Part shown: positions 1 through 64,000 of the stretch, piece after piece
Layout: every line of letters begins with the position of its first letter
Numbering within the stretch: the first letter of the stretch is position 1
The notes under the pieces: generated by a model
Told to the model about the DNA's origin: nothing
Seen by the model: the letters and a program-made list of their open reading frames with translations, nothing else
Databases searched by the model: none
Origin: Providencia rettgeri
GTDB lineage: Bacteria > Pseudomonadota > Gammaproteobacteria > Enterobacterales > Enterobacteriaceae
DNA length: 64,000 bases
Direction of reading: 5' to 3'
NCBI RefSeq assembly: GCF_041075285.1
Contig: NZ_CP163512.1
Span: forward strand, 3,038,001 to 3,102,000
Position numbers and translations under genes: made by a program

Positions 1-333
1 GCTTAATTGATTCTTCAATTTTTCGGGTTGTTTGCTTGACCTTTTTAGCCTGAAAAATTAGCAGAAAAGATCAACAACTCTTAGCTTAAGAAGTAAGGCG
101 ATTTAAGTTAGTCATAAGCAATTAAATCACCTTATTCATTAGTAATAACTATCTACTCTAATCTATACAAATTTAATATTTCTTTTCTTCCCATCAAATC
201 TATTAGCCTGCTAGGAAATTACTATCAACAATAAATAAGAATTAAAAATAAACAAAATAACCATTTGAATTATAAGTCTTTGCATTAATTACAAATGAGC
301 GTTCTAAATAAAATATTATTGAAGGATTGTCCT
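1..333. other. AT-rich leader region
   Basis: No coding region, RNA gene or recognisable operator was found in this leading stretch. It is AT-rich with several short A/T runs, and probably carries the promoter of the ABC importer that follows, but I could not pick a convincing -35/-10 pair. Confidence 0.4.
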
Positions 334-2388
334 GTGAATATTCGAACATCGTCAGGGAAACGCACTGCTATGCAGTTAGAAAATGGTGATAATGAAATTG
401 TCATTCAATTCCGTAATGTCACTAAGTCTTACTCCTCAAAATTGAAAACGGAGCAAAAGCTAGCGGTAAATCACGTTAGTTTAAATGTCTATCGAGGGGA
501 GATTCTATGTTTAATGGGCACATCTGGCAGCGGAAAATCTACTCTGCTACGTCATATTAATCGATTAATTGATTCAAGCAGTGGCGAGGTTTTTATTGAA
601 GGTCAAGATATCAGCCTACTAAACCAAAAATCGTTACGTAAATTACGTTCAAAACGTATTGGCATGGTTTTTCAGCACTTTGGATTATTGCCTCATAGAA
701 CAGTGATTGAAAATGTGGCTTTTCCCCTTGAGCTAGAAGGCAAACCTGAAGCGGTTCGCCTTGCGGCTGCTCGAGAACAACTTAAAGCTGTCGGCTTAGA
801 AGGTTGGGATAATCACTACCCACATGAGCTCTCGGGTGGCATGCAACAGCGGGTGGGCTTTGCTCGCGCCCTTATCACTCAACCTGAAATTCTATTAATG
901 GATGAACCTTTTAGTGCCCTTGACCCAACGATCCGCAGAGGCTTGCAGCATCACATTTTGAAACTAGTGCGTGAAAGAGGGATTACGACATTATTTGTCA
1001 CTCACGATCCCAGTGAAGCACTACGCTTAGCCGATAGAATAGCAGTAATGCGCCATGGTGAGATAATTCAAGTCGCAAGCCCAACTGAACTTCTTGAAAA
1101 CCCAGTAGATGATGAAATTGCTGAGTTTTTTCAAGAGTACTCTTCATCTCCCGTTCGGATTGCTACTTTAGCTACTAATGCATCTGCTAGCGCCACAAAA
1201 ACTCCCCTATCTGACGTATCTAAAACGACTTTTGCTCGCTGGAAAATACTATTATTAGGCCCAGCTAGCCATGCTGAATATGGCAAGGGGGGATTATTTT
1301 GGCTAACGGCAGCAATTGAATTAGCCGCAATAAACCTAATCATACAAGGTTTGCCATCGAAAGTTGAATTATGGTTGACGGGATTCATTTTAATGATTGC
1401 TAGTCGCATATTTACATTATCCACAGTTCAGCATACTCGAAAAAAAACGCATTCAGGTTGGAAACTTCCATTATCTATGCTGTTATTTAGCCAGTTCTTG
1501 GTTATCTGGCGAGCCTTTTCCAATGACGCTGAAACACTTTTTTTTACCTTTCCAGCCAATAGACCGCTTTTCACTGAAACATCACAACTAATCGATAATA
1601 TTATTGATTGGTCACAAAGCACTTTTGAGAGTACTTTTGTCAGTATCATTGTCTTAGTCAGAACGGTTATTGAAAGTATTGAAATCACATTGAGCTGGTT
1701 GCCTTGGCCCGTCAGTGCCGCCGCATTAATTTTACTTTCATGGCGTGCCGCAGGATTAGGTCTAAGTCTATTAAGTCTCTTAGCTGTTATTTATATTGGT
1801 CTATTTGGCTTTTGGGATAGAACACTTTCCACACTCGCACTCGTTGGTTCCTCAGTTATTATTGTATTAATTCTGGGTATTCCACTCGGTATTTTAGTTG
1901 CTAAAAAATCCCTTGCTCGCAAAATATTGACCCCCTTACTTGATATTATGCAGACCTTACCAACCTTTGTGTATTTGATCCCAGCCGTCGCCTTTTTTTC
2001 AATTGGAAAAACACCAGCAGTGATCGCCACCGTTGTATTTTCTCTGGCTCCAATGATCCGTTTAACCGCTTTGGGATTACAGGAGGTTCCAAAAGAATCC
2101 GTCGAAGCTGCTATTGCACATGGTGCAAATCCCTATCAGGTATTAACCAAAGTCCAACTACCATTAGCAAAACGGTCACTCCTGCTTGGCATCAATCAAA
2201 CCATTGTCATGAGCCTTTCGATGGTGGTTGTGGCGGCTCTTATTGGTGCTGGCGGATTAGGGTATGACGTCATGGCGGCACTACGCAACATTAAAGGAGG
2301 AGAAGGTGTTCTTGCAGGTATCGCTATTGTACTTTGCGCACTCATTCCAGATCGTATCATTCAATCAAAGCTCCACAAGCAACAATAA
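334..2388 (+). CDS. Fused ATPase-permease of a glycine betaine/choline-type ABC importer (ProV-ProW fusion)
   Basis: One chain carries an ABC ATPase followed by a membrane permease. The first third has a Walker A GTSGSGKST, signature LSGGMQQR, Walker B ILLMDEP and H-loop THD, all like ProV/OpuAA. The last third, from the segment LALVGSSVIIVLILGIPLGI onward, is a ProW-like permease with an EAA-type loop (EAAIAHGANPYQVLTKVQLP). Between them is an extra stretch of about 200 residues with several hydrophobic segments. ProV and ProW are normally separate proteins. The start is taken as GTG at 334 because AAGGA lies 7 bases upstream; an in-frame ATG at 295 would add 13 residues but lacks a clear ribosome binding site. 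The binding protein follows after 25 bases, so the two form an importer operon for a quaternary amine. ProV's regulatory CBS domains are absent. The exact substrate is not shown by sequence. Confidence 0.85.
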   Translation: MNIRTSSGKRTAMQLENGDNEIVIQFRNVTKSYSSKLKTEQKLAVNHVSLNVYRGEILCLMGTSGSGKSTLLRHINRLIDSSSGEVFIEGQDISLLNQKSLRKLRSKRIGMVFQHFGLLPHRTVIENVAFPLELEGKPEAVRLAAAREQLKAVGLEGWDNHYPHELSGGMQQRVGFARALITQPEILLMDEPFSALDPTIRRGLQHHILKLVRERGITTLFVTHDPSEALRLADRIAVMRHGEIIQVASPTELLENPVDDEIAEFFQEYSSSPVRIATLATNASASATKTPLSDVSKTTFARWKILLLGPASHAEYGKGGLFWLTAAIELAAINLIIQGLPSKVELWLTGFILMIASRIFTLSTVQHTRKKTHSGWKLPLSMLLFSQFLVIWRAFSNDAETLFFTFPANRPLFTETSQLIDNIIDWSQSTFESTFVSIIVLVRTVIESIEITLSWLPWPVSAAALILLSWRAAGLGLSLLSLLAVIYIGLFGFWDRTLSTLALVGSSVIIVLILGIPLGILVAKKSLARKILTPLLDIMQTLPTFVYLIPAVAFFSIGKTPAVIATVVFSLAPMIRLTALGLQEVPKESVEAAIAHGANPYQVLTKVQLPLAKRSLLLGINQTIVMSLSMVVVAALIGAGGLGYDVMAALRNIKGGEGVLAGIAIVLCALIPDRIIQSKLHKQQ

Positions 2389-2413
2389 TAACCAACTGTC
2401 ATAAAGGTCAATT

Positions 2414-3433
2414 ATGAAAAAAACAATGTTCCAACAATTCGGTGCGGCTTTACTATTTGCCGCCCTGTCATTTCCAACACTAGCAAAAGATAAAATCGTC
2501 ATTGGTGAGCAAAATTGGACAGGAGCCATTGCAATCCAACACATTTTAGGGGAGGTCATTAAAAGCCGATTAGATGGCGATGTAACCTATCTAGCAGGCG
2601 ATCTACCTGTATTATTTGCAGCTGCTGGTAAAGACGATGGTACTGTAGATGTCCTAACTGATGTTTGGCTGCCAAACCAATCAGCAGCTTGGGAAAAATA
2701 TATCACGGGAAGTAAAACACTTGTCCCGACGAAGAATCCGTATATTGGAGAGCAAGGATTTTATATTCCAGGATATTTACAAGACAAATATAACATCCAA
2801 TCTGTCTATGATTTACAAAAACCAGAAATTGCCGAACTTTTTGCACCTTTAGGAGGCGGAAAACCCGAATTATTGGTAGGGCCGGCAGGCTGGGAATCAA
2901 CATATATCGGTGAAATTAAAGCTAAAGACTATGGTTTTGGTGATAACTTCGCTCCTATTTCTACTGAAGCATCAGTGACTTATGCAAAACTAGCTGCGGC
3001 TTATAAGGCTAAACGTGGTGTAATTTTCTATGCTTACACCCCAGATTGGATATTTGCTGCTTATGACTTACGCCGTTTAGAAGAGCCTGCTTTTGATGGT
3101 TATGCACAAGATAACAAAAAAGACGATCCTGCATACAAAGCCGATGGTTGCTGGAAATTTATTAGCCCAACGGTTGATCCCGACTGGCTAAATAAAAGCC
3201 ATATTACCTGTGCTTATCCAGATGCAAAAGTGTATGTTCTTCATGCGGCAAGTTTAGAAAAACGTTCCCCGCGTATCGCCACATTTTTGCGAAATGTAGC
3301 AATCGAACCCTCGGAGCTAAACCAACTTATTCTACAAATTGAAAAAGAAAATACTCCCCCAGCTATCGCGGCTAAAAACTGGGTTAAAAATAATTCAGCT
3401 ACCGTTGATAAATGGCTAGCAGCCAATCAATGA
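2414..3433 (+). CDS. Periplasmic glycine betaine/choline-type substrate-binding protein (OpuAC/ProX family)
   Basis: This 339-residue protein starts with a typical Sec signal peptide (charged MKK, hydrophobic core, cleavage near LAKD at about residue 25). The mature part fits the OpuAC family: it opens with KIVIGEQNWTGA, followed by an LPVLFAAAGKDDGTVDVLTDVWLP region and several Trp/Tyr residues of the kind that form the aromatic cage for a quaternary ammonium. There is no lipobox, so it should be free in the periplasm. It is the third component of the importer whose ATPase and permease are fused in the gene directly upstream. Two cysteines, in GCWKF and ITCAYP, could form a disulphide. Betaine, choline or carnitine are all possible ligands. 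Confidence 0.85.
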   Translation: MKKTMFQQFGAALLFAALSFPTLAKDKIVIGEQNWTGAIAIQHILGEVIKSRLDGDVTYLAGDLPVLFAAAGKDDGTVDVLTDVWLPNQSAAWEKYITGSKTLVPTKNPYIGEQGFYIPGYLQDKYNIQSVYDLQKPEIAELFAPLGGGKPELLVGPAGWESTYIGEIKAKDYGFGDNFAPISTEASVTYAKLAAAYKAKRGVIFYAYTPDWIFAAYDLRRLEEPAFDGYAQDNKKDDPAYKADGCWKFISPTVDPDWLNKSHITCAYPDAKVYVLHAASLEKRSPRIATFLRNVAIEPSELNQLILQIEKENTPPAIAAKNWVKNNSATVDKWLAANQ

Positions 3434-3469
3434 AAAACTATATGTATTAATGACTATGATGAGGTTACG

Positions 3470-3925
3470 ATGAGTGAAATTACATTACAACAAGCAACCT
3501 TTGGTGCTGGTTGTTTTTGGGGAGCAGAAGCTGCATTTCAAGCGCAAAATGGAGTAATAGCGAGTCGTGTAGGCTATGCTCGATCAACGGATAAAACATC
3601 CCCATGGATAGAGGCCGTGCAAGTCGATTTTGATCCTCTTCAAATCAGCTATGATGAACTTTTATCTCTTTTTTGGAAGATCCATGATCCACTTTCAGTT
3701 GATAAACAAGGTGATAATGTCGGTGAAAAATACCGTTCTGCCATTTTTACCCATTCGACGACTCAGACTAATGATGCTATAGCATCCAGAAAATTATTGG
3801 AGCAACTACAGTATCAAGGTAAAGCTGTTGTAACTGTTATCGCCACGTTAGCAGAGTTTCAATTAGCGGATGAAAAAGATCAGCATTATATACAGAAGCA
3901 TGGTGTCAGTGCTTGCTCAATTTAG
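3470..3925 (+). CDS. msrA: Short peptide methionine (S)-sulfoxide reductase (MsrA)
   Basis: MsrA reduces the S epimer of methionine sulfoxide in proteins with a nucleophilic cysteine. The hallmark GCFWG is at residues 14-18, and the later KYRSAIF stretch matches the family. The protein has only 151 residues, and the region after GYA is contracted: the usual GG...TGHAE loop is replaced by a shorter RSTDKTSPWIEAV stretch, which keeps the glutamate before AV. The only other cysteine is near the C-terminus (ACSI), a possible resolving residue. The gene starts 36 bases after the ABC binding protein with GAGG before its ATG, and may be read with that operon. A strong hairpin follows the stop. Activity is inferred from the motif only. 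Confidence 0.8.
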   Translation: MSEITLQQATFGAGCFWGAEAAFQAQNGVIASRVGYARSTDKTSPWIEAVQVDFDPLQISYDELLSLFWKIHDPLSVDKQGDNVGEKYRSAIFTHSTTQTNDAIASRKLLEQLQYQGKAVVTVIATLAEFQLADEKDQHYIQKHGVSACSI

Positions 3926-3932
3926 ACCAAAT

Positions 3933-3960
3933 ATGCAAGGTGGCAAATGCCACCTTGCAT
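3933..3960. terminator. Perfect 13-bp hairpin after msrA
   Basis: ATGCAAGGTGGCA at 3933-3945 is exactly repeated in inverse at 3948-3960, with two bases between. It lies 8 bases after the msrA stop. There is no clear U-tract on either strand, so it may be a weak terminator or an mRNA-stabilising hairpin. Confidence 0.55.
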
Positions 3961-3961
3961 A

Positions 3962-4483
3962 CAACAAAATGACTCTCGACTATACCGCCCCTGTATCCAT
4001 TGCGCGCACAACATTAGACTTAAACTGATCAACACAGCAATGCAGGCCATAGCCATACCACTGCCGATTGAACCTTGTTCAAACTGCCGCCACACAAAGA
4101 TAGAGACCGTCTGCATCCCGGCCAGCGCCAGTAGCCAAGTGAGTGAGTCACCACTTCTGCCCCTTTCCCTGTGGTGGTCGCCACGTTTTTCCCTGACACG
4201 AAAGAACGCTGTAATGTATAAGCAAAAATCGCCACACTGGCCAAAATCAATGATAATGAGGCAGCTCCAAGTAAATCAATCGGCCAATCTGCCAAGCGCT
4301 GCTCAATATCCGTGGTTAACACACTTTTTCCACGGTTAAATCGATACCATTGAGCACATATTGTTGTGAAAAAGCCTGTGATAAGTTTTGTATTGCGATC
4401 ATAGGTAAGCCAATCGGAGTCTGCCTAAAAGGAAAAATAGCCGATGGCTCACTCAATGAAGAGAGAGTCTGTTGCACCATCAT
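3962..4483 (-). pseudogene. Relic of an Fe3+/2-aminoethylphosphonate-type ABC importer (ATPase start joined to permease pieces)
   Basis: On the minus strand an ATG at 4402 (or 4483 upstream) begins MIAIQNLSQAFSQQYVLNGI, the normal beginning of an ABC ATPase, but the frame stops at 4316, before any Walker A. Just beyond, in other frames, come permease pieces. Minus-strand 4322-4115 encodes a membrane segment followed by VATTTGKG...LGYWRW, a pattern typical of two-domain Fe3+-type permeases. A shifted frame then reads LLALAGMQTVSIFVWRQFEQ and a hydrophobic tail, a typical permease C-terminus. The simplest reading is a decayed ATPase-permease operon that has lost most of both genes by internal deletion. 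The family is inferred from pattern memory; substrate specificity cannot be read from the remains. Confidence 0.6.
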
Positions 4484-5034
4484 TTTGTTATCCTCTTTGG
4501 GACTTAATCGTTAGCGATGATGCCACGATGGCAATACGTCAGATTGATGAAGATTTTGCGACTGAAAAATGACAACCTAACCAATTATCTTTTTGTTTAT
4601 TTAAATACAAAATTAACAAATATAAAACATTGAATTTGAATTAAGTCACAAATTCAACTTTATTATTTAATAATAAAATTAAAACACAAATTTATTTTTT
4701 AAATATACTCTAAAAACAACATTAATTTACCAATTAGCAACGCGTGCTATCACATAAAAGTAGCTTTGTTGAAACGCAATCAACAATCAACCATCCCATT
4801 GATGAATACTTTTTAAATGGATTCTATTTCATACCAACTGTTGCTATGCTGGCTATACCTTAAAAACAAAACCCAAAAATCAATCAATTACAGGTTAATA
4901 AAAAGTTTTATTTACCCTAGTATTTATTTTCTTTAATCCATTTATTCACATTAATTAAATTCAAATTAAAAAGATTAATTATTATTTTTTATAGGTACTC
5001 CAGTTAATTTTAATTAAAATAAGGTTCACCTAAT
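4484..5034. other. AT-rich spacer upstream of the NCS1 permease
   Basis: About 550 bases without a convincing gene. The sequence is very AT-rich with long A/T runs, and presumably holds the promoter of the permease at 5035. No operator I recognise was found. The last bases before the start, AAGGT at about 5021-5025, give a usable ribosome binding site. Confidence 0.4.
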
Positions 5035-6306
5035 ATGTCCAATCATAAAGAAAAAGATAATATTTTATTAGATTCCGAATATGAACATATTCCTGTCCCG
5101 TTGGCGCATCGTAAAAGTTTTGCCTCAGTCTCCGCTGTTTGGTACAGCTTTCCATTAGTCTTAACCAGTGCCGTTATTGGTGGTGTAGTGACCGCTATGT
5201 TAGGGTTTAAAATGGGTGTTACCGCCATTTTAGTGGGTAACTTATTGTTGTGTTTAGTGATTGGTTCTTTGAGTTATTTGGCTGGAAAAACAGGGGAAAA
5301 CTTCGCGATCTCAGCCAAAAGAACCTTTGGACAACGTGGTTATATCGCAGTCTCAGGTCTGCTTGCCACTGTTGTTATCGGCTGGTTCGCGCTGATGGTT
5401 GGTCTGACGGGGGATACCATGTTCCGCTCATTTGGGCAGGACTTATTACTGATGACAATTTTAGGGGGCGTGTTGTATGTGGGCGCAACATTTATCGGGA
5501 TCAAAGCCCTCGCCATTTTAGGGTATATTGCTGCACCAATGTATTTGATTTTAGGGTTAATCTCCGTTTACATTGCGATAAAAAGTGGCTCTTCCGATAT
5601 CCTCAATTACCAACCACTGGCGGGGGCTGGAGCGCTATCATTTGGTGTTGCGGTTACCATGATCTTCTCCACATTTACCGACTCCGGTACCATGACGGCT
5701 GACTTTACCCGCTGGGCGAAAAACGGTAAACAAGGCTTTTTTGCCGCATTTACTGCCTTCCCGATTTCCAAATTTTTTGCAGAAGTGATAGGGGCAATGA
5801 TTGTCGCAACTGGCGTGGTCATGCACCCTGAAGTGACTGGCGGTGATTTCATTACTATTTTAGCCAATTCAAGCCCTCTGCTTTCTGTCCTCGCGATTAT
5901 TTTTGTGTTTGTTAACTTGGGGGTAGGTTGTACTCATTGTTTATATAATGGTGCTGTTGGTTGGTCCCATATTACAAACGGCAAAATGAGAACCTTAACC
6001 ATTATTCTGGGTGTCATTGGAATTATTGTTGCTGTGACAGGGATTTGGAATGCATTCCAAACTTGGTTGAATTTATTGGGGTTAATTGTCCCTCCCATCG
6101 CTGCCATTATTATCATGGATCAATTAGTACTTAAGCGTAAAAATAACGAGACAAAAAATTGGCAACCTTTAGCGTTCATCTCTTGGATACTCGCCTCTGG
6201 CATTGCTTTGGTCGTTAATGCTTATGCACCTGAGCTTTCCGTCGTCGTGGCTGGGTTAGTTTCGTCCTCTATTATCTATTTGATTGGTCATCTATTTCTC
6301 AAATAA
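5035..6306 (+). CDS. NCS1-family cytosine/purine permease (CodB-like)
   Basis: A 423-residue integral membrane protein with about 12 hydrophobic segments. The N-terminal region (EYEHIPVPLAHRKS followed by a first membrane segment rich in Gly and Val) resembles the CodB branch of nucleobase:cation symporter-1 proteins, which import cytosine, purines or related bases with a cation. Lengths of about 420 are normal for CodB. No cytosine deaminase gene (codA) lies next to it, unlike the codBA operon of E. coli, so the substrate could equally be another base. It stands alone: a long AT-rich spacer precedes it and a clear terminator follows. The start ATG is preceded by AAGGT at a normal distance. 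Confidence 0.8.
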   Translation: MSNHKEKDNILLDSEYEHIPVPLAHRKSFASVSAVWYSFPLVLTSAVIGGVVTAMLGFKMGVTAILVGNLLLCLVIGSLSYLAGKTGENFAISAKRTFGQRGYIAVSGLLATVVIGWFALMVGLTGDTMFRSFGQDLLLMTILGGVLYVGATFIGIKALAILGYIAAPMYLILGLISVYIAIKSGSSDILNYQPLAGAGALSFGVAVTMIFSTFTDSGTMTADFTRWAKNGKQGFFAAFTAFPISKFFAEVIGAMIVATGVVMHPEVTGGDFITILANSSPLLSVLAIIFVFVNLGVGCTHCLYNGAVGWSHITNGKMRTLTIILGVIGIIVAVTGIWNAFQTWLNLLGLIVPPIAAIIIMDQLVLKRKNNETKNWQPLAFISWILASGIALVVNAYAPELSVVVAGLVSSSIIYLIGHLFLK

Positions 6307-6320
6307 CCTCTATCCTTTCC

Positions 6321-6350
6321 TTGAGGGAGCATTCACTCCCTCAATTTCTT
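6321..6350 (+). terminator. Rho-independent terminator after the NCS1 permease
   Basis: TTGAGGGAG (6321-6329) pairs with CTCCCTCAA (6336-6344) across a short loop, followed by TTTCTTTG. It lies 14 bases downstream of the permease stop. Confidence 0.85.
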
Positions 6351-6495
6351 TGCCATTTCAATTTCATTTCACCACTCCCTTATCAAAAACATAACTACAT
6401 AATAATGATGACTTTTTTTGATTAGACTGTTTTCATCTAACTCATCCCTAACTTTTATTTGACATTCATCACATTCTCAATTACTTTGGCGGTAC

Positions 6496-6511
6496 AGACG
6501 TCTAGATATCT
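6496..6511. promoter_or_regulatory. Tandem MetJ boxes upstream of metNIQ
   Basis: A perfect MetJ box AGACGTCT (6496-6503) is followed without a gap by AGATATCT (6504-6511), which matches at 6 of 8 positions. MetJ dimers with S-adenosylmethionine bind cooperatively to adjacent 8-base boxes of this form. The pair is 45 bases before the metN start, so it identifies the downstream importer as a member of the methionine regulon. Confidence 0.85.
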
Positions 6512-6555
6512 ATTTTTAGTTCTACGAAATAACCCATTTACCCAAGGGGATCCGC

Positions 6556-7554
6556 GTGATAACACTTAAGAATGTCAGCAAGATCTACAACCGCAATAAA
6601 AAACAGACTGTCGCGGTTGATAACATCAACCTCAATATTGCTGCTGGGGATATTTTTGGCATCATCGGCTACAGCGGTGCAGGCAAAAGTAGTCTTATTC
6701 GTTTGTTAAATCGCTTAGAAGACGCCACAAGTGGTGAAGTGATTGTTGGGAAACATAATATTACGCTCAGTGATGAAAAAGCAGTTTTGCAAATACGCCA
6801 ATCTATTGGCATGATTTTTCAGCATTTTAACTTGCTGTGGTCGCGTACCGTGCGGGAAAACATTGCATTTCCCTTGCAGATTTCAGGGTTTGACAAAAAG
6901 AAACGTCAAGCACGGGTTGAAGAGTTGATGGCATTGGTTGGACTAACGGATAAAGCGGATGAATACCCTTCTATGCTCAGTGGCGGGCAAAAGCAGCGGG
7001 TCGGCATTGCACGTGCCCTTGCCAACAACCCTGATGTATTGTTGTGTGACGAGGCAACGTCAGCATTAGACCCAAAAACTACGCAAACAATTTTGCAATT
7101 ATTGGCACGGATTAACCGCGAGCTGAATATCACTATTGTGTTGATCACTCACGAAATGCAGGTCGTCAAAAGTATTTGCAATAAAGTTGCCGTCATTGAT
7201 AAAGGCCGAATTGTTGAGGAAGGGCTAGTCAGCCAAGTGTTCCATAATCCCCAACATGCCATTACACGGCAATTTTTATCACAAAGTGAAATTGCGACAG
7301 ATACCCAAGAAGACTTAAAAACCCTATTAGCCGATGGCCCAATTATTCGCGTCGTTTTAGATGAAGAAAAACAAAGTCACTATTTACTGTATGACTTAAT
7401 TTCTCAATTTAATGAGCCCATTAAACTGGTTAAAGGGGCATTTAATCAAGGCGCAGGCTTCTTATATCTTCAATTTTTGCCTGAAACTAAAAAATTAACG
7501 GATGCCGTTGAGTATCTTAAAAATAAAAGAAATATTGTTGTTGAGGTGATTTAG
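6556..7554 (+). CDS. metN: Methionine ABC importer ATPase MetN
   Basis: MetN drives uptake of methionine (both D and L forms) with MetI and MetQ. The 332-residue protein has Walker A GYSGAGKSS at 38-46, a Q-loop in IFQHFNLL, signature LSGGQ at 141-145, Walker B VLLCDEA at 161-167 and an H-loop in THEMQVV. The last 75 or so residues form the NIL regulatory domain that senses methionine and inhibits transport. The start is GTG at 6556, with AAGGGGA five bases upstream. metI begins 2 bases after its stop. Tandem MetJ boxes upstream support a methionine role rather than a generic NlpA system. A second met importer may exist elsewhere in the genome. Confidence 0.92.
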   Translation: MITLKNVSKIYNRNKKQTVAVDNINLNIAAGDIFGIIGYSGAGKSSLIRLLNRLEDATSGEVIVGKHNITLSDEKAVLQIRQSIGMIFQHFNLLWSRTVRENIAFPLQISGFDKKKRQARVEELMALVGLTDKADEYPSMLSGGQKQRVGIARALANNPDVLLCDEATSALDPKTTQTILQLLARINRELNITIVLITHEMQVVKSICNKVAVIDKGRIVEEGLVSQVFHNPQHAITRQFLSQSEIATDTQEDLKTLLADGPIIRVVLDEEKQSHYLLYDLISQFNEPIKLVKGAFNQGAGFLYLQFLPETKKLTDAVEYLKNKRNIVVEVI

Positions 7555-7556
7555 TC

Positions 7557-8243
7557 GTGGATGAAATACAGCGTTGGGTCAATGGCTATTTACCCTATTT
7601 AAAATTACATGTTTTAGGTATTGAAACCCTCAATACCTTATACATGACATTGGTCTCTGGTGCGTTATCTGGCATTTTCGGGATCATAGTTGGCACTTTT
7701 TTATTTTTAACCGCGCAAGATGGGAAAAAAGAGAATATTACGATTTACCGTACGCTTTCCTTTATTGTGAATATATTTCGCGCCGTACCATTTATTATTT
7801 TAATTATTTTATTGTTTCCAGTAACCAAATGGATCGTCGGTACTATCTTAGGGGTTAACGCTGCGCTTCCTGCCTTGGTTATTTCAGCGAGCGCTTTCTA
7901 TGCACGGTTAGTGGAAATTGCCTTACGTGAAGTCGATAAAGGGGTTATCGAAGCCAGCCAATCCATGGGAGCCAAACTGCATACGTTAATTTTTAACGTG
8001 TTGATACCCGAATCTTCACCAGCCTTAATTTCGGGTTTAACGGTCACACTGATTTCGTTAGTAGGCGGTACCGCAGTTGCGGGAGCAATTGGTGCCGGTG
8101 GGTTAGGAAATCTAGCCTATTTAGAAGGCTTCCAACGTAGTCATATGGACGTCGTTTGGGTCGCTACTTTAGTGATTTTAGCCATTGTCTTATGTATTCA
8201 AGTAATAGGAGACACCCTAGTTCGGTGGATTGATAAACGTTAA
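7557..8243 (+). CDS. metI: Methionine ABC importer permease MetI
   Basis: This 228-residue membrane protein has five or six hydrophobic segments and the conserved cytoplasmic EAA loop (EASQSMGAKLHTLIFNVLIPES), which contacts MetN. The sequence GGTAVAGAIGAGGLGNLAYL near the C-terminus is typical of MetI. Its start is GTG at 7557, two bases after the metN stop, with GAGGTGA inside the metN end serving as ribosome binding site, so the two are translationally linked. The length agrees with the usual 217-230 residues of the family. Confidence 0.92.
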   Translation: MDEIQRWVNGYLPYLKLHVLGIETLNTLYMTLVSGALSGIFGIIVGTFLFLTAQDGKKENITIYRTLSFIVNIFRAVPFIILIILLFPVTKWIVGTILGVNAALPALVISASAFYARLVEIALREVDKGVIEASQSMGAKLHTLIFNVLIPESSPALISGLTVTLISLVGGTAVAGAIGAGGLGNLAYLEGFQRSHMDVVWVATLVILAIVLCIQVIGDTLVRWIDKR

Positions 8244-8307
8244 TAACATGAACCTAACCCCACAAATTATTAATTTTATCTAAACACAGCTAATTAGGAA
8301 TAACAGC

Positions 8308-9132
8308 ATGAAATTATCATTATTCACCCGTTTTGGGGCATTATTAATTACCAGTTTAGCACTAACTGCCTGCCAACCAGATCAACAGGAAAAAAGTAAT
8401 AAATTAACGATTGGAGCATCATCGACACCTCATGCGGAAATATTAGAGTTTGTAAAACCCCAATTAGAGAAAGAAGGCATTAATTTAGATATTCGTGTTT
8501 TTAATGATTACATTATTCCAAATCAAGCATTGGCGGACAAAGAATTAGATGCAAACTTTTTCCAACACGTGCCCTATTTAAATAAAACATTAGCCGACCA
8601 CCCCGATTGGCAATTAGTGTCTGTTGGCGCAGTGCATATGCACCCGTACCGTTTTTTCTCACAAAAGTATAAGAGCCTGCAAGATTTACCTAATGGAGCA
8701 AAAGTGCTGAGTAGTAACAATATTTCCCAACACGGACATATTTTAAAACTGTACCAAGACGAAGGCTTAATTAAAATACGCAGCGATATTGACCCTGATG
8801 ATGCAACTATTGATGATATCGTAGAAAATCCACGCAATTTGCAGTTTTTATTTACCTATGATGCACCGCTAATGCCGCAAATTTATAAAAATGGCGAAGC
8901 TGATGTTGCCTCTATTGATAGCCATTTTGCCGTTAATGCCGGTTTAGATTTAACGAAAGACGTCATTTACAGTGAACCAGCTGCTAACAGTAAATTTGCT
9001 AATGTGGTGGTAACACGGGTAGAGAACCAACATGATCCACGCATTGCCAAACTGATGAGCGCATTGAAAAGTGATGAAACAAAGAAATTTATTTTAGACA
9101 ATTACAAAGGGGAAGCCGTACCGGTTCCTTAA
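8308..9132 (+). CDS. metQ: Methionine-binding lipoprotein MetQ
   Basis: MetQ is the substrate-binding component of the importer, anchored to the inner membrane by a lipid. The signal peptide ends in the lipobox LTAC with the modified cysteine at residue 22. The mature protein reads KLTIGASSTPHAEI at its start and carries DANFFQHVPYL and FTYDAPLMPQIY, all typical of the NlpA/MetQ family; the 274-residue length is also typical. It lies 64 bases after metI with AGGA before the ATG, so it belongs to the same operon, and a long hairpin terminator follows. Confidence 0.92.
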   Translation: MKLSLFTRFGALLITSLALTACQPDQQEKSNKLTIGASSTPHAEILEFVKPQLEKEGINLDIRVFNDYIIPNQALADKELDANFFQHVPYLNKTLADHPDWQLVSVGAVHMHPYRFFSQKYKSLQDLPNGAKVLSSNNISQHGHILKLYQDEGLIKIRSDIDPDDATIDDIVENPRNLQFLFTYDAPLMPQIYKNGEADVASIDSHFAVNAGLDLTKDVIYSEPAANSKFANVVVTRVENQHDPRIAKLMSALKSDETKKFILDNYKGEAVPVP

Positions 9133-9152
9133 GCTTGCCACTCATCATGAGG

Positions 9153-9194
9153 TTAAAAGGTGTTGAATAAATAATCCCATTCAACACCTTTTAA
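9153..9194. terminator. Bidirectional terminator between metQ and pgtA
   Basis: TTAAAAGGTGTTGAAT (9153-9168) is the exact inverse of ATTCAACACCTTTTAA (9179-9194). The A-rich and T-rich arms make it usable on both strands, which suits the convergent metQ and pgtA genes. Confidence 0.85.
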
Positions 9195-9200
9195 TTATGG

Positions 9201-10448
9201 CTAGGTCCGGTAATGGCGTTTATCCAAACCGTATTTTTTCATTCGCAAATATAACTTTTTACGTGGCATTTGCAGGTATTCTGATACGTCATTAATTCGC
9301 CCTTGATGAATGTTAAGCGCTTCCGTAATAATTTGTCGTTCATAATTTTCAATTTGCTGATCTAACGCCGTTGGGGTAACGGAAGCCAATAATGGATTTA
9401 CCGTTTCCCCCATCGGCATAATGCCAACAGCGTAAAGTTCTGCCGCATTCGCCAATTCACCCACATTTCCAGGCCAATGACGTCGCGTTAATTTTTTAAT
9501 AAAGGCGTCATCCAGCACGGGGAAATGTAGATTCAAGCGAGTACATGCCAATTCAAGGTAATGCTCAAAAAGCGGTGCGATATCAGCCTTCCTTTGTGAT
9601 AACGGCAAACAGTTAATTTGTGTCATTGAAAAACAATAATAGAGTTCAGCAATTAACTTTTGCTGTTTCGTTAAGAGAATTAATGGCGTTTCTGAAATAC
9701 CAATTAAGCGAAATTGGCGGTGTTCCCGCTGAAGATGCTGCGCTAAAAAACGTTGCTGAGCCAATGGCATCAATTCAATATTTTTTATGACTAAAGTGCC
9801 ACCGACAACATCATCCAACCATATGTCTAATGGTATTTCTTGCTCATTTAACAGCGTTTTAATCACTAGAGGAGCGCTTCGGTTAGTACTAATTTGGTGC
9901 AAATAACGGGACAAATAAACCCGACCTGTCCCTAACGCTCCATGAAAGAACACGGCGGCATGGGTTTCTGCTAACCCCTGTAATTGTAAATGAATTTGCT
10001 GCGTCCATTCACTTTGACCGACTAGATTGAGTGTCAGTTGCTTTTGTCCCCAGCGCCGTTGAATAACCCGTTGTTTACGCGCAGCAAGGGCTTTTCCCAC
10101 TTCCAATAACAGATATTCAGGATTGATAGGCTTTTGAATAAAGTCCCACGCACCTAATTTAACGGCTTCAACCGCCATCGGCACATCCCCATGACCAGTG
10201 ATCAGTAAAACAGGTAAATGTTTATCTTTTTCAAGGAATAAGCTCATCAAATCAATGCCAGAACAGTGGGGCATGCAGACATCGCTCAAAACAATACCAC
10301 ACCAATCCCGATGAATAAGATCTTTTGCAGCTAACGGGTCATCACAACAGAATACACGGTAGCCAGCCTGCTCAAGCAGTAGACAATAGGCTTCAAGTAC
10401 ATCTTTGTCGTCATCTATGAGTAAAATATCGTTATTATCATCAAGCAT
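9201..10448 (-). CDS. pgtA: Response regulator PgtA, phosphoglycerate transport system
   Basis: PgtA is the response regulator of the two-component system that induces uptake of phosphoglycerates and phosphoenolpyruvate. The receiver domain (1-120) has the acidic pair in LLIDDDKD and phospho-acceptor Asp56 in VLSDVCMP. The middle looks like an NtrC-type AAA+ domain but is degenerate: Walker A is GALGTGRV (170-177) without the lysine, Walker B is GGTLVIKNIE instead of GGTLFLDEIG, and no GAFTGA loop is present. It therefore should not activate sigma-54 polymerase. The C-terminus has a Fis-type helix-turn-helix (INDVSEYLQMPRKKLYLRMK). It overlaps pgtB by 8 bases. Salmonella PgtA has the same overall length. 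Confidence 0.88.
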   Translation of the reverse strand: MLDDNNDILLIDDDKDVLEAYCLLLEQAGYRVFCCDDPLAAKDLIHRDWCGIVLSDVCMPHCSGIDLMSLFLEKDKHLPVLLITGHGDVPMAVEAVKLGAWDFIQKPINPEYLLLEVGKALAARKQRVIQRRWGQKQLTLNLVGQSEWTQQIHLQLQGLAETHAAVFFHGALGTGRVYLSRYLHQISTNRSAPLVIKTLLNEQEIPLDIWLDDVVGGTLVIKNIELMPLAQQRFLAQHLQREHRQFRLIGISETPLILLTKQQKLIAELYYCFSMTQINCLPLSQRKADIAPLFEHYLELACTRLNLHFPVLDDAFIKKLTRRHWPGNVGELANAAELYAVGIMPMGETVNPLLASVTPTALDQQIENYERQIITEALNIHQGRINDVSEYLQMPRKKLYLRMKKYGLDKRHYRT

Positions 10449-12447
10449 GTTCTTGCACCTTCTTAAAACTTAAAATGACACATCCATTGCGGGTAAGGGT
10501 TGAAGCAATTCGCATTTCTCCCCCCAATTGCTGCATAATCGAGGCGCTAATCGATAGCCCCATTCCTAAACCAATTTCTTTACTGGTGGTAAACGGCTTC
10601 ATTAACGAGTCCGCCAGTTCTATAGGCCAGCCCTCGCCGTTATCAGTAATGTACACCGTTAAATTATCTATCGATTCACTGTAATCGATAGAAATAACGG
10701 CATGGTTTGGGCTAGCATCCAATGCATTGACCAATAAATTCACCAAAACTTGCGAAATACCGATTTCATCCCCCAATACCAAGGGTATTTTCTCCGGAAG
10801 ATGCAGCGCAGCCTGACGAGTTTTGCGTTGCAATAACAAAATATCCCACGCATTTTGCAGGCTTTTAACTAAATCGATAGCCTGTAGTGTTTCTTGGCTA
10901 TCTCGCTTGCGAGCGAATTGACGTAATGAACGAATGATCCCATCCACACGTGCAATCAATGACTCGGACTTATTAAGTGAGGTAATAACTCCTTGCTGAT
11001 CCTGCCGTTGCAGGGCTTTTTTAGCCATATACACATGCATCGATAACGCATTAAGTGGTTGGTTAATTTCGTGTGCCAATGACGTCATGGTTTGTCCAAC
11101 CACTGCTAATTTTGCCGTTTGGATCAATTCATCTTGCGTGGTTCTTAAATTCTGCTCAATCACCTTGCGATCGCTAATCTCTTGCTCTAACTGATGTTTT
11201 TGCTGGTTGATTTGCTCCAATGTTCGTTGTAGCAACATTGCGATACGTCCTAATTCATCACGACCGCCAACCGGAATTTGCGTCGTTAAGTCTCCAAGGC
11301 TAATTTTTACCACTGCTTGGTTCAACAAATTAAAACGTTTAACCAACCGTGAGCGGATCACAAAGTAGTTAAATAATACCGCCAACAATAATGCCAATAA
11401 GGCGGTAATGATAATGACCGTCCCGCTCAGTGACATAATGTCCGATAAATGGTGGTTTAGGGTCTGTAGTTGTGAATGGCTATTGCCTAATTGCAGGTCA
11501 AGTTGGGTTCGAAAGCGGGCGAGAATGCGGTCTTTTTCCGTCGTCATTTCTGATAACGCGTTTTTAGCACTTTGGTAATTTTGCAGTGCTGACGGCATAT
11601 TGCTCTCTGATAGGCCAATATCTAAAAGTTCATCAATCGTTTGATAGAGCGTCACCGTGCTTGGGTATTGGTTTAATGCGCCTTCATGTCCAGCTATGTT
11701 GGTTTTTAAGTAACGTAAGTAACGGATATAGCTGTTATTTTCCTCTTGTGCATCCTGTGAGACATTACTCTGCATGCTTTTTAGCCGATTCACCAACACA
11801 TTCACAATTTGGTCTTCTAAGCGTGCTAAAGTATAAATTAATTGCAGTTCGCTTTGCACACTGCGTAATCGGCTTTGCAAAGCTTTCGCTTGATTGGGTT
11901 CTTGCTCAAACTTATCTAATAACGACCCTTGCTGTAAGCTAATATCTTGCGATAGTGACGTCAATTCCGTATTAAAATCATCATGTAACCAACTGATACG
12001 GGCCGATAGCGTATTCACTTTTTCGTTGGCTAAAAACAGTGTGTAGAGCGCTTTATCAAGCTGAGAAAGTAAATCTTGGCTTTCAGAAATGATTTCAGCA
12101 ATTTGCTGATGATCTCGCCCCGTTAAATTCTGATTTATTCCATTGATTTTACTCAAGTGTTCTGTAATTTGGTTACGCAGTTGCAGTCGTGTCGCGGTAT
12201 TGGGGGCTTTTAAAAACTCATTGAGTTCTTCAACTAAGGTATTCAATTGACCATCAATTAAAAATGATGATTGAATACGCGGAAAGTAATCACCCAGCGC
12301 ATAACGAATTTGTTGGTTTTGTTCGTGCCATGCATACAAGCTTGCCCCGCTGACAATCAATGTCATGAAGGTCACCGCAATAAATGCGCTGCGTAAAATA
12401 CCGCTTAAACTAAATAAGCCTAAATAATTGATTATCCAGCGCTTCAT
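10441..12447 (-). CDS. pgtB: Sensor histidine kinase PgtB
   Basis: PgtB is the membrane sensor kinase of the pgt system. It has one membrane segment near the N-terminus (about 18-38), a long helical periplasmic domain rich in Gln and Leu, a second membrane segment (about 340-362), a HAMP region and a coiled coil. The H-box is HEINQPLNAL, and the ATPase domain shows VNALDAS, DNGEGW and GLGMGLS. It should phosphorylate PgtA when PgtC reports external phosphoglycerate. It overlaps pgtA by 8 bases and pgtC by 4, which makes pgtC-pgtB-pgtA one operon. At 668 residues it matches Salmonella PgtB. Confidence 0.9.
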   Translation of the reverse strand: MKRWIINYLGLFSLSGILRSAFIAVTFMTLIVSGASLYAWHEQNQQIRYALGDYFPRIQSSFLIDGQLNTLVEELNEFLKAPNTATRLQLRNQITEHLSKINGINQNLTGRDHQQIAEIISESQDLLSQLDKALYTLFLANEKVNTLSARISWLHDDFNTELTSLSQDISLQQGSLLDKFEQEPNQAKALQSRLRSVQSELQLIYTLARLEDQIVNVLVNRLKSMQSNVSQDAQEENNSYIRYLRYLKTNIAGHEGALNQYPSTVTLYQTIDELLDIGLSESNMPSALQNYQSAKNALSEMTTEKDRILARFRTQLDLQLGNSHSQLQTLNHHLSDIMSLSGTVIIITALLALLLAVLFNYFVIRSRLVKRFNLLNQAVVKISLGDLTTQIPVGGRDELGRIAMLLQRTLEQINQQKHQLEQEISDRKVIEQNLRTTQDELIQTAKLAVVGQTMTSLAHEINQPLNALSMHVYMAKKALQRQDQQGVITSLNKSESLIARVDGIIRSLRQFARKRDSQETLQAIDLVKSLQNAWDILLLQRKTRQAALHLPEKIPLVLGDEIGISQVLVNLLVNALDASPNHAVISIDYSESIDNLTVYITDNGEGWPIELADSLMKPFTTSKEIGLGMGLSISASIMQQLGGEMRIASTLTRNGCVILSFKKVQEHA

Positions 12448-13712
12448 TTAACTGTTTCCAAATAGGCAATCGCACGGCGTTGTTGTTCCTGAAAGAAGCG
12501 CTGCCAGCGCATATATTCCACTTCCGCTTTACCGCTATCCTCGAAACGTGAATAGTAATCCGGATCACGACTTTCCGCCTCTGTGACTGGCACCGCAGTC
12601 AGTAATGCACGTGCTTCAGGTAACGGTTTTTTTAATTGGGACTCCGCAATATAAACCGCACGCCATGCATCTTTAGATTCCATCAAGCGATAAGTAATCG
12701 CATAATCAAATAGTTGCTGAACTAGGCGTTGGCGTTTTAACACTAAATGTTCATCTAACAGTTTTGGCTGGTTTAATAGTTGGCTTTGTTGCACTTTGCG
12801 TGGATCACTGTCCGGCAATGGTGTCACTGGGTATTTTCCCGTATTGCTATCTGCTAATATTTTTTGTCCCTGCTCACTCAATAAAAAGTTGATAAATTGC
12901 TGGGCTTTTTCCTGATGCAAACTATATCGAGTGATAGCAATAAAGGTGGGTAATGTCGCTGAATCCGGTAAATAATGGAATTCAAGATCAGGCTCTCCGA
13001 GCAACAAGTTAGCGTAGTTATCAATAATCGGTGCCGCACCACCTAATCCTGTTTTAATTTTGTCTGCGACACCAAAGCTACGAGATGAAACTGTCGCTAA
13101 GTTCCCAGATACATTGAGTAAAATTCGCCACCCTTCATCCCATCCCCACTGCTGTAACAGTGATTCGATCATAAGGTGATATGTATCTGAGCGTGACGGG
13201 CTACTGATCAATAACATACCTTGGTAGCGGCTATCAGTTAGCGCGTTCCAGGTTTTCGGAATGGGTAATTGGTTTTCCGCCATCCAGTGGCGGTTAGCAA
13301 AAATGCCATAACCGGAAAATGCCACTGCGGCAACAGTCCCTTTTAATGATGCAGGCACTAAGTTTTGTGAGATATCTGGGGGATTGTGTAACGCGGCTAA
13401 GCGGTCATGCTGCTGTAAATGCTGCATTAGCATTGGAGAAGAGGTTAAAACCAAATCCACATTTTCCATCACTTGGGTATCGAGCAAGCGCTCTAAAGAG
13501 GCGCTGGTTCGGTTAATGGTTCGAATGGGTATGGCATCTGGTAAGGCATTCCAACTGTCCATGATATGGATCGTCGCTTCAGGAGAAAGTGTCGTTGCAA
13601 TCACCAATTCGTCATTTTGTATAGCAGCCAAACGGCTAGAAAAAGCTAACCCTATGATAGGTATTAGCAATATTAAAAACATCACCTTAAATCGAATTAT
13701 TTTTTTTTGCAT
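12444..13712 (-). CDS. pgtC: Periplasmic regulatory binding protein PgtC
   Basis: PgtC takes part in sensing phosphoglycerate together with PgtB. The N-terminal hydrophobic stretch (residues 9-28, ending SRLAA) is a signal peptide or anchor. The remainder resembles an iron-type periplasmic binding protein: LVIATTLSPEA at the start of the mature part, then a two-lobe fold with DSNTGKYPVTPLPDSDP near residue 290. It is not part of a transporter here; the carrier is the divergent MFS protein PgtP. It is first in the minus-strand operon, and its stop overlaps the pgtB start. A sequence resembling an FNR/CRP site lies 28 bases upstream of its ATG. Confidence 0.88.
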   Translation of the reverse strand: MQKKIIRFKVMFLILLIPIIGLAFSSRLAAIQNDELVIATTLSPEATIHIMDSWNALPDAIPIRTINRTSASLERLLDTQVMENVDLVLTSSPMLMQHLQQHDRLAALHNPPDISQNLVPASLKGTVAAVAFSGYGIFANRHWMAENQLPIPKTWNALTDSRYQGMLLISSPSRSDTYHLMIESLLQQWGWDEGWRILLNVSGNLATVSSRSFGVADKIKTGLGGAAPIIDNYANLLLGEPDLEFHYLPDSATLPTFIAITRYSLHQEKAQQFINFLLSEQGQKILADSNTGKYPVTPLPDSDPRKVQQSQLLNQPKLLDEHLVLKRQRLVQQLFDYAITYRLMESKDAWRAVYIAESQLKKPLPEARALLTAVPVTEAESRDPDYYSRFEDSGKAEVEYMRWQRFFQEQQRRAIAYLETVK

Positions 13713-13740
13713 GGGATGCTCCTAAGCCCGGTGTGTAGAT

Positions 13741-13754
13741 GTGATTTACATCAA
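13741..13754 (-). promoter_or_regulatory. FNR-like (or CRP-like) site upstream of pgtC
   Basis: Read on the minus strand the sequence is TTGATGTAAATCAC, 9 of 10 positions of the FNR consensus TTGAT-N4-ATCAA. The same bases read on the plus strand begin TGTGA-N6-TCAAG, a weaker CRP half match. Its closeness to the pgtC start would suit a site overlapping the promoter. Confidence 0.45.
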
Positions 13755-14048
13755 GAAAGTAACAATTTTTTTATTTGTGCTAAAAAAGTGTTTGAGACAT
13801 TTTTTACCCTTTTATCTTCATTTTCTTATTTATTTGAAATCACTAAAAAAAACTAAATATCATTTATGTGAATTATTAAGATGTTTTAAATAACTAGAAA
13901 TACCGCTGAAATAGGAACAAAAATTAGGAATTAAATAAAACAACGGTAATAAGTTTATCGTATTTTCTTTTTTTGTTCCTCTCATTACGTCATTAATGTA
14001 ACCGCTAACACATTCTGAATAAAAATAAATTCTGCCAATGATACTCAT

Positions 14049-14095
14049 GGGTCAAATTGACTCTTACCTTTCCAAAATTGGGTCAAAATTGACTC
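14049..14095. promoter_or_regulatory. Two near-identical palindromes upstream of pgtP, probable PgtA operator
   Basis: GGGTCAAATTGACTC (14049-14063) and GGGTCAAAATTGACTC (14080-14095) are both palindromic around GTCAA...TTGAC. Their centres are about 31-32 bases apart, close to three helical turns, so both face the same side of the DNA. They lie 113-159 bases before pgtP in the gap between the divergent pgtC and pgtP genes. I infer they bind PgtA. The rest of the 13713-14207 gap is AT-rich and shows no credible gene. Confidence 0.6.
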
Positions 14096-14207
14096 AAACT
14101 CATGATATTGAGATCTTTTTTAAAGAAGAACATGATGAGCTGGTCAAAAACAAAAACGACAAAAATTCAAAAAATAATTTTTTAATATTATTAATACAGG
14201 TGAATTT

Positions 14208-15587
14208 ATGCTGCCATTTTTAAAACCCGCTACGGCCAAAAATAGTGTTGCACCTGAAAAAGTCTCCGCAACATATAAACGTTATCGTGTTCAAGCGCTG
14301 CTCAGTGTATTTCTGGGTTATTTAGCTTATTATATTGTTCGTAATAATTTCACACTCTCCACACCTTATTTAAAAGAAAATTTAGATTTAACCACAACGC
14401 AAATTGGTATGTTAAGTAGTTGCATGTTAATTGCATATGGTATCAGTAAGGGTGTTATGAGCAGCTTAGCGGATAAAGCTAGCCCAAAAGCCTTTATGGC
14501 ATTTGGTTTGATCCTCTGTGCCATCGTTAACTTTGGCATGGGCTTTAGTCATGCATTTTGGCTATTTGCTGGCTTTGTTGTTCTTAATGGCTTATTCCAA
14601 GGGATGGGCGTTGGCCCTTCATTTATTACCATTGCCAATTGGTTCCCGCGTAGAGAACGTGGTCGCATAGGCGCTTTTTGGAATATTTCCCATAATGTCG
14701 GGGGCGGCATCGTCGCACCTATCGTCGGTGCAGCTTTTGCTGTACTTGGGACTGAACATTGGCAAAGCGCCAGTTATATGGTGCCTGCGGTTATCGCTAT
14801 TCTGTTTGCTGCTGTCGTCTTAATTTTAGGTAAAGGCACACCTGTTCAAGAAGGCCTGCCAGCCCTTGATAAAATGATGCCTGAAGAAAAAGTGTTACTT
14901 ACCACAGAGCAAAAAGACAAATCACCGGAGAACATGAGCGCATTCCAAATTTTCTGTACTTATGTGCTGAAAAACAAAAATGCATGGTATATCTCATTTG
15001 TGGATGTTTTCGTCTATATGGTGCGCTTTGGTGTGATCAGTTGGTTACCCATTTACTTACTGACAGAGAAAAATTTCTCTAAAGACCAAATGAGTGTGGC
15101 TTTCTTATTCTTCGAATGGGCGGCTATTCCTTCCACCTTATTAGCGGGTTGGTTAACAGACAAGCTGTTTAAAGGTCGCAGAATGCCATTAGCCATTATG
15201 TGTATGGTATTGATTTTCTTCTGCTTGGTGGGTTACTGGCAGAGCCAATCCCTTGCGCTCGTCACTTTCTTCGCAGCGGTTGTTGGTTGCTTAATCTATG
15301 TACCTCAATTCTTAGCTTCTGTACAAACTATGGAAATTGTACCGAGTTTCGCTGTTGGCTCAGCAGTAGGTTTACGAGGCTTCCTAAGCTATATTTTAGG
15401 AGCGACTCTGGGAACAAGCTTGTTTGGCTTTATTGTTGACCGCATGGGTTGGCATGCCGGGTTCTACCTACTTTTAGGTGGGATTGTTTGCTGCATTATC
15501 TTCTGCATCCTGTCCCATTTAGGTGCATTAGAATTAGAACGTAATCGCCAAAAAGCATTAAAGCCTATTCAATTAGCAAATGCATAA
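14208..15587 (+). CDS. pgtP: Phosphoglycerate MFS transporter PgtP
   Basis: PgtP belongs to the organophosphate:phosphate antiporters (UhpT, GlpT, UhpC relatives) and imports 2- and 3-phosphoglycerate and phosphoenolpyruvate. The 459-residue protein has about 12 membrane segments. After the N-terminus comes the family pattern RYRVQALLSVFLGYLAYYIV with the arginines needed for phosphate binding, and NWFPRRERGRIGAFWNISHN is the characteristic cytoplasmic loop. The start ATG at 14208 has CAGGTG seven bases upstream. It is transcribed away from pgtCBA and ends in a strong hairpin. Confidence 0.93.
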   Translation: MLPFLKPATAKNSVAPEKVSATYKRYRVQALLSVFLGYLAYYIVRNNFTLSTPYLKENLDLTTTQIGMLSSCMLIAYGISKGVMSSLADKASPKAFMAFGLILCAIVNFGMGFSHAFWLFAGFVVLNGLFQGMGVGPSFITIANWFPRRERGRIGAFWNISHNVGGGIVAPIVGAAFAVLGTEHWQSASYMVPAVIAILFAAVVLILGKGTPVQEGLPALDKMMPEEKVLLTTEQKDKSPENMSAFQIFCTYVLKNKNAWYISFVDVFVYMVRFGVISWLPIYLLTEKNFSKDQMSVAFLFFEWAAIPSTLLAGWLTDKLFKGRRMPLAIMCMVLIFFCLVGYWQSQSLALVTFFAAVVGCLIYVPQFLASVQTMEIVPSFAVGSAVGLRGFLSYILGATLGTSLFGFIVDRMGWHAGFYLLLGGIVCCIIFCILSHLGALELERNRQKALKPIQLANA

Positions 15588-15597
15588 TTGATAACTG

Positions 15598-15634
15598 ATT
15601 CATCGTGCGTATTTATTCACTACGCACGATGAAT
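15598..15634. terminator. Terminator between pgtP and the convergent acyltransferase
   Basis: ATTCATCGTGCGTA (15598-15611) is the exact inverse of TACGCACGATGAAT (15621-15634), with a 9-base loop. It separates two convergent genes, though neither side has a long U-tract. Confidence 0.7.
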
Positions 15635-15644
15635 ACGCTAAGAT

Positions 15645-17348
15645 TTACAGATGGACCCCAATATACCGTTGATAGCGTGTAGGTTTGAGTTTAGTTAAAT
15701 CCACCAGCACCAAACCATCAATACAATCATTAAATGATGGGTCAGTCCCAAAATCCATAAATTGCACACCACCAGGCTCACACAACTCAGTGTATTGCTT
15801 ATAAAGTGTCGGAATAGAACAGCCGATGTTATTTAATAAGCTTTTAAGTTTCACCAAATCGTCTTGGTAATTATCACCCGCGAATTGCGCCAACACCTGC
15901 GGTAAAGAGGCTGGGTAAGGCTGGTGAGATTGTGCCATTGATTGTTCCGCTGAAAAATATAAGCGATAGAAAGCAATCAGTAGATCTCGCGCCGCAACAG
16001 GCATCGCCCCCGAAATGGAGACGGGACCAAATAAGTAACGGTATTGGGGGTATTTCGCTAAGTAGGCCCCAATCCCTAACCATAGATAATCAAGCCCACG
16101 TTTTCCCCAATATTTTGGCTGAATAAAACTGCGACCTAACTCAATACCTTGAGCAAGGATGGGGAACATACCTTCATCATAGTGGAATAAGCTAGCACTG
16201 TAGATCCCCGCTAGCCCTTTGGTTTCAATTTGCTTTTCGGTGGGTATAAAACGATATGCACCGACAATATCCAATTCATCTTCATCCCACAACACCAGAT
16301 GATAATAGTCATCATCATAACTGTCTAAGTCTCGACGTTTGCCGGAGCCTTCCCCCACTGCGCGAAACGCAATCTCACGTAACCGCCCTAATTCACGCAA
16401 TATTGGCGAGCGAATATCTTGATTGCGTTGGTAAAGATAAATCGCTTTACCATCGGGAGATGTGCCTAAACGCTCACAAAGTGCTATGGCTTTTTTCAGT
16501 TCGAGTCTATCTTCAGGTAAAGCTATCGCCGCTTCGCTGGTAAATAGCCCTTCTTTTCCTTTTCCTAACAAATAGATGTGACGGCGAAAACGCTCGGCTA
16601 ATTCGTGGGCTTTGGTGTGGCCATCATACCAATGGCTAAAGGGAATACGCCCCCCAATGCGAATGTTGAGTTTTTTGCCGCGCTGCTTAAACATCTCTCT
16701 GACTAGCATCAATGTAGATAAGGGTTTGTAAACCAATGAGGTGAGGTAAAATAAATGGCTATTTCGCCCCTGAATATGAATAGGCACAATCGCTGCTCGC
16801 GCTTTGGCGGCTAGACGTAAAAAACCAGTGCGCCAGTGGCTATCGCGGATCCCTTTACTACTGAGCCTTGAAACTTCCCCCGCAGGGAATACAATCAATG
16901 CTCCTCGGTTAACTAAATGTTGCTGCATCGCCTCCACTTGCTGGCGATTGGTTCGGTTATTCATGTTATCGACAGCAATAAATAGACTTTTGAGTGGTTC
17001 AATATAATTAAGAAACTGGTTCGCCACGATTTTCACATCCGGTCTCACTGCGGCCACTGTGCGCAATAACGCCAAGCCATCCAATGAACCAATCGGGTGA
17101 TTTGCCACTAAAACAATGGGGCCTTCTGCGGGAATATTTTCTAAGTCACCTTCCGTTAATTCACAACAAAGATGAAAATGCTCAATAATTTGCTCAATAA
17201 GATCCAACCCTTTTAAATGGGGGTGTTCTTGAGCAAATTGGCTAAACTCTTTTTCAAAAAGCAGGTGCTTTAACAAACTGCGTTTCCATGCAGGTGGGGT
17301 TTGATGCGGATATATATCGTGGAGTAAGGTATCGATACTAAACATCAT
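15645..17348 (-). CDS. Two-domain acyltransferase resembling bifunctional ornithine lipid synthase OlsF
   Basis: The N-terminal half is a PlsC/OlsA-type glycerolipid O-acyltransferase: NHPIGSLDG with the catalytic H84-x5-D90 pair, later FPAGEVSR and IVPIHIQGRNS. The C-terminal half (about 300-480) is an OlsB/hemolysin-type N-acyltransferase of the GNAT fold, with REIAFRAVGEGSGKRRDLDS, DIVGAYRFIP and GIELGRSFIQPKYWGKRGLD. Joining both activities in one protein is the layout of OlsF, which makes ornithine lipids, phosphorus-free membrane lipids. The order O-acyl then N-acyl domain also fits. The gene stands alone. GGAG lies 5 bases before ATG ATG. Substrate amino acid is inferred; a plain lysophospholipid acyltransferase fused to a GNAT domain of other function is the alternative. 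Confidence 0.75.
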   Translation of the reverse strand: MMFSIDTLLHDIYPHQTPPAWKRSLLKHLLFEKEFSQFAQEHPHLKGLDLIEQIIEHFHLCCELTEGDLENIPAEGPIVLVANHPIGSLDGLALLRTVAAVRPDVKIVANQFLNYIEPLKSLFIAVDNMNNRTNRQQVEAMQQHLVNRGALIVFPAGEVSRLSSKGIRDSHWRTGFLRLAAKARAAIVPIHIQGRNSHLFYLTSLVYKPLSTLMLVREMFKQRGKKLNIRIGGRIPFSHWYDGHTKAHELAERFRRHIYLLGKGKEGLFTSEAAIALPEDRLELKKAIALCERLGTSPDGKAIYLYQRNQDIRSPILRELGRLREIAFRAVGEGSGKRRDLDSYDDDYYHLVLWDEDELDIVGAYRFIPTEKQIETKGLAGIYSASLFHYDEGMFPILAQGIELGRSFIQPKYWGKRGLDYLWLGIGAYLAKYPQYRYLFGPVSISGAMPVAARDLLIAFYRLYFSAEQSMAQSHQPYPASLPQVLAQFAGDNYQDDLVKLKSLLNNIGCSIPTLYKQYTELCEPGGVQFMDFGTDPSFNDCIDGLVLVDLTKLKPTRYQRYIGVHL

Positions 17349-17517
17349 ATTGTCTCCATCCGAGCTGAGTTACTGCGAACATAAGTCAAATGAGTGACAG
17401 CATGATGGCAGTTTTATGACAATATAATGAAGTGATAAAAATGCCCTATCCCCATATGCACTCCATCATTTCGTGATTATCTTCCCAGATCGTTGAGCCG
17501 TTTCTCGAACACTTCAC

Positions 17518-17546
17518 TCGTCAATAACGGTCGACACTTTTGACGA
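17518..17546. promoter_or_regulatory. Activator palindrome upstream of fdhF (probable FhlA site)
   Basis: TCGTCA at 17518-17523 and TGACGA at 17541-17546 flank a central GTCGA, making two overlapping copies of the pattern TCGTCA-N4/5-(T)GTCGA in opposite directions that share the TCGA. The same arrangement appears before hydN, and one copy before hyfA. It is about 95 bases upstream of the -24 element, a usual distance for a sigma-54 activator. Nearby CATTTCGTGATT at about 17467 may be a further half site. The rest of 17349-17638 holds no gene. Confidence 0.6.
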
Positions 17547-17640
17547 TCACAGTAGGCGTTAAGCCTCTAGACAGTGCAATAATTATTTCAAGATTAGCAA
17601 ATTCAATATGTTAGCCATTAATAAATAGCGCTTAAAAATT

Positions 17641-17655
17641 GGCATAAACCCTGCA
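17641..17655 (+). promoter_or_regulatory. Sigma-54 (-24/-12) promoter of fdhF
   Basis: TTGGCATAAACCCTGCA has GG at 17641-17642 and GC at 17653-17654, separated by exactly 10 bases as sigma-54 promoters require. It lies 58 bases before the chosen fdhF start. Confidence 0.8.
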
Positions 17656-17712
17656 TTAGCTTAGGTGTTAAGGCGGCAATGACCGCTAAATAAAAACATA
17701 GGAGCAATGTTG

Positions 17713-19860
17713 ATGGAAAAAGTCATCACCGTCTGCCCGTATTGCGCCTCAGGCTGTAAAATTTACCTGAAGGTGGAGAACGGGAAGATCATCGGCGCAG
17801 AGGGCGCAAATGGTCACACCAACGAAGGGGAGCTCTGCCTAAAGGGCTATTATGGCTGGGACTTCATTCACGATACTAAAATCTTAACGCCTCGCTTAAA
17901 AAACCCGATGATCCGTCGTGAGCGTGGTGGCAAACTTGAAGTGGTTTCATGGGAAGAGGCCATTGAATTTGCGAGTTCTCGATTACTGGCAATCAAAGAA
18001 AAATACGGTCCTAAAGCTATCATGACAACCGGCTCATCCCGTGGTCCAGGTAATGAAGCCAACTTTGTGATGCAAAAATTTGTTCGCGCGGCAGTCGGTA
18101 GTAATAATATCGACTGCTGCGCACGTGTCTGACACGGCCCTTCGGTTGCAGGTCTGCAGCGTTCGGTCGGTAATGGCGCAATGAGCAACTCAATTGTCGA
18201 AATTGAGGATACCAAATGTATTTTTGTCTTCGGTTACAATGCCGCGGACTCACACCCTATTGTCGCTCGCCGAATTTTAAAAGCGAAAGAAAAAGGGGCT
18301 CAAATTATTGTTTGCGATCCGCGTTATATTGAAACTGCGCGCATTGCAGATATTCATTTACCTTTGAAAAACGGTTCAAATATTGCGTTACTGAATGCGT
18401 TTGCCCATGTGATCATCGAAGAAAATCTGTATGACAAAGCGTTTATTGATGCACATACTGAAAAATTCGACGAATATCGAGCCATCGTTGCTTCTTATAC
18501 CCCTGAATCTGTCGAGGAAACCACGGGTATCAAAGCAGAAGATATTCGTAAAACTGCTCGCATGTACGCGAAAGCAGAAAGTGCAACGATTTTGTGGGGT
18601 ATGGGTGTTACTCAGTTCTATCAAGGTGTTGAAACCGTACAATCCCTCACTAGTCTTGCGCTCTTAACGGGGAATTTAGGTAAACCAAATGTTGGTGTTG
18701 GTCCTGTTCGTGGGCAAAACAACGTACAGGGGGCCTGTGATATGGGGGCTTTACCAAATACCTTACCTGGTTATCAATATGTATCGGATACCGCGGCGTT
18801 GGAAAAATTCGCCAAGTTCTGGGGCATTGAAAGCATGCCTACTGAGAACGGGATCCCACTGAGCGAAGTACCGCACTTTATTGATGAGGGGGTGTTGAAA
18901 GCTCACTATGTGATGGGGGAAGACCCACTGCAAACGGAGCCCGATCTCGCCACTATCCGCCGTACTTTTGATAAGCTTGAGCTGTTGATCGTCCAAGATA
19001 TCTTCATGACTAAAACGGCGTCAATTGCTGACGTGATTTTTCCTGCCACTTCTTGGGGGGAACATGAAGGGGTTTATACCGCCGCTGACCGTGGTTTCCA
19101 ACGTTTCTATAAAGCGGTTGAGCCTGTCGGTGATGTAAAAACAGACTGGGAAATCATCAGTTTAATGTCAACCGCCATGGGTTACCCAATGCACTACAAC
19201 AATACCAAAGAAATTTGGGATGAGTTGCGTGAATTGTGTCCTATTTACTATGGTGCGACCTATGAAAAAATGGCGGATTTAGCCTATATTCAATGGCCAT
19301 GTAAGACCTTAGAAAGTCCCGGTACAGAGTATTTGTACAAAGGTGGTCAATTTGATACACCAAACGGTAAAGGCCAATTCTTTACCTGTGATTGGCGTCC
19401 ACCGATTGATCAAGTCAGCCCTGAATATCCGTTGGTGTTAGCAACGGTGCGTGAAGTGGGACACTACTCTTGCCGTTCAATGACAGGTAACTGCAAAGCT
19501 TTGGCGTCATTAGCAGATGAACCCGGTTTTGTACAAATCAATACCGAGGATGCAAAAGCATTAGGGATTAAAAACCAAGAGCTGGTTTGGGTCGCATCAC
19601 GGCAAGGTAAAGTGATTACCCGTGCTAATATCAGTGACCGACCGAATAAAGGCGCGGTGTACATGACGTATCAGTGGTGGATTGGTGCTTGTAATGAGCT
19701 TGTGGCAGAAAATCTTAGCCCAATTACTAAGACCCCTGAGTATAAGTACTGTGCCGTACGTGTTGAGCCAATCGCTGACCAACAAAAAGCTGAGTATTTT
19801 GTTGTTCAAGAATACACGGGAATTAAACGTCGGCTACGTGAGGCTGCTGAAGGCCTCTAA
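17713..19860 (+). CDS. fdhF: Formate dehydrogenase H (selenoprotein), read through an in-frame TGA at 18130
   Basis: FdhF oxidises formate to CO2 with a bis-MGD molybdenum cofactor and a [4Fe-4S] cluster, and passes electrons to a hydrogenase in the formate hydrogenlyase complex. CPYCASGC...LCLKGYYGWDF gives the cluster ligands. The frame meets TGA at 18130-18132 in the context DCCARV-U-HGPSVAGL, codon 140, the selenocysteine position of E. coli FdhF. With selenocysteine the product is 715 residues, the E. coli length. Later motifs include GVTQFYQGVE, RGQNNVQGACDMG and the C-terminal MTYQWWIGACNELV. Start at 17713 is preferred over ATG 17707 because AGGAG is then 8 bases away. Sigma-54 promoter upstream, terminator downstream. 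Hydrogenase-4 genes at 27-39 kb are the likely partner. Confidence 0.95.
18130..18168 (+). promoter_or_regulatory. Selenocysteine codon and bacterial SECIS hairpin in fdhF
   Basis: TGA at 18130-18132 is followed about 11 bases later by a stem-loop with TTGCAGGTCTGCA at 18146-18158. The loop GGTC and upper stem are those of the E. coli fdhF SECIS element bound by SelB. Lower-stem bases differ from E. coli in places. Confidence 0.88.
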
Positions 19861-19881
19861 TTTGCGATAAGCCAACAATTA

Positions 19882-19916
19882 AGCCAATGGTTGACATTAA
19901 GCCATTGGCTTTTTTA
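19882..19916 (+). terminator. Rho-independent terminator after fdhF
   Basis: AGCCAATGG (19882-19890) pairs with CCATTGGCT (19902-19910), followed by TTTTTATTT. The A/T-rich stretch from here to 20139 shows no gene. Confidence 0.88.
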
Positions 19917-20139
19917 TTTGGTTAATTAACAATAATTATATTAATAAATTATTGATAATTTGTTATTCAATCTGTTTTTAAAAATAATTATTTTTTTTAA
20001 TACATTTAATAACAATAATAATGTTTAAATATAAATAATAATGAATTTCATTAAGAAATGTATTTTCTATTTTTTATTACTTATAATTATGTGCAAATAA
20101 TTATGTGCTCGCTAACGAATATAATCAAAAAATAGAAAA

Positions 20140-21732
20140 TTAGAATAAATCTTGAACCGAGATGCCTAAGCGCTGCATTCGCGATAATAATGTGGTGCGT
20201 TTTAACCCTAGGCGAGTAGCAGCCCCCCTCGCCCCTGCCACCACACCATTCGTTGCACGTAGTGCTGCAATAATTCTATCCCGCTCTTCGTCATCACTTT
20301 CGGGGGCCCCCGTTTGCATGCGCTTTTCTATGGCGCTGGTTTTTTCGAAGGCATTTTTAAGGCGTGATGGCTTAGGAATATTGAGTTCATGTAATTGTAA
20401 ATTCAAGGTATTTCCTCGAGTTAAAATTACAGCTCGCTCAATGACATTTTCTAATTCTCGCACATTACCCGGCCACGGATATAACGATAACTGCGCAAGA
20501 GCATCACGCGGGATACACTCAATTTTACGGTTCATACGCTGAGCAATTTTTTGTGTAAAATGGGTAGCAAGTAACGGAATATCTTCAGGTCGTTCCCGCA
20601 GCGGTGGAATAATAATAGGGAAAACATTCAGCCGATAATAGAGATCCTCGCGAAACTCACGCTCTTCAGTCATGCCTTTTAAATCACGATTGGTTGCTGC
20701 AATCAGGCGTACATCCACAGGAATAACTTTATTGCCACCAATGCGTTCAATCTCACGCTCTTGCAGTACACGAAGTAATTTTGGCTGTAATTCTAATGGC
20801 ATATCGCCAATTTCATCTAAAAAAAGCGTGCTCTTATCCGCCATTTCAAAGCGGCCAATGTGGGTGGTGGTTGCCCCAGTAAATGCTCCTTTATCATGAC
20901 CAAATAAGTCACTTTCCAATAAACCAGACGGAACAGCAGCACAATTCATTTTAATGATCGCACGACGGTGGCGATCACTTAAACGGTGAATAGCGCGAGC
21001 AATCAACTCCTTACCTGTTCCGGTTTCCCCTAAAATCAGCACGGTGCTGTCGCTGCGTGCCACCAAATCCACTTGATCGAGCACATTGCGCATTGCGGCG
21101 CTCTGAAAAATGATTTCGCTGAAGCTTTCATTGCGGTGGATCTGCTCATTCAGCCAGAGGTTTTCATTTTTTAAACTGTCTTTCAAGCGTGTAATTTCAC
21201 CATACGCCGCCGCATTATCCACCGCAATCGCAAAACGCGCCGCAATCTGCTTAAGTAAATTGCAGTTATCGTCGGTGAAAATGCGGGTATCTTCATGGGA
21301 TAACATTAAAACCCCCAAGGGTTTATGATTAAATGCCAACGGCAATAATAAGGTTTCTGTCATCCCTTGGGCGCAAACTTGTTGGTACAGTGGGTCTTGA
21401 GTTGAGCGGTCAAGTGTCAAGCGCATAGATTGATTGTTTTCAAGCACTTGCGTTAAGTCAGGGTGTAATTCGTTTAAATGGTATTGGGTCTTTTCAACGG
21501 GTTTACCGCGACGATAATAACTTGAATAGCATAGATAGACCGCCGAACTATAATTATCACATAGGGCGATGCTAATTTGGCTAATACCGAAAAAACGGTA
21601 AATCTCCCGAGAAACTTCTGCAACTAATCCATCCATTTCTAAATGCGATAAGACGGAATTAGTAATATCTACCAGTATTCGATATTGGTCGCGTTCATGG
21701 CGTATACGTTCATTGCTTTCAGAGATCCCCAC
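20140..21732 (-). CDS. fhlA: Short FhlA-type sigma-54 activator with a single GAF domain
   Basis: FhlA activates the formate regulon with sigma-54 polymerase. This 530-residue protein aligns by eye with the C-terminal three quarters of E. coli FhlA: a GAF domain (about 18-172), a linker helix, an AAA+ domain with GETGTGKE (235-242), GAFTGA (282-287) and STLFLDEIGDM, and a Fis-type helix-turn-helix ending GAATRLGLKRTTLLSRMQRLG. E. coli FhlA has about 690 residues, so the first GAF region is missing here. The frame cannot extend upstream: the only start is GTG at 21732, and an in-frame TAA lies a few codons before it. It is divergent from hydN and next to fdhF. Which ligand it senses, if any, is open. 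HyfR is the alternative name. Confidence 0.85.
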   Translation of the reverse strand: MGISESNERIRHERDQYRILVDITNSVLSHLEMDGLVAEVSREIYRFFGISQISIALCDNYSSAVYLCYSSYYRRGKPVEKTQYHLNELHPDLTQVLENNQSMRLTLDRSTQDPLYQQVCAQGMTETLLLPLAFNHKPLGVLMLSHEDTRIFTDDNCNLLKQIAARFAIAVDNAAAYGEITRLKDSLKNENLWLNEQIHRNESFSEIIFQSAAMRNVLDQVDLVARSDSTVLILGETGTGKELIARAIHRLSDRHRRAIIKMNCAAVPSGLLESDLFGHDKGAFTGATTTHIGRFEMADKSTLFLDEIGDMPLELQPKLLRVLQEREIERIGGNKVIPVDVRLIAATNRDLKGMTEEREFREDLYYRLNVFPIIIPPLRERPEDIPLLATHFTQKIAQRMNRKIECIPRDALAQLSLYPWPGNVRELENVIERAVILTRGNTLNLQLHELNIPKPSRLKNAFEKTSAIEKRMQTGAPESDDEERDRIIAALRATNGVVAGARGAATRLGLKRTTLLSRMQRLGISVQDLF

Positions 21733-21955
21733 AAATACCCCATTCTTTTTTTATCATTTCCTTGAGATGTTATAAACACTCAAACTAATGGCCATTGATA
21801 TAATTAAATATCAATACGACACCAAATATGATTATTGTAATGACTCTTAAAGGAAAATAATATCATTGACTGATTTAACTTTGATCCAATCCCCTATTTT
21901 TTTATTATTAATTAAACTGTAATATATATTTCTATATAACGATTAAAATTCCACT

Positions 21956-21982
21956 TCGTCAATATTGTCGAAAACGTGACGA
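21956..21982. promoter_or_regulatory. Activator palindrome upstream of hydN (probable FhlA site)
   Basis: TCGTCAATATTGTCGA (21956-21971) is the 16-base motif TCGTCA-N4-TGTCGA. It overlaps an inverted, slightly shortened copy ending TGACGA at 21977-21982. Both copies share the central TCGA exactly as in the fdhF site. It lies 82 bases before the -24 element of hydN, in the gap shared with divergent fhlA. Confidence 0.6.
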
Positions 21983-22061
21983 ATCGTTTTTTCCACTACA
22001 AATAAAATATCTCTTTATTTATTAATACACTGATTTCACTGGATTTAATTATTTTTTCAAT

Positions 22062-22078
22062 TTGGCACGATCCATGCT
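22062..22078 (+). promoter_or_regulatory. Sigma-54 promoter of hydN-hypA-hypC
   Basis: TTGGCACGATCCATGCT has GG at 22064-22065 and GC at 22076-22077 with 10 bases between. TTGGCACG is an excellent -24 match. Confidence 0.85.
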
Positions 22079-22158
22079 TATACCTGAGTATCTAAATTGA
22101 AAGCAATTACATCGGAACGTTGAATGTATTGTCATCATCTATCATTCAGGAGAGTAGG

Positions 22159-22707
22159 ATGAACCGTTTCATCATTGCAGATCCCAAAAAATGCATTGGC
22201 TGCCATACCTGTGAAGTCGCGTGTGTGGTGTCCCACCAAGAACAAGAAACGGGGATCGCCACTGTTATCAAAGATGAATTTTTTCCACGTATTCACGTAT
22301 TAAAAGGCTATACCGTCAGTACTGCGGTAGTATGCCGCCAATGTGAAGATGCCCCGTGTGCCAATGTATGTCCAAACGGTGCGATCAGCCGTAAAGACGA
22401 TTTTGTCTATGTCGACCAATCAAAGTGCATTGGTTGCAAAACCTGTGTGATCGCCTGCCCTTACGGCACCATGGAAGTGGTCAGTCGCCAAATCGATCAA
22501 CAAGTGACCGCCCTGAATACTATTCCACAATATCGTGCTGAGGCACATAAATGCGATTTATGCCATACCCGCGAAGCTGGCCCTGCCTGTGTGGAAGTGT
22601 GCCCAACAGAAGCGTTAATGATTGTTGATAGAAACCGTATGGATGAGATCGTTAAAGAGCGTCGACGCCGCGCCGCCTTTGAAATCCCACCAGATATCTT
22701 ACTGTAA
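22159..22707 (+). CDS. hydN: HydN, polyferredoxin of the formate hydrogenlyase system
   Basis: HydN is a small iron-sulfur protein needed for full FdhH activity and thought to carry electrons. The 182-residue product has four [4Fe-4S] cysteine groups: CIGCHTCEVAC near residue 11, CRQCEDAPCANVCP, CIGCKTCVIACP and CDLCHTREAGPACVEVCP. The start is ATG 22159, preceded by GGAGAG; the reading MNRFIIADPKKCIGC matches E. coli HydN from its first residue. It is the first gene after the sigma-54 promoter, followed by hypA. It belongs to the same family as HyfA in the hyf operon. Confidence 0.93.
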   Translation: MNRFIIADPKKCIGCHTCEVACVVSHQEQETGIATVIKDEFFPRIHVLKGYTVSTAVVCRQCEDAPCANVCPNGAISRKDDFVYVDQSKCIGCKTCVIACPYGTMEVVSRQIDQQVTALNTIPQYRAEAHKCDLCHTREAGPACVEVCPTEALMIVDRNRMDEIVKERRRRAAFEIPPDILL

Positions 22708-22717
22708 GGAGCGTGCG

Positions 22718-23059
22718 ATGCATGAGGTTGCACTATGCCAAAATGCCTTTGAGATCATTGAACAGCACGCCAAGCAGAATCATGCACACCGAGTTACAGG
22801 GGTTTGGCTTGAATTAAGCGCAGTCTCTTGTATCGAAGAGTCCGCCGTGCATTTTTGCTTCGATATTATTTGCCGTAACACCCTTGCCCAAGGGGCTGCG
22901 CTCCATGTATCTATTGTGCCTGCTCAGGCACAATGTCGCGATTGTCGGCGCACAATCCAGATCACCCAGTTTGAGGCCGGCTGTCCACACTGTGGCAGCC
23001 GGAATTTGCACATTGACAGCAGCGGCAGTATGCAGGTCAAACAGATTGAAGTTGAATAA
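22718..23059 (+). CDS. hypA: Hydrogenase nickel-insertion protein HypA/HybF
   Basis: HypA delivers nickel to the large subunit of NiFe hydrogenases together with HypB. The 113-residue protein begins MHE, whose His2 is the nickel ligand of the family, and carries a zinc site of two CxxC pairs, CRDC and CPHC. The start is set at 22718, since MHE is conserved and AAGGAG is 7-8 bases upstream. It is 10 bases after hydN and 21 before hypC. hypB, which in many enterics lies between hypA and hypC, is absent. Confidence 0.93.
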   Translation: MHEVALCQNAFEIIEQHAKQNHAHRVTGVWLELSAVSCIEESAVHFCFDIICRNTLAQGAALHVSIVPAQAQCRDCRRTIQITQFEAGCPHCGSRNLHIDSSGSMQVKQIEVE

Positions 23060-23080
23060 GACGATGTTTAGGAGTTTATT

Positions 23081-23353
23081 ATGTGTTTAGGCATCCCCGG
23101 AAAAGTCGTCGGCGTAGGTAGATCGCCGATGGATACCGCGCAAGTTGAAGTCTGTGGCGTCAAACGCGATGTGAATATTGCGCTGGTTTGTGAAGGGGAA
23201 ACCGCCACAATGATCGGTAAGTGGGTACTCGTTCACGTGGGTTTTGCCATGAGTATCATTGATGAACAAGAAGCCCACGATACCCTTGCGGCCTTAATGG
23301 CGATGGAAGAAGTCGAGGAAGACGTTGGCTACTTTTTACGAGGTAATGCTTGA
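23081..23353 (+). CDS. hypC: Hydrogenase assembly chaperone HypC/HybG
   Basis: HypC binds the Fe(CN)2CO precursor and hands it to the hydrogenase large subunit. The 90-residue product starts MCLGIPGK; Cys2 is the essential ligand exposed after removal of Met1. [15 protein letters not shown] and [17 protein letters not shown] are family signatures and look closer to HybG than to E. coli HypC. It is the last gene of hydN-hypA-hypC; hypD and hypE are not present in the window. Confidence 0.93.
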
Positions 23354-23396
23354 TAGGTAATACCATTTGGCATTGACTGAGTTGCTTTACGCTATT

Positions 23397-23434
23397 CCCC
23401 CGCCTTAATATCGGCGAGGGCTTTGCGTTTTTTC
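23397..23434. terminator. Possible terminator between hypC and the convergent acyltransferase
   Basis: CCCxCGCC (23397-23404) can pair with GGCGAGGG (23413-23420) with one mismatch or bulge, followed by a T-rich stretch (CTTTGCGTTTTTT). It lies between convergent genes. Confidence 0.45.
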
Positions 23435-23445
23435 CGTCGCGCTAA

Positions 23446-24540
23446 CTAAAATGGTTTCAACCTTTCCACATAGCGCCCAACCAATAACCCGATCAACATG
23501 ATCCCTAAAGCAATTAAAAATGTGCTGATAATTAACAACCACATATTTTGATAAACATAAGGTTGTACAATACCATAGGCAAAAATCAGTAACGGAAAAT
23601 GCAAAATATAAATCGTATAAGAACTTGGCGTGAGTTGCTTACCCGGCAAGTAAAAACGCACGTAATGAAAGCTCATTAAATAAAAGAGGTAGCAAAAGCT
23701 AATTCCACATAAAGTGCCATACAACGCCAGCAGATACCGTTGCTTATCAAAATAGAATGGAAAGTAACAATAGCCACCAACCGCGAACCCAATTAATAAC
23801 AATGTGATCAGGCTATAGCTGGTCACGATTGTTTTTCGCTTCAATTTGTATTGATGATTATGTAACAGTGCGGCAATCACACCACTACACCAAATTAAGG
23901 CATACAGAAAAAACGTATAGTTTAATACACTCAATACAATTAATAACAAAATTCCTATATTGGCACAACACCGGTTATTCGGCACCATAAGTAAGGCAAA
24001 TAAAGTGTAAAACCAGATCTCAAAGGGTAATGACCAAAATGCAAAGTTACTTGGTGGCGTATCAGTAATAAAACCATTCACAAATAACAATACCCCCATA
24101 AAGCTCTTAACATCTAATGCCATGCGAGCCTGCGTCATGGTATCGCTAATAATATTAATTTCTCGGCTTCCAGTCGCAAAGAAATAAGGGGCGATAAAAT
24201 ATAGAATAAGTAAAATAATACAGCCTAAATAAAAAGGCGGTAAAATCCGATTTATTCGTGAAATGGCATATCGTTTCACAACGAATCGATTATTTTTTTG
24301 AATATTATAACTAGCTGATTTACATATCAAAAAACCACTTAATGCAAAAAATGCCATCACACAGCTATGACCAAACAGATATAGCGGTAACATCACCCCT
24401 GGCCATACCGGATATAAAAACACCAAATACGCATGACCAAAGAGTACCGTTGCTGTACAAAAGCCTCGAAGCATATCGAGTTGCTCTGAAACATCCGAGT
24501 CAATTGGTGTGAAACGCTGAAATAACTTATTCGATATCAT
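23446..24540 (-). CDS. Acyltransferase-3 family membrane protein (OafA/NodX-like)
   Basis: A 364-residue protein with about ten hydrophobic segments. MLRGFCTATVLFGHAYLVFLYP near the N-terminus contains the RGF...GH pattern of acyltransferase-3 proteins, which transfer acetyl or succinyl groups to cell-surface sugars across the inner membrane. FFALSGFLICKS and the later ILPPFYLG also fit. There is no C-terminal SGNH domain. It begins 5 bases after the acylase gene upstream, so the two are likely co-transcribed. No glycan biosynthesis genes are nearby, so the acceptor is unknown. Confidence 0.8.
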   Translation of the reverse strand: MISNKLFQRFTPIDSDVSEQLDMLRGFCTATVLFGHAYLVFLYPVWPGVMLPLYLFGHSCVMAFFALSGFLICKSASYNIQKNNRFVVKRYAISRINRILPPFYLGCIILLILYFIAPYFFATGSREINIISDTMTQARMALDVKSFMGVLLFVNGFITDTPPSNFAFWSLPFEIWFYTLFALLMVPNNRCCANIGILLLIVLSVLNYTFFLYALIWCSGVIAALLHNHQYKLKRKTIVTSYSLITLLLIGFAVGGYCYFPFYFDKQRYLLALYGTLCGISFCYLFYLMSFHYVRFYLPGKQLTPSSYTIYILHFPLLIFAYGIVQPYVYQNMWLLIISTFLIALGIMLIGLLVGRYVERLKPF

Positions 24541-24545
24541 TCGCT

Positions 24546-27083
24546 TTAATCGGCTCGTGTTGAAATAGCTTGAGGCACAAACTGTAAAACCTTACTGCTG
24601 TACCATTTGGCTTGCCCTTGCGCACTAAAGGGAAGGTTTTGATATTGGCCACTTAACCAATCTTCAATATTATCGGAATAATGTGGACTGGCTGGATTTG
24701 CGGATTGTCCCGTATTGTTCATTACCCATATAGAGTCTGGTTGGCTAAAATCCACAATCAAACGCATTGCCGGGATCAACAACGTATCAAAATTAGCGCC
24801 CATACTGTAACTTGCTATATTTACCGTATTCAGATTGCCACCCGCAGGATAAGGCCCGCGATCTAGATAACTAGCGAGTCGCTCAATGGTTCGTCGCTGT
24901 TGTTTTGGCAAATATGCCGCCATTTGTGACGACAAGCTGTTCCATTTATATCGATGTAATTGTCCCCATTCCCAGCGTGAATAGTCTTTACCTAACTGCT
25001 GCTCCCCTTGCTGATGTGCCATTGCCAGTGAGTAAGCGATAATCGATGCTTTACCGCTGCGAGCGCGAGTCGCTTTTTGCCAAAAAGGACTGGTCTTAAT
25101 CCCTTGATCATTTTGAAAAAGTAAATGATCTGCTTGAGCTGAATAAGATTTAGAACTTTCAATAAATGCCTTCCAAGCCTGCGGAGAATGCGCAAACTTA
25201 TCGGCAAACAGTTGCTGACTAAAATTGGCTAAAAATAAGTTATACAACGCAGCGCCAGCACTATTTGCATGTAAATAACCGTCAAAAGCGAATAAACGTT
25301 GCTGCGCGAGTCGGGCCTGTTCTTGCTCCGGTTGCGGCATCTGAGAAATAGCCGTTTCTAACTCAGGTTCCTTTAAATAGTGCTGCAATTTGGCAACCAT
25401 CGGATCTAACTGGTCATACTGTATCTGTTGCATCGTCGCAACATCATGTTGACGCGTCCCATTCAATAATTCAGAAATTCGCTCGAAACGTTCTGGATGT
25501 GCCCATGTTTGTGAAAAATTAATGGGATAGTCTTTCTCAACCACTCGCTGGTTAGCTGTCGCAAGCCACGCACTACGGTGCTTAATTGATGAAGGATAAT
25601 CTTGGTTAGATACTGTCCCAATCCAGTCATATTCGCCATTCCATCCCGGAGAAGGAAATAACCCCAGCCCCATTTTGCGTAGTGGATAACTCCCTGTCAG
25701 TTGCCAGCCAATATGTTGTTTGTCGGCAAACAACATATTGACAGAAATAACTTTAATTTCTTTTGCTAATTCAATCGCTTGAGTCACTTGTTTTTGTTTG
25801 GGGATCTCCATCAGCGCATTGATACTAATATCATCTTTCTGTGGCATCAGGGTACTCAGGGCTATGCCATATTGAGATTGCACCTCAAGAGGTTGCAGTA
25901 GATAACTTTGTTCTTTCAGTGACTCATTGAGTAACGTGCCATGCTGCGTATGATAGATATTTTCCACAACATCGGGTTTACCTCTTAGATGAAACACCGC
26001 TTGTGTCTGTTTAACTGGGTACCATTTTTGTTGATATAAGTATTCAAACCCGCTATCCGTTTTTCTTATTTGCTCTAAAAACAGGTCTTGGTTATCCGCC
26101 ATCACCATGGTATAGCCCCAAGCCAAATCAGGTGTTCCACCCAATACAATGGCAGGGATCCCCGGAATTGCAGCGCCAGCCATAGCTAATTCAGGCGTAT
26201 CAATTTGAATAAAACTCCACAACGATGGCAAACCAATTGGAAGATGCGTATCGTTCGCCAGTAATGTCCCATTATTTTTCGTAAGATCACGGGTAACAGC
26301 CCAGTTATTAGATGCCATAACATCATGAAAATTAATATTTTTTAAAGATTGACTGGCAAGTGTTAGCGGTTCTATTTCAGGCGCTAATGGGCGCAAGTCT
26401 AACCCCTGTAGTTTTTTCGCTTCTTGATGGGGAAGCGGCTCATCGGGATAGGTAGGAAATAACCAAGGAAGCAGGTTTGCATCTAATTGTTGGGCGATAA
26501 TTAAGCTATCTATCTCTTCGTGTAGGTTGCCTGCCAAGCCAAAATTAGCAAGAGATAAAATAAGGATTGCGTCATCAGGTCGCCATTTGGGTACGTTATA
26601 ATTAGCAGCTGATAAATCCATAGGCAGCTTATCTTGATGACTATCAAGCCAAGCGTTTACCCCATTTGCATACGCTTCGAGGTAACGGCGGTTTTGAGGG
26701 CTAACATTATGATATAAGGTATCTGCCGCTTCGCGAAAATGCATTTTACGCATAAAACTGTCAATACCAATGGCTGGTTCACCCAGATACTCCGTTAAAC
26801 GCCCTTGTGCGGTTAGCCGCATTAATTCCATATGACTAATGCGTTCAGATGCGTGAACATACCCCCATACCAGATAAACATCTTCAAGGTTTTCCCCTTT
26901 AATTAAAGGAACGCCCATTGAATTATAACGCACGCTAACGGGGGATTTTAATCCCGCCAAGATAACCTGGCCTTCTGTTTTTGCAAGGGTGTCCGCATAG
27001 TAATGATTGAGTAAACTATGGCAACCTGAAAGTAAGAATAACCCGCTGATTAAAAAAGATAAAAGTAATCCCTTACCCCGCAT
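24546..27083 (-). CDS. Penicillin acylase (S45) family lipoprotein
   Basis: S45 enzymes are N-terminal nucleophile hydrolases that cleave amide bonds of acylated substrates such as acyl-homoserine lactones, cyclic lipopeptides or penicillins. The start is set at 27083, where GGAG is 6 bases upstream; an ATG at 27113 is possible. The signal peptide ends LLSGC with the lipidated cysteine at residue 21, so the protein is membrane anchored, unusual for this family. The nucleophile is Ser258 in ASNNWAV; the residue before it is Ala, where many members have Gly. TAQGRLTEYLG and LANDTHLPIGLPSLW also fit. It is not the classic penicillin G acylase of Providencia, whose sequence differs. The substrate is unknown. 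Confidence 0.82.
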   Translation of the reverse strand: MRGKGLLLSFLISGLFLLSGCHSLLNHYYADTLAKTEGQVILAGLKSPVSVRYNSMGVPLIKGENLEDVYLVWGYVHASERISHMELMRLTAQGRLTEYLGEPAIGIDSFMRKMHFREAADTLYHNVSPQNRRYLEAYANGVNAWLDSHQDKLPMDLSAANYNVPKWRPDDAILILSLANFGLAGNLHEEIDSLIIAQQLDANLLPWLFPTYPDEPLPHQEAKKLQGLDLRPLAPEIEPLTLASQSLKNINFHDVMASNNWAVTRDLTKNNGTLLANDTHLPIGLPSLWSFIQIDTPELAMAGAAIPGIPAIVLGGTPDLAWGYTMVMADNQDLFLEQIRKTDSGFEYLYQQKWYPVKQTQAVFHLRGKPDVVENIYHTQHGTLLNESLKEQSYLLQPLEVQSQYGIALSTLMPQKDDISINALMEIPKQKQVTQAIELAKEIKVISVNMLFADKQHIGWQLTGSYPLRKMGLGLFPSPGWNGEYDWIGTVSNQDYPSSIKHRSAWLATANQRVVEKDYPINFSQTWAHPERFERISELLNGTRQHDVATMQQIQYDQLDPMVAKLQHYLKEPELETAISQMPQPEQEQARLAQQRLFAFDGYLHANSAGAALYNLFLANFSQQLFADKFAHSPQAWKAFIESSKSYSAQADHLLFQNDQGIKTSPFWQKATRARSGKASIIAYSLAMAHQQGEQQLGKDYSRWEWGQLHRYKWNSLSSQMAAYLPKQQRRTIERLASYLDRGPYPAGGNLNTVNIASYSMGANFDTLLIPAMRLIVDFSQPDSIWVMNNTGQSANPASPHYSDNIEDWLSGQYQNLPFSAQGQAKWYSSKVLQFVPQAISTRAD

Positions 27084-27182
27084 TATTAGCTCCATGGGTT
27101 GAATTTTGTTCATGAGCCATTATAGGTGTGATTAAGTGAAATTAAATAAGGGGATTCTTATCGTGAGGCGAAAGAGTAATAA

Positions 27183-27205
27183 GCGGTAGAATCGAACACT
27201 ACCGC
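27183..27205 (-). terminator. Possible terminator after the 43-residue gene
   Basis: GCGGTAG (27183-27189) pairs with CTACCGC (27199-27205). On the minus strand it is followed by TTATTACTC, a weak U-rich tail. Confidence 0.45.
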
Positions 27206-27234
27206 CTGATGTAGATGGATAGAAACAAAATTTA

Positions 27235-27366
27235 TTAATCACCTTTTTTGTGATTATGCGGTTTTAGATCAGGATGCTTGTCCTTGTTTTCAGGGGCAAC
27301 CCTTTGCCTTTTATCCTTTTCTCCAGTCGTTTTTGCGATTGGCTTTGGACCCGTTTTAATCCCCAT
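27235..27366 (-). CDS. Small basic hydrophilic protein, 43 residues, unknown function
   Basis: On the minus strand an ATG at 27364-27366 preceded by GGAG seven or so bases upstream opens a 43-codon frame ending TAA at 27235-27237. The product is rich in Lys, Pro, His and Asp, begins MGIKTGPKPIAKTTGEKDKR, has no hydrophobic segment and no cysteine, and is probably disordered. It lies between the acylase gene and the end of the hyf operon, in the same direction, with a hairpin just downstream. I do not recognise it. Good ribosome binding site and position in an otherwise unexplained gap are the support; it could be a chance frame. Confidence 0.5.
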   Translation of the reverse strand: MGIKTGPKPIAKTTGEKDKRQRVAPENKDKHPDLKPHNHKKGD

Positions 27367-27456
27367 ACACTCTCCTCTATTTTCAATAGACGCGGTGAAA
27401 TCCTGCTAACCAATTGGGATTAACCCAAACATCAATAAAAGAAACTATTTTTTCCT

Positions 27457-28452
27457 TTAGCAGCCTTCTTCGCCTTCAAACACACGAAACTCACTTAGAG
27501 ACTGCCCATTAGCAAGCGCTTGATAAACTTGCTGCACAGCAGCAACGACAGGCTCTGTCATCGGCAGATAAAACCCCACTAAATCAGGTTGAATACCTAA
27601 GAAAACAATCTCTTCGATATCCTCTTTTAATTGGTCGATTAAAAAATTCAGCGGTAAATTATGAGTGCTCATAATAAACATTTCTGCGATATCATCAGGG
27701 TCAATAATCCGTATTTCCCCCGGCGCTAAACCAATATCTGCCGCATCCACAATTAATAAACGCTGGGGTTTTAATGCGCGCACTTGGTGCGACACACTTT
27801 CAGGGCTGCTCCCACCATTAATCCCTTGCCAACCGTCAATCGGATTGGCTTGCATTAAATCGAACAACATCGGACCCGCACCATCGTCCCCCATCATGCT
27901 ATTGCCCACAGCTAACATCAGGTTTTGCGCAGGCGCTTGATGTGGTGCGGGCGATGGATCTTTTAAAAAAGGTTCATCGACGAATGATAGGGAACTTTGT
28001 CTAGTTGTATGACCCGCCCCCTGCCGTTTCACAATCAAATAAATCGCCGGTTCACGTTCAATTTCCCCCAATAGCCGAATTAAGGTTTCGCTCCAGCCTT
28101 GGTAAGGGGAGTGCGGATCTTTGGCAAAACCGTCTAATGCCAATGCCAACATATTGGTATGAGTGGCGTCGATATTAATTTCCCCAAAGGTAATTAACCC
28201 TTGTAACTTGCGGCGAGCCTCCCCCTCCGGTAACGCTTGTACCCAAGATTGATAACCTGACAGCGGGCAAACTAACTCGGTTTTCAAGCAATCAATCATC
28301 CCAACGTGGTGACCAATTGCTAACGAGTAATACATCACCTGCTGGGCATCTTCAGGAATATCATCATCACTGTCGACAAATTTTTGGCGTAAAGACCAAA
28401 AAAAGACTTCGCCATCCGTTGGCAAAGGGCTAGCCGAAGCAGGACTAGTCAT
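27457..28452 (-). CDS. Fusion of hydrogenase assembly protein HycH/HyfJ and maturation protease HycI
   Basis: Residues about 15-143 match HycH/HyfJ, the assembly factor of formate hydrogenlyase ([31 protein letters not shown]). A Pro/Ala-rich linker (about 144-176) leads to a complete HycI-type endopeptidase at 177-331: [13 protein letters not shown] with the metal-binding Asp, [37 protein letters not shown] and [12 protein letters not shown]. HycI trims the C-terminus of the large subunit after nickel insertion. In E. coli these are two genes in the hyc operon, and the hyf operon has only HyfJ. Here the fusion is the last gene of hyfABCDEFGHI and overlaps hyfI by 8 bases. No frameshift is needed; it is one clean frame. 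Confidence 0.88.
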
Positions 28453-29227
28453 GAATGCCTCCTTGCTTCAACACAGCGACTAATCGGTTAACAATGTCAC
28501 GCAGACGGGGATCTTGCTCTTCATTCAGCCACGTTTGCAATGTCGTTTGAACTTGATCAGGACTTGCCCCTTCCAGTAAGGATAAAAATCGATCACTGAT
28601 TTCGCGACCTTGGTAATAACCTGCTTGTCGGCGTGCTTCACGTTCGATCATCACCCGAGTCGCTAAAGGAATGGATGGTAAAAGAAGCTCCACGCGCTCC
28701 CCTTCTGCCTCATGATGATCTTGTGCTGACAATTTTTGCTTCAGTAACCCAAGCGCGACCGCAAAACCATAAATAGTGGCGGCAGGTGTAGGAGGACAAC
28801 CCGGGATCCACACATCGATAGGCACGATATGTTCACTGCCGCCCCACACGCAATACAAATCATGGAAAATACCGCCACCACAACCACACGCCCCATAAGA
28901 GATACAAATTTTTGGATCAGGTGCCGACTCATAAGCGCGCAATGCGGGCATGCGCATCGCACGAGTGACAGCCCCAGTAAACAGTAAAATATCTGCATGG
29001 CGTGGCGACGCAACGACCTTGATACCAAAACGTTCTGCATCAAAAACAGGGGTAATTGCCGAGAAAATTTCGATTTCACAACCATTACAACCACCGCAGT
29101 CAACACGGTACACATAGGCGGAGCGCTTGATGTCTTTTAGCAGTGTGCTTTTCAGTTTCGCCACGTGTTCATCAAGTTGGAGAGGTTGGCTAACATGATG
29201 ATTAATAGGAATATCTGGTAGACTCAT
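28445..29227 (-). CDS. hyfI: Hydrogenase-4 small subunit HyfI
   Basis: HyfI is the NuoB-like [4Fe-4S] subunit next to the NiFe large subunit. The cluster ligands are visible in [17 protein letters not shown] and PGCPP. Like HycG it has no Tat signal peptide, as the complex faces the cytoplasm. At 260 residues it is close to E. coli HyfI. It overlaps the fused hycH-hycI gene by 8 bases, and its ATG overlaps the hyfH stop by one base, so translation is coupled. Confidence 0.93.
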
Positions 29228-29775
29228 TATTTATCTCCCTCAATGTGCAAGCGGAAATTTTGGCGACCATTGTTCAGTAAATTATTTTTTTGTTTGCAAG
29301 ATGGGCAGGTTTCATACATCGGGCGTAGCGCTTCAATAGCGCTTTCTTCGATACCTGACGCCACCATTAACGCCATCGCATAATCTACCGATTTTTTAGG
29401 CGCAAATGCTTCGCCACATTGACGGCAATGTTGTAATCGAAAAGTCCCTTTCATGTACAAGTCTGCCTTGTTCATGACCGCCGTTTCGAACTCTTCCGTT
29501 AAATGGATCGCACGAGTTGGACACACCTCTTCGCAACGTGCACAGTATATACAACGCCCAAGAAATAACTGCCAACGGCGCTCACCACTTTCTAAGTCAG
29601 TTTCCATGGTTAATGCATTGGCAGGGCACGCCGAAATACACGCGCCGCAAGCGATACATTGCTGAGGATCATATTCAGGTTTACCGCGAAATCCGTGTGC
29701 GACTTCGAGGGGCTTGAACGGATATTTCACCGTCGCTGCACCTGCGTTTTGAAGGGTTTTAAATAGTTTAAACAT
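29227..29775 (-). CDS. hyfH: Hydrogenase-4 ferredoxin subunit HyfH
   Basis: HyfH is the NuoI-like two-cluster ferredoxin of hydrogenase-4. [12 protein letters not shown] and [12 protein letters not shown] bind two [4Fe-4S] clusters. A further CRQC...CPSC set near the C-terminus resembles a zinc ribbon, as in HycF. The 182-residue protein begins [19 protein letters not shown]. The start is 14 bases after the hyfG stop with GGAGGG just before. Confidence 0.92.
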
Positions 29776-29789
29776 AATATGCCCTCCGC

Positions 29790-31523
29790 CTATTTCATTA
29801 TCGACTGTTTACGGTCGATGCTGTGCTGCTCAAGTTCTTTGTATGCCACGGTTTTGGCTTTGCGTTTTTTCACATCCACCAGCGTCACACGGTCGGTACA
29901 AGAGTAACAAGGGTCAAGACTACCGATGATCAACGGCGCATCGGAAACCGTATTGCCTTGCAACATATAGCGCAGTACAGGCCAATTGGCATAAGTTGCC
30001 GCACGGCAGCGCCAGCGGTACAGTTTTTGGTTATCCCCTAACATACTCCAGTGGACATCTTCCCCACGCGGCGCTTCGGTATAACCCAGCGCAAATTTAT
30101 GTGGCTGGTAGGTAAAGCCTTCCGTGAGGATTGGCCCTTCTGGCATGTTATCCAGCGCATATTCAATCATCGACAGAGAGTCCAACGTTTCTTTAATACG
30201 CACCATTACTCTTGAATACACATCGCAACCATCAAGACTGAATAAGGTTTTTGGTAGATTGCCATAATCCGCAAATGGGTGGTCAAAACGCACATCGCGT
30301 TTAAAACCACTCGCACGGATCATTGGTCCCACAGGGCTGTAATCGCGAGCAACTTGTGGCTCTAGACGACCCACACCCACAGTACGCTGCTCCATATTCG
30401 GCGTGCTCAATAACATATCCACTAATTGCGTGACATCGCGGCGCATCTCTTGGACTAACTGAATGGTTTTCACACGCTGTTCTTTGAGGAAATCACGGCG
30501 AACACCACCAATCAAGTTGGTGCCATAGGTTTTGCGCGCCCCAGTCAGCAATTCCGCCATGGTCATGGACTTTTCACGTACGCGGAAAAATTGCATAAAC
30601 CCCGTGTCAAACCCGGTAAAATGGCTGGCTAAGCCGATATTCAATAAGTGGCTGTGAAGGCGCTCAACTTCTAAAAGTACGCTGCGAATGGTGTGCGCCC
30701 GTTGCGGTACATAGATACCCAGTGCATTTTCCACCGAAGAGGTGTATGCCACGCTATGGGTGAAGCCGCAGATACCGCAGACACGATCGGATAAAAACGT
30801 GACTTCGTTATATCCCATACGGGTTTCCGCCAGCTTTTCCATCCCACGATGGACATAGAACATGCGGTAGTCCGCATCAACAATGCGTTCGCCATCAACA
30901 AATAAGCGAAAGTGTCCCGGTTCATCAGAGGTGATATGCAGCGGGCCAATTGGCACCACGCGGCTTTGGGTTTTACTGTCGTTGATAAACTCGTAGGTTT
31001 CCGTGTCTGTGGTGGGTGCTGGGCGTTGGCGATAATCCATCGTGTCTTTGCGCAGCGGATATAAATCTTCAGGCCAATCATCGGGTAAAACCAAACGGCG
31101 TTCATCAGGTAAACCAACAGGACGCAGACCGTACATATCACGGATTTCCCGCTCCCCCCATACCGCTGCGGGTACACGTGGCGTGACCGACGGAAATTCT
31201 TGGGTAATTGGGTTAACAAACGCTTTCACCGTCACCCAGCATTTCTCCCCCTCTTCCATTGATAATGCGTAATACACCGCAAACTGACCATTAAGTGGGC
31301 GCTCATCATTGCCCCATAAAACAGGCAACCACCCGCCGCAGCCGTAGTAAAGGAACTCCACCACCTCAGGCAGCATATCTGTTTTCACCGTGATGGTGAG
31401 CTGGTTAGCGGTTTGCCACTCTTGTTCTAGCACCGCATGCGGAAATTTCTCACGCACTTGTGTCAGGTAGCCAACGCCTTTACGAACGCCTTGAAGGGTA
31501 TCTGTATAGTTCTGATAGCTCAC
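29790..31523 (-). CDS. hyfG: Hydrogenase-4 large subunit HyfG
   Basis: HyfG is the catalytic NiFe subunit; an N-terminal NuoC-like part (to about residue 180) is fused to a NuoD-like hydrogenase part. Nickel-binding pairs are RVCGICGF in the middle and DPCYSCTDR near the C-terminus. The tail after DPCYSCTDR is the extension expected to be removed by the HycI-type protease, here fused at the operon end. RDMYGL and RRLVLPDDWPEDLYPLRKD mark the NuoC-like part. The start is GTG at 31523 with GGAG 7 bases upstream, giving 577 residues and a 1-base gap to hyfF; an upstream ATG at 31556 would overlap hyfF and lacks support. Confidence 0.94.
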   Translation of the reverse strand: MSYQNYTDTLQGVRKGVGYLTQVREKFPHAVLEQEWQTANQLTITVKTDMLPEVVEFLYYGCGGWLPVLWGNDERPLNGQFAVYYALSMEEGEKCWVTVKAFVNPITQEFPSVTPRVPAAVWGEREIRDMYGLRPVGLPDERRLVLPDDWPEDLYPLRKDTMDYRQRPAPTTDTETYEFINDSKTQSRVVPIGPLHITSDEPGHFRLFVDGERIVDADYRMFYVHRGMEKLAETRMGYNEVTFLSDRVCGICGFTHSVAYTSSVENALGIYVPQRAHTIRSVLLEVERLHSHLLNIGLASHFTGFDTGFMQFFRVREKSMTMAELLTGARKTYGTNLIGGVRRDFLKEQRVKTIQLVQEMRRDVTQLVDMLLSTPNMEQRTVGVGRLEPQVARDYSPVGPMIRASGFKRDVRFDHPFADYGNLPKTLFSLDGCDVYSRVMVRIKETLDSLSMIEYALDNMPEGPILTEGFTYQPHKFALGYTEAPRGEDVHWSMLGDNQKLYRWRCRAATYANWPVLRYMLQGNTVSDAPLIIGSLDPCYSCTDRVTLVDVKKRKAKTVAYKELEQHSIDRKQSIMK

Positions 31524-31524
31524 G

Positions 31525-33105
31525 TTATTTCTCCTGCACTGATGCTGTCGAGGCACTCACACCCCACGGCCATTGGTAATGTAATTGAGTTGATTCTGCT
31601 GATGCTGCCGCGCTATCGGTTAATACAATAGTGGCGGCATTTTCTAATAAACGGCTAACTGGCTGCGGAATATGCGTCCCCATCACTAACATCAATACGA
31701 TGAGAATGGCCATTGGCAGTGTGGTTAATAGCCCTAACTCGCCACGAGACACACAATCCGGTTGTTCCCCAAATAAGGTTTTCGAAATCATGCGCACCAA
31801 TCCGCCTAATACGATGGTGATTAATACTAAAACCAGCAGTGTGAGCCAAAAATGGTTCGCCGCAATCCCTGCCACCACAATCATGAATTCACTGAGGAAA
31901 ATATTGAATGGTGGCATACCACCCAGCGCTAACGCGCCCCCGGCAAATACCACGGCCGTAAATGGCATTGTACGCAGTAAGCCTTTCACTACGGTGATAT
32001 CCCGCGTGCCATATTTCAGTAAAACATTCCCAGAACCGCAGAACAGCAGGGTTTTACCCAAACTGTGGTTTAGAGTGTGCAGCAAAGCGGCCAACACGCC
32101 TAATGGTCCCCCGATGCCTAATGCCACGGCTATTAGCCCCATATTTTCCACACTGGAATAGGCCAGCAGACGTTTCATGTCTTTTTGCACTAAGATAAAG
32201 AACGCCGCGACCGCCACTGAGAGTAAGCCAAATACAAGAAGCAGTGTCTGAGTGAATGCGCCACCGATCGCTGAGGTCACGATGATGTAATAGCGAATAA
32301 TGATAAGCAGCGCGCAGTTAAGCAGCACCGCAGAAAGTAATGCAGACGTTGGGCTTGGTGCTTCACTGTGCGCATCGGGTAACCAAGCGTGCATTGGGAA
32401 CAAACCCGTTTTGGTACCAAAACCAATCAACACAAAGACAAACGCTAAGTGCATCAAGGTGGGATCAAGTAACTCGGTGTATTTCAGTACCTCTGTCCAA
32501 AAAATGGCCAACTCAGGGTTTGGCATCACATTGACTGCGTTCGCATACACCAAAATCGTACCGAACAGACCAAACGCTACCCCTACGCTACAAATAATGA
32601 TGTATTTCCACGCCGCTTCCAATGAAGAACGCTGCCCATAAATACCCACTAAGAAAGCCGAGCTGAGCGTGGTTGCTTCCACCGCCGCCCACATTAAGAT
32701 CAGATTATTACTGGTGATCACCAATAACATGGTGAATAAGAAGAGATGGAAGAAACCGTAATAATGACACAGCGTTCTTACACTAATTTCCCCGTCTGCC
32801 ACTTCATGGTTCATATAGCCGATGGAATACAGACCGGTTAAGAAGCCGACAATCCCTAAGATGGCGAGAAACAACCCTGCCAGACTATCTAGGTGGATCC
32901 AATATCCTGCCATCAGTAAATCACCGACCTCACTGATGGTGTTGACCATCCACAATGACAACACCAATAGCGCGACAATACCAACAGTATGCACCAGTGT
33001 GACTGCGAATTTTGCGCCGCTACCCAGTAAGCGGCATGCAAAGGCCAGCAGTGAAATTACTAGCGGCGTTGCCATTAATAACGTTAACAACATGCTTTGA
33101 CTCAT
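31525..33105 (-). CDS. hyfF: Hydrogenase-4 membrane subunit HyfF (NuoM/L-type antiporter homologue)
   Basis: One of the Mrp/NuoL-type membrane subunits that make hydrogenase-4 larger than hydrogenase-3. The 526-residue length is that of E. coli HyfF. It has about 14 hydrophobic segments and conserved charged residues within them: the glutamate in [14 protein letters not shown], lysine in [25 protein letters not shown], and histidines in [13 protein letters not shown]. These residues form the proton path in complex I relatives. It lies between hyfE and hyfG. Confidence 0.93.
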
Positions 33106-33109
33106 CTCA

Positions 33110-33760
33110 TCACCCCTTCAGCGCGGTCAGTTGATCCACGTTCAGTGTGTTGAGCGTGCGATAGATTTTACGCGCCAGTACCGCCATGATAATCACGGCA
33201 AAAATCGCATCGGTAGCGATACCAATTTCCACCAGCTCCGGCGCTTTGTAAGCGAGTAAGGCCAAGGTCAGGTGAGAACCGTTTTCCATCAAGCAGTACC
33301 CAAACGCCTGTTTGAGAATATTGCGCTGCGTGACGATGCACAGTAGGCCTAACATAAAGTGACCGAGGGAAACCGCCAAGGCGGGTTTAAGCTCAGTAGC
33401 AATCGGCAGTTTGATAGGTTCGACCACAAACCAGCACAGCACCACAATCACCGCCGCTGCTAACATCAACCATGCTGGGCTAATTACCCCACCATTGGCA
33501 GATGGATCTGACAGTTTGCGAAATGCATAACCTAAAATCACCGGTACTAAAATCACTTTGGTAATCAACGCCGAACCCGCCCACATAGCTAATTCAGGAG
33601 CATCGAGGGTCTGGGATAAGGTGCCAAAAATCGCCACTAATACTAGCGATTGCAAGGCATAGAACCAGCACGAGGCCACAGGGCGTTTCACCCCAATAAC
33701 TAACAGCGAGGTGATCATCATCAATCCCGCTAAATTATTCACAATCATGGAACCAGTCAT
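33110..33760 (-). CDS. hyfE: Hydrogenase-4 membrane subunit HyfE
   Basis: HyfE resembles the NuoK/MrpC-type small membrane subunits fused to extra segments. The 216-residue product has six or seven hydrophobic segments, and its length equals E. coli Hyf[29 protein letters not shown] with the buried glutamate is the family hallmark. It starts 12 bases after hyfD with GGGGGAG before the ATG. Confidence 0.92.
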
Positions 33761-33772
33761 ACTCTCTCCCCC

Positions 33773-35215
33773 TTAACCGAGCCAGATGACAGCGATGACA
33801 CTCGAACAGAAGGACATCACGATCAGTAAACCAATCACCCACTGCATCGCCCATGGCACAGCACTACCATTCGCCACTTCTTCACTTGGCTCACCGGGCA
33901 CCACTTTGCCAAACCAGTACAGCAGCCATGCAAAGCTAGCGACGGACTCAATCAACACCAACACCATGATTGGCGTCAGGATCCAGAAGTGTTCGGAAAG
34001 GGCGAAGCCTGCCGCAAAGATAGGGAATTTACTGAAGAAACCGTTAAGCGGTGGTACACCAGCAATGGCCAGTGCGGCAACGCAAAACCCAACACCCAAT
34101 AGTGGGTAACGTTTTGCTAATCCGCGTAAACGTGGCAGCATCCGTGTTCCGCAGCTATAACTGAGCGCACCCGCGACAAGGAAGAACAAGCTTTTGGCAA
34201 AAGCGTGGTTGAAGATATAGGCGATTCCGCCTTGGAAAGCCTCTTTCGACCCAAATACAGATAAAGACAGCGCCAAGAAGATATAAGCCAGTTGGGTGAT
34301 TGTTGACCATGCCAGCAGACGTTTCATGTCTTTTTGCGGCAAGTACATCATAAAACCATAAACCAACGTGATGACGGCCATCACCACACCCACCCAACCA
34401 ATGATTTCCGGCACATGATCAGAAGACATTAAGCTACGGGCAAAGATATACACCCCAACCTTCACCATCGAAGCCGCATGTAAGTAAGCACTCACTGGGG
34501 TAGGTGCCTCCATGGCATCGGGTAGCCAAGCTTGTAAAGGAAGTTGGGCTGATTTCCCCCATGCAGCAAATAAAATACCGCCAAACACCATTAAACTTGC
34601 TGGCTGATTGAGCTGACCGATAGCACTCAAGGCGAATGTGCCTGTGTTAATAAATAAGGTGGCAGCGGCCAAATACAGCCCTAACGAACCGATATGGGTA
34701 ATCAACAGCGCTTTCATGGCACTGCGTTGGGATTTCTCTGTCTGGTAATACCCAATCAGTGCCCAAGAACATCCTCCCGTAATTTCGAAGAACACCAACT
34801 GACCTAAAATGGTGGAAGATAACACCACTCCCGCCATTGCACCGATAAATACCAGTAAAAATGCATAGTAGCGGCGAGTAGGCCCATGGGCGTGTTCACG
34901 ATTTCCTTCGGTTAAATAACCTGTTGAATATAAACAGATTAAAAACCCCAAAAATACGACAGCAAAAGCAATTAAGGTGCTAACGCCGTCAATGGTGAAA
35001 CCAAATAACTCGACCTCACCAGCTTGGACAAGCACCAGCGAGGTGGCGACTTTACCGCCTGATAAATACAACCAGCCGAGGATCCCCGTACCGATTGAGG
35101 CAATTAGCGCAACAAGGGTACTCAACCACGGTGCCATGCGGGTGGGTAAGCTACTCACCAGTAACGCGCCAATAAATGGAATAAGTAGCGTGGCGAGTGC
35201 AATATTTTCTAACAT
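33773..35215 (-). CDS. hyfD: Hydrogenase-4 membrane subunit HyfD (antiporter-type)
   Basis: A second NuoL/M/N-type proton-pumping subunit. The 480-residue protein, with about 14 hydrophobic segments, begins MLENIALATLLIPFIGALLV, the same as E. coli HyfD from its start; an ATG 19 codons upstream is rejected because it lies inside hyfC. The glutamate in FFEITGGCSWALIGY, lysine in AAWGKSAQLPLQAWLPDAMEAPTPVS and HAASMVKVG are the conserved buried charges. GGAG lies 9 bases before the ATG. Confidence 0.92.
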   Translation of the reverse strand: MLENIALATLLIPFIGALLVSSLPTRMAPWLSTLVALIASIGTGILGWLYLSGGKVATSLVLVQAGEVELFGFTIDGVSTLIAFAVVFLGFLICLYSTGYLTEGNREHAHGPTRRYYAFLLVFIGAMAGVVLSSTILGQLVFFEITGGCSWALIGYYQTEKSQRSAMKALLITHIGSLGLYLAAATLFINTGTFALSAIGQLNQPASLMVFGGILFAAWGKSAQLPLQAWLPDAMEAPTPVSAYLHAASMVKVGVYIFARSLMSSDHVPEIIGWVGVVMAVITLVYGFMMYLPQKDMKRLLAWSTITQLAYIFLALSLSVFGSKEAFQGGIAYIFNHAFAKSLFFLVAGALSYSCGTRMLPRLRGLAKRYPLLGVGFCVAALAIAGVPPLNGFFSKFPIFAAGFALSEHFWILTPIMVLVLIESVASFAWLLYWFGKVVPGEPSEEVANGSAVPWAMQWVIGLLIVMSFCSSVIAVIWLG

Positions 35216-35228
35216 GCTGTGTCGCTCC

Positions 35229-36179
35229 TTATAGACCGGTGAGATAAAAAACGAATCCGAGTGCTGCAACACCGAATCCTAACCAAGTCACATGGTGCGT
35301 TAGTAAGAAACGACCACGCGCCAAACTGTTTTCCACCAACGACGCCAGTACAAAAATCACCAGTAATTTCACCAGCAATAGCACCAACGCCATCAGCAGG
35401 CTGCCTACCGTCAACACACTGGCATTACCAAATGGGAAAAAGATAGATAAAAACAGCACGGCAACAATAACTTGTTTGAGGCCTATGCCCCACTTCACCA
35501 AGGCTAAGCCTGAACCTGAATACTCCGTTAATGGCCCTTCTTGTAGCTCTTGCTCCGCTTCGGCCACATCAAACGGGATTTTCCCCATTTCAATAAAAGT
35601 GGCAAAACCGCAAGCTAACAGCGCTAAAAAAGTGGCGGTGGGCGAAATCCAACCTTCACTCATCACCGAACTGATCGTGCCGATATTGGTTGAGCCGGCG
35701 ATCAGTGCCACCACCAATAGGCCAAGGAATAAAATCGGTTCAACTAACACCCCAAGAGTCAGTTCACGGCTTGCCCCAATCCCTGCAAATGGGCTACCTG
35801 TGTCTAAACCGGAAAGTGAAAAGAAAAAACGAAAGAGCGCAAAAATATACAGCACGATAATTAGGTCACCCGCACCACTAAATAACGAGTTCAAGGTGAA
35901 AACGGGTAAAGCCATCGCTAACAACAACATGCTGCCAAGCAGCACATACGGCATGATGCGAAAAATGATCCCAGAATCACGTGGCGCAACAGACTGGCGT
36001 TTTAGTAACTTGGTGATATCGCGATAATCCTGCCAAATACCTGGGCCTTGGCGCGAATGCATTTTGGCGCGAATTTGCCGTGAAATACCGGTAAATAATG
36101 GCGTTAGCAGCAGCAAAATCACGGCTTGGATTACGGCAAAGAACCCCATCATCAATGTTGGTGCTTCTTGAATTGTCAT
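35229..36179 (-). CDS. hyfC: Hydrogenase-4 membrane anchor HyfC (NuoH-type)
   Basis: HyfC corresponds to HycD/NuoH, which connects the soluble arm to the membrane arm. The start is ATG at 36179 with GGAG five bases upstream, giving 316 residues. TPLFTGISRQIRAKMHSRQGPGIWQDYRDI is the NuoH-like cytoplasmic loop, and EMGKIPFDVAEAEQELQEGPLTEYSG is the invariant acidic loop. Earlier in-frame starts would fall inside hyfB. It has about eight hydrophobic segments. Confidence 0.93.
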   Translation of the reverse strand: MTIQEAPTLMMGFFAVIQAVILLLLTPLFTGISRQIRAKMHSRQGPGIWQDYRDITKLLKRQSVAPRDSGIIFRIMPYVLLGSMLLLAMALPVFTLNSLFSGAGDLIIVLYIFALFRFFFSLSGLDTGSPFAGIGASRELTLGVLVEPILFLGLLVVALIAGSTNIGTISSVMSEGWISPTATFLALLACGFATFIEMGKIPFDVAEAEQELQEGPLTEYSGSGLALVKWGIGLKQVIVAVLFLSIFFPFGNASVLTVGSLLMALVLLLVKLLVIFVLASLVENSLARGRFLLTHHVTWLGFGVAALGFVFYLTGL

Positions 36180-36190
36180 GGTTTCTCCCC

Positions 36191-38206
36191 CTACGCCGCG
36201 ATCACGACAAGCAACACCACCAACGCAGCAACAACATACAGGCAGTACAGCCTGAAGTCTCCGCCTTGTAAGCACTGCATGCGCTTCGCGATCCGATTAA
36301 TACAACGGACAAATGGGTAAATAATCTTCTCATCCCAGAAAGGCTCAACATTACCCGCCCCTGTTTTCGTCATCTCTAAGGTTTGCGCTAAACGATCCGA
36401 TGGGTCGAGTTGCTCACGCATACGGTAAAGCGGTGCAAACATAGAACGCAGCGGTTGAGTAAAGCCCCCCGCAGACACTGACATGTCTTTTTCCCATGCA
36501 TAACCACACGCCCACGCATCCCCTTTGCGGCGATAGCTCATTTGCTTGCCTTTGAACACCAGATAAATAATGAAAGGAATAAGCGGTAAAGCGAGTAACA
36601 GAACGAAAGTCATCGCTGGGGAAATCATTGCTTGTGCTGCGCTATCAGGCATTAACATCGCCCCTTGGGCAACCGTGATATCTGTTGCACTGGTTAATGA
36701 CATCGCCACATTCGCCAATACAGGGGCAATCACACTAGCCCCCACGCCTAAAATGACGCAGATAGCGGCTAAAACCAGCATGGCTGCGGTCATTGTCCAA
36801 GGAACTTCCCGTGCTTTTGTCGCTTGTTCACTGCGCGCACCGCCACAGAAACTCACACCATACACCTTGACAAAACACATCGCCGCCAGCGCCCCTGTGA
36901 TGGCTAACATCACGATGGCGATAGGACCACTGATACGCATGATGAATGTGCCTTCATGGCTCATTGAGAAAAGGGATTGATAGGTGTACCACTCACTAAC
37001 AAAACCGTTTAAGGGGGGTAAAGCAGAAATCGCCATACAGCCGATTAAAAAGGCGGTTGCCGTCAATGGCATTAATTTGGCTAATCCCCCCATTTTTTCC
37101 ATATCGCGGGTATGTATACGATAAATCACCGCCCCTGCGCCTAGGAACAACAGCCCTTTAAATACCGCGTGGTTAAGCAGATGGTAAACCGCGCCGAGCA
37201 GACCTATGGTCGCGAGTACCGGCATATTATTTGCCATACCGACCATACCAACGCCGACACCCATCAAAATAATGCCGATATTTTCAACGGTATGCCATGC
37301 TAGCAAGCGCTTAATGTCGTGCTCCGCCAGTGCATACATCACACCAAGAACAGAAGAGACAGCACCAAAGGCCAACACCACAATGCCCCACCAACCTTGA
37401 GTTGCACCTAGCAAGTCGATAGCCACTTTGCTGATCCCAAAAATACCGATTTTCACCATTACCCCTGACATCAACGCGGAGGCATGTGACGGTGCTGCGG
37501 GGTGAGCTTGTGGTAACCAACTGTGTAATGGAAGCATCCCTGCTTTGGCACCAAAGCCAAAAAATCCCAATAAAAACACTATCGATGCCATCGTTGGCGA
37601 AAGCGTAAGTTGACGGAAGGAGTCGAAGTCTAAGCTGCCACTTTGTCGCCACATTAAGAAGAACGCTATCATGATCAAGATCGAACCCGCATGGGCGATA
37701 AAGAAATACAGCAAGCCAGCGCGAATGGATTTGTCATCTTGATCAGCAATAACGAGGAACCAAGATGCGAGTGACATCATTTCAAATAAGATAATGAAAT
37801 AAAACGCATTATCCATCACCACCAGCGCCACCATGGAGGCGATAAAGATATTGAGGAAGAAGCCCATGCTCCAAGCCCCACGTCCACAATACTCCTGAAC
37901 ATAATTCAATGAATATAGGGCGCTGACGGTAACCAGCAACGAAATCACCATCACCATAAAGGCGGCTAAGCCATCCATCCGAACGACAAAATGAGCAAAT
38001 GGGAACGGCCCTTGTGCCATATACGTCAGGACTTCACCATTCATTAAAACTGGAATGGCGCTAAACAACCCTAATAAGCCACCGATAATCGCCGAAATCC
38101 CTGCCACATAAATGGCGATTTTTTCTTGGCGCTTAAACAGCAACGAGGCAAACCCACCGACGGTATATAACGCAATTGACCACAAAAGTAATTGAAGCGC
38201 TGTCAT
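36191..38206 (-). CDS. hyfB: Hydrogenase-4 membrane subunit HyfB (NuoL-type)
   Basis: HyfB is the NuoL/HycC-like antiporter subunit. From ATG 38206 (GGAG 10 bases upstream, inside the end of hyfA) it has 671 residues, about the E. coli length, and begins MTALQLLLWSIALYTVGGFA. Membrane motifs include FEMMSLASWFLVIADQ, FGAKAGMLPLHSWLPQAHPAAPSHASALMSGVMVKIG and HTVENIGIILMGVGVGM. The cytoplasmic tail contains RRKGDAWACGYAWE and GDFRLYCLYVV. It lies directly after hyfA. Confidence 0.93.
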   Translation of the reverse strand: MTALQLLLWSIALYTVGGFASLLFKRQEKIAIYVAGISAIIGGLLGLFSAIPVLMNGEVLTYMAQGPFPFAHFVVRMDGLAAFMVMVISLLVTVSALYSLNYVQEYCGRGAWSMGFFLNIFIASMVALVVMDNAFYFIILFEMMSLASWFLVIADQDDKSIRAGLLYFFIAHAGSILIMIAFFLMWRQSGSLDFDSFRQLTLSPTMASIVFLLGFFGFGAKAGMLPLHSWLPQAHPAAPSHASALMSGVMVKIGIFGISKVAIDLLGATQGWWGIVVLAFGAVSSVLGVMYALAEHDIKRLLAWHTVENIGIILMGVGVGMVGMANNMPVLATIGLLGAVYHLLNHAVFKGLLFLGAGAVIYRIHTRDMEKMGGLAKLMPLTATAFLIGCMAISALPPLNGFVSEWYTYQSLFSMSHEGTFIMRISGPIAIVMLAITGALAAMCFVKVYGVSFCGGARSEQATKAREVPWTMTAAMLVLAAICVILGVGASVIAPVLANVAMSLTSATDITVAQGAMLMPDSAAQAMISPAMTFVLLLALPLIPFIIYLVFKGKQMSYRRKGDAWACGYAWEKDMSVSAGGFTQPLRSMFAPLYRMREQLDPSDRLAQTLEMTKTGAGNVEPFWDEKIIYPFVRCINRIAKRMQCLQGGDFRLYCLYVVAALVVLLVVIAA

Positions 38207-38207
38207 G

Positions 38208-38825
38208 TTAGAGGTTCTCCTGCCGTGAGACAAAAATGTCGAACTCTGGCGGCATTGCATCGACAGACGCATTGCGGCGTTTCGCACTTTCGTTTTCCAA
38301 TTGGCTTTCCTCAACCAGATGGAGGGCATCCGTTGGGCAAACCTTCACACATGCAGGTCCATTTTCGCTAAAATCACATAAATCGCATTTCACGGCGATA
38401 TTGCGAATGCCCGCATTCCACGCTAAAAATGGGTTCATGGTCGGTAAACTGTCTGGTACATCAAGCAGCATCTCTTTCGGTACATATTGCTCAAAGAAAT
38501 CAGGCATATTGACAGGTTTACTACCGGATGGTGTGATCGCCCCAAACGGACACACCAAGCCGCACAGCTTACAACCAATGCACAGGCTCTCATTCAACAC
38601 GATCATGCCATTGTCATGTGTAATCGCGTTCACTGGGCACACCCGCGCACACGGTGCATCGTCACACTGACGACACAACATCGGGGCGGTTAGCTCTCCT
38701 ACTTTCACCACATTTAGTCTCGGATGTGATTGTAATCCCTGTGCCTTGTGTGTTTCTGAACAGGCTGCCATGCAGGTATTACATCCGATACATAATTGCG
38801 GGTCGGCAATCACAAAGCGATTCAT
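38208..38825 (-). CDS. hyfA: Hydrogenase-4 ferredoxin HyfA
   Basis: HyfA is the HycB-like polyferredoxin thought to take electrons from FdhF. It is 205 residues, the E. coli length, with four cysteine groups: CIGCNTCMAACSE, CRQCDDAPCARVCP, CIGCKLCGLVCP and CDLCDFSENGPACVKVCP. It is first in the operon; hyfB starts 1 base after its stop region. A sigma-54 promoter lies 57 bases upstream and an activator palindrome beyond it. Confidence 0.94.
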   Translation of the reverse strand: MNRFVIADPQLCIGCNTCMAACSETHKAQGLQSHPRLNVVKVGELTAPMLCRQCDDAPCARVCPVNAITHDNGMIVLNESLCIGCKLCGLVCPFGAITPSGSKPVNMPDFFEQYVPKEMLLDVPDSLPTMNPFLAWNAGIRNIAVKCDLCDFSENGPACVKVCPTDALHLVEESQLENESAKRRNASVDAMPPEFDIFVSRQENL

Positions 38826-38881
38826 TCGCCTTACCCTCCAATCAAATTGGTCGAATTATTAATATTGATATAGCTGTCTTA

Positions 38882-38896
38882 GCATATTTCATGCCA
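38882..38896 (-). promoter_or_regulatory. Sigma-54 promoter of the hyf operon
   Basis: On the minus strand TGGCATGAAATATGC has GG and GC exactly 10 bases apart, GG opposite 38894-38895 and GC opposite 38882-38883. It ends 57 bases before the hyfA ATG. Confidence 0.8.
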
Positions 38897-38945
38897 TGAT
38901 TATTTTTATTAATTATCAATTAGTTAACTAAATAAAAAAGGAAGA

Positions 38946-39004
38946 TCGACACTAATGACGATAAGATTGGAGGGTAAATGCTCTTATCGACACTCGCTTG
39001 TCGT
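38946..39004. promoter_or_regulatory. Activator motifs upstream of hyfA (probable FhlA sites)
   Basis: TCGACACTAATGACGA (38946-38961) is, read on the minus strand, TCGTCATTAGTGTCGA, the same TCGTCA-N4-TGTCGA motif found before fdhF and hydN. A second, weaker copy starting TCGACACT lies at 38987-38994, 41 bases (about four turns) further on, ending near TTGTCG at 38999-39003. The first copy is 50 bases from the -24 element. The remaining bases to 39420 are very AT-rich and show no gene. Confidence 0.6.
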
Positions 39005-39420
39005 GGGAAAATATCTTGAGAAAATATGTTTAAACGGGGGAATTTACTGATTTTCACTATTTCGCTGTGATGGGATAAAAATAAAACACCATTTTCGTCT
39101 TATTATTTTTTGCTTTACACTTTATTTATTTCTTTATTTTATTCATTTTAAATAGGCATTTAATTTACAACAAAGATAAAACTGACCTTAAGTTATATAA
39201 AAAACGGTTAAAATTACTTAAATTATTTGAAATAATAACGAAGTCATCATTACTGACTTGTCAATAATAAATGATGATTTAAAATAAAAACGAAATTATG
39301 AAAAAATAAATAATCCATTAAAATCAAAGCAATAGATAGAAAAAATCATTATAAAAATATATTTTAATTCCATTGATAGGCAAATCTTATTTCAGCAATC
39401 GATTAAACCAATGGACATCA

Positions 39421-39434
39421 TTGATAAAAATCAA
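39421..39434 (+). promoter_or_regulatory. FNR box upstream of cytochrome c peroxidase
   Basis: TTGATAAAAATCAA is a perfect match to TTGAT-N4-ATCAA. It lies 101 bases before the ccp start, a position suiting activation under oxygen limitation, as is known for E. coli yhjA/ccp. Confidence 0.85.
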
Positions 39435-39534
39435 GAACAAATTCACTTTAATTATCCATCATAGTCCGGCTGTAGGATTATATTAACTAAAAATATTTAA
39501 CTATATTTGACCGCAATCTTCCAAGGATAGTGTA

Positions 39535-40938
39535 ATGAAAAAACTTACTCGCATTACGGTCGCTGTCATATTTTTACTTTTACTCGGTTACTTTGGGTTA
39601 TCGGGATATGTGTGGTACCACGATGATCAACGAAGAAAAAATAATGACATTCAGACATCTAAAATTGCAGAAAATAATCAAGTCCTCCAATTCTTTGCTG
39701 AAAAAGGATGCGATTACTGTCACACGCCGTCAACGGATTTACCTGCTTATGCCTCATTTCCAATTGCTAAACAATTGATGGAATACGATATTCAGCTCGG
39801 TTATAAATCCTTTAACCTTGAAGCTGCCCGCGCTGCATTAATTGCGGGAGAACCCGTTCCTCAGAGTGAATTAAATAAAATTGAGTGGGTGATGCAAAAC
39901 CACACAATGCCACCAACACGCTATGTCGCACTGCACTGGGCTGGCAGCGTGAGTGACGAAGAGCGCACTAAGCTACTGAGCTGGATTGCGAAGCAACGTG
40001 CAGAGCATTATGCCACTGAAGATACCGCTGCTGAGCACCGCAACGAACCAATCCAACCTATCCCTAAATCACTAAAAGTAGATGATAAGAAAGTGGCGCT
40101 AGGTTTTCGCCTATACCACGATGCGCGTTTATCTGGCGACAGCACCATTTCTTGTGCTCACTGCCACGCGCTGAACGCGGGTGGGGTTGATGGTCGTAAG
40201 ACTTCTATTGGTGTTGGGGGTGCCGTTGGCCCAATCAACGCACCAACAGTATTTAACGCCGTATTTAACGTCGAGCAATTCTGGGATGGTCGTGCTCCTG
40301 ATTTACAGGCACAAGCCGGAGGACCGCCATTGAACCCAATTGAAATGGCATCTAAATCATGGGATGAAATCATTGAAAAACTGGATAAAGACCCGGTATT
40401 AAAACAGGATTTCAATGCCGTTTACCCTGAAGGGTTCACGGGCGACAACATCACCGATGCTATCGCGGAATTCGAAAAAACGTTAATCACCCCAGACTCA
40501 CCATTCGATAATTGGTTACGCGGTGACAACACGGCACTGACAGCGCAACAATTGCATGGTTATCAGTTATTTAAAGAGAATAAGTGTGCAACATGCCACG
40601 GCGGCATTATTCTCGGTGGTCGTTCTTTCGAACCATTAGGCTTGAAGAAAGACTATGAATTTGGTGAAGTCACCGCACAAGACATTGGTCGTATGAATGT
40701 GACTTCTGACGAACGCGATAAACTACGTCAGAAAGTCCCGACACTGCGCAATGTTGAGTTAACCGCCCCATATTTCCACCGTGGCGATGTGGCAACCTTA
40801 GATGAAGCCGTCAAACTGATGCTACGCTACCAAGTGGGTAAAGAATTGCCACAAAAAGATGTCGACGATATTGTCGCCTTCCTGAAGAGCCTAACGGGGG
40901 TTTACACACCCTATGTGCAACAAAGTGAAGCACAATAG
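39535..40938 (+). CDS. ccp: Tri-haem cytochrome c peroxidase (YhjA/Ccp type)
   Basis: This enzyme reduces hydrogen peroxide in the periplasm with electrons from the quinol pool. A single N-terminal membrane segment (about 7-27) anchors it. Three CxxCH haem sites are visible: CDYCH at 59-63, CAHCH about 205 and CATCH about 350. The extra N-terminal haem domain is what separates the YhjA type from the classic two-haem peroxidase. GGAVGPINAPTVFNAVFN, QFWDGRAPDLQAQAGGPPLNPIEM and a conserved histidine in APYFHRGDV follow the MauG/CcpA pattern. It stands alone between an FNR box and a strong terminator. Confidence 0.92.
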   Translation: MKKLTRITVAVIFLLLLGYFGLSGYVWYHDDQRRKNNDIQTSKIAENNQVLQFFAEKGCDYCHTPSTDLPAYASFPIAKQLMEYDIQLGYKSFNLEAARAALIAGEPVPQSELNKIEWVMQNHTMPPTRYVALHWAGSVSDEERTKLLSWIAKQRAEHYATEDTAAEHRNEPIQPIPKSLKVDDKKVALGFRLYHDARLSGDSTISCAHCHALNAGGVDGRKTSIGVGGAVGPINAPTVFNAVFNVEQFWDGRAPDLQAQAGGPPLNPIEMASKSWDEIIEKLDKDPVLKQDFNAVYPEGFTGDNITDAIAEFEKTLITPDSPFDNWLRGDNTALTAQQLHGYQLFKENKCATCHGGIILGGRSFEPLGLKKDYEFGEVTAQDIGRMNVTSDERDKLRQKVPTLRNVELTAPYFHRGDVATLDEAVKLMLRYQVGKELPQKDVDDIVAFLKSLTGVYTPYVQQSEAQ

Positions 40939-40961
40939 TCATTAATTGAACAAAACCTAAA

Positions 40962-40997
40962 TAGCACTGTAAGCGTTGACTACAGTGCTATTTTTTT
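40962..40997 (+). terminator. Rho-independent terminator after ccp
   Basis: TAGCACTGTA (40962-40971) pairs with TACAGTGCTA (40981-40990), followed by seven T. Confidence 0.92.
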
Positions 40998-41206
40998 GTC
41001 AGTTTAGCCTTCCCCCATAACCAAAGACCCAATCTTCATAACACACTATTCGCCCCCCTCGAAAATGATTATTTTCAATCAAAACATATTGGTTATGATT
41101 AATAATCATCACGATAATCAATAAAACCATCATAAGAATAAGATAAAAAACCAATAAAGTCGGAATTAACCCTATAAAAAACACGAATACGTACTATTGG
41201 TCAAAT

Positions 41207-41222
41207 TGCGATCGCGATCACT
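41207..41222 (+). promoter_or_regulatory. CRP-like site upstream of kdgT
   Basis: TGCGATCGCGATCACT resembles TGTGA-N6-TCACA at 8 of 10 conserved positions and is centred on GATCGCGATC, itself a perfect palindrome that could be a repressor operator instead. It lies 62 bases before the kdgT start. The rest of the ccp-kdgT gap is AT-rich. Confidence 0.45.
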
Positions 41223-41283
41223 GTCAATTAATAATGATTAAATATAATCAAAATGACTAAAATAAATCATGGCGGAGAAAACC

Positions 41284-42234
41284 ATGCAGATAAAAAAATC
41301 AATCGAACGTATTCCCGGTGGGATGATGGTTGTCCCATTAGTGCTCGGTGCTTTAATCAACACCTTTGCTCCTCAAGCCTTAGAAATAGGTGGCTTTACG
41401 ACTTCATTATTCAAAAACGGTGCCCCAGCGCTAATTGGCGCATTTTTGCTATGTATGGGGGCAGGAATTAGCTTTAAAGCTGCTCCCCAAGCCTTATTAC
41501 AAGGTGGTACTATCACTCTTACTAAACTCGTCGTTGCCATTGCTATTGGCCTTAGTGTCGATTATCTATTTGGCATGGAAGGGATATTTGGATTAACAGG
41601 CGTTGCCATTATTGCTGCAATGAGTAATTCAAATGGCGGGTTATATGCCGCACTTGTTGGAGAATTCGGTAATCAGCGTGATGTGGGTGCAATTTCCATT
41701 TTATCCCTCAATGATGGCCCATTCTTTACCATGATTGCATTAGGTGCAGCAGGCATGGCCAATATTCCACTAATGGCACTGGTTGCGGTCTTGATCCCGC
41801 TTGTCGTCGGGATGATCCTGGGGAACCTTGACCCACAAATGCGCGATTTTCTAACTAAAGGCGGACCAATCCTGATCCCATTTTTTGCCTTTGCACTAGG
41901 CGCTGGTATCAACCTTGATATGTTACTACAAGGTGGCTTAGCTGGGATTTTATTGGGCGTGTTAACCACATTTGTTGGTGGTTGGTTCAATATCCGTGCT
42001 GATCGTCTTGTAGGGGGATCAGGAGTTGCGGGGGCAGCGGCATCCAGTACCGCAGGTAACGCCGTGGCAACACCGCTTGCTATCGCTCAAGCCGATCCTT
42101 CTTTAGAAACTATCGCCTTAGCCGCAGCACCATTGATCGCAGCTTCCGTGATCACCACAGCAATATTGACTCCCATTTTGACGTCATGGGTAGCGAAACG
42201 CCAACAAGCAAAACAACCGCAAGCCGCTGAATAA
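41284..42234 (+). CDS. kdgT: KdgT-family sugar acid permease
   Basis: KdgT carriers import 2-keto-3-deoxygluconate and related acids with protons. From ATG 41284 (GGAG six bases upstream) the 316-residue protein begins MQIKKSIERIPGGMMVVPLV, matching E. coli KdgT from its first residue; an ATG five codons earlier is less likely. About ten hydrophobic segments, with MSNSNGGLYAALVGEFG and LIPFFAFALGAGINL typical of the family. Its place before dtnK and pdxA2 suggests the real cargo is a four-carbon acid such as threonate or erythronate, which is inference. Confidence 0.88.
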   Translation: MQIKKSIERIPGGMMVVPLVLGALINTFAPQALEIGGFTTSLFKNGAPALIGAFLLCMGAGISFKAAPQALLQGGTITLTKLVVAIAIGLSVDYLFGMEGIFGLTGVAIIAAMSNSNGGLYAALVGEFGNQRDVGAISILSLNDGPFFTMIALGAAGMANIPLMALVAVLIPLVVGMILGNLDPQMRDFLTKGGPILIPFFAFALGAGINLDMLLQGGLAGILLGVLTTFVGGWFNIRADRLVGGSGVAGAAASSTAGNAVATPLAIAQADPSLETIALAAAPLIAASVITTAILTPILTSWVAKRQQAKQPQAAE

Positions 42235-42244
42235 GGAGCCGAAT

Positions 42245-43519
42245 ATGAAACTTCTCGTCATTGCGGATGATTTTACGGGGGCAAATGACACAGGTGTACA
42301 ATTTGCGAAAAAACAAGCGCGTACTGAAATTTTATTGGATAGCCAACAAAAACACTCATGGTTTGCTGACGTGGTGGTACTGAATACGGAAAGCCGCGCA
42401 CTAACACCAGAAAATGCCTCGGAAATCATCCGAGGTAGCATCAAGCCCTTTTTGACTACACCACAGCCCCCTATTATTTATAAAAAAATCGATTCAACAT
42501 TTCGAGGGAATATTGGCGCAGAAATTGAAACAATCATGAAAGCAGCGCAGCTATCAGTGGCAATTGTTGCAGCGGCTATTCCTGCGGCTGGGCGTACAAC
42601 CGTTAATGGGGAATGCCTCGTCAATGGTGTTCCTTTGCTGGATACCGAATTTGCATCTGATCCAAAAACCCCAATTATTTCATCACGCATCAAAACTATC
42701 ATAAACCACCAATCAAACCTTGGTGTACAAGAAGTGGACTTAGCGGTCGTTCGCAGTTCCCATTTGCAACAAAATTTACAGGAACTCGCGGCAAAACAAC
42801 CCGTAGTTATCGTTATTGACGCCCAAAATGATGATGATCTTAATTTGATCGCAGAAGCTACCTTAGCACTCAATCAACCTTGTTTGTTAGTCGGTGCCGC
42901 GGGATTTGCTAATGCTTTACCAAAACACAGTTATACACAAGAACGTAGTGAACTACCTCTATTTATCGTTGCGGGTTCGATGAGTAGCGCAACGATTGAA
43001 CAAGTCAGTTATGCACAAAAGCACTGTAACGCTAGTGTGATTGATGTTGAAATGAAACAAATCATTGACGCTGCCACAAGCGAGGACTATATGGCGGTGT
43101 TGATAAAGAAAATAGGTCAAGAATTAAACCAAAAAAAACATACCATCATACGTACATGCCGTGATGTTGAAGAACGTCATCATATTGATGACTTGTGCTC
43201 AACTTACGGTTTAACGCGTAATGAATTGGGAAAATCTGTCAGCAATTTCATTAGCTTGCTGACATTAAATACGCTGTCTGTTGCCAGCATCGGGGGTCTT
43301 TTTTTAACAGGTGGAGACATTGCGATTGCAGTTGCCAACACCTTGGGCGCTAAAGGTTATCGGATCCAATCAGAGGTTTTGCCCTGTATTCCATGTGGCA
43401 CCTTTATTGATAGTGAGATAGATGATTTACCCGTCATAACTAAGGCGGGCGGATTCGGTCAAATCACAACTTTATGCGAAGCAATCAAATACATCGAGGA
43501 AGTTTATCGTGAAAAATAA
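42245..43519 (+). CDS. dtnK: Four-carbon acid sugar kinase (DUF1537, DtnK/OtnK type)
   Basis: These kinases phosphorylate D-threonate, D-erythronate or 3-oxo-tetronate at C4. The 424-residue protein has the N-terminal DUF1537 signature VIADDFTGANDTG, then KKIDSTFRGNIGAE and PAAGRTTVNG, and the C-terminal nucleotide-binding LFLTGGDIA and KAGGFG. With a PdxA2 dehydrogenase next to it, the threonate-type pathway (acid to 4-phosphate, then oxidation and decarboxylation to dihydroxyacetone phosphate) is the best fit. The start has AAGGAG seven bases upstream. It overlaps pdxA2 by 11 bases. OtnK-type specificity cannot be excluded by eye. Confidence 0.88.
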   Translation: MKLLVIADDFTGANDTGVQFAKKQARTEILLDSQQKHSWFADVVVLNTESRALTPENASEIIRGSIKPFLTTPQPPIIYKKIDSTFRGNIGAEIETIMKAAQLSVAIVAAAIPAAGRTTVNGECLVNGVPLLDTEFASDPKTPIISSRIKTIINHQSNLGVQEVDLAVVRSSHLQQNLQELAAKQPVVIVIDAQNDDDLNLIAEATLALNQPCLLVGAAGFANALPKHSYTQERSELPLFIVAGSMSSATIEQVSYAQKHCNASVIDVEMKQIIDAATSEDYMAVLIKKIGQELNQKKHTIIRTCRDVEERHHIDDLCSTYGLTRNELGKSVSNFISLLTLNTLSVASIGGLFLTGGDIAIAVANTLGAKGYRIQSEVLPCIPCGTFIDSEIDDLPVITKAGGFGQITTLCEAIKYIEEVYREK

Positions 43520-44492
43520 TGTTGTCGCCATTACGATGGGTGATGCTGCGGGTATTGGCCCTGAAATTATTATTAAATCATTAGCTGAGGGAGAACTCGT
43601 AGGAGCACCTGTCGTCGTCATTGGTTGTGCGGCGACCTTCCAACGGCTAATCAATTTAGACATCGTTCCGAAAATCACTATTAATGTGATAAACCAAGTC
43701 AGTGAAGCACAATTTGCTGAAGGAGTGATTAATGTCATTAATGAACCATTAGAAAAGCCCGAAACGCTAATACCAGGCAAAGTACAAGCCCAATCTGGGG
43801 ATCTGGCTTTTCGTTGTATCAAACGAGCAACCGAATTAGCACTCGCTGGGGAAGTCAAAGCGATTGCAACTGCGCCTTTAAATAAAGAAGCATTACATTT
43901 AGCAGGGCATAACTACCCTGGTCATACTGAATTACTTGCACAACTCACCAACACCAAAGATTACGCAATGGTGTTATATACTGAAAAATTGAAAGTGATC
44001 CACGTCACGACTCACATCGCTTTACGAACATTTTTAGACACCTTAAACAGTGAGCGCATTGCAACAGTAGCACGTATGGCGGCACAATTTTTACAACGTG
44101 TTGGTTATGACAAACCTCGTATCGCCATCGCAGGCGTTAATCCGCACGCAGGGGAAAATGGCTTATTTGGTAATGAAGAAATCGTATATTTACAACCTGC
44201 TATAAAACAGGTAAGGTCTGAGGGTATTGATGTTTATGGTCCTTGTCCGCCGGATACGGTGTTTTTACAAGCTTATCAAGGGCAATATGACATTGTTGTT
44301 GCCATGTACCATGATCAAGGGCACATCCCATTGAAATTATTAGGTTTCTATGATGGTGTCAACATCACGGCTGGTTTACCTTTCCTACGTACCTCTGCGG
44401 ATCATGGAACCGCATTTGATATTGCATGGACAGGTAAAGCAAATCCTGAGAGCATGGCTATCTCCCTTAAATTAGCAATGAACGTAGTGTAA
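43509..44492 (+). CDS. pdxA2: PdxA2-type 4-phosphate dehydrogenase of four-carbon sugar acids
   Basis: PdxA2 proteins are paralogues of the vitamin B6 enzyme PdxA that oxidise D-threonate 4-phosphate or D-erythronate 4-phosphate. The 327-residue protein has ITMGDAAGIGPEII at its N-terminus, ATAPLNKEALHLAG, the metal-binding histidines in THIAL and YHDQGHIPLKLLG, and TSADHGTAFDIAW near the end. The overlap with the DUF1537 kinase gene is the context that separates PdxA2 from PdxA. It might in principle still act in B6 synthesis. Confidence 0.88.
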   Translation: MKNNVVAITMGDAAGIGPEIIIKSLAEGELVGAPVVVIGCAATFQRLINLDIVPKITINVINQVSEAQFAEGVINVINEPLEKPETLIPGKVQAQSGDLAFRCIKRATELALAGEVKAIATAPLNKEALHLAGHNYPGHTELLAQLTNTKDYAMVLYTEKLKVIHVTTHIALRTFLDTLNSERIATVARMAAQFLQRVGYDKPRIAIAGVNPHAGENGLFGNEEIVYLQPAIKQVRSEGIDVYGPCPPDTVFLQAYQGQYDIVVAMYHDQGHIPLKLLGFYDGVNITAGLPFLRTSADHGTAFDIAWTGKANPESMAISLKLAMNVV

Positions 44493-44495
44493 CCA

Positions 44496-45275
44496 ATGAG
44501 TGGAATGGATAGACTTGATTTAATCCTTGAGTATCTGAAACAACATAACCTAGTCACTGTCGAAGAACTCGTTCAGGCGCTATCCGTTTCCGCTGCAACC
44601 ATCCGCCGTGATCTGATCAAACTCAATGAACAAGGGGTGATCACTCGCACTCATGGCAGTGTTAGCCTTAACCGCTTTATCCCTGTTCAGCCAACTACTT
44701 TTGAAAAAAACCAACTCAATTTAAAAGAAAAACGAGCAATTGCAAAAGCGGCTGCACGTTTAATTTCACCGGGTGACACCGTGCTATTAGATGCGGGAAC
44801 CACCATGTTAGAGTTAGCGCGTGAACTCACTCATATGACACTTCGAGTGGTCACTGTCGACCTCCACATTGCGCTGTTCTTATCTGAATTTAAGCAAATT
44901 GAAGTCACCATTATTGGTGGACGAATTGATGATAGCAGCCAATCCTGCATAGGCGATCACGGTCGGGTGTTACTTCGTGGCATCTACCCTAATATAGCTT
45001 TTATTAGTTGCAATTCTTGGAGTTTAGAAAAAGGGATCACAACACCGACAGAAGAAAAATCTGGGTTAAAACATGACCTGATTGCCAATGCCACTCGCTC
45101 TGTCATGTTGGCTGATAGCAGTAAGTATGGAAAGTGGTCGCTATTTCGTGTTGCACATATGGATGAACTTACCCATATTATCACTGACAGTAATCTCCCA
45201 CCGGACATTCAAAAACAGTTCCAAGCACAGTGTGGTGCAGAACTGATACTTGCCCCTGCAATTAAAAACAGTTAA
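44496..45275 (+). CDS. DeoR-family transcriptional regulator of the four-carbon acid operon
   Basis: A 259-residue DeoR/GlpR-type regulator. The N-terminal helix-turn-helix reads [35 protein letters not shown] in two halves, and the C-terminal sensor domain has [16 protein letters not shown] and [11 protein letters not shown], the sugar-phosphate isomerase fold that binds phosphorylated ligands. It starts 3 bases after pdxA2, so it is co-transcribed and probably represses its own operon, with the 4-phosphate intermediate as a plausible inducer. Confidence 0.88.
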
Positions 45276-45390
45276 TTACCCTCCACCAAATAGTTATCCT
45301 AATTTTTAACTTGGTTAGTTATTTTTTGCTGGAAATTGACAAATAGTCCTATAATTGTTGCAGAATTGTCTTATTATGTTACTCCCAATA

Positions 45391-45422
45391 AGAGTATAAA
45401 GTAACTCTGGGTTTTATACTCT
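45391..45422 (+). promoter_or_regulatory. Stem-loop in the leader of the lysozyme-inhibitor gene
   Basis: AGAGTATAAA (45391-45400) is the inverse of TTTATACTCT (45413-45422) with a 12-base loop. It ends 18 bases before the start codon of the following gene, so it would sit in the 5' leader just ahead of the ribosome binding site. It could be an RNA control element or an operator. Confidence 0.4.
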
Positions 45423-45440
45423 CTAAATGGAGCTTTATAT

Positions 45441-45773
45441 ATGCGTAATACTCGAATTCTTTCAGCTATTGCTTTAGCATCTATTTTTCTATCACAACCT
45501 GTATTCGCTGCAAAAACGGATACCTACAACTGTGAAGGACAAAAAATAAAAGCATCATTCCCAAATGATAAAACTGCTGTCATTCTGTATAGCGATGAAC
45601 TCATCGTGTTTAAAGAAGCACCGAGCGCAAGTGGAGCTCGTTATGTGGGTGAAAACTTCCAAATCTGGACAAAAGGCAACAATGAATTTAATTTATCCAC
45701 CATTTCAGAAGAAGATGTTGTGAAAGGTCGCGCTACTGACGATAAAGGCCGCACCTGTAAGTTAGTCAAATAA
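45441..45773 (+). CDS. MliC/PliC-family periplasmic lysozyme inhibitor
   Basis: MliC-type proteins protect bacteria from host c-type lysozyme by inserting a conserved loop into its active site. This 110-residue protein has a Sec signal peptide cleaved near VFA-AKT (residue 23) and no lipobox, so it is a soluble periplasmic form (PliC-like) and not the membrane lipoprotein MliC. The hallmark SASGARY at about 61-67 and FQIWTKGNNEFNL match the inhibitor loop. Cys31 and Cys107 probably form the conserved disulphide. It is monocistronic, with a hairpin in its leader and hairpins downstream. Confidence 0.82.
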   Translation: MRNTRILSAIALASIFLSQPVFAAKTDTYNCEGQKIKASFPNDKTAVILYSDELIVFKEAPSASGARYVGENFQIWTKGNNEFNLSTISEEDVVKGRATDDKGRTCKLVK

Positions 45774-45792
45774 GTATCACTCTCTACTCCAT

Positions 45793-45823
45793 GTTTAAGG
45801 TTACATATTGTGTAGCCTTAAAC
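45793..45823 (+). terminator. Hairpin after the lysozyme-inhibitor gene
   Basis: GTTTAAGGTTACA (45793-45805) pairs with TGTAGCCTTAAAC (45811-45823) with one G-T pair. It is 20 bases after the stop codon. There is only a weak T-rich tail. Confidence 0.6.
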
Positions 45824-45992
45824 ATTCAATCTAATATCTCCCTGCCGCAATACCTATTTTCAAATTATGGGTAATAGTAAATAAAGAAAAATGATATTAA
45901 ATGAATTTGGTCATTTAAATATCACCACTTATAAGTTAATCATTTGATAAATATTTACGTACCAATTATATCTGCAATTATACAAATAAAAC

Positions 45993-46030
45993 AAAGAGAT
46001 AGTCATATTAAATCGTGGCTATCTCTTTTT
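45993..46030 (+). terminator. Terminator-like hairpin immediately before the copA promoter
   Basis: AAAGAGATAG (45993-46002) pairs with CTATCTCTTT (46019-46028), followed by further T. It ends about 24 bases before the copA -35 element and would insulate copA from upstream reading. No gene was found between it and the preceding hairpin. Confidence 0.7.
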
Positions 46031-46053
46031 AAATTGCCATTAAAAAAAAATTC

Positions 46054-46084
46054 TTGACCTTCCCCTTAAGGTAAACATTAGGCT
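46054..46084 (+). promoter_or_regulatory. CueR-type promoter of copA with 19-bp spacer
   Basis: TTGACC (46054-46059) and TAGGCT (46079-46084) are separated by 19 bases, the overlong spacing that MerR-family activators correct. The spacer begins TTCCCCTTAAGGT, so the -35 region contains the dyad ACCTT...AAGGT. cueR lies downstream in the same cluster. Confidence 0.75.
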
Positions 46085-46115
46085 TTATGCATGATGATAC
46101 TAAGAGGATAACTAC

Positions 46116-48611
46116 ATGACTAATCTATCTCAATCTTCAGTCAATAGACTAAGCTTACCCGTTGAAGGGATGACCTGCGCATCCTGTGTGGGCCGTGTCG
46201 AACGCGCCTTAAAAGCAGCTGAAAATATTGACACCGCGGTTGTTAATTTAGCCACTGAACGGGCAGATATTACGTTTAAAGGGCCTGTAAATGTCGAAGT
46301 GGCTATCCAAGCTATTGAGAGCTCAGGTTATAAGGTCGGAGAAGAAACAACCGATTTGGGCATCGAAGAGATGACCTGTGCATCTTGTGTGGGTCGCGTT
46401 GAAAAAGCGCTTTCTCAAATACCCGGCGTAATTGAAGCCAATGTCAATTTAGCGACAGAGCGCGCACATATTCGTCACCTATCAGGCGCAGTGACAATAG
46501 CAGATTTAGAAGCTGCGGTTGTGCAGGCAGGTTATAAACCTCGCCGTTTATCCGAGACAAGCACCAACGGAAATGACCAAGCTGATGATCGTCGTGAGCA
46601 AGAAGAACGTTCTTTACGTCGGTCGTTATATACTGCGGCAATATTTACATTGCCTGTCTTTATTATTGAAATGGGTTCTCACTTTATTCCAGGTATCCAC
46701 CACTGGGTTGCTGATAACCTCGGGCAACAACTTAATTGGTATATCCAATTTATATTAGCCACTATTGTCTTATTTGGACCAGGCTTACGCTTTTTCCAAA
46801 AAGGTGTTCCAGCATTACTCCGTGCCGCACCTGATATGAATTCATTGGTTGCCGTAGGGACAGCGGCCGCATATGGCTATTCTGTTGTCGCCACATTTAC
46901 GCCGCAAATTCTCCCCGCAGGGACAGCGAATGTCTATTTCGAAGCTGCGGTCGTGATCGTGACATTAATTCTACTTGGTCGCACATTAGAAGCTCGCGCT
47001 AAAGGGAAAACCTCTCAGGCAATTAAACGCCTTGTTGGTCTACAAGCTAAAACAGCTCGAGTGCAACGTAATGGTGAAATGATTGAAATTCCCCTTGATC
47101 AAGTCGCAATGGATGACATTGTTTTTGTGCGACCTGGTGAAAAAATTCCTGTCGATGGTACCGTCATCGAAGGAGCTTCTTATGTTGATGAAAGCATGAT
47201 CACTGGTGAACCCATCCCTGTCTCAAAAGAGATCGGTTCTGAAGTTGTCGGTGGCACCATCAATAAAACGGGAGCATTTAGTTTCCGTGTTACTCAAATT
47301 GGTTCAAATACCGTTTTGGCGCAAATTATTCGTTTAGTTGAAGAAGCCCAAGGGTCGAAACTTCCTATTCAAGCACTCGTCGATAAAGTCACGATGTGGT
47401 TTGTTCCCGCAGTAATGGCTGGTGCCATCATCACCTTCTTTATTTGGCTAATTTTTGGTCCAAATCCTGCACTCACTTTTGCCTTAATTAATGCCGTTGC
47501 GGTTTTAATTATTGCATGTCCTTGTGCGATGGGACTTGCAACGCCAACATCGATTATGGTCGGTACTGGGCGAGCAGCAGAATTAGGAGTTCTTTTCCGT
47601 AAAGGTGAAGCATTACAGGCTTTGCGTGATGTTAGTGTTGTCGCTTTGGATAAAACAGGGACTTTGACAAAAGGTCGTCCTGAATTAACCGACCTGATCC
47701 CATCTGAAGGGTTTGAATATAACGAAGTTTTAGCCTTAGTCGCTGCCATTGAAACTCGCTCTGAACACCCCATTGCTGAAGCGATTGTTGCTGCGGCGAA
47801 AGAGAAAGGGATCACACTTGCGACCATTGAAGAATTTGAAGCTATACCTGGATTTGGCATTTCAGCACAAGTTGGCGGTCGTTCGGTTTCGGTAGGAGCC
47901 GACCGATTTATGAAACAGCTTGGTTTAGAGGTCAGTCAATTCCAACAAACTGCTTTACGTTTAGGTGAACAAGGTAAAAGCCCACTATATGCCGCAATTG
48001 ATGGACGTTTAGCTGCCATTATTGCCGTCGCTGACCCTATGAAAGAAACCACACCAGACGCCATTAAAGCACTGCATGATTTAGGGCTCAAAGTCGCCAT
48101 GATCACCGGTGATAATGCAGCGACCGCTGCCGCAATCGCAAAACAACTTGGTATTGATGAAGTGGCAGCGGAAGTCCTACCTGACGGTAAAGTTGCCGCT
48201 TTAAAACAGTTCCGTAGCAATGGTAATAAAGTCGCTTTTGTGGGGGATGGTATTAATGATGCACCAGCACTTGCAGAAGCCGATGTTGGATTAGCCATCG
48301 GAACAGGAACAGATGTTGCTATTGAAGCTGCCGATGTTGTCTTAATGTCAGGTGACTTACGTGGCGTTGTTGATGCGATTGCGTTAAGCCAAGCTACCAT
48401 CCGTAATATCAAACAAAATCTGTTTTGGGCATTTGCTTATAACGCACTGTTGATCCCAGTAGCCGCTGGCTTGTTGTACCCAATTAATGGAACGTTGCTT
48501 TCACCAATCTTAGCGGCAGCAGCAATGGCGCTTTCTAGTGTCTTTGTATTGGGTAACGCCTTACGCCTTAAACGCTTTCAAGCACCGATGACAACAATCT
48601 CGGCTAAATAG
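46116..48611 (+). CDS. copA: Copper-exporting P1B-type ATPase CopA
   Basis: CopA pumps Cu(I) out of the cytoplasm. The 831-residue protein has two N-terminal metal-binding domains with CASC at 21-24 and 88-91 ([11 protein letters not shown] both times), eight predicted membrane segments, the transport motif CPC in [13 protein letters not shown], the phosphorylation site DKTGTLTKG, the actuator [12 protein letters not shown] with the HP pair, and [15 protein letters not shown]-type C-terminal sequences agree with the copper branch. It is preceded by a CueR-type promoter and followed by a glutaredoxin-like gene and cueR. Confidence 0.95.
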
Positions 48612-48620
48612 AAATCCACA

Positions 48621-48646
48621 AGCCAGACAGTAATTTCGTTCTGGCT
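48621..48646 (+). terminator. Hairpin between copA and the glutaredoxin-like gene
   Basis: AGCCAGA (48621-48627) pairs with TCTGGCT (48640-48646). No U-tract follows, so it may reduce rather than stop downstream transcription. Confidence 0.4.
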
Positions 48647-48668
48647 TCCATTATCTAAGGAGAACGTA

Positions 48669-48935
48669 ATGGCATTAACTTCGCAACCCCATATTACAAT
48701 TTATACCACCCCTACCTGCCCAGATTGCCACTCGTTAAAAGAGTGGTTGATTAAACAGCAACTGACTTTTGAAGAGCGAGATCTCACAGACCCAGAAATT
48801 ATGGCAGAAGCAAAAGCACGAACTGGCGTTCGTGTCGCGCCAATCACACTCATTGGAGAACAGGTATTTTACGGCACTTTTTTATCACAAAAACCAAACC
48901 TTATCATGGCGCTTCAACACGGGCATGAGAAGTAA
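48669..48935 (+). CDS. Glutaredoxin-like protein
   Basis: An 88-residue thioredoxin-fold protein with IYTTPTCPDCHSLKEWL at 12-28; the active site is CPDC (TPTCPDC, like NrdH and monothiol-like glutaredoxins). VAPITLIGEQVFYG supplies the cis-proline region. It is 57 bases after copA and 45 before cueR, with AAGGAG before its ATG, so it belongs to the copper cluster. A role in keeping copper-site thiols reduced, or in handing over Cu(I), is inference from position only. Confidence 0.8.
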   Translation: MALTSQPHITIYTTPTCPDCHSLKEWLIKQQLTFEERDLTDPEIMAEAKARTGVRVAPITLIGEQVFYGTFLSQKPNLIMALQHGHEK

Positions 48936-48983
48936 TAAATACCGAGTTCCAAAGGATATCATACTGTTAAAGGGGGAATAATG

Positions 48984-49433
48984 ATGAATATTGGTCAAGC
49001 AGCCAAACTTTCCGGTATCTCAGCAAAAATGATCCGTTACTATGAGCAAACAGGTTTGCTGCCAAAGGCAAAGCGAACAGATAAAGGTTATCGTCATTAT
49101 ACGCAATCAGATCTTGAAAGTTTTCGCCTCATTCGCCGTGCTCGCCATTTAGGCTTTTCCAGTGAACAAATCGCTACCTTACTGGTGTTATGGAAAGATA
49201 ACCAGCGAGCGAGTGCTCACGTGAAAACAATGGCACTCACACATTTAGCGGAACTTAATAAAAAAATCAATGAACTACAGGATATGGCTAAAACACTTGA
49301 ACATCTAGCACTCAATTGCCAAGGCAATGATCAGCCAGACTGTTCGATTATCGCTGAGCTTGTTAAACCTGTCAGTGACAAAGTGGAAAACAATCCCAAA
49401 TTTCCACGATTTACTCCTCCTACACCTACGTAA
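48984..49433 (+). CDS. cueR: Copper-responsive MerR-family activator CueR
   Basis: CueR senses Cu(I) and activates copA-type promoters. The N-terminal winged helix starts MNIGQAAKLSGISAKMIRYYEQTGLL. The metal loop NCQGNDQPDC has its cysteines at 112 and 120 when the second ATG (48984) is used, the same numbering as E. coli CueR, and AGGGGG is then 7 bases upstream. The C-terminal tail after the metal loop is longer than in E. coli and rich in Pro, Lys and Asp. It follows the glutaredoxin-like gene. Confidence 0.93.
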   Translation: MNIGQAAKLSGISAKMIRYYEQTGLLPKAKRTDKGYRHYTQSDLESFRLIRRARHLGFSSEQIATLLVLWKDNQRASAHVKTMALTHLAELNKKINELQDMAKTLEHLALNCQGNDQPDCSIIAELVKPVSDKVENNPKFPRFTPPTPT

Positions 49434-49466
49434 CCATCATTTTTTAACGCATAGCGATATCTACTA

Positions 49467-49497
49467 TTGACCTTGCCACGATGGAAAGGCGTAAATT
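49467..49497 (+). promoter_or_regulatory. CueR-type promoter of copZ with 19-bp spacer
   Basis: TTGACC (49467-49472) and TAAATT (49492-49497) are 19 bases apart. The spacer holds the dyad CCTTGCC-ACGAT-GGAAAGG, very close to the known CueR operator shape. It lies between cueR and copZ, so copZ has its own copper-induced start. Confidence 0.82.
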
Positions 49498-49531
49498 AAT
49501 CAGTAACCCTCAACAAAATAAGGAAAACAAT

Positions 49532-49729
49532 ATGATGAATTTTACTATCCCCAACATGACCTGTGGTGGCTGTGCAAAATCAGTCACAAAAGTCATATTA
49601 GAACTCGATGAAAAAGCGATCGTCGAAACCGACCCGGCTAATCGCAAGGTGCAAATACAGACCCAAGCTGAGGAGAATGTCTTACGCACAGCTTTAAAAG
49701 AAGCTGGCTATCCTGTTGATCCTGCATAA
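49532..49729 (+). CDS. copZ: Copper chaperone CopZ (heavy-metal-associated domain)
   Basis: A single HMA domain of about 65 residues with the Cu(I) site MTCGGC near residue 10. The fold pattern IPNMTCGGCAKSVTKVI...ALKEAGYPV matches Atx1/CopZ proteins, which carry copper to CopA. The start follows AGGA at 7 bases; a second ATG is the next codon. It ends the copper cluster, has its own CueR-type promoter and a strong terminator. Confidence 0.9.
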   Translation: MMNFTIPNMTCGGCAKSVTKVILELDEKAIVETDPANRKVQIQTQAEENVLRTALKEAGYPVDPA

Positions 49730-49750
49730 TTATCTGTTTTAATTAATCAA

Positions 49751-49783
49751 CACAGTAAAAACTGATCTTTAGTTTTTACTGTG
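49751..49783. terminator. Terminator after copZ
   Basis: CACAGTAAAAACT (49751-49763) is the exact inverse of AGTTTTTACTGTG (49771-49783), with a 7-base loop. Confidence 0.85.
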
Positions 49784-49791
49784 TATCTCTT

Positions 49792-50062
49792 GGCACTGTT
49801 GATCTTTCCTGCTGATTTTTACCGTTAAAAAGGTCAAAAAGCGATCCCAAGAATGGCTATATGTCTCCGTCGTGCTGACTGACAACAATTTGAATTAAGT
49901 ATTGTCCCTAAACGCTGCCCTATGGGTTCGATTAAAGCACGTTTCACTTATTTGATGCTATGTTGAGAGGCCCTTGCCGAATTAACTTGGCGGTGAACCC
50001 CTCCCCTTGGCTAACATAGCTTTAATTCGAATAACAGTTGGCCATCAACGATAAACAGCCTC
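49792..50062. repeat. MITE-like repeat, copy A
   Basis: About 270 bases that reappear at 54597-54862 in the same orientation, with a block near 49900-49958 identical in both. The ends, GGCACTGTTGATCTTT and ATCAACGATAAACAGCC, are imperfect inverted repeats. Inside are nested inverted repeats: TTCGATTAAAGC with GCTTTAATTCGAA, GCTATGTT with AACATAGC, GAGG with CCTC, and GCCGA with TTGGC. No open frame of useful length is conserved between the copies. It sits between the copZ terminator and the yegT promoter region. It has 5 extra bases (TTGGC) relative to copy B. Confidence 0.75.
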
Positions 50063-50168
50063 TAGCAATCCCTCCCATAAGTCTTAATGATAAAAATTTA
50101 GATAAACTGCACTTTTATAAACAATCTCAGTGTAAACATTGTTAACTCGCTCATACTTTTCGCTCAAT

Positions 50169-50198
50169 GGTATTTAAAAGGTATTATTAAGTGGTATT
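50169..50198 (+). promoter_or_regulatory. Three phased GGTATT repeats upstream of yegT
   Basis: GGTATT occurs at 50169-50174, 50180-50185 and 50193-50198, spaced 11 and 13 bases, roughly one helical turn each. They end 52 bases before the yegT start. A related ATACCATTAT lies in the yegW upstream region near 54577. Binding of the GntR-type regulator YegW is a reasonable guess. Confidence 0.4.
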
Positions 50199-50250
50199 GT
50201 CATTCTTGTACTCTACAACACCTATAATTAGTCATATAAAGGAATGAAAG

Positions 50251-51522
50251 ATGAAAAAAAACACAGCAAAACTCTCATTCATGATGTTCATTGAATGGTT
50301 TATATGGGGCGCTTGGTTTGTCCCTTTATGGCTATTTTTGAACAAAAGTGGCTTTACGCCATCACAAATTGCTTGGTCTTACGCGTGTACCGCTATTGCA
50401 GCCATTATCTCTCCAATCCTTGTTGGCTCAATAACTGACCGCTTTTTTGCAGCCCAAAAGGTGCTGGCTATATTGATGTTTGCAGGTGCTACACTGATGT
50501 ACCTAGCTGCACAACAAACTGAGTTTTCAACCTTTTTCCCGCTTTTACTGGCTTATGCATTAACTTATATGCCTACCATTGCACTCACCAATAGTATCGC
50601 ATTTTCTAACGTTGAAGATGTTGAGCGTGATTATCCTCGGATCCGTGTGATGGGGACTATTGGCTGGATTGCATCAGGGATTGTATGTGGCTTCCTACCG
50701 ACTATGATGGGCTATGGCGATATTTCAGCAACCAATATTCCATTATTGATCACCGCTGCTAGCTCAGCTTTACTTGGCTTTTTCACGTTCTTTTTACCTA
50801 ACACGCCGCCAAAAGGCACGGGAAAGATGAGCGTCAAAGTCATGCTTGGATTAGACGCTATCGTTTTATTAAGAGATCGCAATTTCTTAGTCTTTTTTGT
50901 GTGTTCTTTCCTCTTTGCTATGCCTTTGGCGTTTTATTACATTTTCGCTAATGGCTATCTCACTGAAGTTGGAATGAAAAATGCGACAGGCTGGATGACA
51001 CTAGGGCAGTTCTCTGAGATCTTCTTTATGTTAGCCTTACCATTTTTCACCAAACGCTTTGGTATTAAAAAGGTATTATTACTAGGGTTAATTACTGCCG
51101 CAATCCGCTATGCATTCTTTATCTATGGCGATGCCGATCATATTTTTACTTACGGATTATTGTTCTTAGGTATTTTATTGCACGGCGTAAGCTACGATTT
51201 TTACTATGTAACCGCCTACATTTATGTCGACAAAAAAACACCTGTTCATATGCGCACCGCTGCTCAAGGCTTGATAACACTGTGCTGTCAAGGATTTGGT
51301 AGCTTACTAGGTTATAGCTTAGGTGGGCAGATGATGGAAAAATTATTTGCCTATGGAGAGCCCGTTGGCGGCCAAACCTTTAATTGGGCAGGTATGTGGG
51401 GCTTCGGTACCGCCATGATCGTTATCATTACGATTATCTTCATACTGATGTTTAAAGAATCCGATCGTGATATTCAACAAATTAATATTCACAAAGATGA
51501 AGCAAACCCGATATCCCATTAA
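50251..51522 (+). CDS. yegT: Nucleoside:H+ symporter family transporter (YegT)
   Basis: A 423-residue MFS protein with about 12 membrane segments, of the NupG/XapB family that imports nucleosides with protons. FIEWFIWGAWFVPLW near the N-terminus, RDYPRIRVMGTIGWIASG and GVSYDFYYVTAYIYVDKKTP are family patterns. Gene order (transporter, ADP-ribosylglycohydrolase, PfkB kinase, GntR regulator) is that of E. coli yegTUVW, so it is named yegT. The start has AAGGA nearby. The nucleoside or nucleoside-like substrate is not known. Confidence 0.85.
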   Translation: MKKNTAKLSFMMFIEWFIWGAWFVPLWLFLNKSGFTPSQIAWSYACTAIAAIISPILVGSITDRFFAAQKVLAILMFAGATLMYLAAQQTEFSTFFPLLLAYALTYMPTIALTNSIAFSNVEDVERDYPRIRVMGTIGWIASGIVCGFLPTMMGYGDISATNIPLLITAASSALLGFFTFFLPNTPPKGTGKMSVKVMLGLDAIVLLRDRNFLVFFVCSFLFAMPLAFYYIFANGYLTEVGMKNATGWMTLGQFSEIFFMLALPFFTKRFGIKKVLLLGLITAAIRYAFFIYGDADHIFTYGLLFLGILLHGVSYDFYYVTAYIYVDKKTPVHMRTAAQGLITLCCQGFGSLLGYSLGGQMMEKLFAYGEPVGGQTFNWAGMWGFGTAMIVIITIIFILMFKESDRDIQQINIHKDEANPISH

Positions 51523-51604
51523 TCAGTAAAGGTGTTTCCCTTATTACCATGGGTTTAATATCACTAAAAAAAGCCAAGTAATCGTTAAAATTTAAGGAAT
51601 TACA

Positions 51605-52612
51605 ATGAACAAAGAGAACCGTATTTTAGGCACGTTTTATGGCCAAGCATTAGGTGATGCAATGGGAATGCCCTCTGAATTATGGCCCCGTTCACGGGTA
51701 AAATCTCATTTTGGTTGGATTGATCATTTCTTACCCGGACCAAAGGAAAATAATGCGGCTTGCTATTTTAATACGGCAGAATTTACCGATGATACTTCCA
51801 TGGCATTAGCACTTGCTGATGCCATTATCGAACGTGGCGGTGAAATTGATCCTGAACTAATTGGTCGTCATATTTTAACCTGGGTGGAGGCATTCGATGC
51901 CTTTAATAAAAATGTCTTGGGGCCTACATCTAAAATTGCGTTAAATGCGATAAAACAAGGGACACCGATTGCTCAACTAGACAATAATGGTATGACAAAC
52001 GGCGCTGCCATGCGGGTTTCACCTTTGGGCTGTCTATTACCTACCCATTCTATTGATAATTTTATTGATCAAATTGCGCTGGCGTCCTCCCCTACACATA
52101 AATCAGATGTCGCAATTGCAGGCGCGGTGGCTATCGCTTGGGCTATCTCGAAAGCCATCGATGGAGAAAATTGGCAACACATTTGTGATCAGCTCCCCAC
52201 AGTTGCCAAAATAGCACAAGAGAAACGCGTAACTACATTTAGTCCATCAATGGCTGCTCGCATTGAATTAGCATTACAAATAGCCAGAAATTCAATGGGG
52301 GTTGAACAAGGTATGGAGCAGATATATCAATTAGTTGGCGCAGGAACGAGTACTATCGAATCGGTTCCGGCAGCAATTGCGATGGTGGAATTATCTGGGA
52401 CCGATCCTAATCGCTGCGCTGTATTGTGCGCAAACTTAGGTGGAGATACAGATACTATTGGTGCAATGGCTACCGCAATTTGTGGTGCTCTGCACGGCAT
52501 TGATGCCATCGACGCACAGCTAAAGCAGCAATTAGATGAGGCCAATCAACTTGATTTCACCCACTATAGCCAAGCCTTTATGGTATTTCGGGCAAAAAGA
52601 GAGGATTTATGA
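51605..52612 (+). CDS. yegU: ADP-ribosylglycohydrolase family protein (YegU)
   Basis: ADP-ribosylglycohydrolases cleave N- or O-glycosidic bonds to ADP-ribose or similar nucleosides using two magnesium ions. The metal-binding residues are visible: GQALGDAMG at the start, FTDDTSMALALADAI around residue 60, and GGDTDTIGAMATAICGALHG around 280. The 335-residue protein matches E. coli YegU in length. It overlaps yegV by 4 bases (ATGA). With a nucleoside transporter before it and a sugar kinase after it, it probably hydrolyses an imported N-glycoside and passes the sugar to the kinase. Confidence 0.88.
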   Translation: MNKENRILGTFYGQALGDAMGMPSELWPRSRVKSHFGWIDHFLPGPKENNAACYFNTAEFTDDTSMALALADAIIERGGEIDPELIGRHILTWVEAFDAFNKNVLGPTSKIALNAIKQGTPIAQLDNNGMTNGAAMRVSPLGCLLPTHSIDNFIDQIALASSPTHKSDVAIAGAVAIAWAISKAIDGENWQHICDQLPTVAKIAQEKRVTTFSPSMAARIELALQIARNSMGVEQGMEQIYQLVGAGTSTIESVPAAIAMVELSGTDPNRCAVLCANLGGDTDTIGAMATAICGALHGIDAIDAQLKQQLDEANQLDFTHYSQAFMVFRAKREDL

Positions 52613-53589
52613 AACCCATTGAATTAATGACTCATATTCCTCATCTTACAAATCAACGACCTGTCTGTGTGGTTGGCGCAGCAGTGATTGATGTCATTGC
52701 CGATGCCTATTCGCTGCCTTATCGAGGTAGCGATATCGAATTACACCAACAGAGCGTCAATATTGGGGGTTGCGCGCTGAATATCGCCTTTGCTTTGCAC
52801 CGTTTAGGCATCAAGTCGTTAAATGCATTGCCCATCGGTCAAGGTATCTGGGCCGATATTATTCGTAATAACCTCAGTAAAAATGGTGTTAGCTCGGTAA
52901 TCGAAACAGATCAAGGGGATAATGGTTGGTGTTTAGCGCTCGTGGAACCCGATGGAGAAAGGACGTTTCTCTCAATCAGTGGTGTAGAAAACCATTGGGA
53001 TCGCCACAGATTAGATAACCTCCCTATTCAGGACAACACTATCCTGTACCTTTCTGGCTACCAATTAGCGGCTAAATGTGGGGATGTTTTGCTTTCATGG
53101 GCTGAATCAATTGCAGATAAAACCACCTTATTTATCGACTTTGGTCCACGAATTGCTGACCTTTCCAGCTCACAATTTTCGCGCTTAATGGCATTAGACC
53201 CCATTCTTTCATTAAATCGCCAAGAAATAGAGCATATTACTACCTTGTTCCCTGAATTCGCTCATTCAACAATGGATACGGAAGAATTAGCAAATGTGTG
53301 GTTTGAGCAATTTGCTTGTCCACTAATCATCAGAGTGGATAAAGAAGGTGCATTCTATCGCGACGCGCTATCATCAGGTTGGGTTCCTCCATTTGAAACA
53401 ACCGTTGTTGACACCATCGGTGCCGGTGATAGCCATGCGGGCGGGGTTATTGCGGGGCTGGCTTCTGGCTGGTCAATGCATGATGCTGTGCTCTTAGGGA
53501 ATGCCGTGGCGTCCTATGTCGTCAGCCACCGCGGAGGCGACTGCGCACCGTTTACAGAACAACTCATTAGCTATTTACAGCGATATTAA
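52609..53589 (+). CDS. yegV: PfkB-family sugar kinase (YegV)
   Basis: A 326-residue ribokinase-type enzyme. The N-terminal signature GGCALNIAFALHRLG with the glycine pair and the C-terminal ATP and catalytic signature VVDTIGAGDSHAGGVIAGL are both present; the aspartate in GAGDS is the catalytic base. The usual phenylalanine after GD is replaced by serine-histidine, as I recall for YegV-like kinases. Start codon overlaps the yegU stop. Substrate is probably the pentose released by YegU, or a nucleoside itself. Several hairpins follow its stop. Confidence 0.85.
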   Translation: MKPIELMTHIPHLTNQRPVCVVGAAVIDVIADAYSLPYRGSDIELHQQSVNIGGCALNIAFALHRLGIKSLNALPIGQGIWADIIRNNLSKNGVSSVIETDQGDNGWCLALVEPDGERTFLSISGVENHWDRHRLDNLPIQDNTILYLSGYQLAAKCGDVLLSWAESIADKTTLFIDFGPRIADLSSSQFSRLMALDPILSLNRQEIEHITTLFPEFAHSTMDTEELANVWFEQFACPLIIRVDKEGAFYRDALSSGWVPPFETTVVDTIGAGDSHAGGVIAGLASGWSMHDAVLLGNAVASYVVSHRGGDCAPFTEQLISYLQRY

Positions 53590-53597
53590 TTCCTTGA

Positions 53598-53788
53598 AGA
53601 GAAAGAGCACGCCCTTTCTCTCGAGGTTGTTGACCAAGTGGGATAAAAGCGTGGTTTTTCCCACTTGGTGTTATCAGGCGAAAATCAACGTATTGATTTT
53701 CCTTGTTTATTTTCAAAACCTATCCAACCTGCCGCCAAACATGTTATGTTTGTCAGCAGTCTGAAGAGAAAGGGCACGCCCTTTCTCT
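53598..53788. repeat. Cluster of four hairpins between yegV and yegW
   Basis: Four inverted repeats lie in 190 bases. H1: AGAGAAAG/CTTTCTCT (53598-53621). H2: ACCAAGTGGGA/TCCCACTTGGT (53633-53669). H3: GAAAATCAA/TTGATTTTC (53680-53701). H4: AGAGAAAGGGC/GCCCTTTCTCT (53765-53788), followed by TTTTATT. H1 and H4 share AGAGAAAG-RGCACGCC-CTTTCTCT almost exactly, so one looks like a duplicate of the other. H4 touches the yegW stop codon and probably serves as terminator; the outer pair may act on the two convergent genes. Confidence 0.65.
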
Positions 53789-53789
53789 T

Positions 53790-54536
53790 TTATTCTTCAG
53801 AAACAAAAACATACATATCACCCCGACATTGATTAACGCTGTATTCAATCGGAATATTTTGATGATCAAAAGCGACCTGTTTTATCACTAAAATTGGCAC
53901 CGTATTTTCTAGCTGAATATGCGTTTGAAAATCAGCATCTGGCATCCGTGCACTCACTTTACTTTTTGTTCTCACAGGGAAAATATTCTGACGACGGAAG
54001 TAATCGTACAAGGATAAACCGATATCATCGACATCATCGATTAACCCAATAGGTACATAAGACTCTTCTATAGATACGGGCTGTTCATCCACATAACGAA
54101 TACGTTTTAGCATGAATACTTCGCTATTGACGGGAAGCGATAAAAACTCAGCGACCTCCTGTGAGCATTGCACCACGCTTTTATTAATCCATAAGGTATC
54201 TGGTTTTTTACCTAATAAAACAACTTGTTGAGAAAAACCTTTCGCTTCCTTTAATGAATATTCAAACTTATCACTGATTTTAGTGCCATACCCTTGCGTA
54301 CGGATAATCACACCTTCTTGTTCAAGTAATTCCATCGCTTTACGAACGGTAATACGAGAAACCCCTGTTTGCTGCCCCAATTCCCTTTCACTTGGCAACA
54401 TATTCCCTTGATGTAAAATCCCCGTTCGAACGGCAAGTTTAACCGTCTCAGCAAATTTGACGTAGAGGGGCGTGTTATCCGTTTCGGCCAGGCGAGTACA
54501 AAGCTGTTGGATCAGTGATAAGTGCGCATCATTCAT
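53790..54536 (-). CDS. yegW: GntR/HutC-family regulator (YegW)
   Basis: A 248-residue regulator with an N-terminal winged helix (LPSERELGQQTGVSRITVRKAME region, about 40-75) and a C-terminal UTRA ligand-binding domain (ANGFSQQV-like start, then VFMLKRIRYVDEQPVSIEESYVP). It is convergent with yegTUV and its length matches E. coli YegW. It most likely controls the yegTUV operon in response to a sugar or nucleoside phosphate. Its stop codon abuts the hairpin H4. Confidence 0.85.
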   Translation of the reverse strand: MNDAHLSLIQQLCTRLAETDNTPLYVKFAETVKLAVRTGILHQGNMLPSERELGQQTGVSRITVRKAMELLEQEGVIIRTQGYGTKISDKFEYSLKEAKGFSQQVVLLGKKPDTLWINKSVVQCSQEVAEFLSLPVNSEVFMLKRIRYVDEQPVSIEESYVPIGLIDDVDDIGLSLYDYFRRQNIFPVRTKSKVSARMPDADFQTHIQLENTVPILVIKQVAFDHQNIPIEYSVNQCRGDMYVFVSEE

Positions 54537-54596
54537 ATTGGGTCAGTTACCTAAAAATTACAGCAAAAATCAATCATACCATTATCCATAAGCTTA

Positions 54597-54862
54597 GGGG
54601 CTGTTTATCTTTGCTGCTGATTTTTATCGCTAAAACAGGTCAAAAAACAATCCAAACATGGCTAAATGTATCCCTCGTGCTGACTGACAACGATTTGAAT
54701 TAAATATTGTCCCTAAACGCTGCCCTATGGGTTCGATTAAAGCACGTTTCACTTATTTGATGCTGCGTTGAGAGGCTCCTGCCGAGTTAACTTGGCGACG
54801 AACCCCTCCCCTAACATGGCTTTAATTCGAATAAAACTTGACCATCAAAGATAAACAGACCC
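54597..54862. repeat. MITE-like repeat, copy B
   Basis: Second copy of the 49792-50062 repeat in the same orientation. Its ends are clearer: GGGGCTGTTTATCTTTG at the left and CAAAGATAAACAGACCC at the right are inverted repeats with one mismatch. The element is flanked by TA on both sides (54595-54596 and 54863-54864), as expected for insertion at a TA dinucleotide. Internal inverted repeats are as in copy A. It lies upstream of yegW and after dmsD. Confidence 0.8.
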
Positions 54863-54938
54863 TAGAGCAACCAATTGAATTTGATAGTTTTATTGATGAA
54901 TTGTTTTTTATAAAACCGAAACTTAAACAACATAGAAA

Positions 54939-55577
54939 TCACTCAGGCGAACTGCCTTTGTAATACACCGTTTTTTGCGCAATAGGCAAGGAGAGTTGGG
55001 ATTGTATCCCTTCAAGAGTGCCTTGAGTTAACTTTGCAAGCCCACGATAGAAATCACTGTTTGCCTGCGCAATAAACACCTCAAGAAAGCGCCCAGACCA
55101 AGGTAAAAGGTGCCAAGCCAGTAATTCTTCAAGGTCATTGCGTCTGTCTTGCTCCGCCAGCCATGCTGCTAACATTAAAATTAAACCGATGTGATCTTCC
55201 GGCTCTTTTTGCGTTGTGGCAGGCTCAATTCCTTTTGCTCGCATCCATTGGCGCAATTCAACGGTAGAGTCCCCAAAAACAATATTTTCTTTATCTAACC
55301 ACACCGAGCCCCAAGGCGGTGCAGGTAAAGCATACGGCCCAATAAATAACCGCTGCCATGCTTCATCTAATGGCTCATTTTTCTTTACCGAATCGTCAAA
55401 TAATCCGTTAATCTCACAAAGTGAAGACAAGGGAAATGGCCACTCTTCATGCCATGTCGGCTCTCGCATAATCGCGATCAGCTCCGCATTATTCTCACTG
55501 TCGGGAGCAAAATAAAATAAAGAACCTAAAACCCGCCCCGTTACAGCAACGTGCTCAAGAAATTGCCCATTATGCAT
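54939..55577 (-). CDS. dmsD: Tat proofreading chaperone DmsD (TorD family)
   Basis: DmsD binds the twin-arginine signal of DmsA and guards cofactor loading before export. The 212-residue all-helical protein has the TorD-family patterns EPLDEAWQRLFIGPYALPAPPWGSVWLD and EPEDHIGLILMLAAWLAEQ with the conserved E-x-x-D-H. It follows dmsABC after a 62-base gap that contains a hairpin, so it is probably expressed at a lower level from the same transcript. Confidence 0.9.
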   Translation of the reverse strand: MHNGQFLEHVAVTGRVLGSLFYFAPDSENNAELIAIMREPTWHEEWPFPLSSLCEINGLFDDSVKKNEPLDEAWQRLFIGPYALPAPPWGSVWLDKENIVFGDSTVELRQWMRAKGIEPATTQKEPEDHIGLILMLAAWLAEQDRRNDLEELLAWHLLPWSGRFLEVFIAQANSDFYRGLAKLTQGTLEGIQSQLSLPIAQKTVYYKGSSPE

Positions 55578-55598
55578 ATTGATTATCTCTACGTTTTC

Positions 55599-55624
55599 AA
55601 CGTAGGGAACTGACGCCCTACGTT
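55599..55624 (-). terminator. Hairpin between dmsC and dmsD
   Basis: AACGTAGGG (55599-55607) pairs with CCCTACGTT (55616-55624), with an 8-base loop. On the minus strand GAAAACGTAGAG follows, without a U-run, so it may be an attenuator or processing site within the operon. Confidence 0.45.
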
Positions 55625-55639
55625 GCGATATTTTATCGA

Positions 55640-56491
55640 TTAGGCGACTGCCATTCCTACAGTCATATGTAGACCATAGAACAGCCCACGTCCAATGAGT
55701 TCACCAAACAATACCAATAATGTGCCAATGAATAAACTGATAACAGATGGCTGATTTTGCTTCATCAATGGTAAAATCCATAACATCAAGCCAAGGCTTG
55801 TTGCCACTAAACGTACCATTTGTAGCATACCAAAGTCTGGAACTAGAGCACTCGCACTTTGAACTGATGTCGCTATCAGTGAAATTTCACCACTTTGTAC
55901 CAATACGGAAGCAATTGTAATGACATACGCTACGATGCTAATCAATGCGAGTCGTCCACTGTGGCACGGGAACTTCGCAATACGTAGCAGCAGCGTGCCT
56001 AATATCGGTCCGACGACAAAGACCGTCATAAAGAAGCCTATCGTGGTGTGTGGGGTATTCCATGTTGGCACTGTGCTTATCATATACACACGTGTCATAG
56101 CCCAGACAAATAACAGCCCCATCACCATGGTGATAAGCAAGCCAATTTTACCGAGTCCTTCAGGCATTTTTTTCAGTACAGCCAACAGCCACCATAAGCC
56201 ACCTAGCGCAAAAAAGATTGAACCAAACAGCACTTCGTTACTTAATGATGATGAAAAAACACGGTTCATTGAGTTAAATGCTCGCAGCGGTGACCCCATG
56301 TGCATCATTGAAGCCAAAAAGCCTAAGCCCATCAATACCCACAACGCCAACATTGCATTCACAATGCGTTGCTTTTGCAGCTTATCCTCCGTCGATAACC
56401 ATGCGAGACCTGTCACAATCACTGCCCCCGCAATACTTTGCCCTAATACCGTAAACAGGATCAACGGCCATTCATGTAATCCATTGCCCAT
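55640..56491 (-). CDS. dmsC: DMSO reductase membrane anchor DmsC
   Basis: DmsC anchors the DmsAB dimer in the inner membrane and passes electrons from menaquinol. The 283-residue protein has eight hydrophobic segments, as expected, and starts MGNGLHEWPLILFTVLGQSIAGA, with the glutamate-tryptophan motif typical of DmsC/YnfH. HMGSPLRAFNSMNRVFSSSLSNEVLFG is the conserved second loop with the histidine close to the quinone. It begins 1 base after dmsB. Confidence 0.92.
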   Translation of the reverse strand: MGNGLHEWPLILFTVLGQSIAGAVIVTGLAWLSTEDKLQKQRIVNAMLALWVLMGLGFLASMMHMGSPLRAFNSMNRVFSSSLSNEVLFGSIFFALGGLWWLLAVLKKMPEGLGKIGLLITMVMGLLFVWAMTRVYMISTVPTWNTPHTTIGFFMTVFVVGPILGTLLLRIAKFPCHSGRLALISIVAYVITIASVLVQSGEISLIATSVQSASALVPDFGMLQMVRLVATSLGLMLWILPLMKQNQPSVISLFIGTLLVLFGELIGRGLFYGLHMTVGMAVA

Positions 56492-56492
56492 C

Positions 56493-57110
56493 TTATACCT
56501 CCCTTGGGTTAGCTAAGTGGCCCGTGGTGTCGTTCACTGGGCGGCTATTGGCATTCGGCTTAATGACAATATTGGGTTTGGTGTAATGCGCTTCTGGCAA
56601 TGGGGCGATTTCCGCCAGTGTGCCATAGGTGTTACGCAGCTCTTCGATTGGGCCAAAATCCAATGCACGCAACGGGCAAGATTCAGCACATATCGGTTTT
56701 TTCCCGTCCGCCACACGCTCATAGCAACCATCACATTTCGTCATATGCCCTTTTTCGGCATTAAATTGCGGTGCGCCATATGGGCAAGCCATGTGGCAGT
56801 AACGGCAGCCGATACAAACACTTTCATCCACCACCACAAAACCATCTTCACGTTTATGCATTGCTCCACTTGGACAAACTTTGACGCAAGCAGGATCTTC
56901 ACAGTGGTTGCAAGAGATTGATAGGTAATAGCTAAAAACATTTTGGTGCCATACGCCATTGTCTTCTTGCCAGTCACCGCCGGTATACTCATAAATACGC
57001 CTAAAATTCACTTCAGGAGATAAATTTTTGTAGTCTTTGCACGCAAGTTCGCACGTTTTACACCCCGTACAACGGGCTGAATCAATATAAAAACCATATT
57101 GCGTTGTCAT
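56493..57110 (-). CDS. dmsB: DMSO reductase iron-sulfur subunit DmsB
   Basis: DmsB carries four [4Fe-4S] clusters that wire DmsC to DmsA. The cysteine groups CTGCKTCELACKD, CNHCEDPACVKVCP, CIGCRYCHMACPYGAP and CDGCYERVADGKKPICAESCP are all visible. The 205-residue length equals E. coli DmsB, and the first residues MTTQYGFYIDSARCTGCKTC agree. It begins 14 bases after dmsA with GGAG upstream. Confidence 0.93.
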   Translation of the reverse strand: MTTQYGFYIDSARCTGCKTCELACKDYKNLSPEVNFRRIYEYTGGDWQEDNGVWHQNVFSYYLSISCNHCEDPACVKVCPSGAMHKREDGFVVVDESVCIGCRYCHMACPYGAPQFNAEKGHMTKCDGCYERVADGKKPICAESCPLRALDFGPIEELRNTYGTLAEIAPLPEAHYTKPNIVIKPNANSRPVNDTTGHLANPREV

Positions 57111-57124
57111 GATTTATCTCCTCC

Positions 57125-59560
57125 CTATACCCGAGCCACTTCAACAAGATTACTGTGCTGCGGGTTACCTTTTGCCAGCGGCGACGGGCGCTGCGTGGTC
57201 AGAACGTTAAGGCTTCCCCCATGATCTATCTTGTTTTCATCTGGTGCATACCATGCCCCTTCCCCCATCGCCACAACGCCCGGAATGATCCGCGGCGTCA
57301 CTTTCGCATTGATACGAACTTCACCCCTATCATTAAAAATGCGCACCATATCGCCGTTTTTAATATTGCGACGCGCGGCATCAATTGGGTTGATCCACAT
57401 TTCTTGCAAGCACGCAGCTTTAAGCACATCGACGTTGCCATAAGTCGAGTGAACGCGGGATTTATAATGGAAGCCACTAAGTTGCAGTGGGTATTGCTCG
57501 GTCAGTTTGTCCTCATGACTTTCAAAACCTGGTGAATACATTGGGATCGCAGAGATCAGATCCCCTTCTTCAAGGGTCCACGTTTTGGCAATATCCGCTA
57601 AACGAGAGGAATAAATCTCAATTTTACCTGACGGGGTATTTAATGGGTTTGCAATGGGATCTTCACGGAAGGCTTTGTGTGCCACAACATGCCCCTGCGG
57701 ATTCATTTTTTTGTAGATCCCTTGCTGTTGGAAGGTCTCAAAATCAGGTAACTCCGGCAATTTTTCCCTTGATATTTCATATAGGTGACGCAACCACTCT
57801 TCTTGTGTACGCCCTTCCGTGAATTTGTCTTCAACCCCCATACGGCGGGCAATTTGCGTGCACATCTCGTACACCGTTTTGCTTTCGAAACGCGGCTCAA
57901 TAGCTTGGCTCGCAAAAATCACATAACCCATATTACTGGCTGCACCATCAAGACAAAAATCCATTTGTTCAGATGCCGTGCAATCTGGCAGAAGGATATC
58001 CGCATATTTTGCCGATGCTGTCATGTGGTTATCAATCACCACAATCATTTCACATTTTTTATCATCCTGAAGAATATCGTGCGTCTTATTAATGTCAGAA
58101 TGCTGGTTAATCAGGCTATTACTGGCGTAGTTCCAAATAAATTTAATCGGCACATCCAGTTTATCTTTACCGCGAACACCATCGCGGGTTGCTGTCATTT
58201 CAGGACCACGTTCAATCGCATCGGTCCATAAGAATACAGAAATACTGGTTTTAACGGGGTTCTCAAGTGTTGGCATCCGCTCAAAAGGAATATCGTAATT
58301 TCCTTCACGTGCCCCGGTGTTTCCCCCGCTGATCCCCACATTCCCCGTTAAGATTGGCAGCATGGCAATCGCTCGTGCAGTTTGTTCGCCGTTAGAATGG
58401 CGTTGAGGTCCCCAGCCTTGGCTAATATAAGCCGGTTTGGCACTACCTATTTCACGCGCTAGCTTGATAATTTTATCGGCAGGGATACCAGTGATTTTGG
58501 CAGCCCATTGTGGCGTTTTCTCAATGCCATCGTCCCCTTGCCCCAAAATATACGCTTTATAATGACTATTTTTCGGCGCATTCGCGGGGAGCGTTTTTTC
58601 ATCATAACCAACGCAATATTTGTCTAAGAATGGCTGGTCAACCATATTTTCGCTAATCAACACATGAGCAAGCCCCGCCACTAATGCAGCATCCGTTCCT
58701 GGGCGGATTGGGATCCATTCATCTTCACGCCCTGCGGCTGTATCTGTGTATCGAGGGTCGATCACAATCATTCGGGCATTTGAGCGCTCACGGGCTTGTT
58801 CCAACTGATAAGTAATCCCACCACCGCTCATACGAGTTTCTGCGGGGTTATTTCCAAATAACACCACTAATTTTGAATTTTCAATATCAGAAATGCTGTT
58901 ACCCGCACCACTCCCGTAGGTATACGGCATTGCACAGCTGATTTGCGCCGTACTGTATGTTCCATAGTGATTTAAGTACCCCCCCATACAGTTCATTAAA
59001 CGCGCAATGGGTGAGTTCGCAGGTGGCCATGAACGTGCAACAGTACCGCCTAAGGTCCCGGTACCATAGTTTAAATAGACGGCTTCATTGCCATAATCCG
59101 CAATAATGCGTTTTAGATTACCGCTAATCAGATCGTAAGCTTCTTCCCAACTGATTTGCTTAAATTTTCCCTCGCCACGCGCACCAACACGCAACATTGG
59201 ATATTTTAAACGGTCAGGGTTATACACACGGCGACGCATAGAACGCCCGCGCAAACAGGCTTTGACTTGGTGTTTGTCACCATAAACATCATCCCCTGTA
59301 TTATCGGTTTCAACGTATTTGATTTCACCATCCACCACGTGCATTCGCAATGGACACCGACTTCCGCAGTTAACGGTACACGCACTCCAGACAATTTTCT
59401 CTTCGGGGGTTGATGCCGCTTCATTAGCATTAGCGACATGACTAAAAGGTAAGCTCAAAGCACCGCTCGCAAGCGCAAGCCCACCCACTGTACTTGTTTG
59501 CATTAATTTTCGACGGCTGATCTCCGATTGGAGTATCCCATCAGATAATGCTTTATCCAT
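57125..59560 (-). CDS. dmsA: DMSO reductase catalytic subunit DmsA
   Basis: DmsA reduces dimethyl sulfoxide and other S- and N-oxides in anaerobic respiration with a bis-MGD molybdenum cofactor. From ATG 59560 (GAGG five bases upstream) the 811-residue precursor has a Tat signal with SRRKLMQ at 15-21 and a likely cleavage after ANA. CTVNCGSRCPL...CLRGRS binds the first [4Fe-4S] cluster, and NYGTGTLGGTVARSWPP contains the serine that coordinates molybdenum. The next ATG upstream (59578) has a poorer ribosome binding site. An FNR-like site lies about 120 bases upstream. YnfE is the close alternative, but order with dmsB, dmsC and dmsD suits dms. Confidence 0.93.
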   Translation of the reverse strand: MDKALSDGILQSEISRRKLMQTSTVGGLALASGALSLPFSHVANANEAASTPEEKIVWSACTVNCGSRCPLRMHVVDGEIKYVETDNTGDDVYGDKHQVKACLRGRSMRRRVYNPDRLKYPMLRVGARGEGKFKQISWEEAYDLISGNLKRIIADYGNEAVYLNYGTGTLGGTVARSWPPANSPIARLMNCMGGYLNHYGTYSTAQISCAMPYTYGSGAGNSISDIENSKLVVLFGNNPAETRMSGGGITYQLEQARERSNARMIVIDPRYTDTAAGREDEWIPIRPGTDAALVAGLAHVLISENMVDQPFLDKYCVGYDEKTLPANAPKNSHYKAYILGQGDDGIEKTPQWAAKITGIPADKIIKLAREIGSAKPAYISQGWGPQRHSNGEQTARAIAMLPILTGNVGISGGNTGAREGNYDIPFERMPTLENPVKTSISVFLWTDAIERGPEMTATRDGVRGKDKLDVPIKFIWNYASNSLINQHSDINKTHDILQDDKKCEMIVVIDNHMTASAKYADILLPDCTASEQMDFCLDGAASNMGYVIFASQAIEPRFESKTVYEMCTQIARRMGVEDKFTEGRTQEEWLRHLYEISREKLPELPDFETFQQQGIYKKMNPQGHVVAHKAFREDPIANPLNTPSGKIEIYSSRLADIAKTWTLEEGDLISAIPMYSPGFESHEDKLTEQYPLQLSGFHYKSRVHSTYGNVDVLKAACLQEMWINPIDAARRNIKNGDMVRIFNDRGEVRINAKVTPRIIPGVVAMGEGAWYAPDENKIDHGGSLNVLTTQRPSPLAKGNPQHSNLVEVARV

Positions 59561-59678
59561 ATCTGCCTCACTTAACATTGCTTCTTAAAGTTAACCATAA
59601 TTTTTTTGGAATTCTTTTTTTGCGTTATTCACATCTCTGATTTCAATGGTTATTTTATAGAGGGCGTATGAATGGATA

Positions 59679-59692
59679 TTGTGCGTGATCAA
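59679..59692 (-). promoter_or_regulatory. FNR-like site upstream of dmsA
   Basis: TTGTGCGTGATCAA matches TTGAT-N4-ATCAA at 8 of 10 positions, the right half being perfect. It lies about 120 bases before the dmsA start. The dms operon of E. coli is FNR activated. The rest of the spacer up to about 60100 is AT-rich with no gene seen. Confidence 0.5.
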
Positions 59693-60119
59693 CAATGCAT
59701 TACAAATAATGTGGTTTTTAGCTTAATTCAAATACGGTTTTTTATTAAATTTCTGAGTCATTCGTGATAAAAAACACATGATAAGTATTCATCACTATTT
59801 ATTAATCGTGATTTGTCGAAAATAGATAAATATTATGAAGCTTTAATCTCAGATAAAAAGCTTAATATAACTAAGAATACAACATAGATTTATAATGTAT
59901 TGGCTCTACTTTGTTCTCTTATCATAAAAATATTAGTAAGTTAGCTAATATTTTTTCTCGTTCACTTTCAGCGAAACCGTAAAACAAAGCGTCTCTAATA
60001 CAATATTAAATTATTTATATGGTTACATTGCTCAGGTAGCATTTATGAATTAGGTATCGTCATCGAATCTATGTCGTCATGCGAGGGGAGAAATTGAAAA
60101 AACATATCAATATTATTGG

Positions 60120-60476
60120 CTATTTTGCTGTTTATTTTAGTGCCCAAATACCCAATATTTTAATAGCAAATAAAGTAACACCTAAAGATCCCAAAAAACC
60201 CAAAACCCATTATGCATTTTTCCTTTCAATCGTTTCTTCCCCCAATATAGCCTATCTGCTGTGGTCTTCGAAAAAGCTAAAGGTAAAAGCTTATCAACCC
60301 CTTCTTTCCAAATTTGCTCGACCAATACTTCATCATTGTTCGCGCCTAATTAAGTGATACCAGTAAAAATACTGAGAGATTTCAACTTTGTGAATAAGAT
60401 CACGACGACTTTTAATATATTGCCATTTTTCTTTTTTGGTGGCGCTCCATTAAACGCACTTACTGTTCTCTATTTC
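60120..60476 (-). pseudogene. Possible gene relic on the minus strand
   Basis: Translation of the minus strand gives protein-like pieces in changing frames. From about 60443 a frame reads WSATKKEKWQYIKSRRDLIH and runs on to ...RREQ before double stops near 60337. Another frame from about 60343 reads ANNDEVLVEQIWKEGVDKLL and continues for about 40 codons. A third, near 60210-60140, reads a hydrophobic WVLGFLGSLGVTLFAIKILG. No start codon and no full frame remain. I do not recognise the family. A weak plus-strand frame of 92 codons (60079-60357) covers the same bases and is considered less likely. Confidence 0.3.
60389..60404 (+). promoter_or_regulatory. CRP site upstream of rhaBAD
   Basis: TGTGAATAAGATCACG matches TGTGA-N6-TCACA at 9 of 10 positions. 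It is about 115 bases upstream of the rhaB start, comparable with E. coli rhaBAD, where CRP acts with RhaS. The rhaS and rhaR regulator genes are not in the window. Confidence 0.7.
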
Positions 60477-60517
60477 TAGTATATGACGATAAGTTAAGTA
60501 ATAGAGAATAAAAAGTC

Positions 60518-61966
60518 ATGAATATTCGCCATGTTGTTGCTATTGATTTAGGCGCATCTAGCGGTCGTGTCATGTTGGCTTGCTATGATGTGCATAACCA
60601 AAAATTATCATTAGATGAAATACATCGTTTTACAAACCATTTGATCACCGAAGATGATCATTGCTATTGGGATCTGGATGATCTTGAAGCTCAAATATTG
60701 ATTGGTTTACACCGTATAGAACAATCTGGCATCAACATTGACAGTATTGGTATCGATACTTGGGGGGTTGATTATGTCCTACTTGATCGAGATGGTGCTA
60801 TTGTTGGTCGCAATTTCTCCTACCGTGACAATCGTACTCAAGGTGTCATGGAGCAAGTTCAAACAGATCTCGGCATTCAAAATATCTACCAAAAAACAGG
60901 GATCCAATTTCTTCCTTTCAATACGTTATATCAATTGAAAGCGCTACAACAATCGCATCCCCAATGGCTAGAACAAGCACAGCATCTATTATTGATCCCT
61001 GATTATTTGTCGTATCGTTTGACTGGGCAGATCAACCACGAATATACCAATGTTTCCACCAGCCAAATGGTTAATCTGCAAACGGGCGACTGGGATGATG
61101 AGTTGGTCGACTATTTGCAATTGCCGCGCCATTTATTAGGTGAAATCAAGCAGCCAGGTAATACCATTGGTTACTGGCGAACCCTCAAAGGTCAAGAAAT
61201 CCCTGTAATTGCCGTGGCAAGCCATGATACTGCCAGCGCTGTTATTGCTGCACCGATAACTGATAGCCATAGTGTCTATTTAAGTTCAGGGACTTGGTCA
61301 TTAATGGGCCTCGAACGCACTGCCCCTTGTACTTGCGAAAATGCATTTGCTGCCAATATTACCAATGAAGGCGGGGTTAATGGTCACTACCGCGTTCTAA
61401 AAAATATTATGGGGTTATGGTTATTCCAACGTATTTGTCTTGAGCACAATGTACAAGATATTTGCAATCTAATTGTATCAGCAGAAGCTGTCCCTGCATT
61501 TACTTCCCTTATCAACCCCAACGATAATCGGTTCTTAAACCCCGAATCGATGAGCCAAGCCATTAAAGAGGCTTGTCAGGAAAACCAACAACCGCTCCCC
61601 AATAGTGTCGCTGAGCTGGCTCGTTGTATTTTCGACAGCTTAGCGCTGCTTTATCGCCAAGTATTTCTTGAATTACAGCAAATTAATCATTCCCCATTAC
61701 AACAACTGCATATTGTCGGTGGCGGAAGCCAAAATGCCCTACTTAACCAACTATGCGCCAACACTTGCGAAGTGCCTGTAAGTGCAGGTCCGATTGAAGC
61801 CTCCACCTTAGGAAATATTGGGTATCAGTTGATTGCCCTGAAAACCATTCCAGATGTCCCCACTCTGCGCACAATTATTGCGCAAAACACCGAGCTTTGT
61901 TGGTTTCAACCACAAAGTATCGCGCTGGATGAACCTTGGAAACGATTTAAAACCATTACGGGCTAA
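60518..61966 (+). CDS. rhaB: Rhamnulokinase RhaB
   Basis: RhaB phosphorylates L-rhamnulose at C1. The 482-residue FGGY-family kinase begins with the ATPase phosphate-1 motif [13 protein letters not shown], then [13 protein letters not shown] around residue 80, [10 protein letters not shown] and the C-terminal adenosine motif [18 protein letters not shown]. Lengths agree with E. coli (489). It is the first gene of rhaBAD with rhaA 44 bases downstream. Codon use and spacing look native. The start ATG has AGAGAA-type weak ribosome binding. Confidence 0.94.
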
Positions 61967-62010
61967 CTCAGGTTATTAACCGTATATCGATAAGTTATAA
62001 GGAAAATTTC

Positions 62011-63261
62011 ATGTCTAATTACAAAGAAAGTTATCTTATTGCCAAACAACGTTTTGCCGACCTTGGTATCGATACTGACCTGGCGATGCAAGCCATGGCT
62101 GACTTGCCTGTATCCATGCATTGCTGGCAAGGTGATGATGTCGCTGGCTTTGAAAAGTCTGCAACTGCCTTAAGCGGTGGTATTCAAGCAACAGGAAACT
62201 ACCCCGGCAAAGCCACCAATGCGATTGAATTACGTGCAGACATGGATAAAGCAATGAGCTTAATTCCTGGCCCTAAACGCGTTAACCTGCATGCCCTTTA
62301 TCTCGAAGCCGATACCGTCGTCGAACGCAATGAAATTGAACCTCGCCATTTTGCCAATTGGGTGGATTGGGCGAAAAAAAACCATATCGCCCTCGATTTT
62401 AACCCCTCTTATTTCTCCCATCCGCTAAGTAACGAAGCAACGCTGACTCATCAGAATAAAGAAATTAGAGATTATTGGATTGGCCACGGACAAGCTTGCC
62501 GCCGTATTTCTGCGTATTTTGGCGAATCATTAAATAGCGCTTCCGTGATGAATATTTGGATCCCTGACGGCATGAAAGATCTCCCTGTTGACCGCTACGC
62601 TCCACGTCAACGTTTAGTCGAATCATTGGATGAAATTATTAGTGAAAAAATTGATATTAAATATCATATCGATGCCGTTGAAAGTAAGTTATTCGGTATT
62701 GGTGCTGAATCTTACACCGCGGGCTCTAGTGAGTTCTATCTGGGCTATGCCATTACACGTAAAACGGCATTATGTTTAGATGCAGGGCACTTCCATCCCA
62801 CCGAGGTTATTTCAGACAAAATTTCAGCCGTCATTCCTTATGTTGAACGCCTATTACTGCACGTCAGCCGTCCTGTACGTTGGGACAGTGACCACGTCAT
62901 TTTACTCGATGATGAAACTCAAGCCATTGCCAATGAAATCATTCGCCATAACTTAAAAAACCGTGTGCACATTGGCCTCGATTTCTTTGACGCATCGATT
63001 AACCGTATTGCCGCTTGGGTCATTGGGACTCGCAATATGAAAAAAGCGTTACTACGCGCTTTGCTTGAACCAACCGCAAGACTACGCCAACTCGAAATTG
63101 AAGGGGACTTCACGGCTCGCCTCGCGCTGTTGGAAGAACAAAAATGCCTGCCATGGCAAGCTGTTTGGGACGAATACTGCGAACGTAACAATGTTCCTGT
63201 CGGCGAAAAATGGTTAGATGAAGTTAAACAATACGAAAAATCAACATTATTAACACGTTAA
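62011..63261 (+). CDS. rhaA: L-rhamnose isomerase RhaA
   Basis: RhaA converts L-rhamnose to L-rhamnulose, the first step of the pathway. The 416-residue protein has [13 protein letters not shown] near the N-terminus, [14 protein letters not shown] and the metal-binding [20 protein letters not shown]. Length is close to E. coli (419). AAGGA lies before the ATG, and rhaD begins 10 bases after its stop. Confidence 0.95.
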
Positions 63262-63271
63262 GGTGAATTGT

Positions 63272-64000
63272 ATGCAAGATATTCTGACATCTTGGTTTGT
63301 TCAAGGGATGATCAAAGCCACCAGCGATATGTGGCTCAAAGGCTGGGATGAACGCAATGGTGGTAATGTGAGCTTACGACTTACCGAAGACGATGTTGCC
63401 CCATTTAAACACGCTTTTTACTCTGAGCCACGTTATATTGAGGCGACTGAGCCAGTTAAAGAGCTTGCAAATCACTATTTTATTGTCACAGGTTCAGGTA
63501 AATTCTTCCGTAATGTTGCCTTAGACCCCGCAGATAACCTTGGTCTAGTTCGTATTGATAGCGAAGGCCAGGGCTACCATATCGTTTGGGGCTTTATAAA
63601 TGGCGCAATACCAACCTCTGAATTCGCTGCTCATTTTCAATCCCATATCACACGTATGCAAGTCACTAACGGTACTAACCGCGTCATCATGCACTGCCAT
63701 GCAACCAACATTATTGCATTAAGCTACGTTTTACCACTCGACAGCGCATCAATCACTCGCCAGTTATGGGAAATGAGCACCGAATGTTTAGTGGTTTTCC
63801 CTGATGGTATCGGTGTACTGCCATGGATGGTGCCCGGCACCGATGGTATCGGTTTAGAAACTGCGGAACAAATGAAGCGACATAGCTTAGTTCTTTGGCC
63901 ATTCCACGGTATTTTCGCCTGCGGTCCAACCTTAGATGATGCGTTTGGTTTAATTGATACCGCAGAAAAATCGGCGGAGATCCTTGTAAAGGTTCTCTCC
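63272..64000 (+). CDS. rhaD: Rhamnulose-1-phosphate aldolase RhaD (3' end outside window)
   Basis: RhaD splits L-rhamnulose 1-phosphate to dihydroxyacetone phosphate and L-lactaldehyde. The frame from ATG 63272 (AGGTG upstream) stays open to the window edge, 243 codons, of about 275 expected. It begins [20 protein letters not shown], and shows [12 protein letters not shown], the zinc ligands in [16 protein letters not shown] and [20 protein letters not shown]. Class II aldolase family. The last 30 or so residues are missing because the window ends. Confidence 0.94.

Follow-up and report, generated by a model that had tools for sequence, protein, structure and literature searches.

A compact formate hydrogenlyase-2 regulon in Providencia rettgeri with a putative operator of an FhlA/HyfR-type activator

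Introduction

The closest described relatives of the locus considered here are the FhlA regulon of Escherichia coli, which comprises fdhF, hydN-hypF, hyc, hyp and hyf, and the FhlA-RpoN system of Proteus mirabilis, which covers the same operons as here, hyf and fdhF (PMC7658346). In P. mirabilis, the activity of the hyf and fdhF promoters is reported to drop in fhlA and rpoN mutants, and reporters of both promoters responded to formate and to anaerobiosis with induction, while the fhlA promoter is described as independent of FhlA and RpoN (PMC7658346). A related activator is HyfR, whose mutant in Pectobacterium atrosepticum is reported to have very low FHL-2 activity (PMC7384014). For E. coli FhlA itself, formate binding has been described as partly dependent on residues E183 and E363, and formate-independent activity has been reported for the protein without its N-terminal domain (PMC11291172).

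Here, we analyse a stretch of 64,000 nucleotides from P. rettgeri (contig NZ_CP163512.1, hereafter the window), whose G+C content is 43%. An initial annotation had proposed that a 16-base motif, TCGTCA-N4-TGTCGA, stands before the sigma-54 promoters of three operons in a formate hydrogenlyase regulon activated by FhlA. The target genes are of similar types to those of the E. coli FhlA regulon, and the same palindrome stands before sigma-54-like elements at fdhF, hydN and hyfA of E. coli. However, the three operons here occupy a single 22-kb cluster that also contains the regulator gene, and hydN is followed by hypA-hypC, whereas hypF follows it in E. coli. The locus is an ordinary FHL-2 regulon in line with the E. 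coli and Proteus systems, with a single-GAF activator of the HyfR clade as a modest surprise. The 16-mer is, with high probability, the operator of the putative FhlA/HyfR-type enhancer-binding protein encoded between fdhF and hydN, and such a regulon would have a clear operator code common to E. coli and this genus.

Results and Discussion

The cluster and its promoters

The features of the cluster are listed in Table 1. The hypA- and hypC/hybG-type genes were named by eye, and the genes hyfA to hyfI were named from gene order and length in comparison with E. coli.

Table 1. Putative operators, half-sites, sigma-54 elements and genes in the window. Distances run from the palindrome centre to the GG of the -24 element.
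Feature	Position	Strand	Sequence or remark
fdhF operator (UAS)	17531..17546	+	palindrome TCGACA-N4-TGACGA; 102 bases from GG
Extra half-site at fdhF	17518..17523	+	TCGTCA; forms a 29-base compound element with the operator
-24/-12 element, fdhF	17640..17655	+	TGGCATAAACCCTGCA; 14.6 bits
fdhF, formate dehydrogenase H	17707..19860	+	in-frame TGA at 18130-18132, presumed selenocysteine by homology
Putative FhlA/HyfR-type sigma-54 activator	20140..21732	-	530 aa; one GAF, AAA+ with GAFTGA, HTH_8
hydN operator	21956..21971	+	TCGTCA-N4-TGTCGA; 100 bases from GG
Third half-site at hydN	21977..21982	+	TGACGA
-24/-12 element, hydN	22063..22078	+	TGGCACGATCCATGCT; 16.2 bits
hydN	22160..22707	+	
hypA-type gene	22718..23059	+	another copy in the hyb cluster
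hypC/hybG-type gene	23081..23353	+	another copy in the hyb cluster
hyf operon (hydrogenase-4)	27457..38825	-	
Fused hycH-hycI gene	27457..28452		last gene of the hyf operon
-24/-12 element, hyfA	38881..38896	-	TGGCATGAAATATGCT; 14.5 bits
hyfA operator	38946..38961	-	TCGTCA-N4-TGTCGA; 58 bases from GG
Secondary imperfect palindrome	38988..39003		CGACA-N6-TGTCG; upstream of the hyfA operator, 41 bases away

A scan of the window finds the 16-mer at each of the three promoters where it had been placed, and the asymmetric motif reads on the minus strand at fdhF and hyfA and on the plus strand at hydN. The label "reverse" that had been given to fdhF holds for this reading of the motif, but not for the gene itself, which lies on the plus strand. 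The more distant partner that had been described at hyfA, about 41 bases away, corresponds to the imperfect palindrome in Table 1.

A -24/-12 element with 10-base GG/GC spacing had also been claimed downstream of each motif, and all three elements indeed fit GG-N10-GC with conserved flanks. Scored with the RpoN matrix of PMC7658346 (maximum 21.3 bits), the elements of hydN, fdhF and hyfA rank second, third and fourth, respectively, among all 16-mers of the window. The top-scoring 16-mer (16.9 bits, 61116-61131, minus strand) lies outside the regulon, and the next one below the three promoter elements reaches 12.4 bits.

The expectation that hypBCDE would be a further target was not borne out. 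The hypABCDE genes, which are an FhlA target in E. coli, adjoin the hyb genes at 2.727 Mb of this genome, and no CGWCA-N4-TGWCG palindrome was found in the 18-kb hyb-hypABCDE stretch scanned. Three sigma-54-like matches above 11 bits occur in this stretch (11.7, 12.1 and 15.1), the strongest of which lies past the hyp genes, within an open frame.

Rarity of the motif in the genome

Could the three copies have arisen by chance, or as a dispersed repeat with no operator function? The initial annotation had named a similar frequency elsewhere in the genome as the result that would speak against the motif. In the whole genome of 4,350,954 bases, TCGTCA-N4-TGTCGA has three exact matches, all within the window, while the reversed control pattern has one match, and the motif was absent from all 100 shuffled versions of the window. 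On the side of chance, relaxed forms are no commoner than the control: with up to two mismatches the 16-mer has 266 matches in the genome against 395, and allowing at most one mismatch in the symmetric form, TCGWCA-N4-TGWCGA, gives 36 (18 places, both strands) against 64, so no enrichment is seen for either. Of the 15 one-mismatch places of the symmetric form, the four examined outside the window all lie within long open frames. Since only the exact form is rare, it is only in this form that the 16-mer is special. Given the three exact copies, and their retention at orthologous promoters although the flanking sequences differ between species (as judged by eye), an origin by chance or repetition is hardly credible, and we prefer to regard the copies as operators.

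Conservation in the genus

Among the 24 genomes of the genus sampled, 15 carry the regulator gene and 14 carry HyfG, the difference being G023. In all 15 regulator-encoding genomes, at least two exact motif matches lie no further than about 40 kb from this gene, and no motif cluster occurs in the nine genomes without it, where the one exact match (in G011) is inside an open frame. Off-cluster exact matches in regulator genomes number four; the three examined, leaving out that on contig 35 of G014, are all in long open frames.

Within the genus, the palindrome is present at the orthologous fdhF, hydN and hyfA promoters. In 43 of 43 promoter rows (14 fdhF, one fdhF paralogue in G016, 14 hydN and 14 hyfA), TCGWCA-N4-TGWCGA precedes a sigma-54 element that scores 12.4-16.3 bits on the same 21.3-bit scale, although these rows are no blind sample, because most of the stretches were fetched through a motif match. 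The hydN promoters of G002, G003, G014 and G022, which were fetched without an exact match, all carry TCGACA-N4-TGTCGA. Excluded from the rows were the main fdhF of G016, whose open frame starts only inside the gene in the stretch, and hydN and hyfA of G023. Judged from the rows, the conserved unit is the symmetric palindrome TCGWCA-N4-TGWCGA with variable W positions. Therefore, the proposed motif stands as an exact sequence in the window, but not as a fixed 16-mer across the genus.

In G016 and G222, a second fdhF-like gene has its own operator and sigma-54 element, and is likely an extra member of the regulon there. In G023, the regulator is truncated and borders directly on transposase frames that look IS3-like by eye, and no tblastn match to hydN or hyfA was found within the 7.5-kb stretch examined. 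Next to the truncated gene, the fdhF promoter is duplicated without change (450 of 450 bases compared), and both motif matches of this genome lie in the copies. An fdhF operator is retained despite the disrupted regulator gene and the HyfG that was not found.

It had further been proposed that two overlapping opposite copies of the motif, sharing TCGA, form compound palindromes of 27-29 bases at hydN and fdhF. The operator might then be this longer element, with the 16-mer merely a part of it. The letters are as described and both compound elements are present in the window; at hydN, moreover, a TGWCG half-site begins 11-12 bases (start to start) past the right half of the palindrome in 14 of 14 genus promoters. 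However, the elements are poorly self-complementary (only 18 of 29 positions at fdhF and 16 of 27 at hydN), and the fdhF form is found at the window's spacing in only three of 14 genus promoters (G000, G017 and G020), the others mostly having a half-site about 20 bases off or none nearby. The hyfA operator of the window has no overlapping partner half-site; instead, TGTCGAT stands upstream of hyfA in the window and likewise in G001, G017 and G020, and G004 and G018 have TGACG at about that place. The compound element is therefore mostly not conserved as a unit, and as the true operator it is very improbable; the inner palindrome is the better candidate.

Putative operators of E. coli and the published matrix

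The assignment to an FhlA/HyfR-type protein draws in part on E. coli, where hydN carries the same motif and hyfA and fdhF the same inner palindrome. In strain K-12, the hydN site TCGTCACTAGTGTCGA is identical to the motif; its best sigma-54 match, which is weak (10.6 bits, GG-N10-GA), has the GG 69 bases away. The hyfA promoter carries CGACACGGGTGTCG (CGACA-N4-TGTCG), 103 bases from the GG of its best match, and the fdhF promoter carries CGTCAAAACTGACG (CGTCA-N4-TGACG), 79 bases from it. The window sites have the same build as these three, that is, inverted TGWCG half-sites with a 4-base gap.

The consensus of PMC7658346 is given there as TGWC-N6-GWCA, in contrast to TCGWCA-N4-TGWCGA at the window sites, and it misses these sites. 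With the 14-base FhlA matrix of that paper (its table 2), none of the three window sites is among the 40 best matches in the window, and the E. coli fdhF, hydN and hyfA palindromes score only 5.1-8.2 of 17.2. In the E. coli hycA/hypA region no N4 palindrome was found; a direct TGTCGA repeat there has the top score with the matrix (16.2 of 17.2). Consequently, the matrix seems to capture this half-site in a different arrangement.

Whether a different regulator owns the motif and co-controls the three operons, with the FhlA/HyfR-type protein binding elsewhere, deserves consideration, since the hydrogenase genes of E. coli are reported to be controlled by FNR as well (PMC7658346). We consider this quite unlikely, because the motif clusters go with the regulator gene throughout the genus (24 of 24 genomes), the distances to the promoters are usual for sigma-54 enhancers and the motif at E. 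coli hydN is identical. Genome exclusivity, co-occurrence with the regulator, the orthologous promoters, the identity at E. coli hydN and the P. mirabilis reporters all speak for the three-operon sigma-54/FhlA regulon of the initial annotation. Points that speak against the assignment are the low scores with the published FhlA matrix, the lack of a site at hypABCDE, the relaxed motif forms without enrichment and the fdhF operator kept in G023.

Under the preferred assignment, the activator would use its Fis-type HTH to bind TCGWCA-N4-TGWCGA, probably as a dimer. Formate would be sensed by the lone GAF domain, which would lead to an active ATPase ring, and DNA looping may then bring the activator to the -24/-12 element, at a distance of 58-102 bases, where it would meet the sigma-54 RNA polymerase. 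In this way, fdhF, hydN-hypA-hypC and hyf would be switched on together, and their joint output, a formate dehydrogenase, an electron carrier and a hydrogenase with maturation factors, would constitute formate hydrogenlyase-2.

Distances between operator and promoter

In the genus, the distance from the palindrome centre to the GG is 58-59 or 68-70 bases for hyfA, 68 for the fdhF paralogue, 99-101 for hydN and 100-103 or 112 for fdhF. In the family, the pattern CGTCA-N4-TGWCG followed by TGGCA-N7-TGC occurs in 117 of 295 genomes, at no fewer than 150 places, whose distances show peaks at 58-59, 67-72, 78-82, 90-95, 99-105 and 110-116; 143 of the 150 places listed fall in these peaks. Together, the peaks take up 33 of 61 distances; they were drawn from this first set and written down before the complementary pattern was searched. 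The latter occurs in 47 of 295 genomes, and 54 of its 66 places fall in the peaks (47 of 59, counted by hand, without seven genus promoters already seen), these counts including related genomes that are not independent. The reversed control gave about 20 matches against the 66 of the second set, and about 24 (by hand) for the first. Strict coherence at 10.5 bases is weaker in the second set than in the first (0.34 vs. 0.56), and the mean phase is shifted between the sets (8.4 vs. 6.7). Taken together, the distances suggest that operator and promoter are spaced in helical-turn steps, on the same face of the DNA.

The regulator

Read from its GTG start, which an in-frame stop precedes by seven codons, the regulator has 530 aa, and Pfam recognises one GAF, Sigma54_activat, an AAA lid and HTH_8. 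The N-terminal region of the E. coli FhlA type, about 180 residues before the GAF-AAA-HTH core in a protein of 692 aa, is absent. In a tree of the shared region of 50 sequences, where E. coli HyfR and the Photobacterium outgroup form long branches, the window regulator groups with E. coli HyfR in a clade of 28 rows (96 bootstrap / 90 SH-aLRT). Grouping with E. coli FhlA was tried and rejected: forcing together 14 rows of the window clade and seven of the FhlA side costs 178 log units (p-AU 0.0003). Therefore, the activator named as FhlA is of the FhlA/HyfR type, but belongs to the HyfR clade and is without the N-terminal region of E. coli FhlA. It also differs from E. coli HyfR, which has 670 aa and is encoded within the hyf operon, in being shorter, with a single GAF domain and a separate gene.

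The short regulators of the genus, g93 and g83 form one clade (100/99). GAFTGA has its F at residue 291 in three short regulators of g83, which is also the position described as changed in the F291I mutant of P. mirabilis FhlA (PMC7658346). Thus, g83 is probably Proteus, and P. mirabilis FhlA, with its formate-induced system, is very likely of the same short type. A literature search among open-access papers found no mention of a short regulator.

Both equivalents of E183 and E363 of E. coli FhlA are E in the window regulator and in G296 and G300, while they are D and E in E. coli HyfR and Q and E in the longer protein of G093. In the shortened activator, one GAF domain could be the seat of formate sensing. 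That this activator is the sole formate sensor, a natural minimal receptor for which one GAF domain with both glutamates suffices, even though E. coli FhlA without its N-terminal domain is reported to be active independently of formate (PMC11291172), is a tentative reading that we hold to be somewhat less probable than its opposite; if it is true, helical-turn spacing would be a rule common to FhlA- and HyfR-type activators.

The best sigma-54 element directed toward the regulator gene scores merely 1.8 bits. As the gene is transcribed away from hydN and has no sigma-54 element on its side, the regulator is probably not autoregulated.

A second short-form group consists of G202, G026, G177, G165 and G259, and some other proteins are of intermediate length, so the N-terminal region seems to have been lost more than once. 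A scan of genome contigs with the regulator gave mostly generic sigma-54 activators, and the Photobacterium locus alone was used, as outgroup. Its homologue is preceded by 188 open codons, and the longer form is therefore probably ancestral.

The hycH and hycI genes are separate in Escherichia coli, whereas both are found in one fused gene in the window (see the table). The fused form is present in nine of the 14 genus genomes with a match, as well as in genome G127, while HycH and HycI are separate in the remaining five and in all the genomes searched from two related genera (three from g83, probably Proteus, and three from g93).

Features of the window
Feature	Position	Strand
HyfR-clade activator, single GAF	20140-21732	-
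Second hypA-type and hypC-type genes	22718-23353	
Large protein, penicillin-amidase family	24546-27113	
Fused hycH-hycI gene	27457-28452	-
Top-ranked sigma-54-like element, TGGCGCGGCAATTGCA	61116-61131	-

The second hypA-type and hypC-type genes, named by eye, lie inside the hydN operon, apart from hypABCDE, which is located in the hyb cluster. Short forms of the activator fall into two distinct groups within the tree. G222 carries a second fdhF-like gene with its own putative operator and sigma-54 element, and so does G016, where the extra gene neighbours hyfA.

The formate hydrogenlyase locus of G023 is in decay: its regulator gene is truncated with IS3-like transposase frames (recognised by eye) adjoining, the fdhF promoter is exactly duplicated, with the copies 722 bases apart, and HyfG has no match anywhere in that genome.

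In the window, the penicillin-amidase family protein is encoded directly past the hyf operon end, and the top-ranked sigma-54-like element lies outside the regulon.
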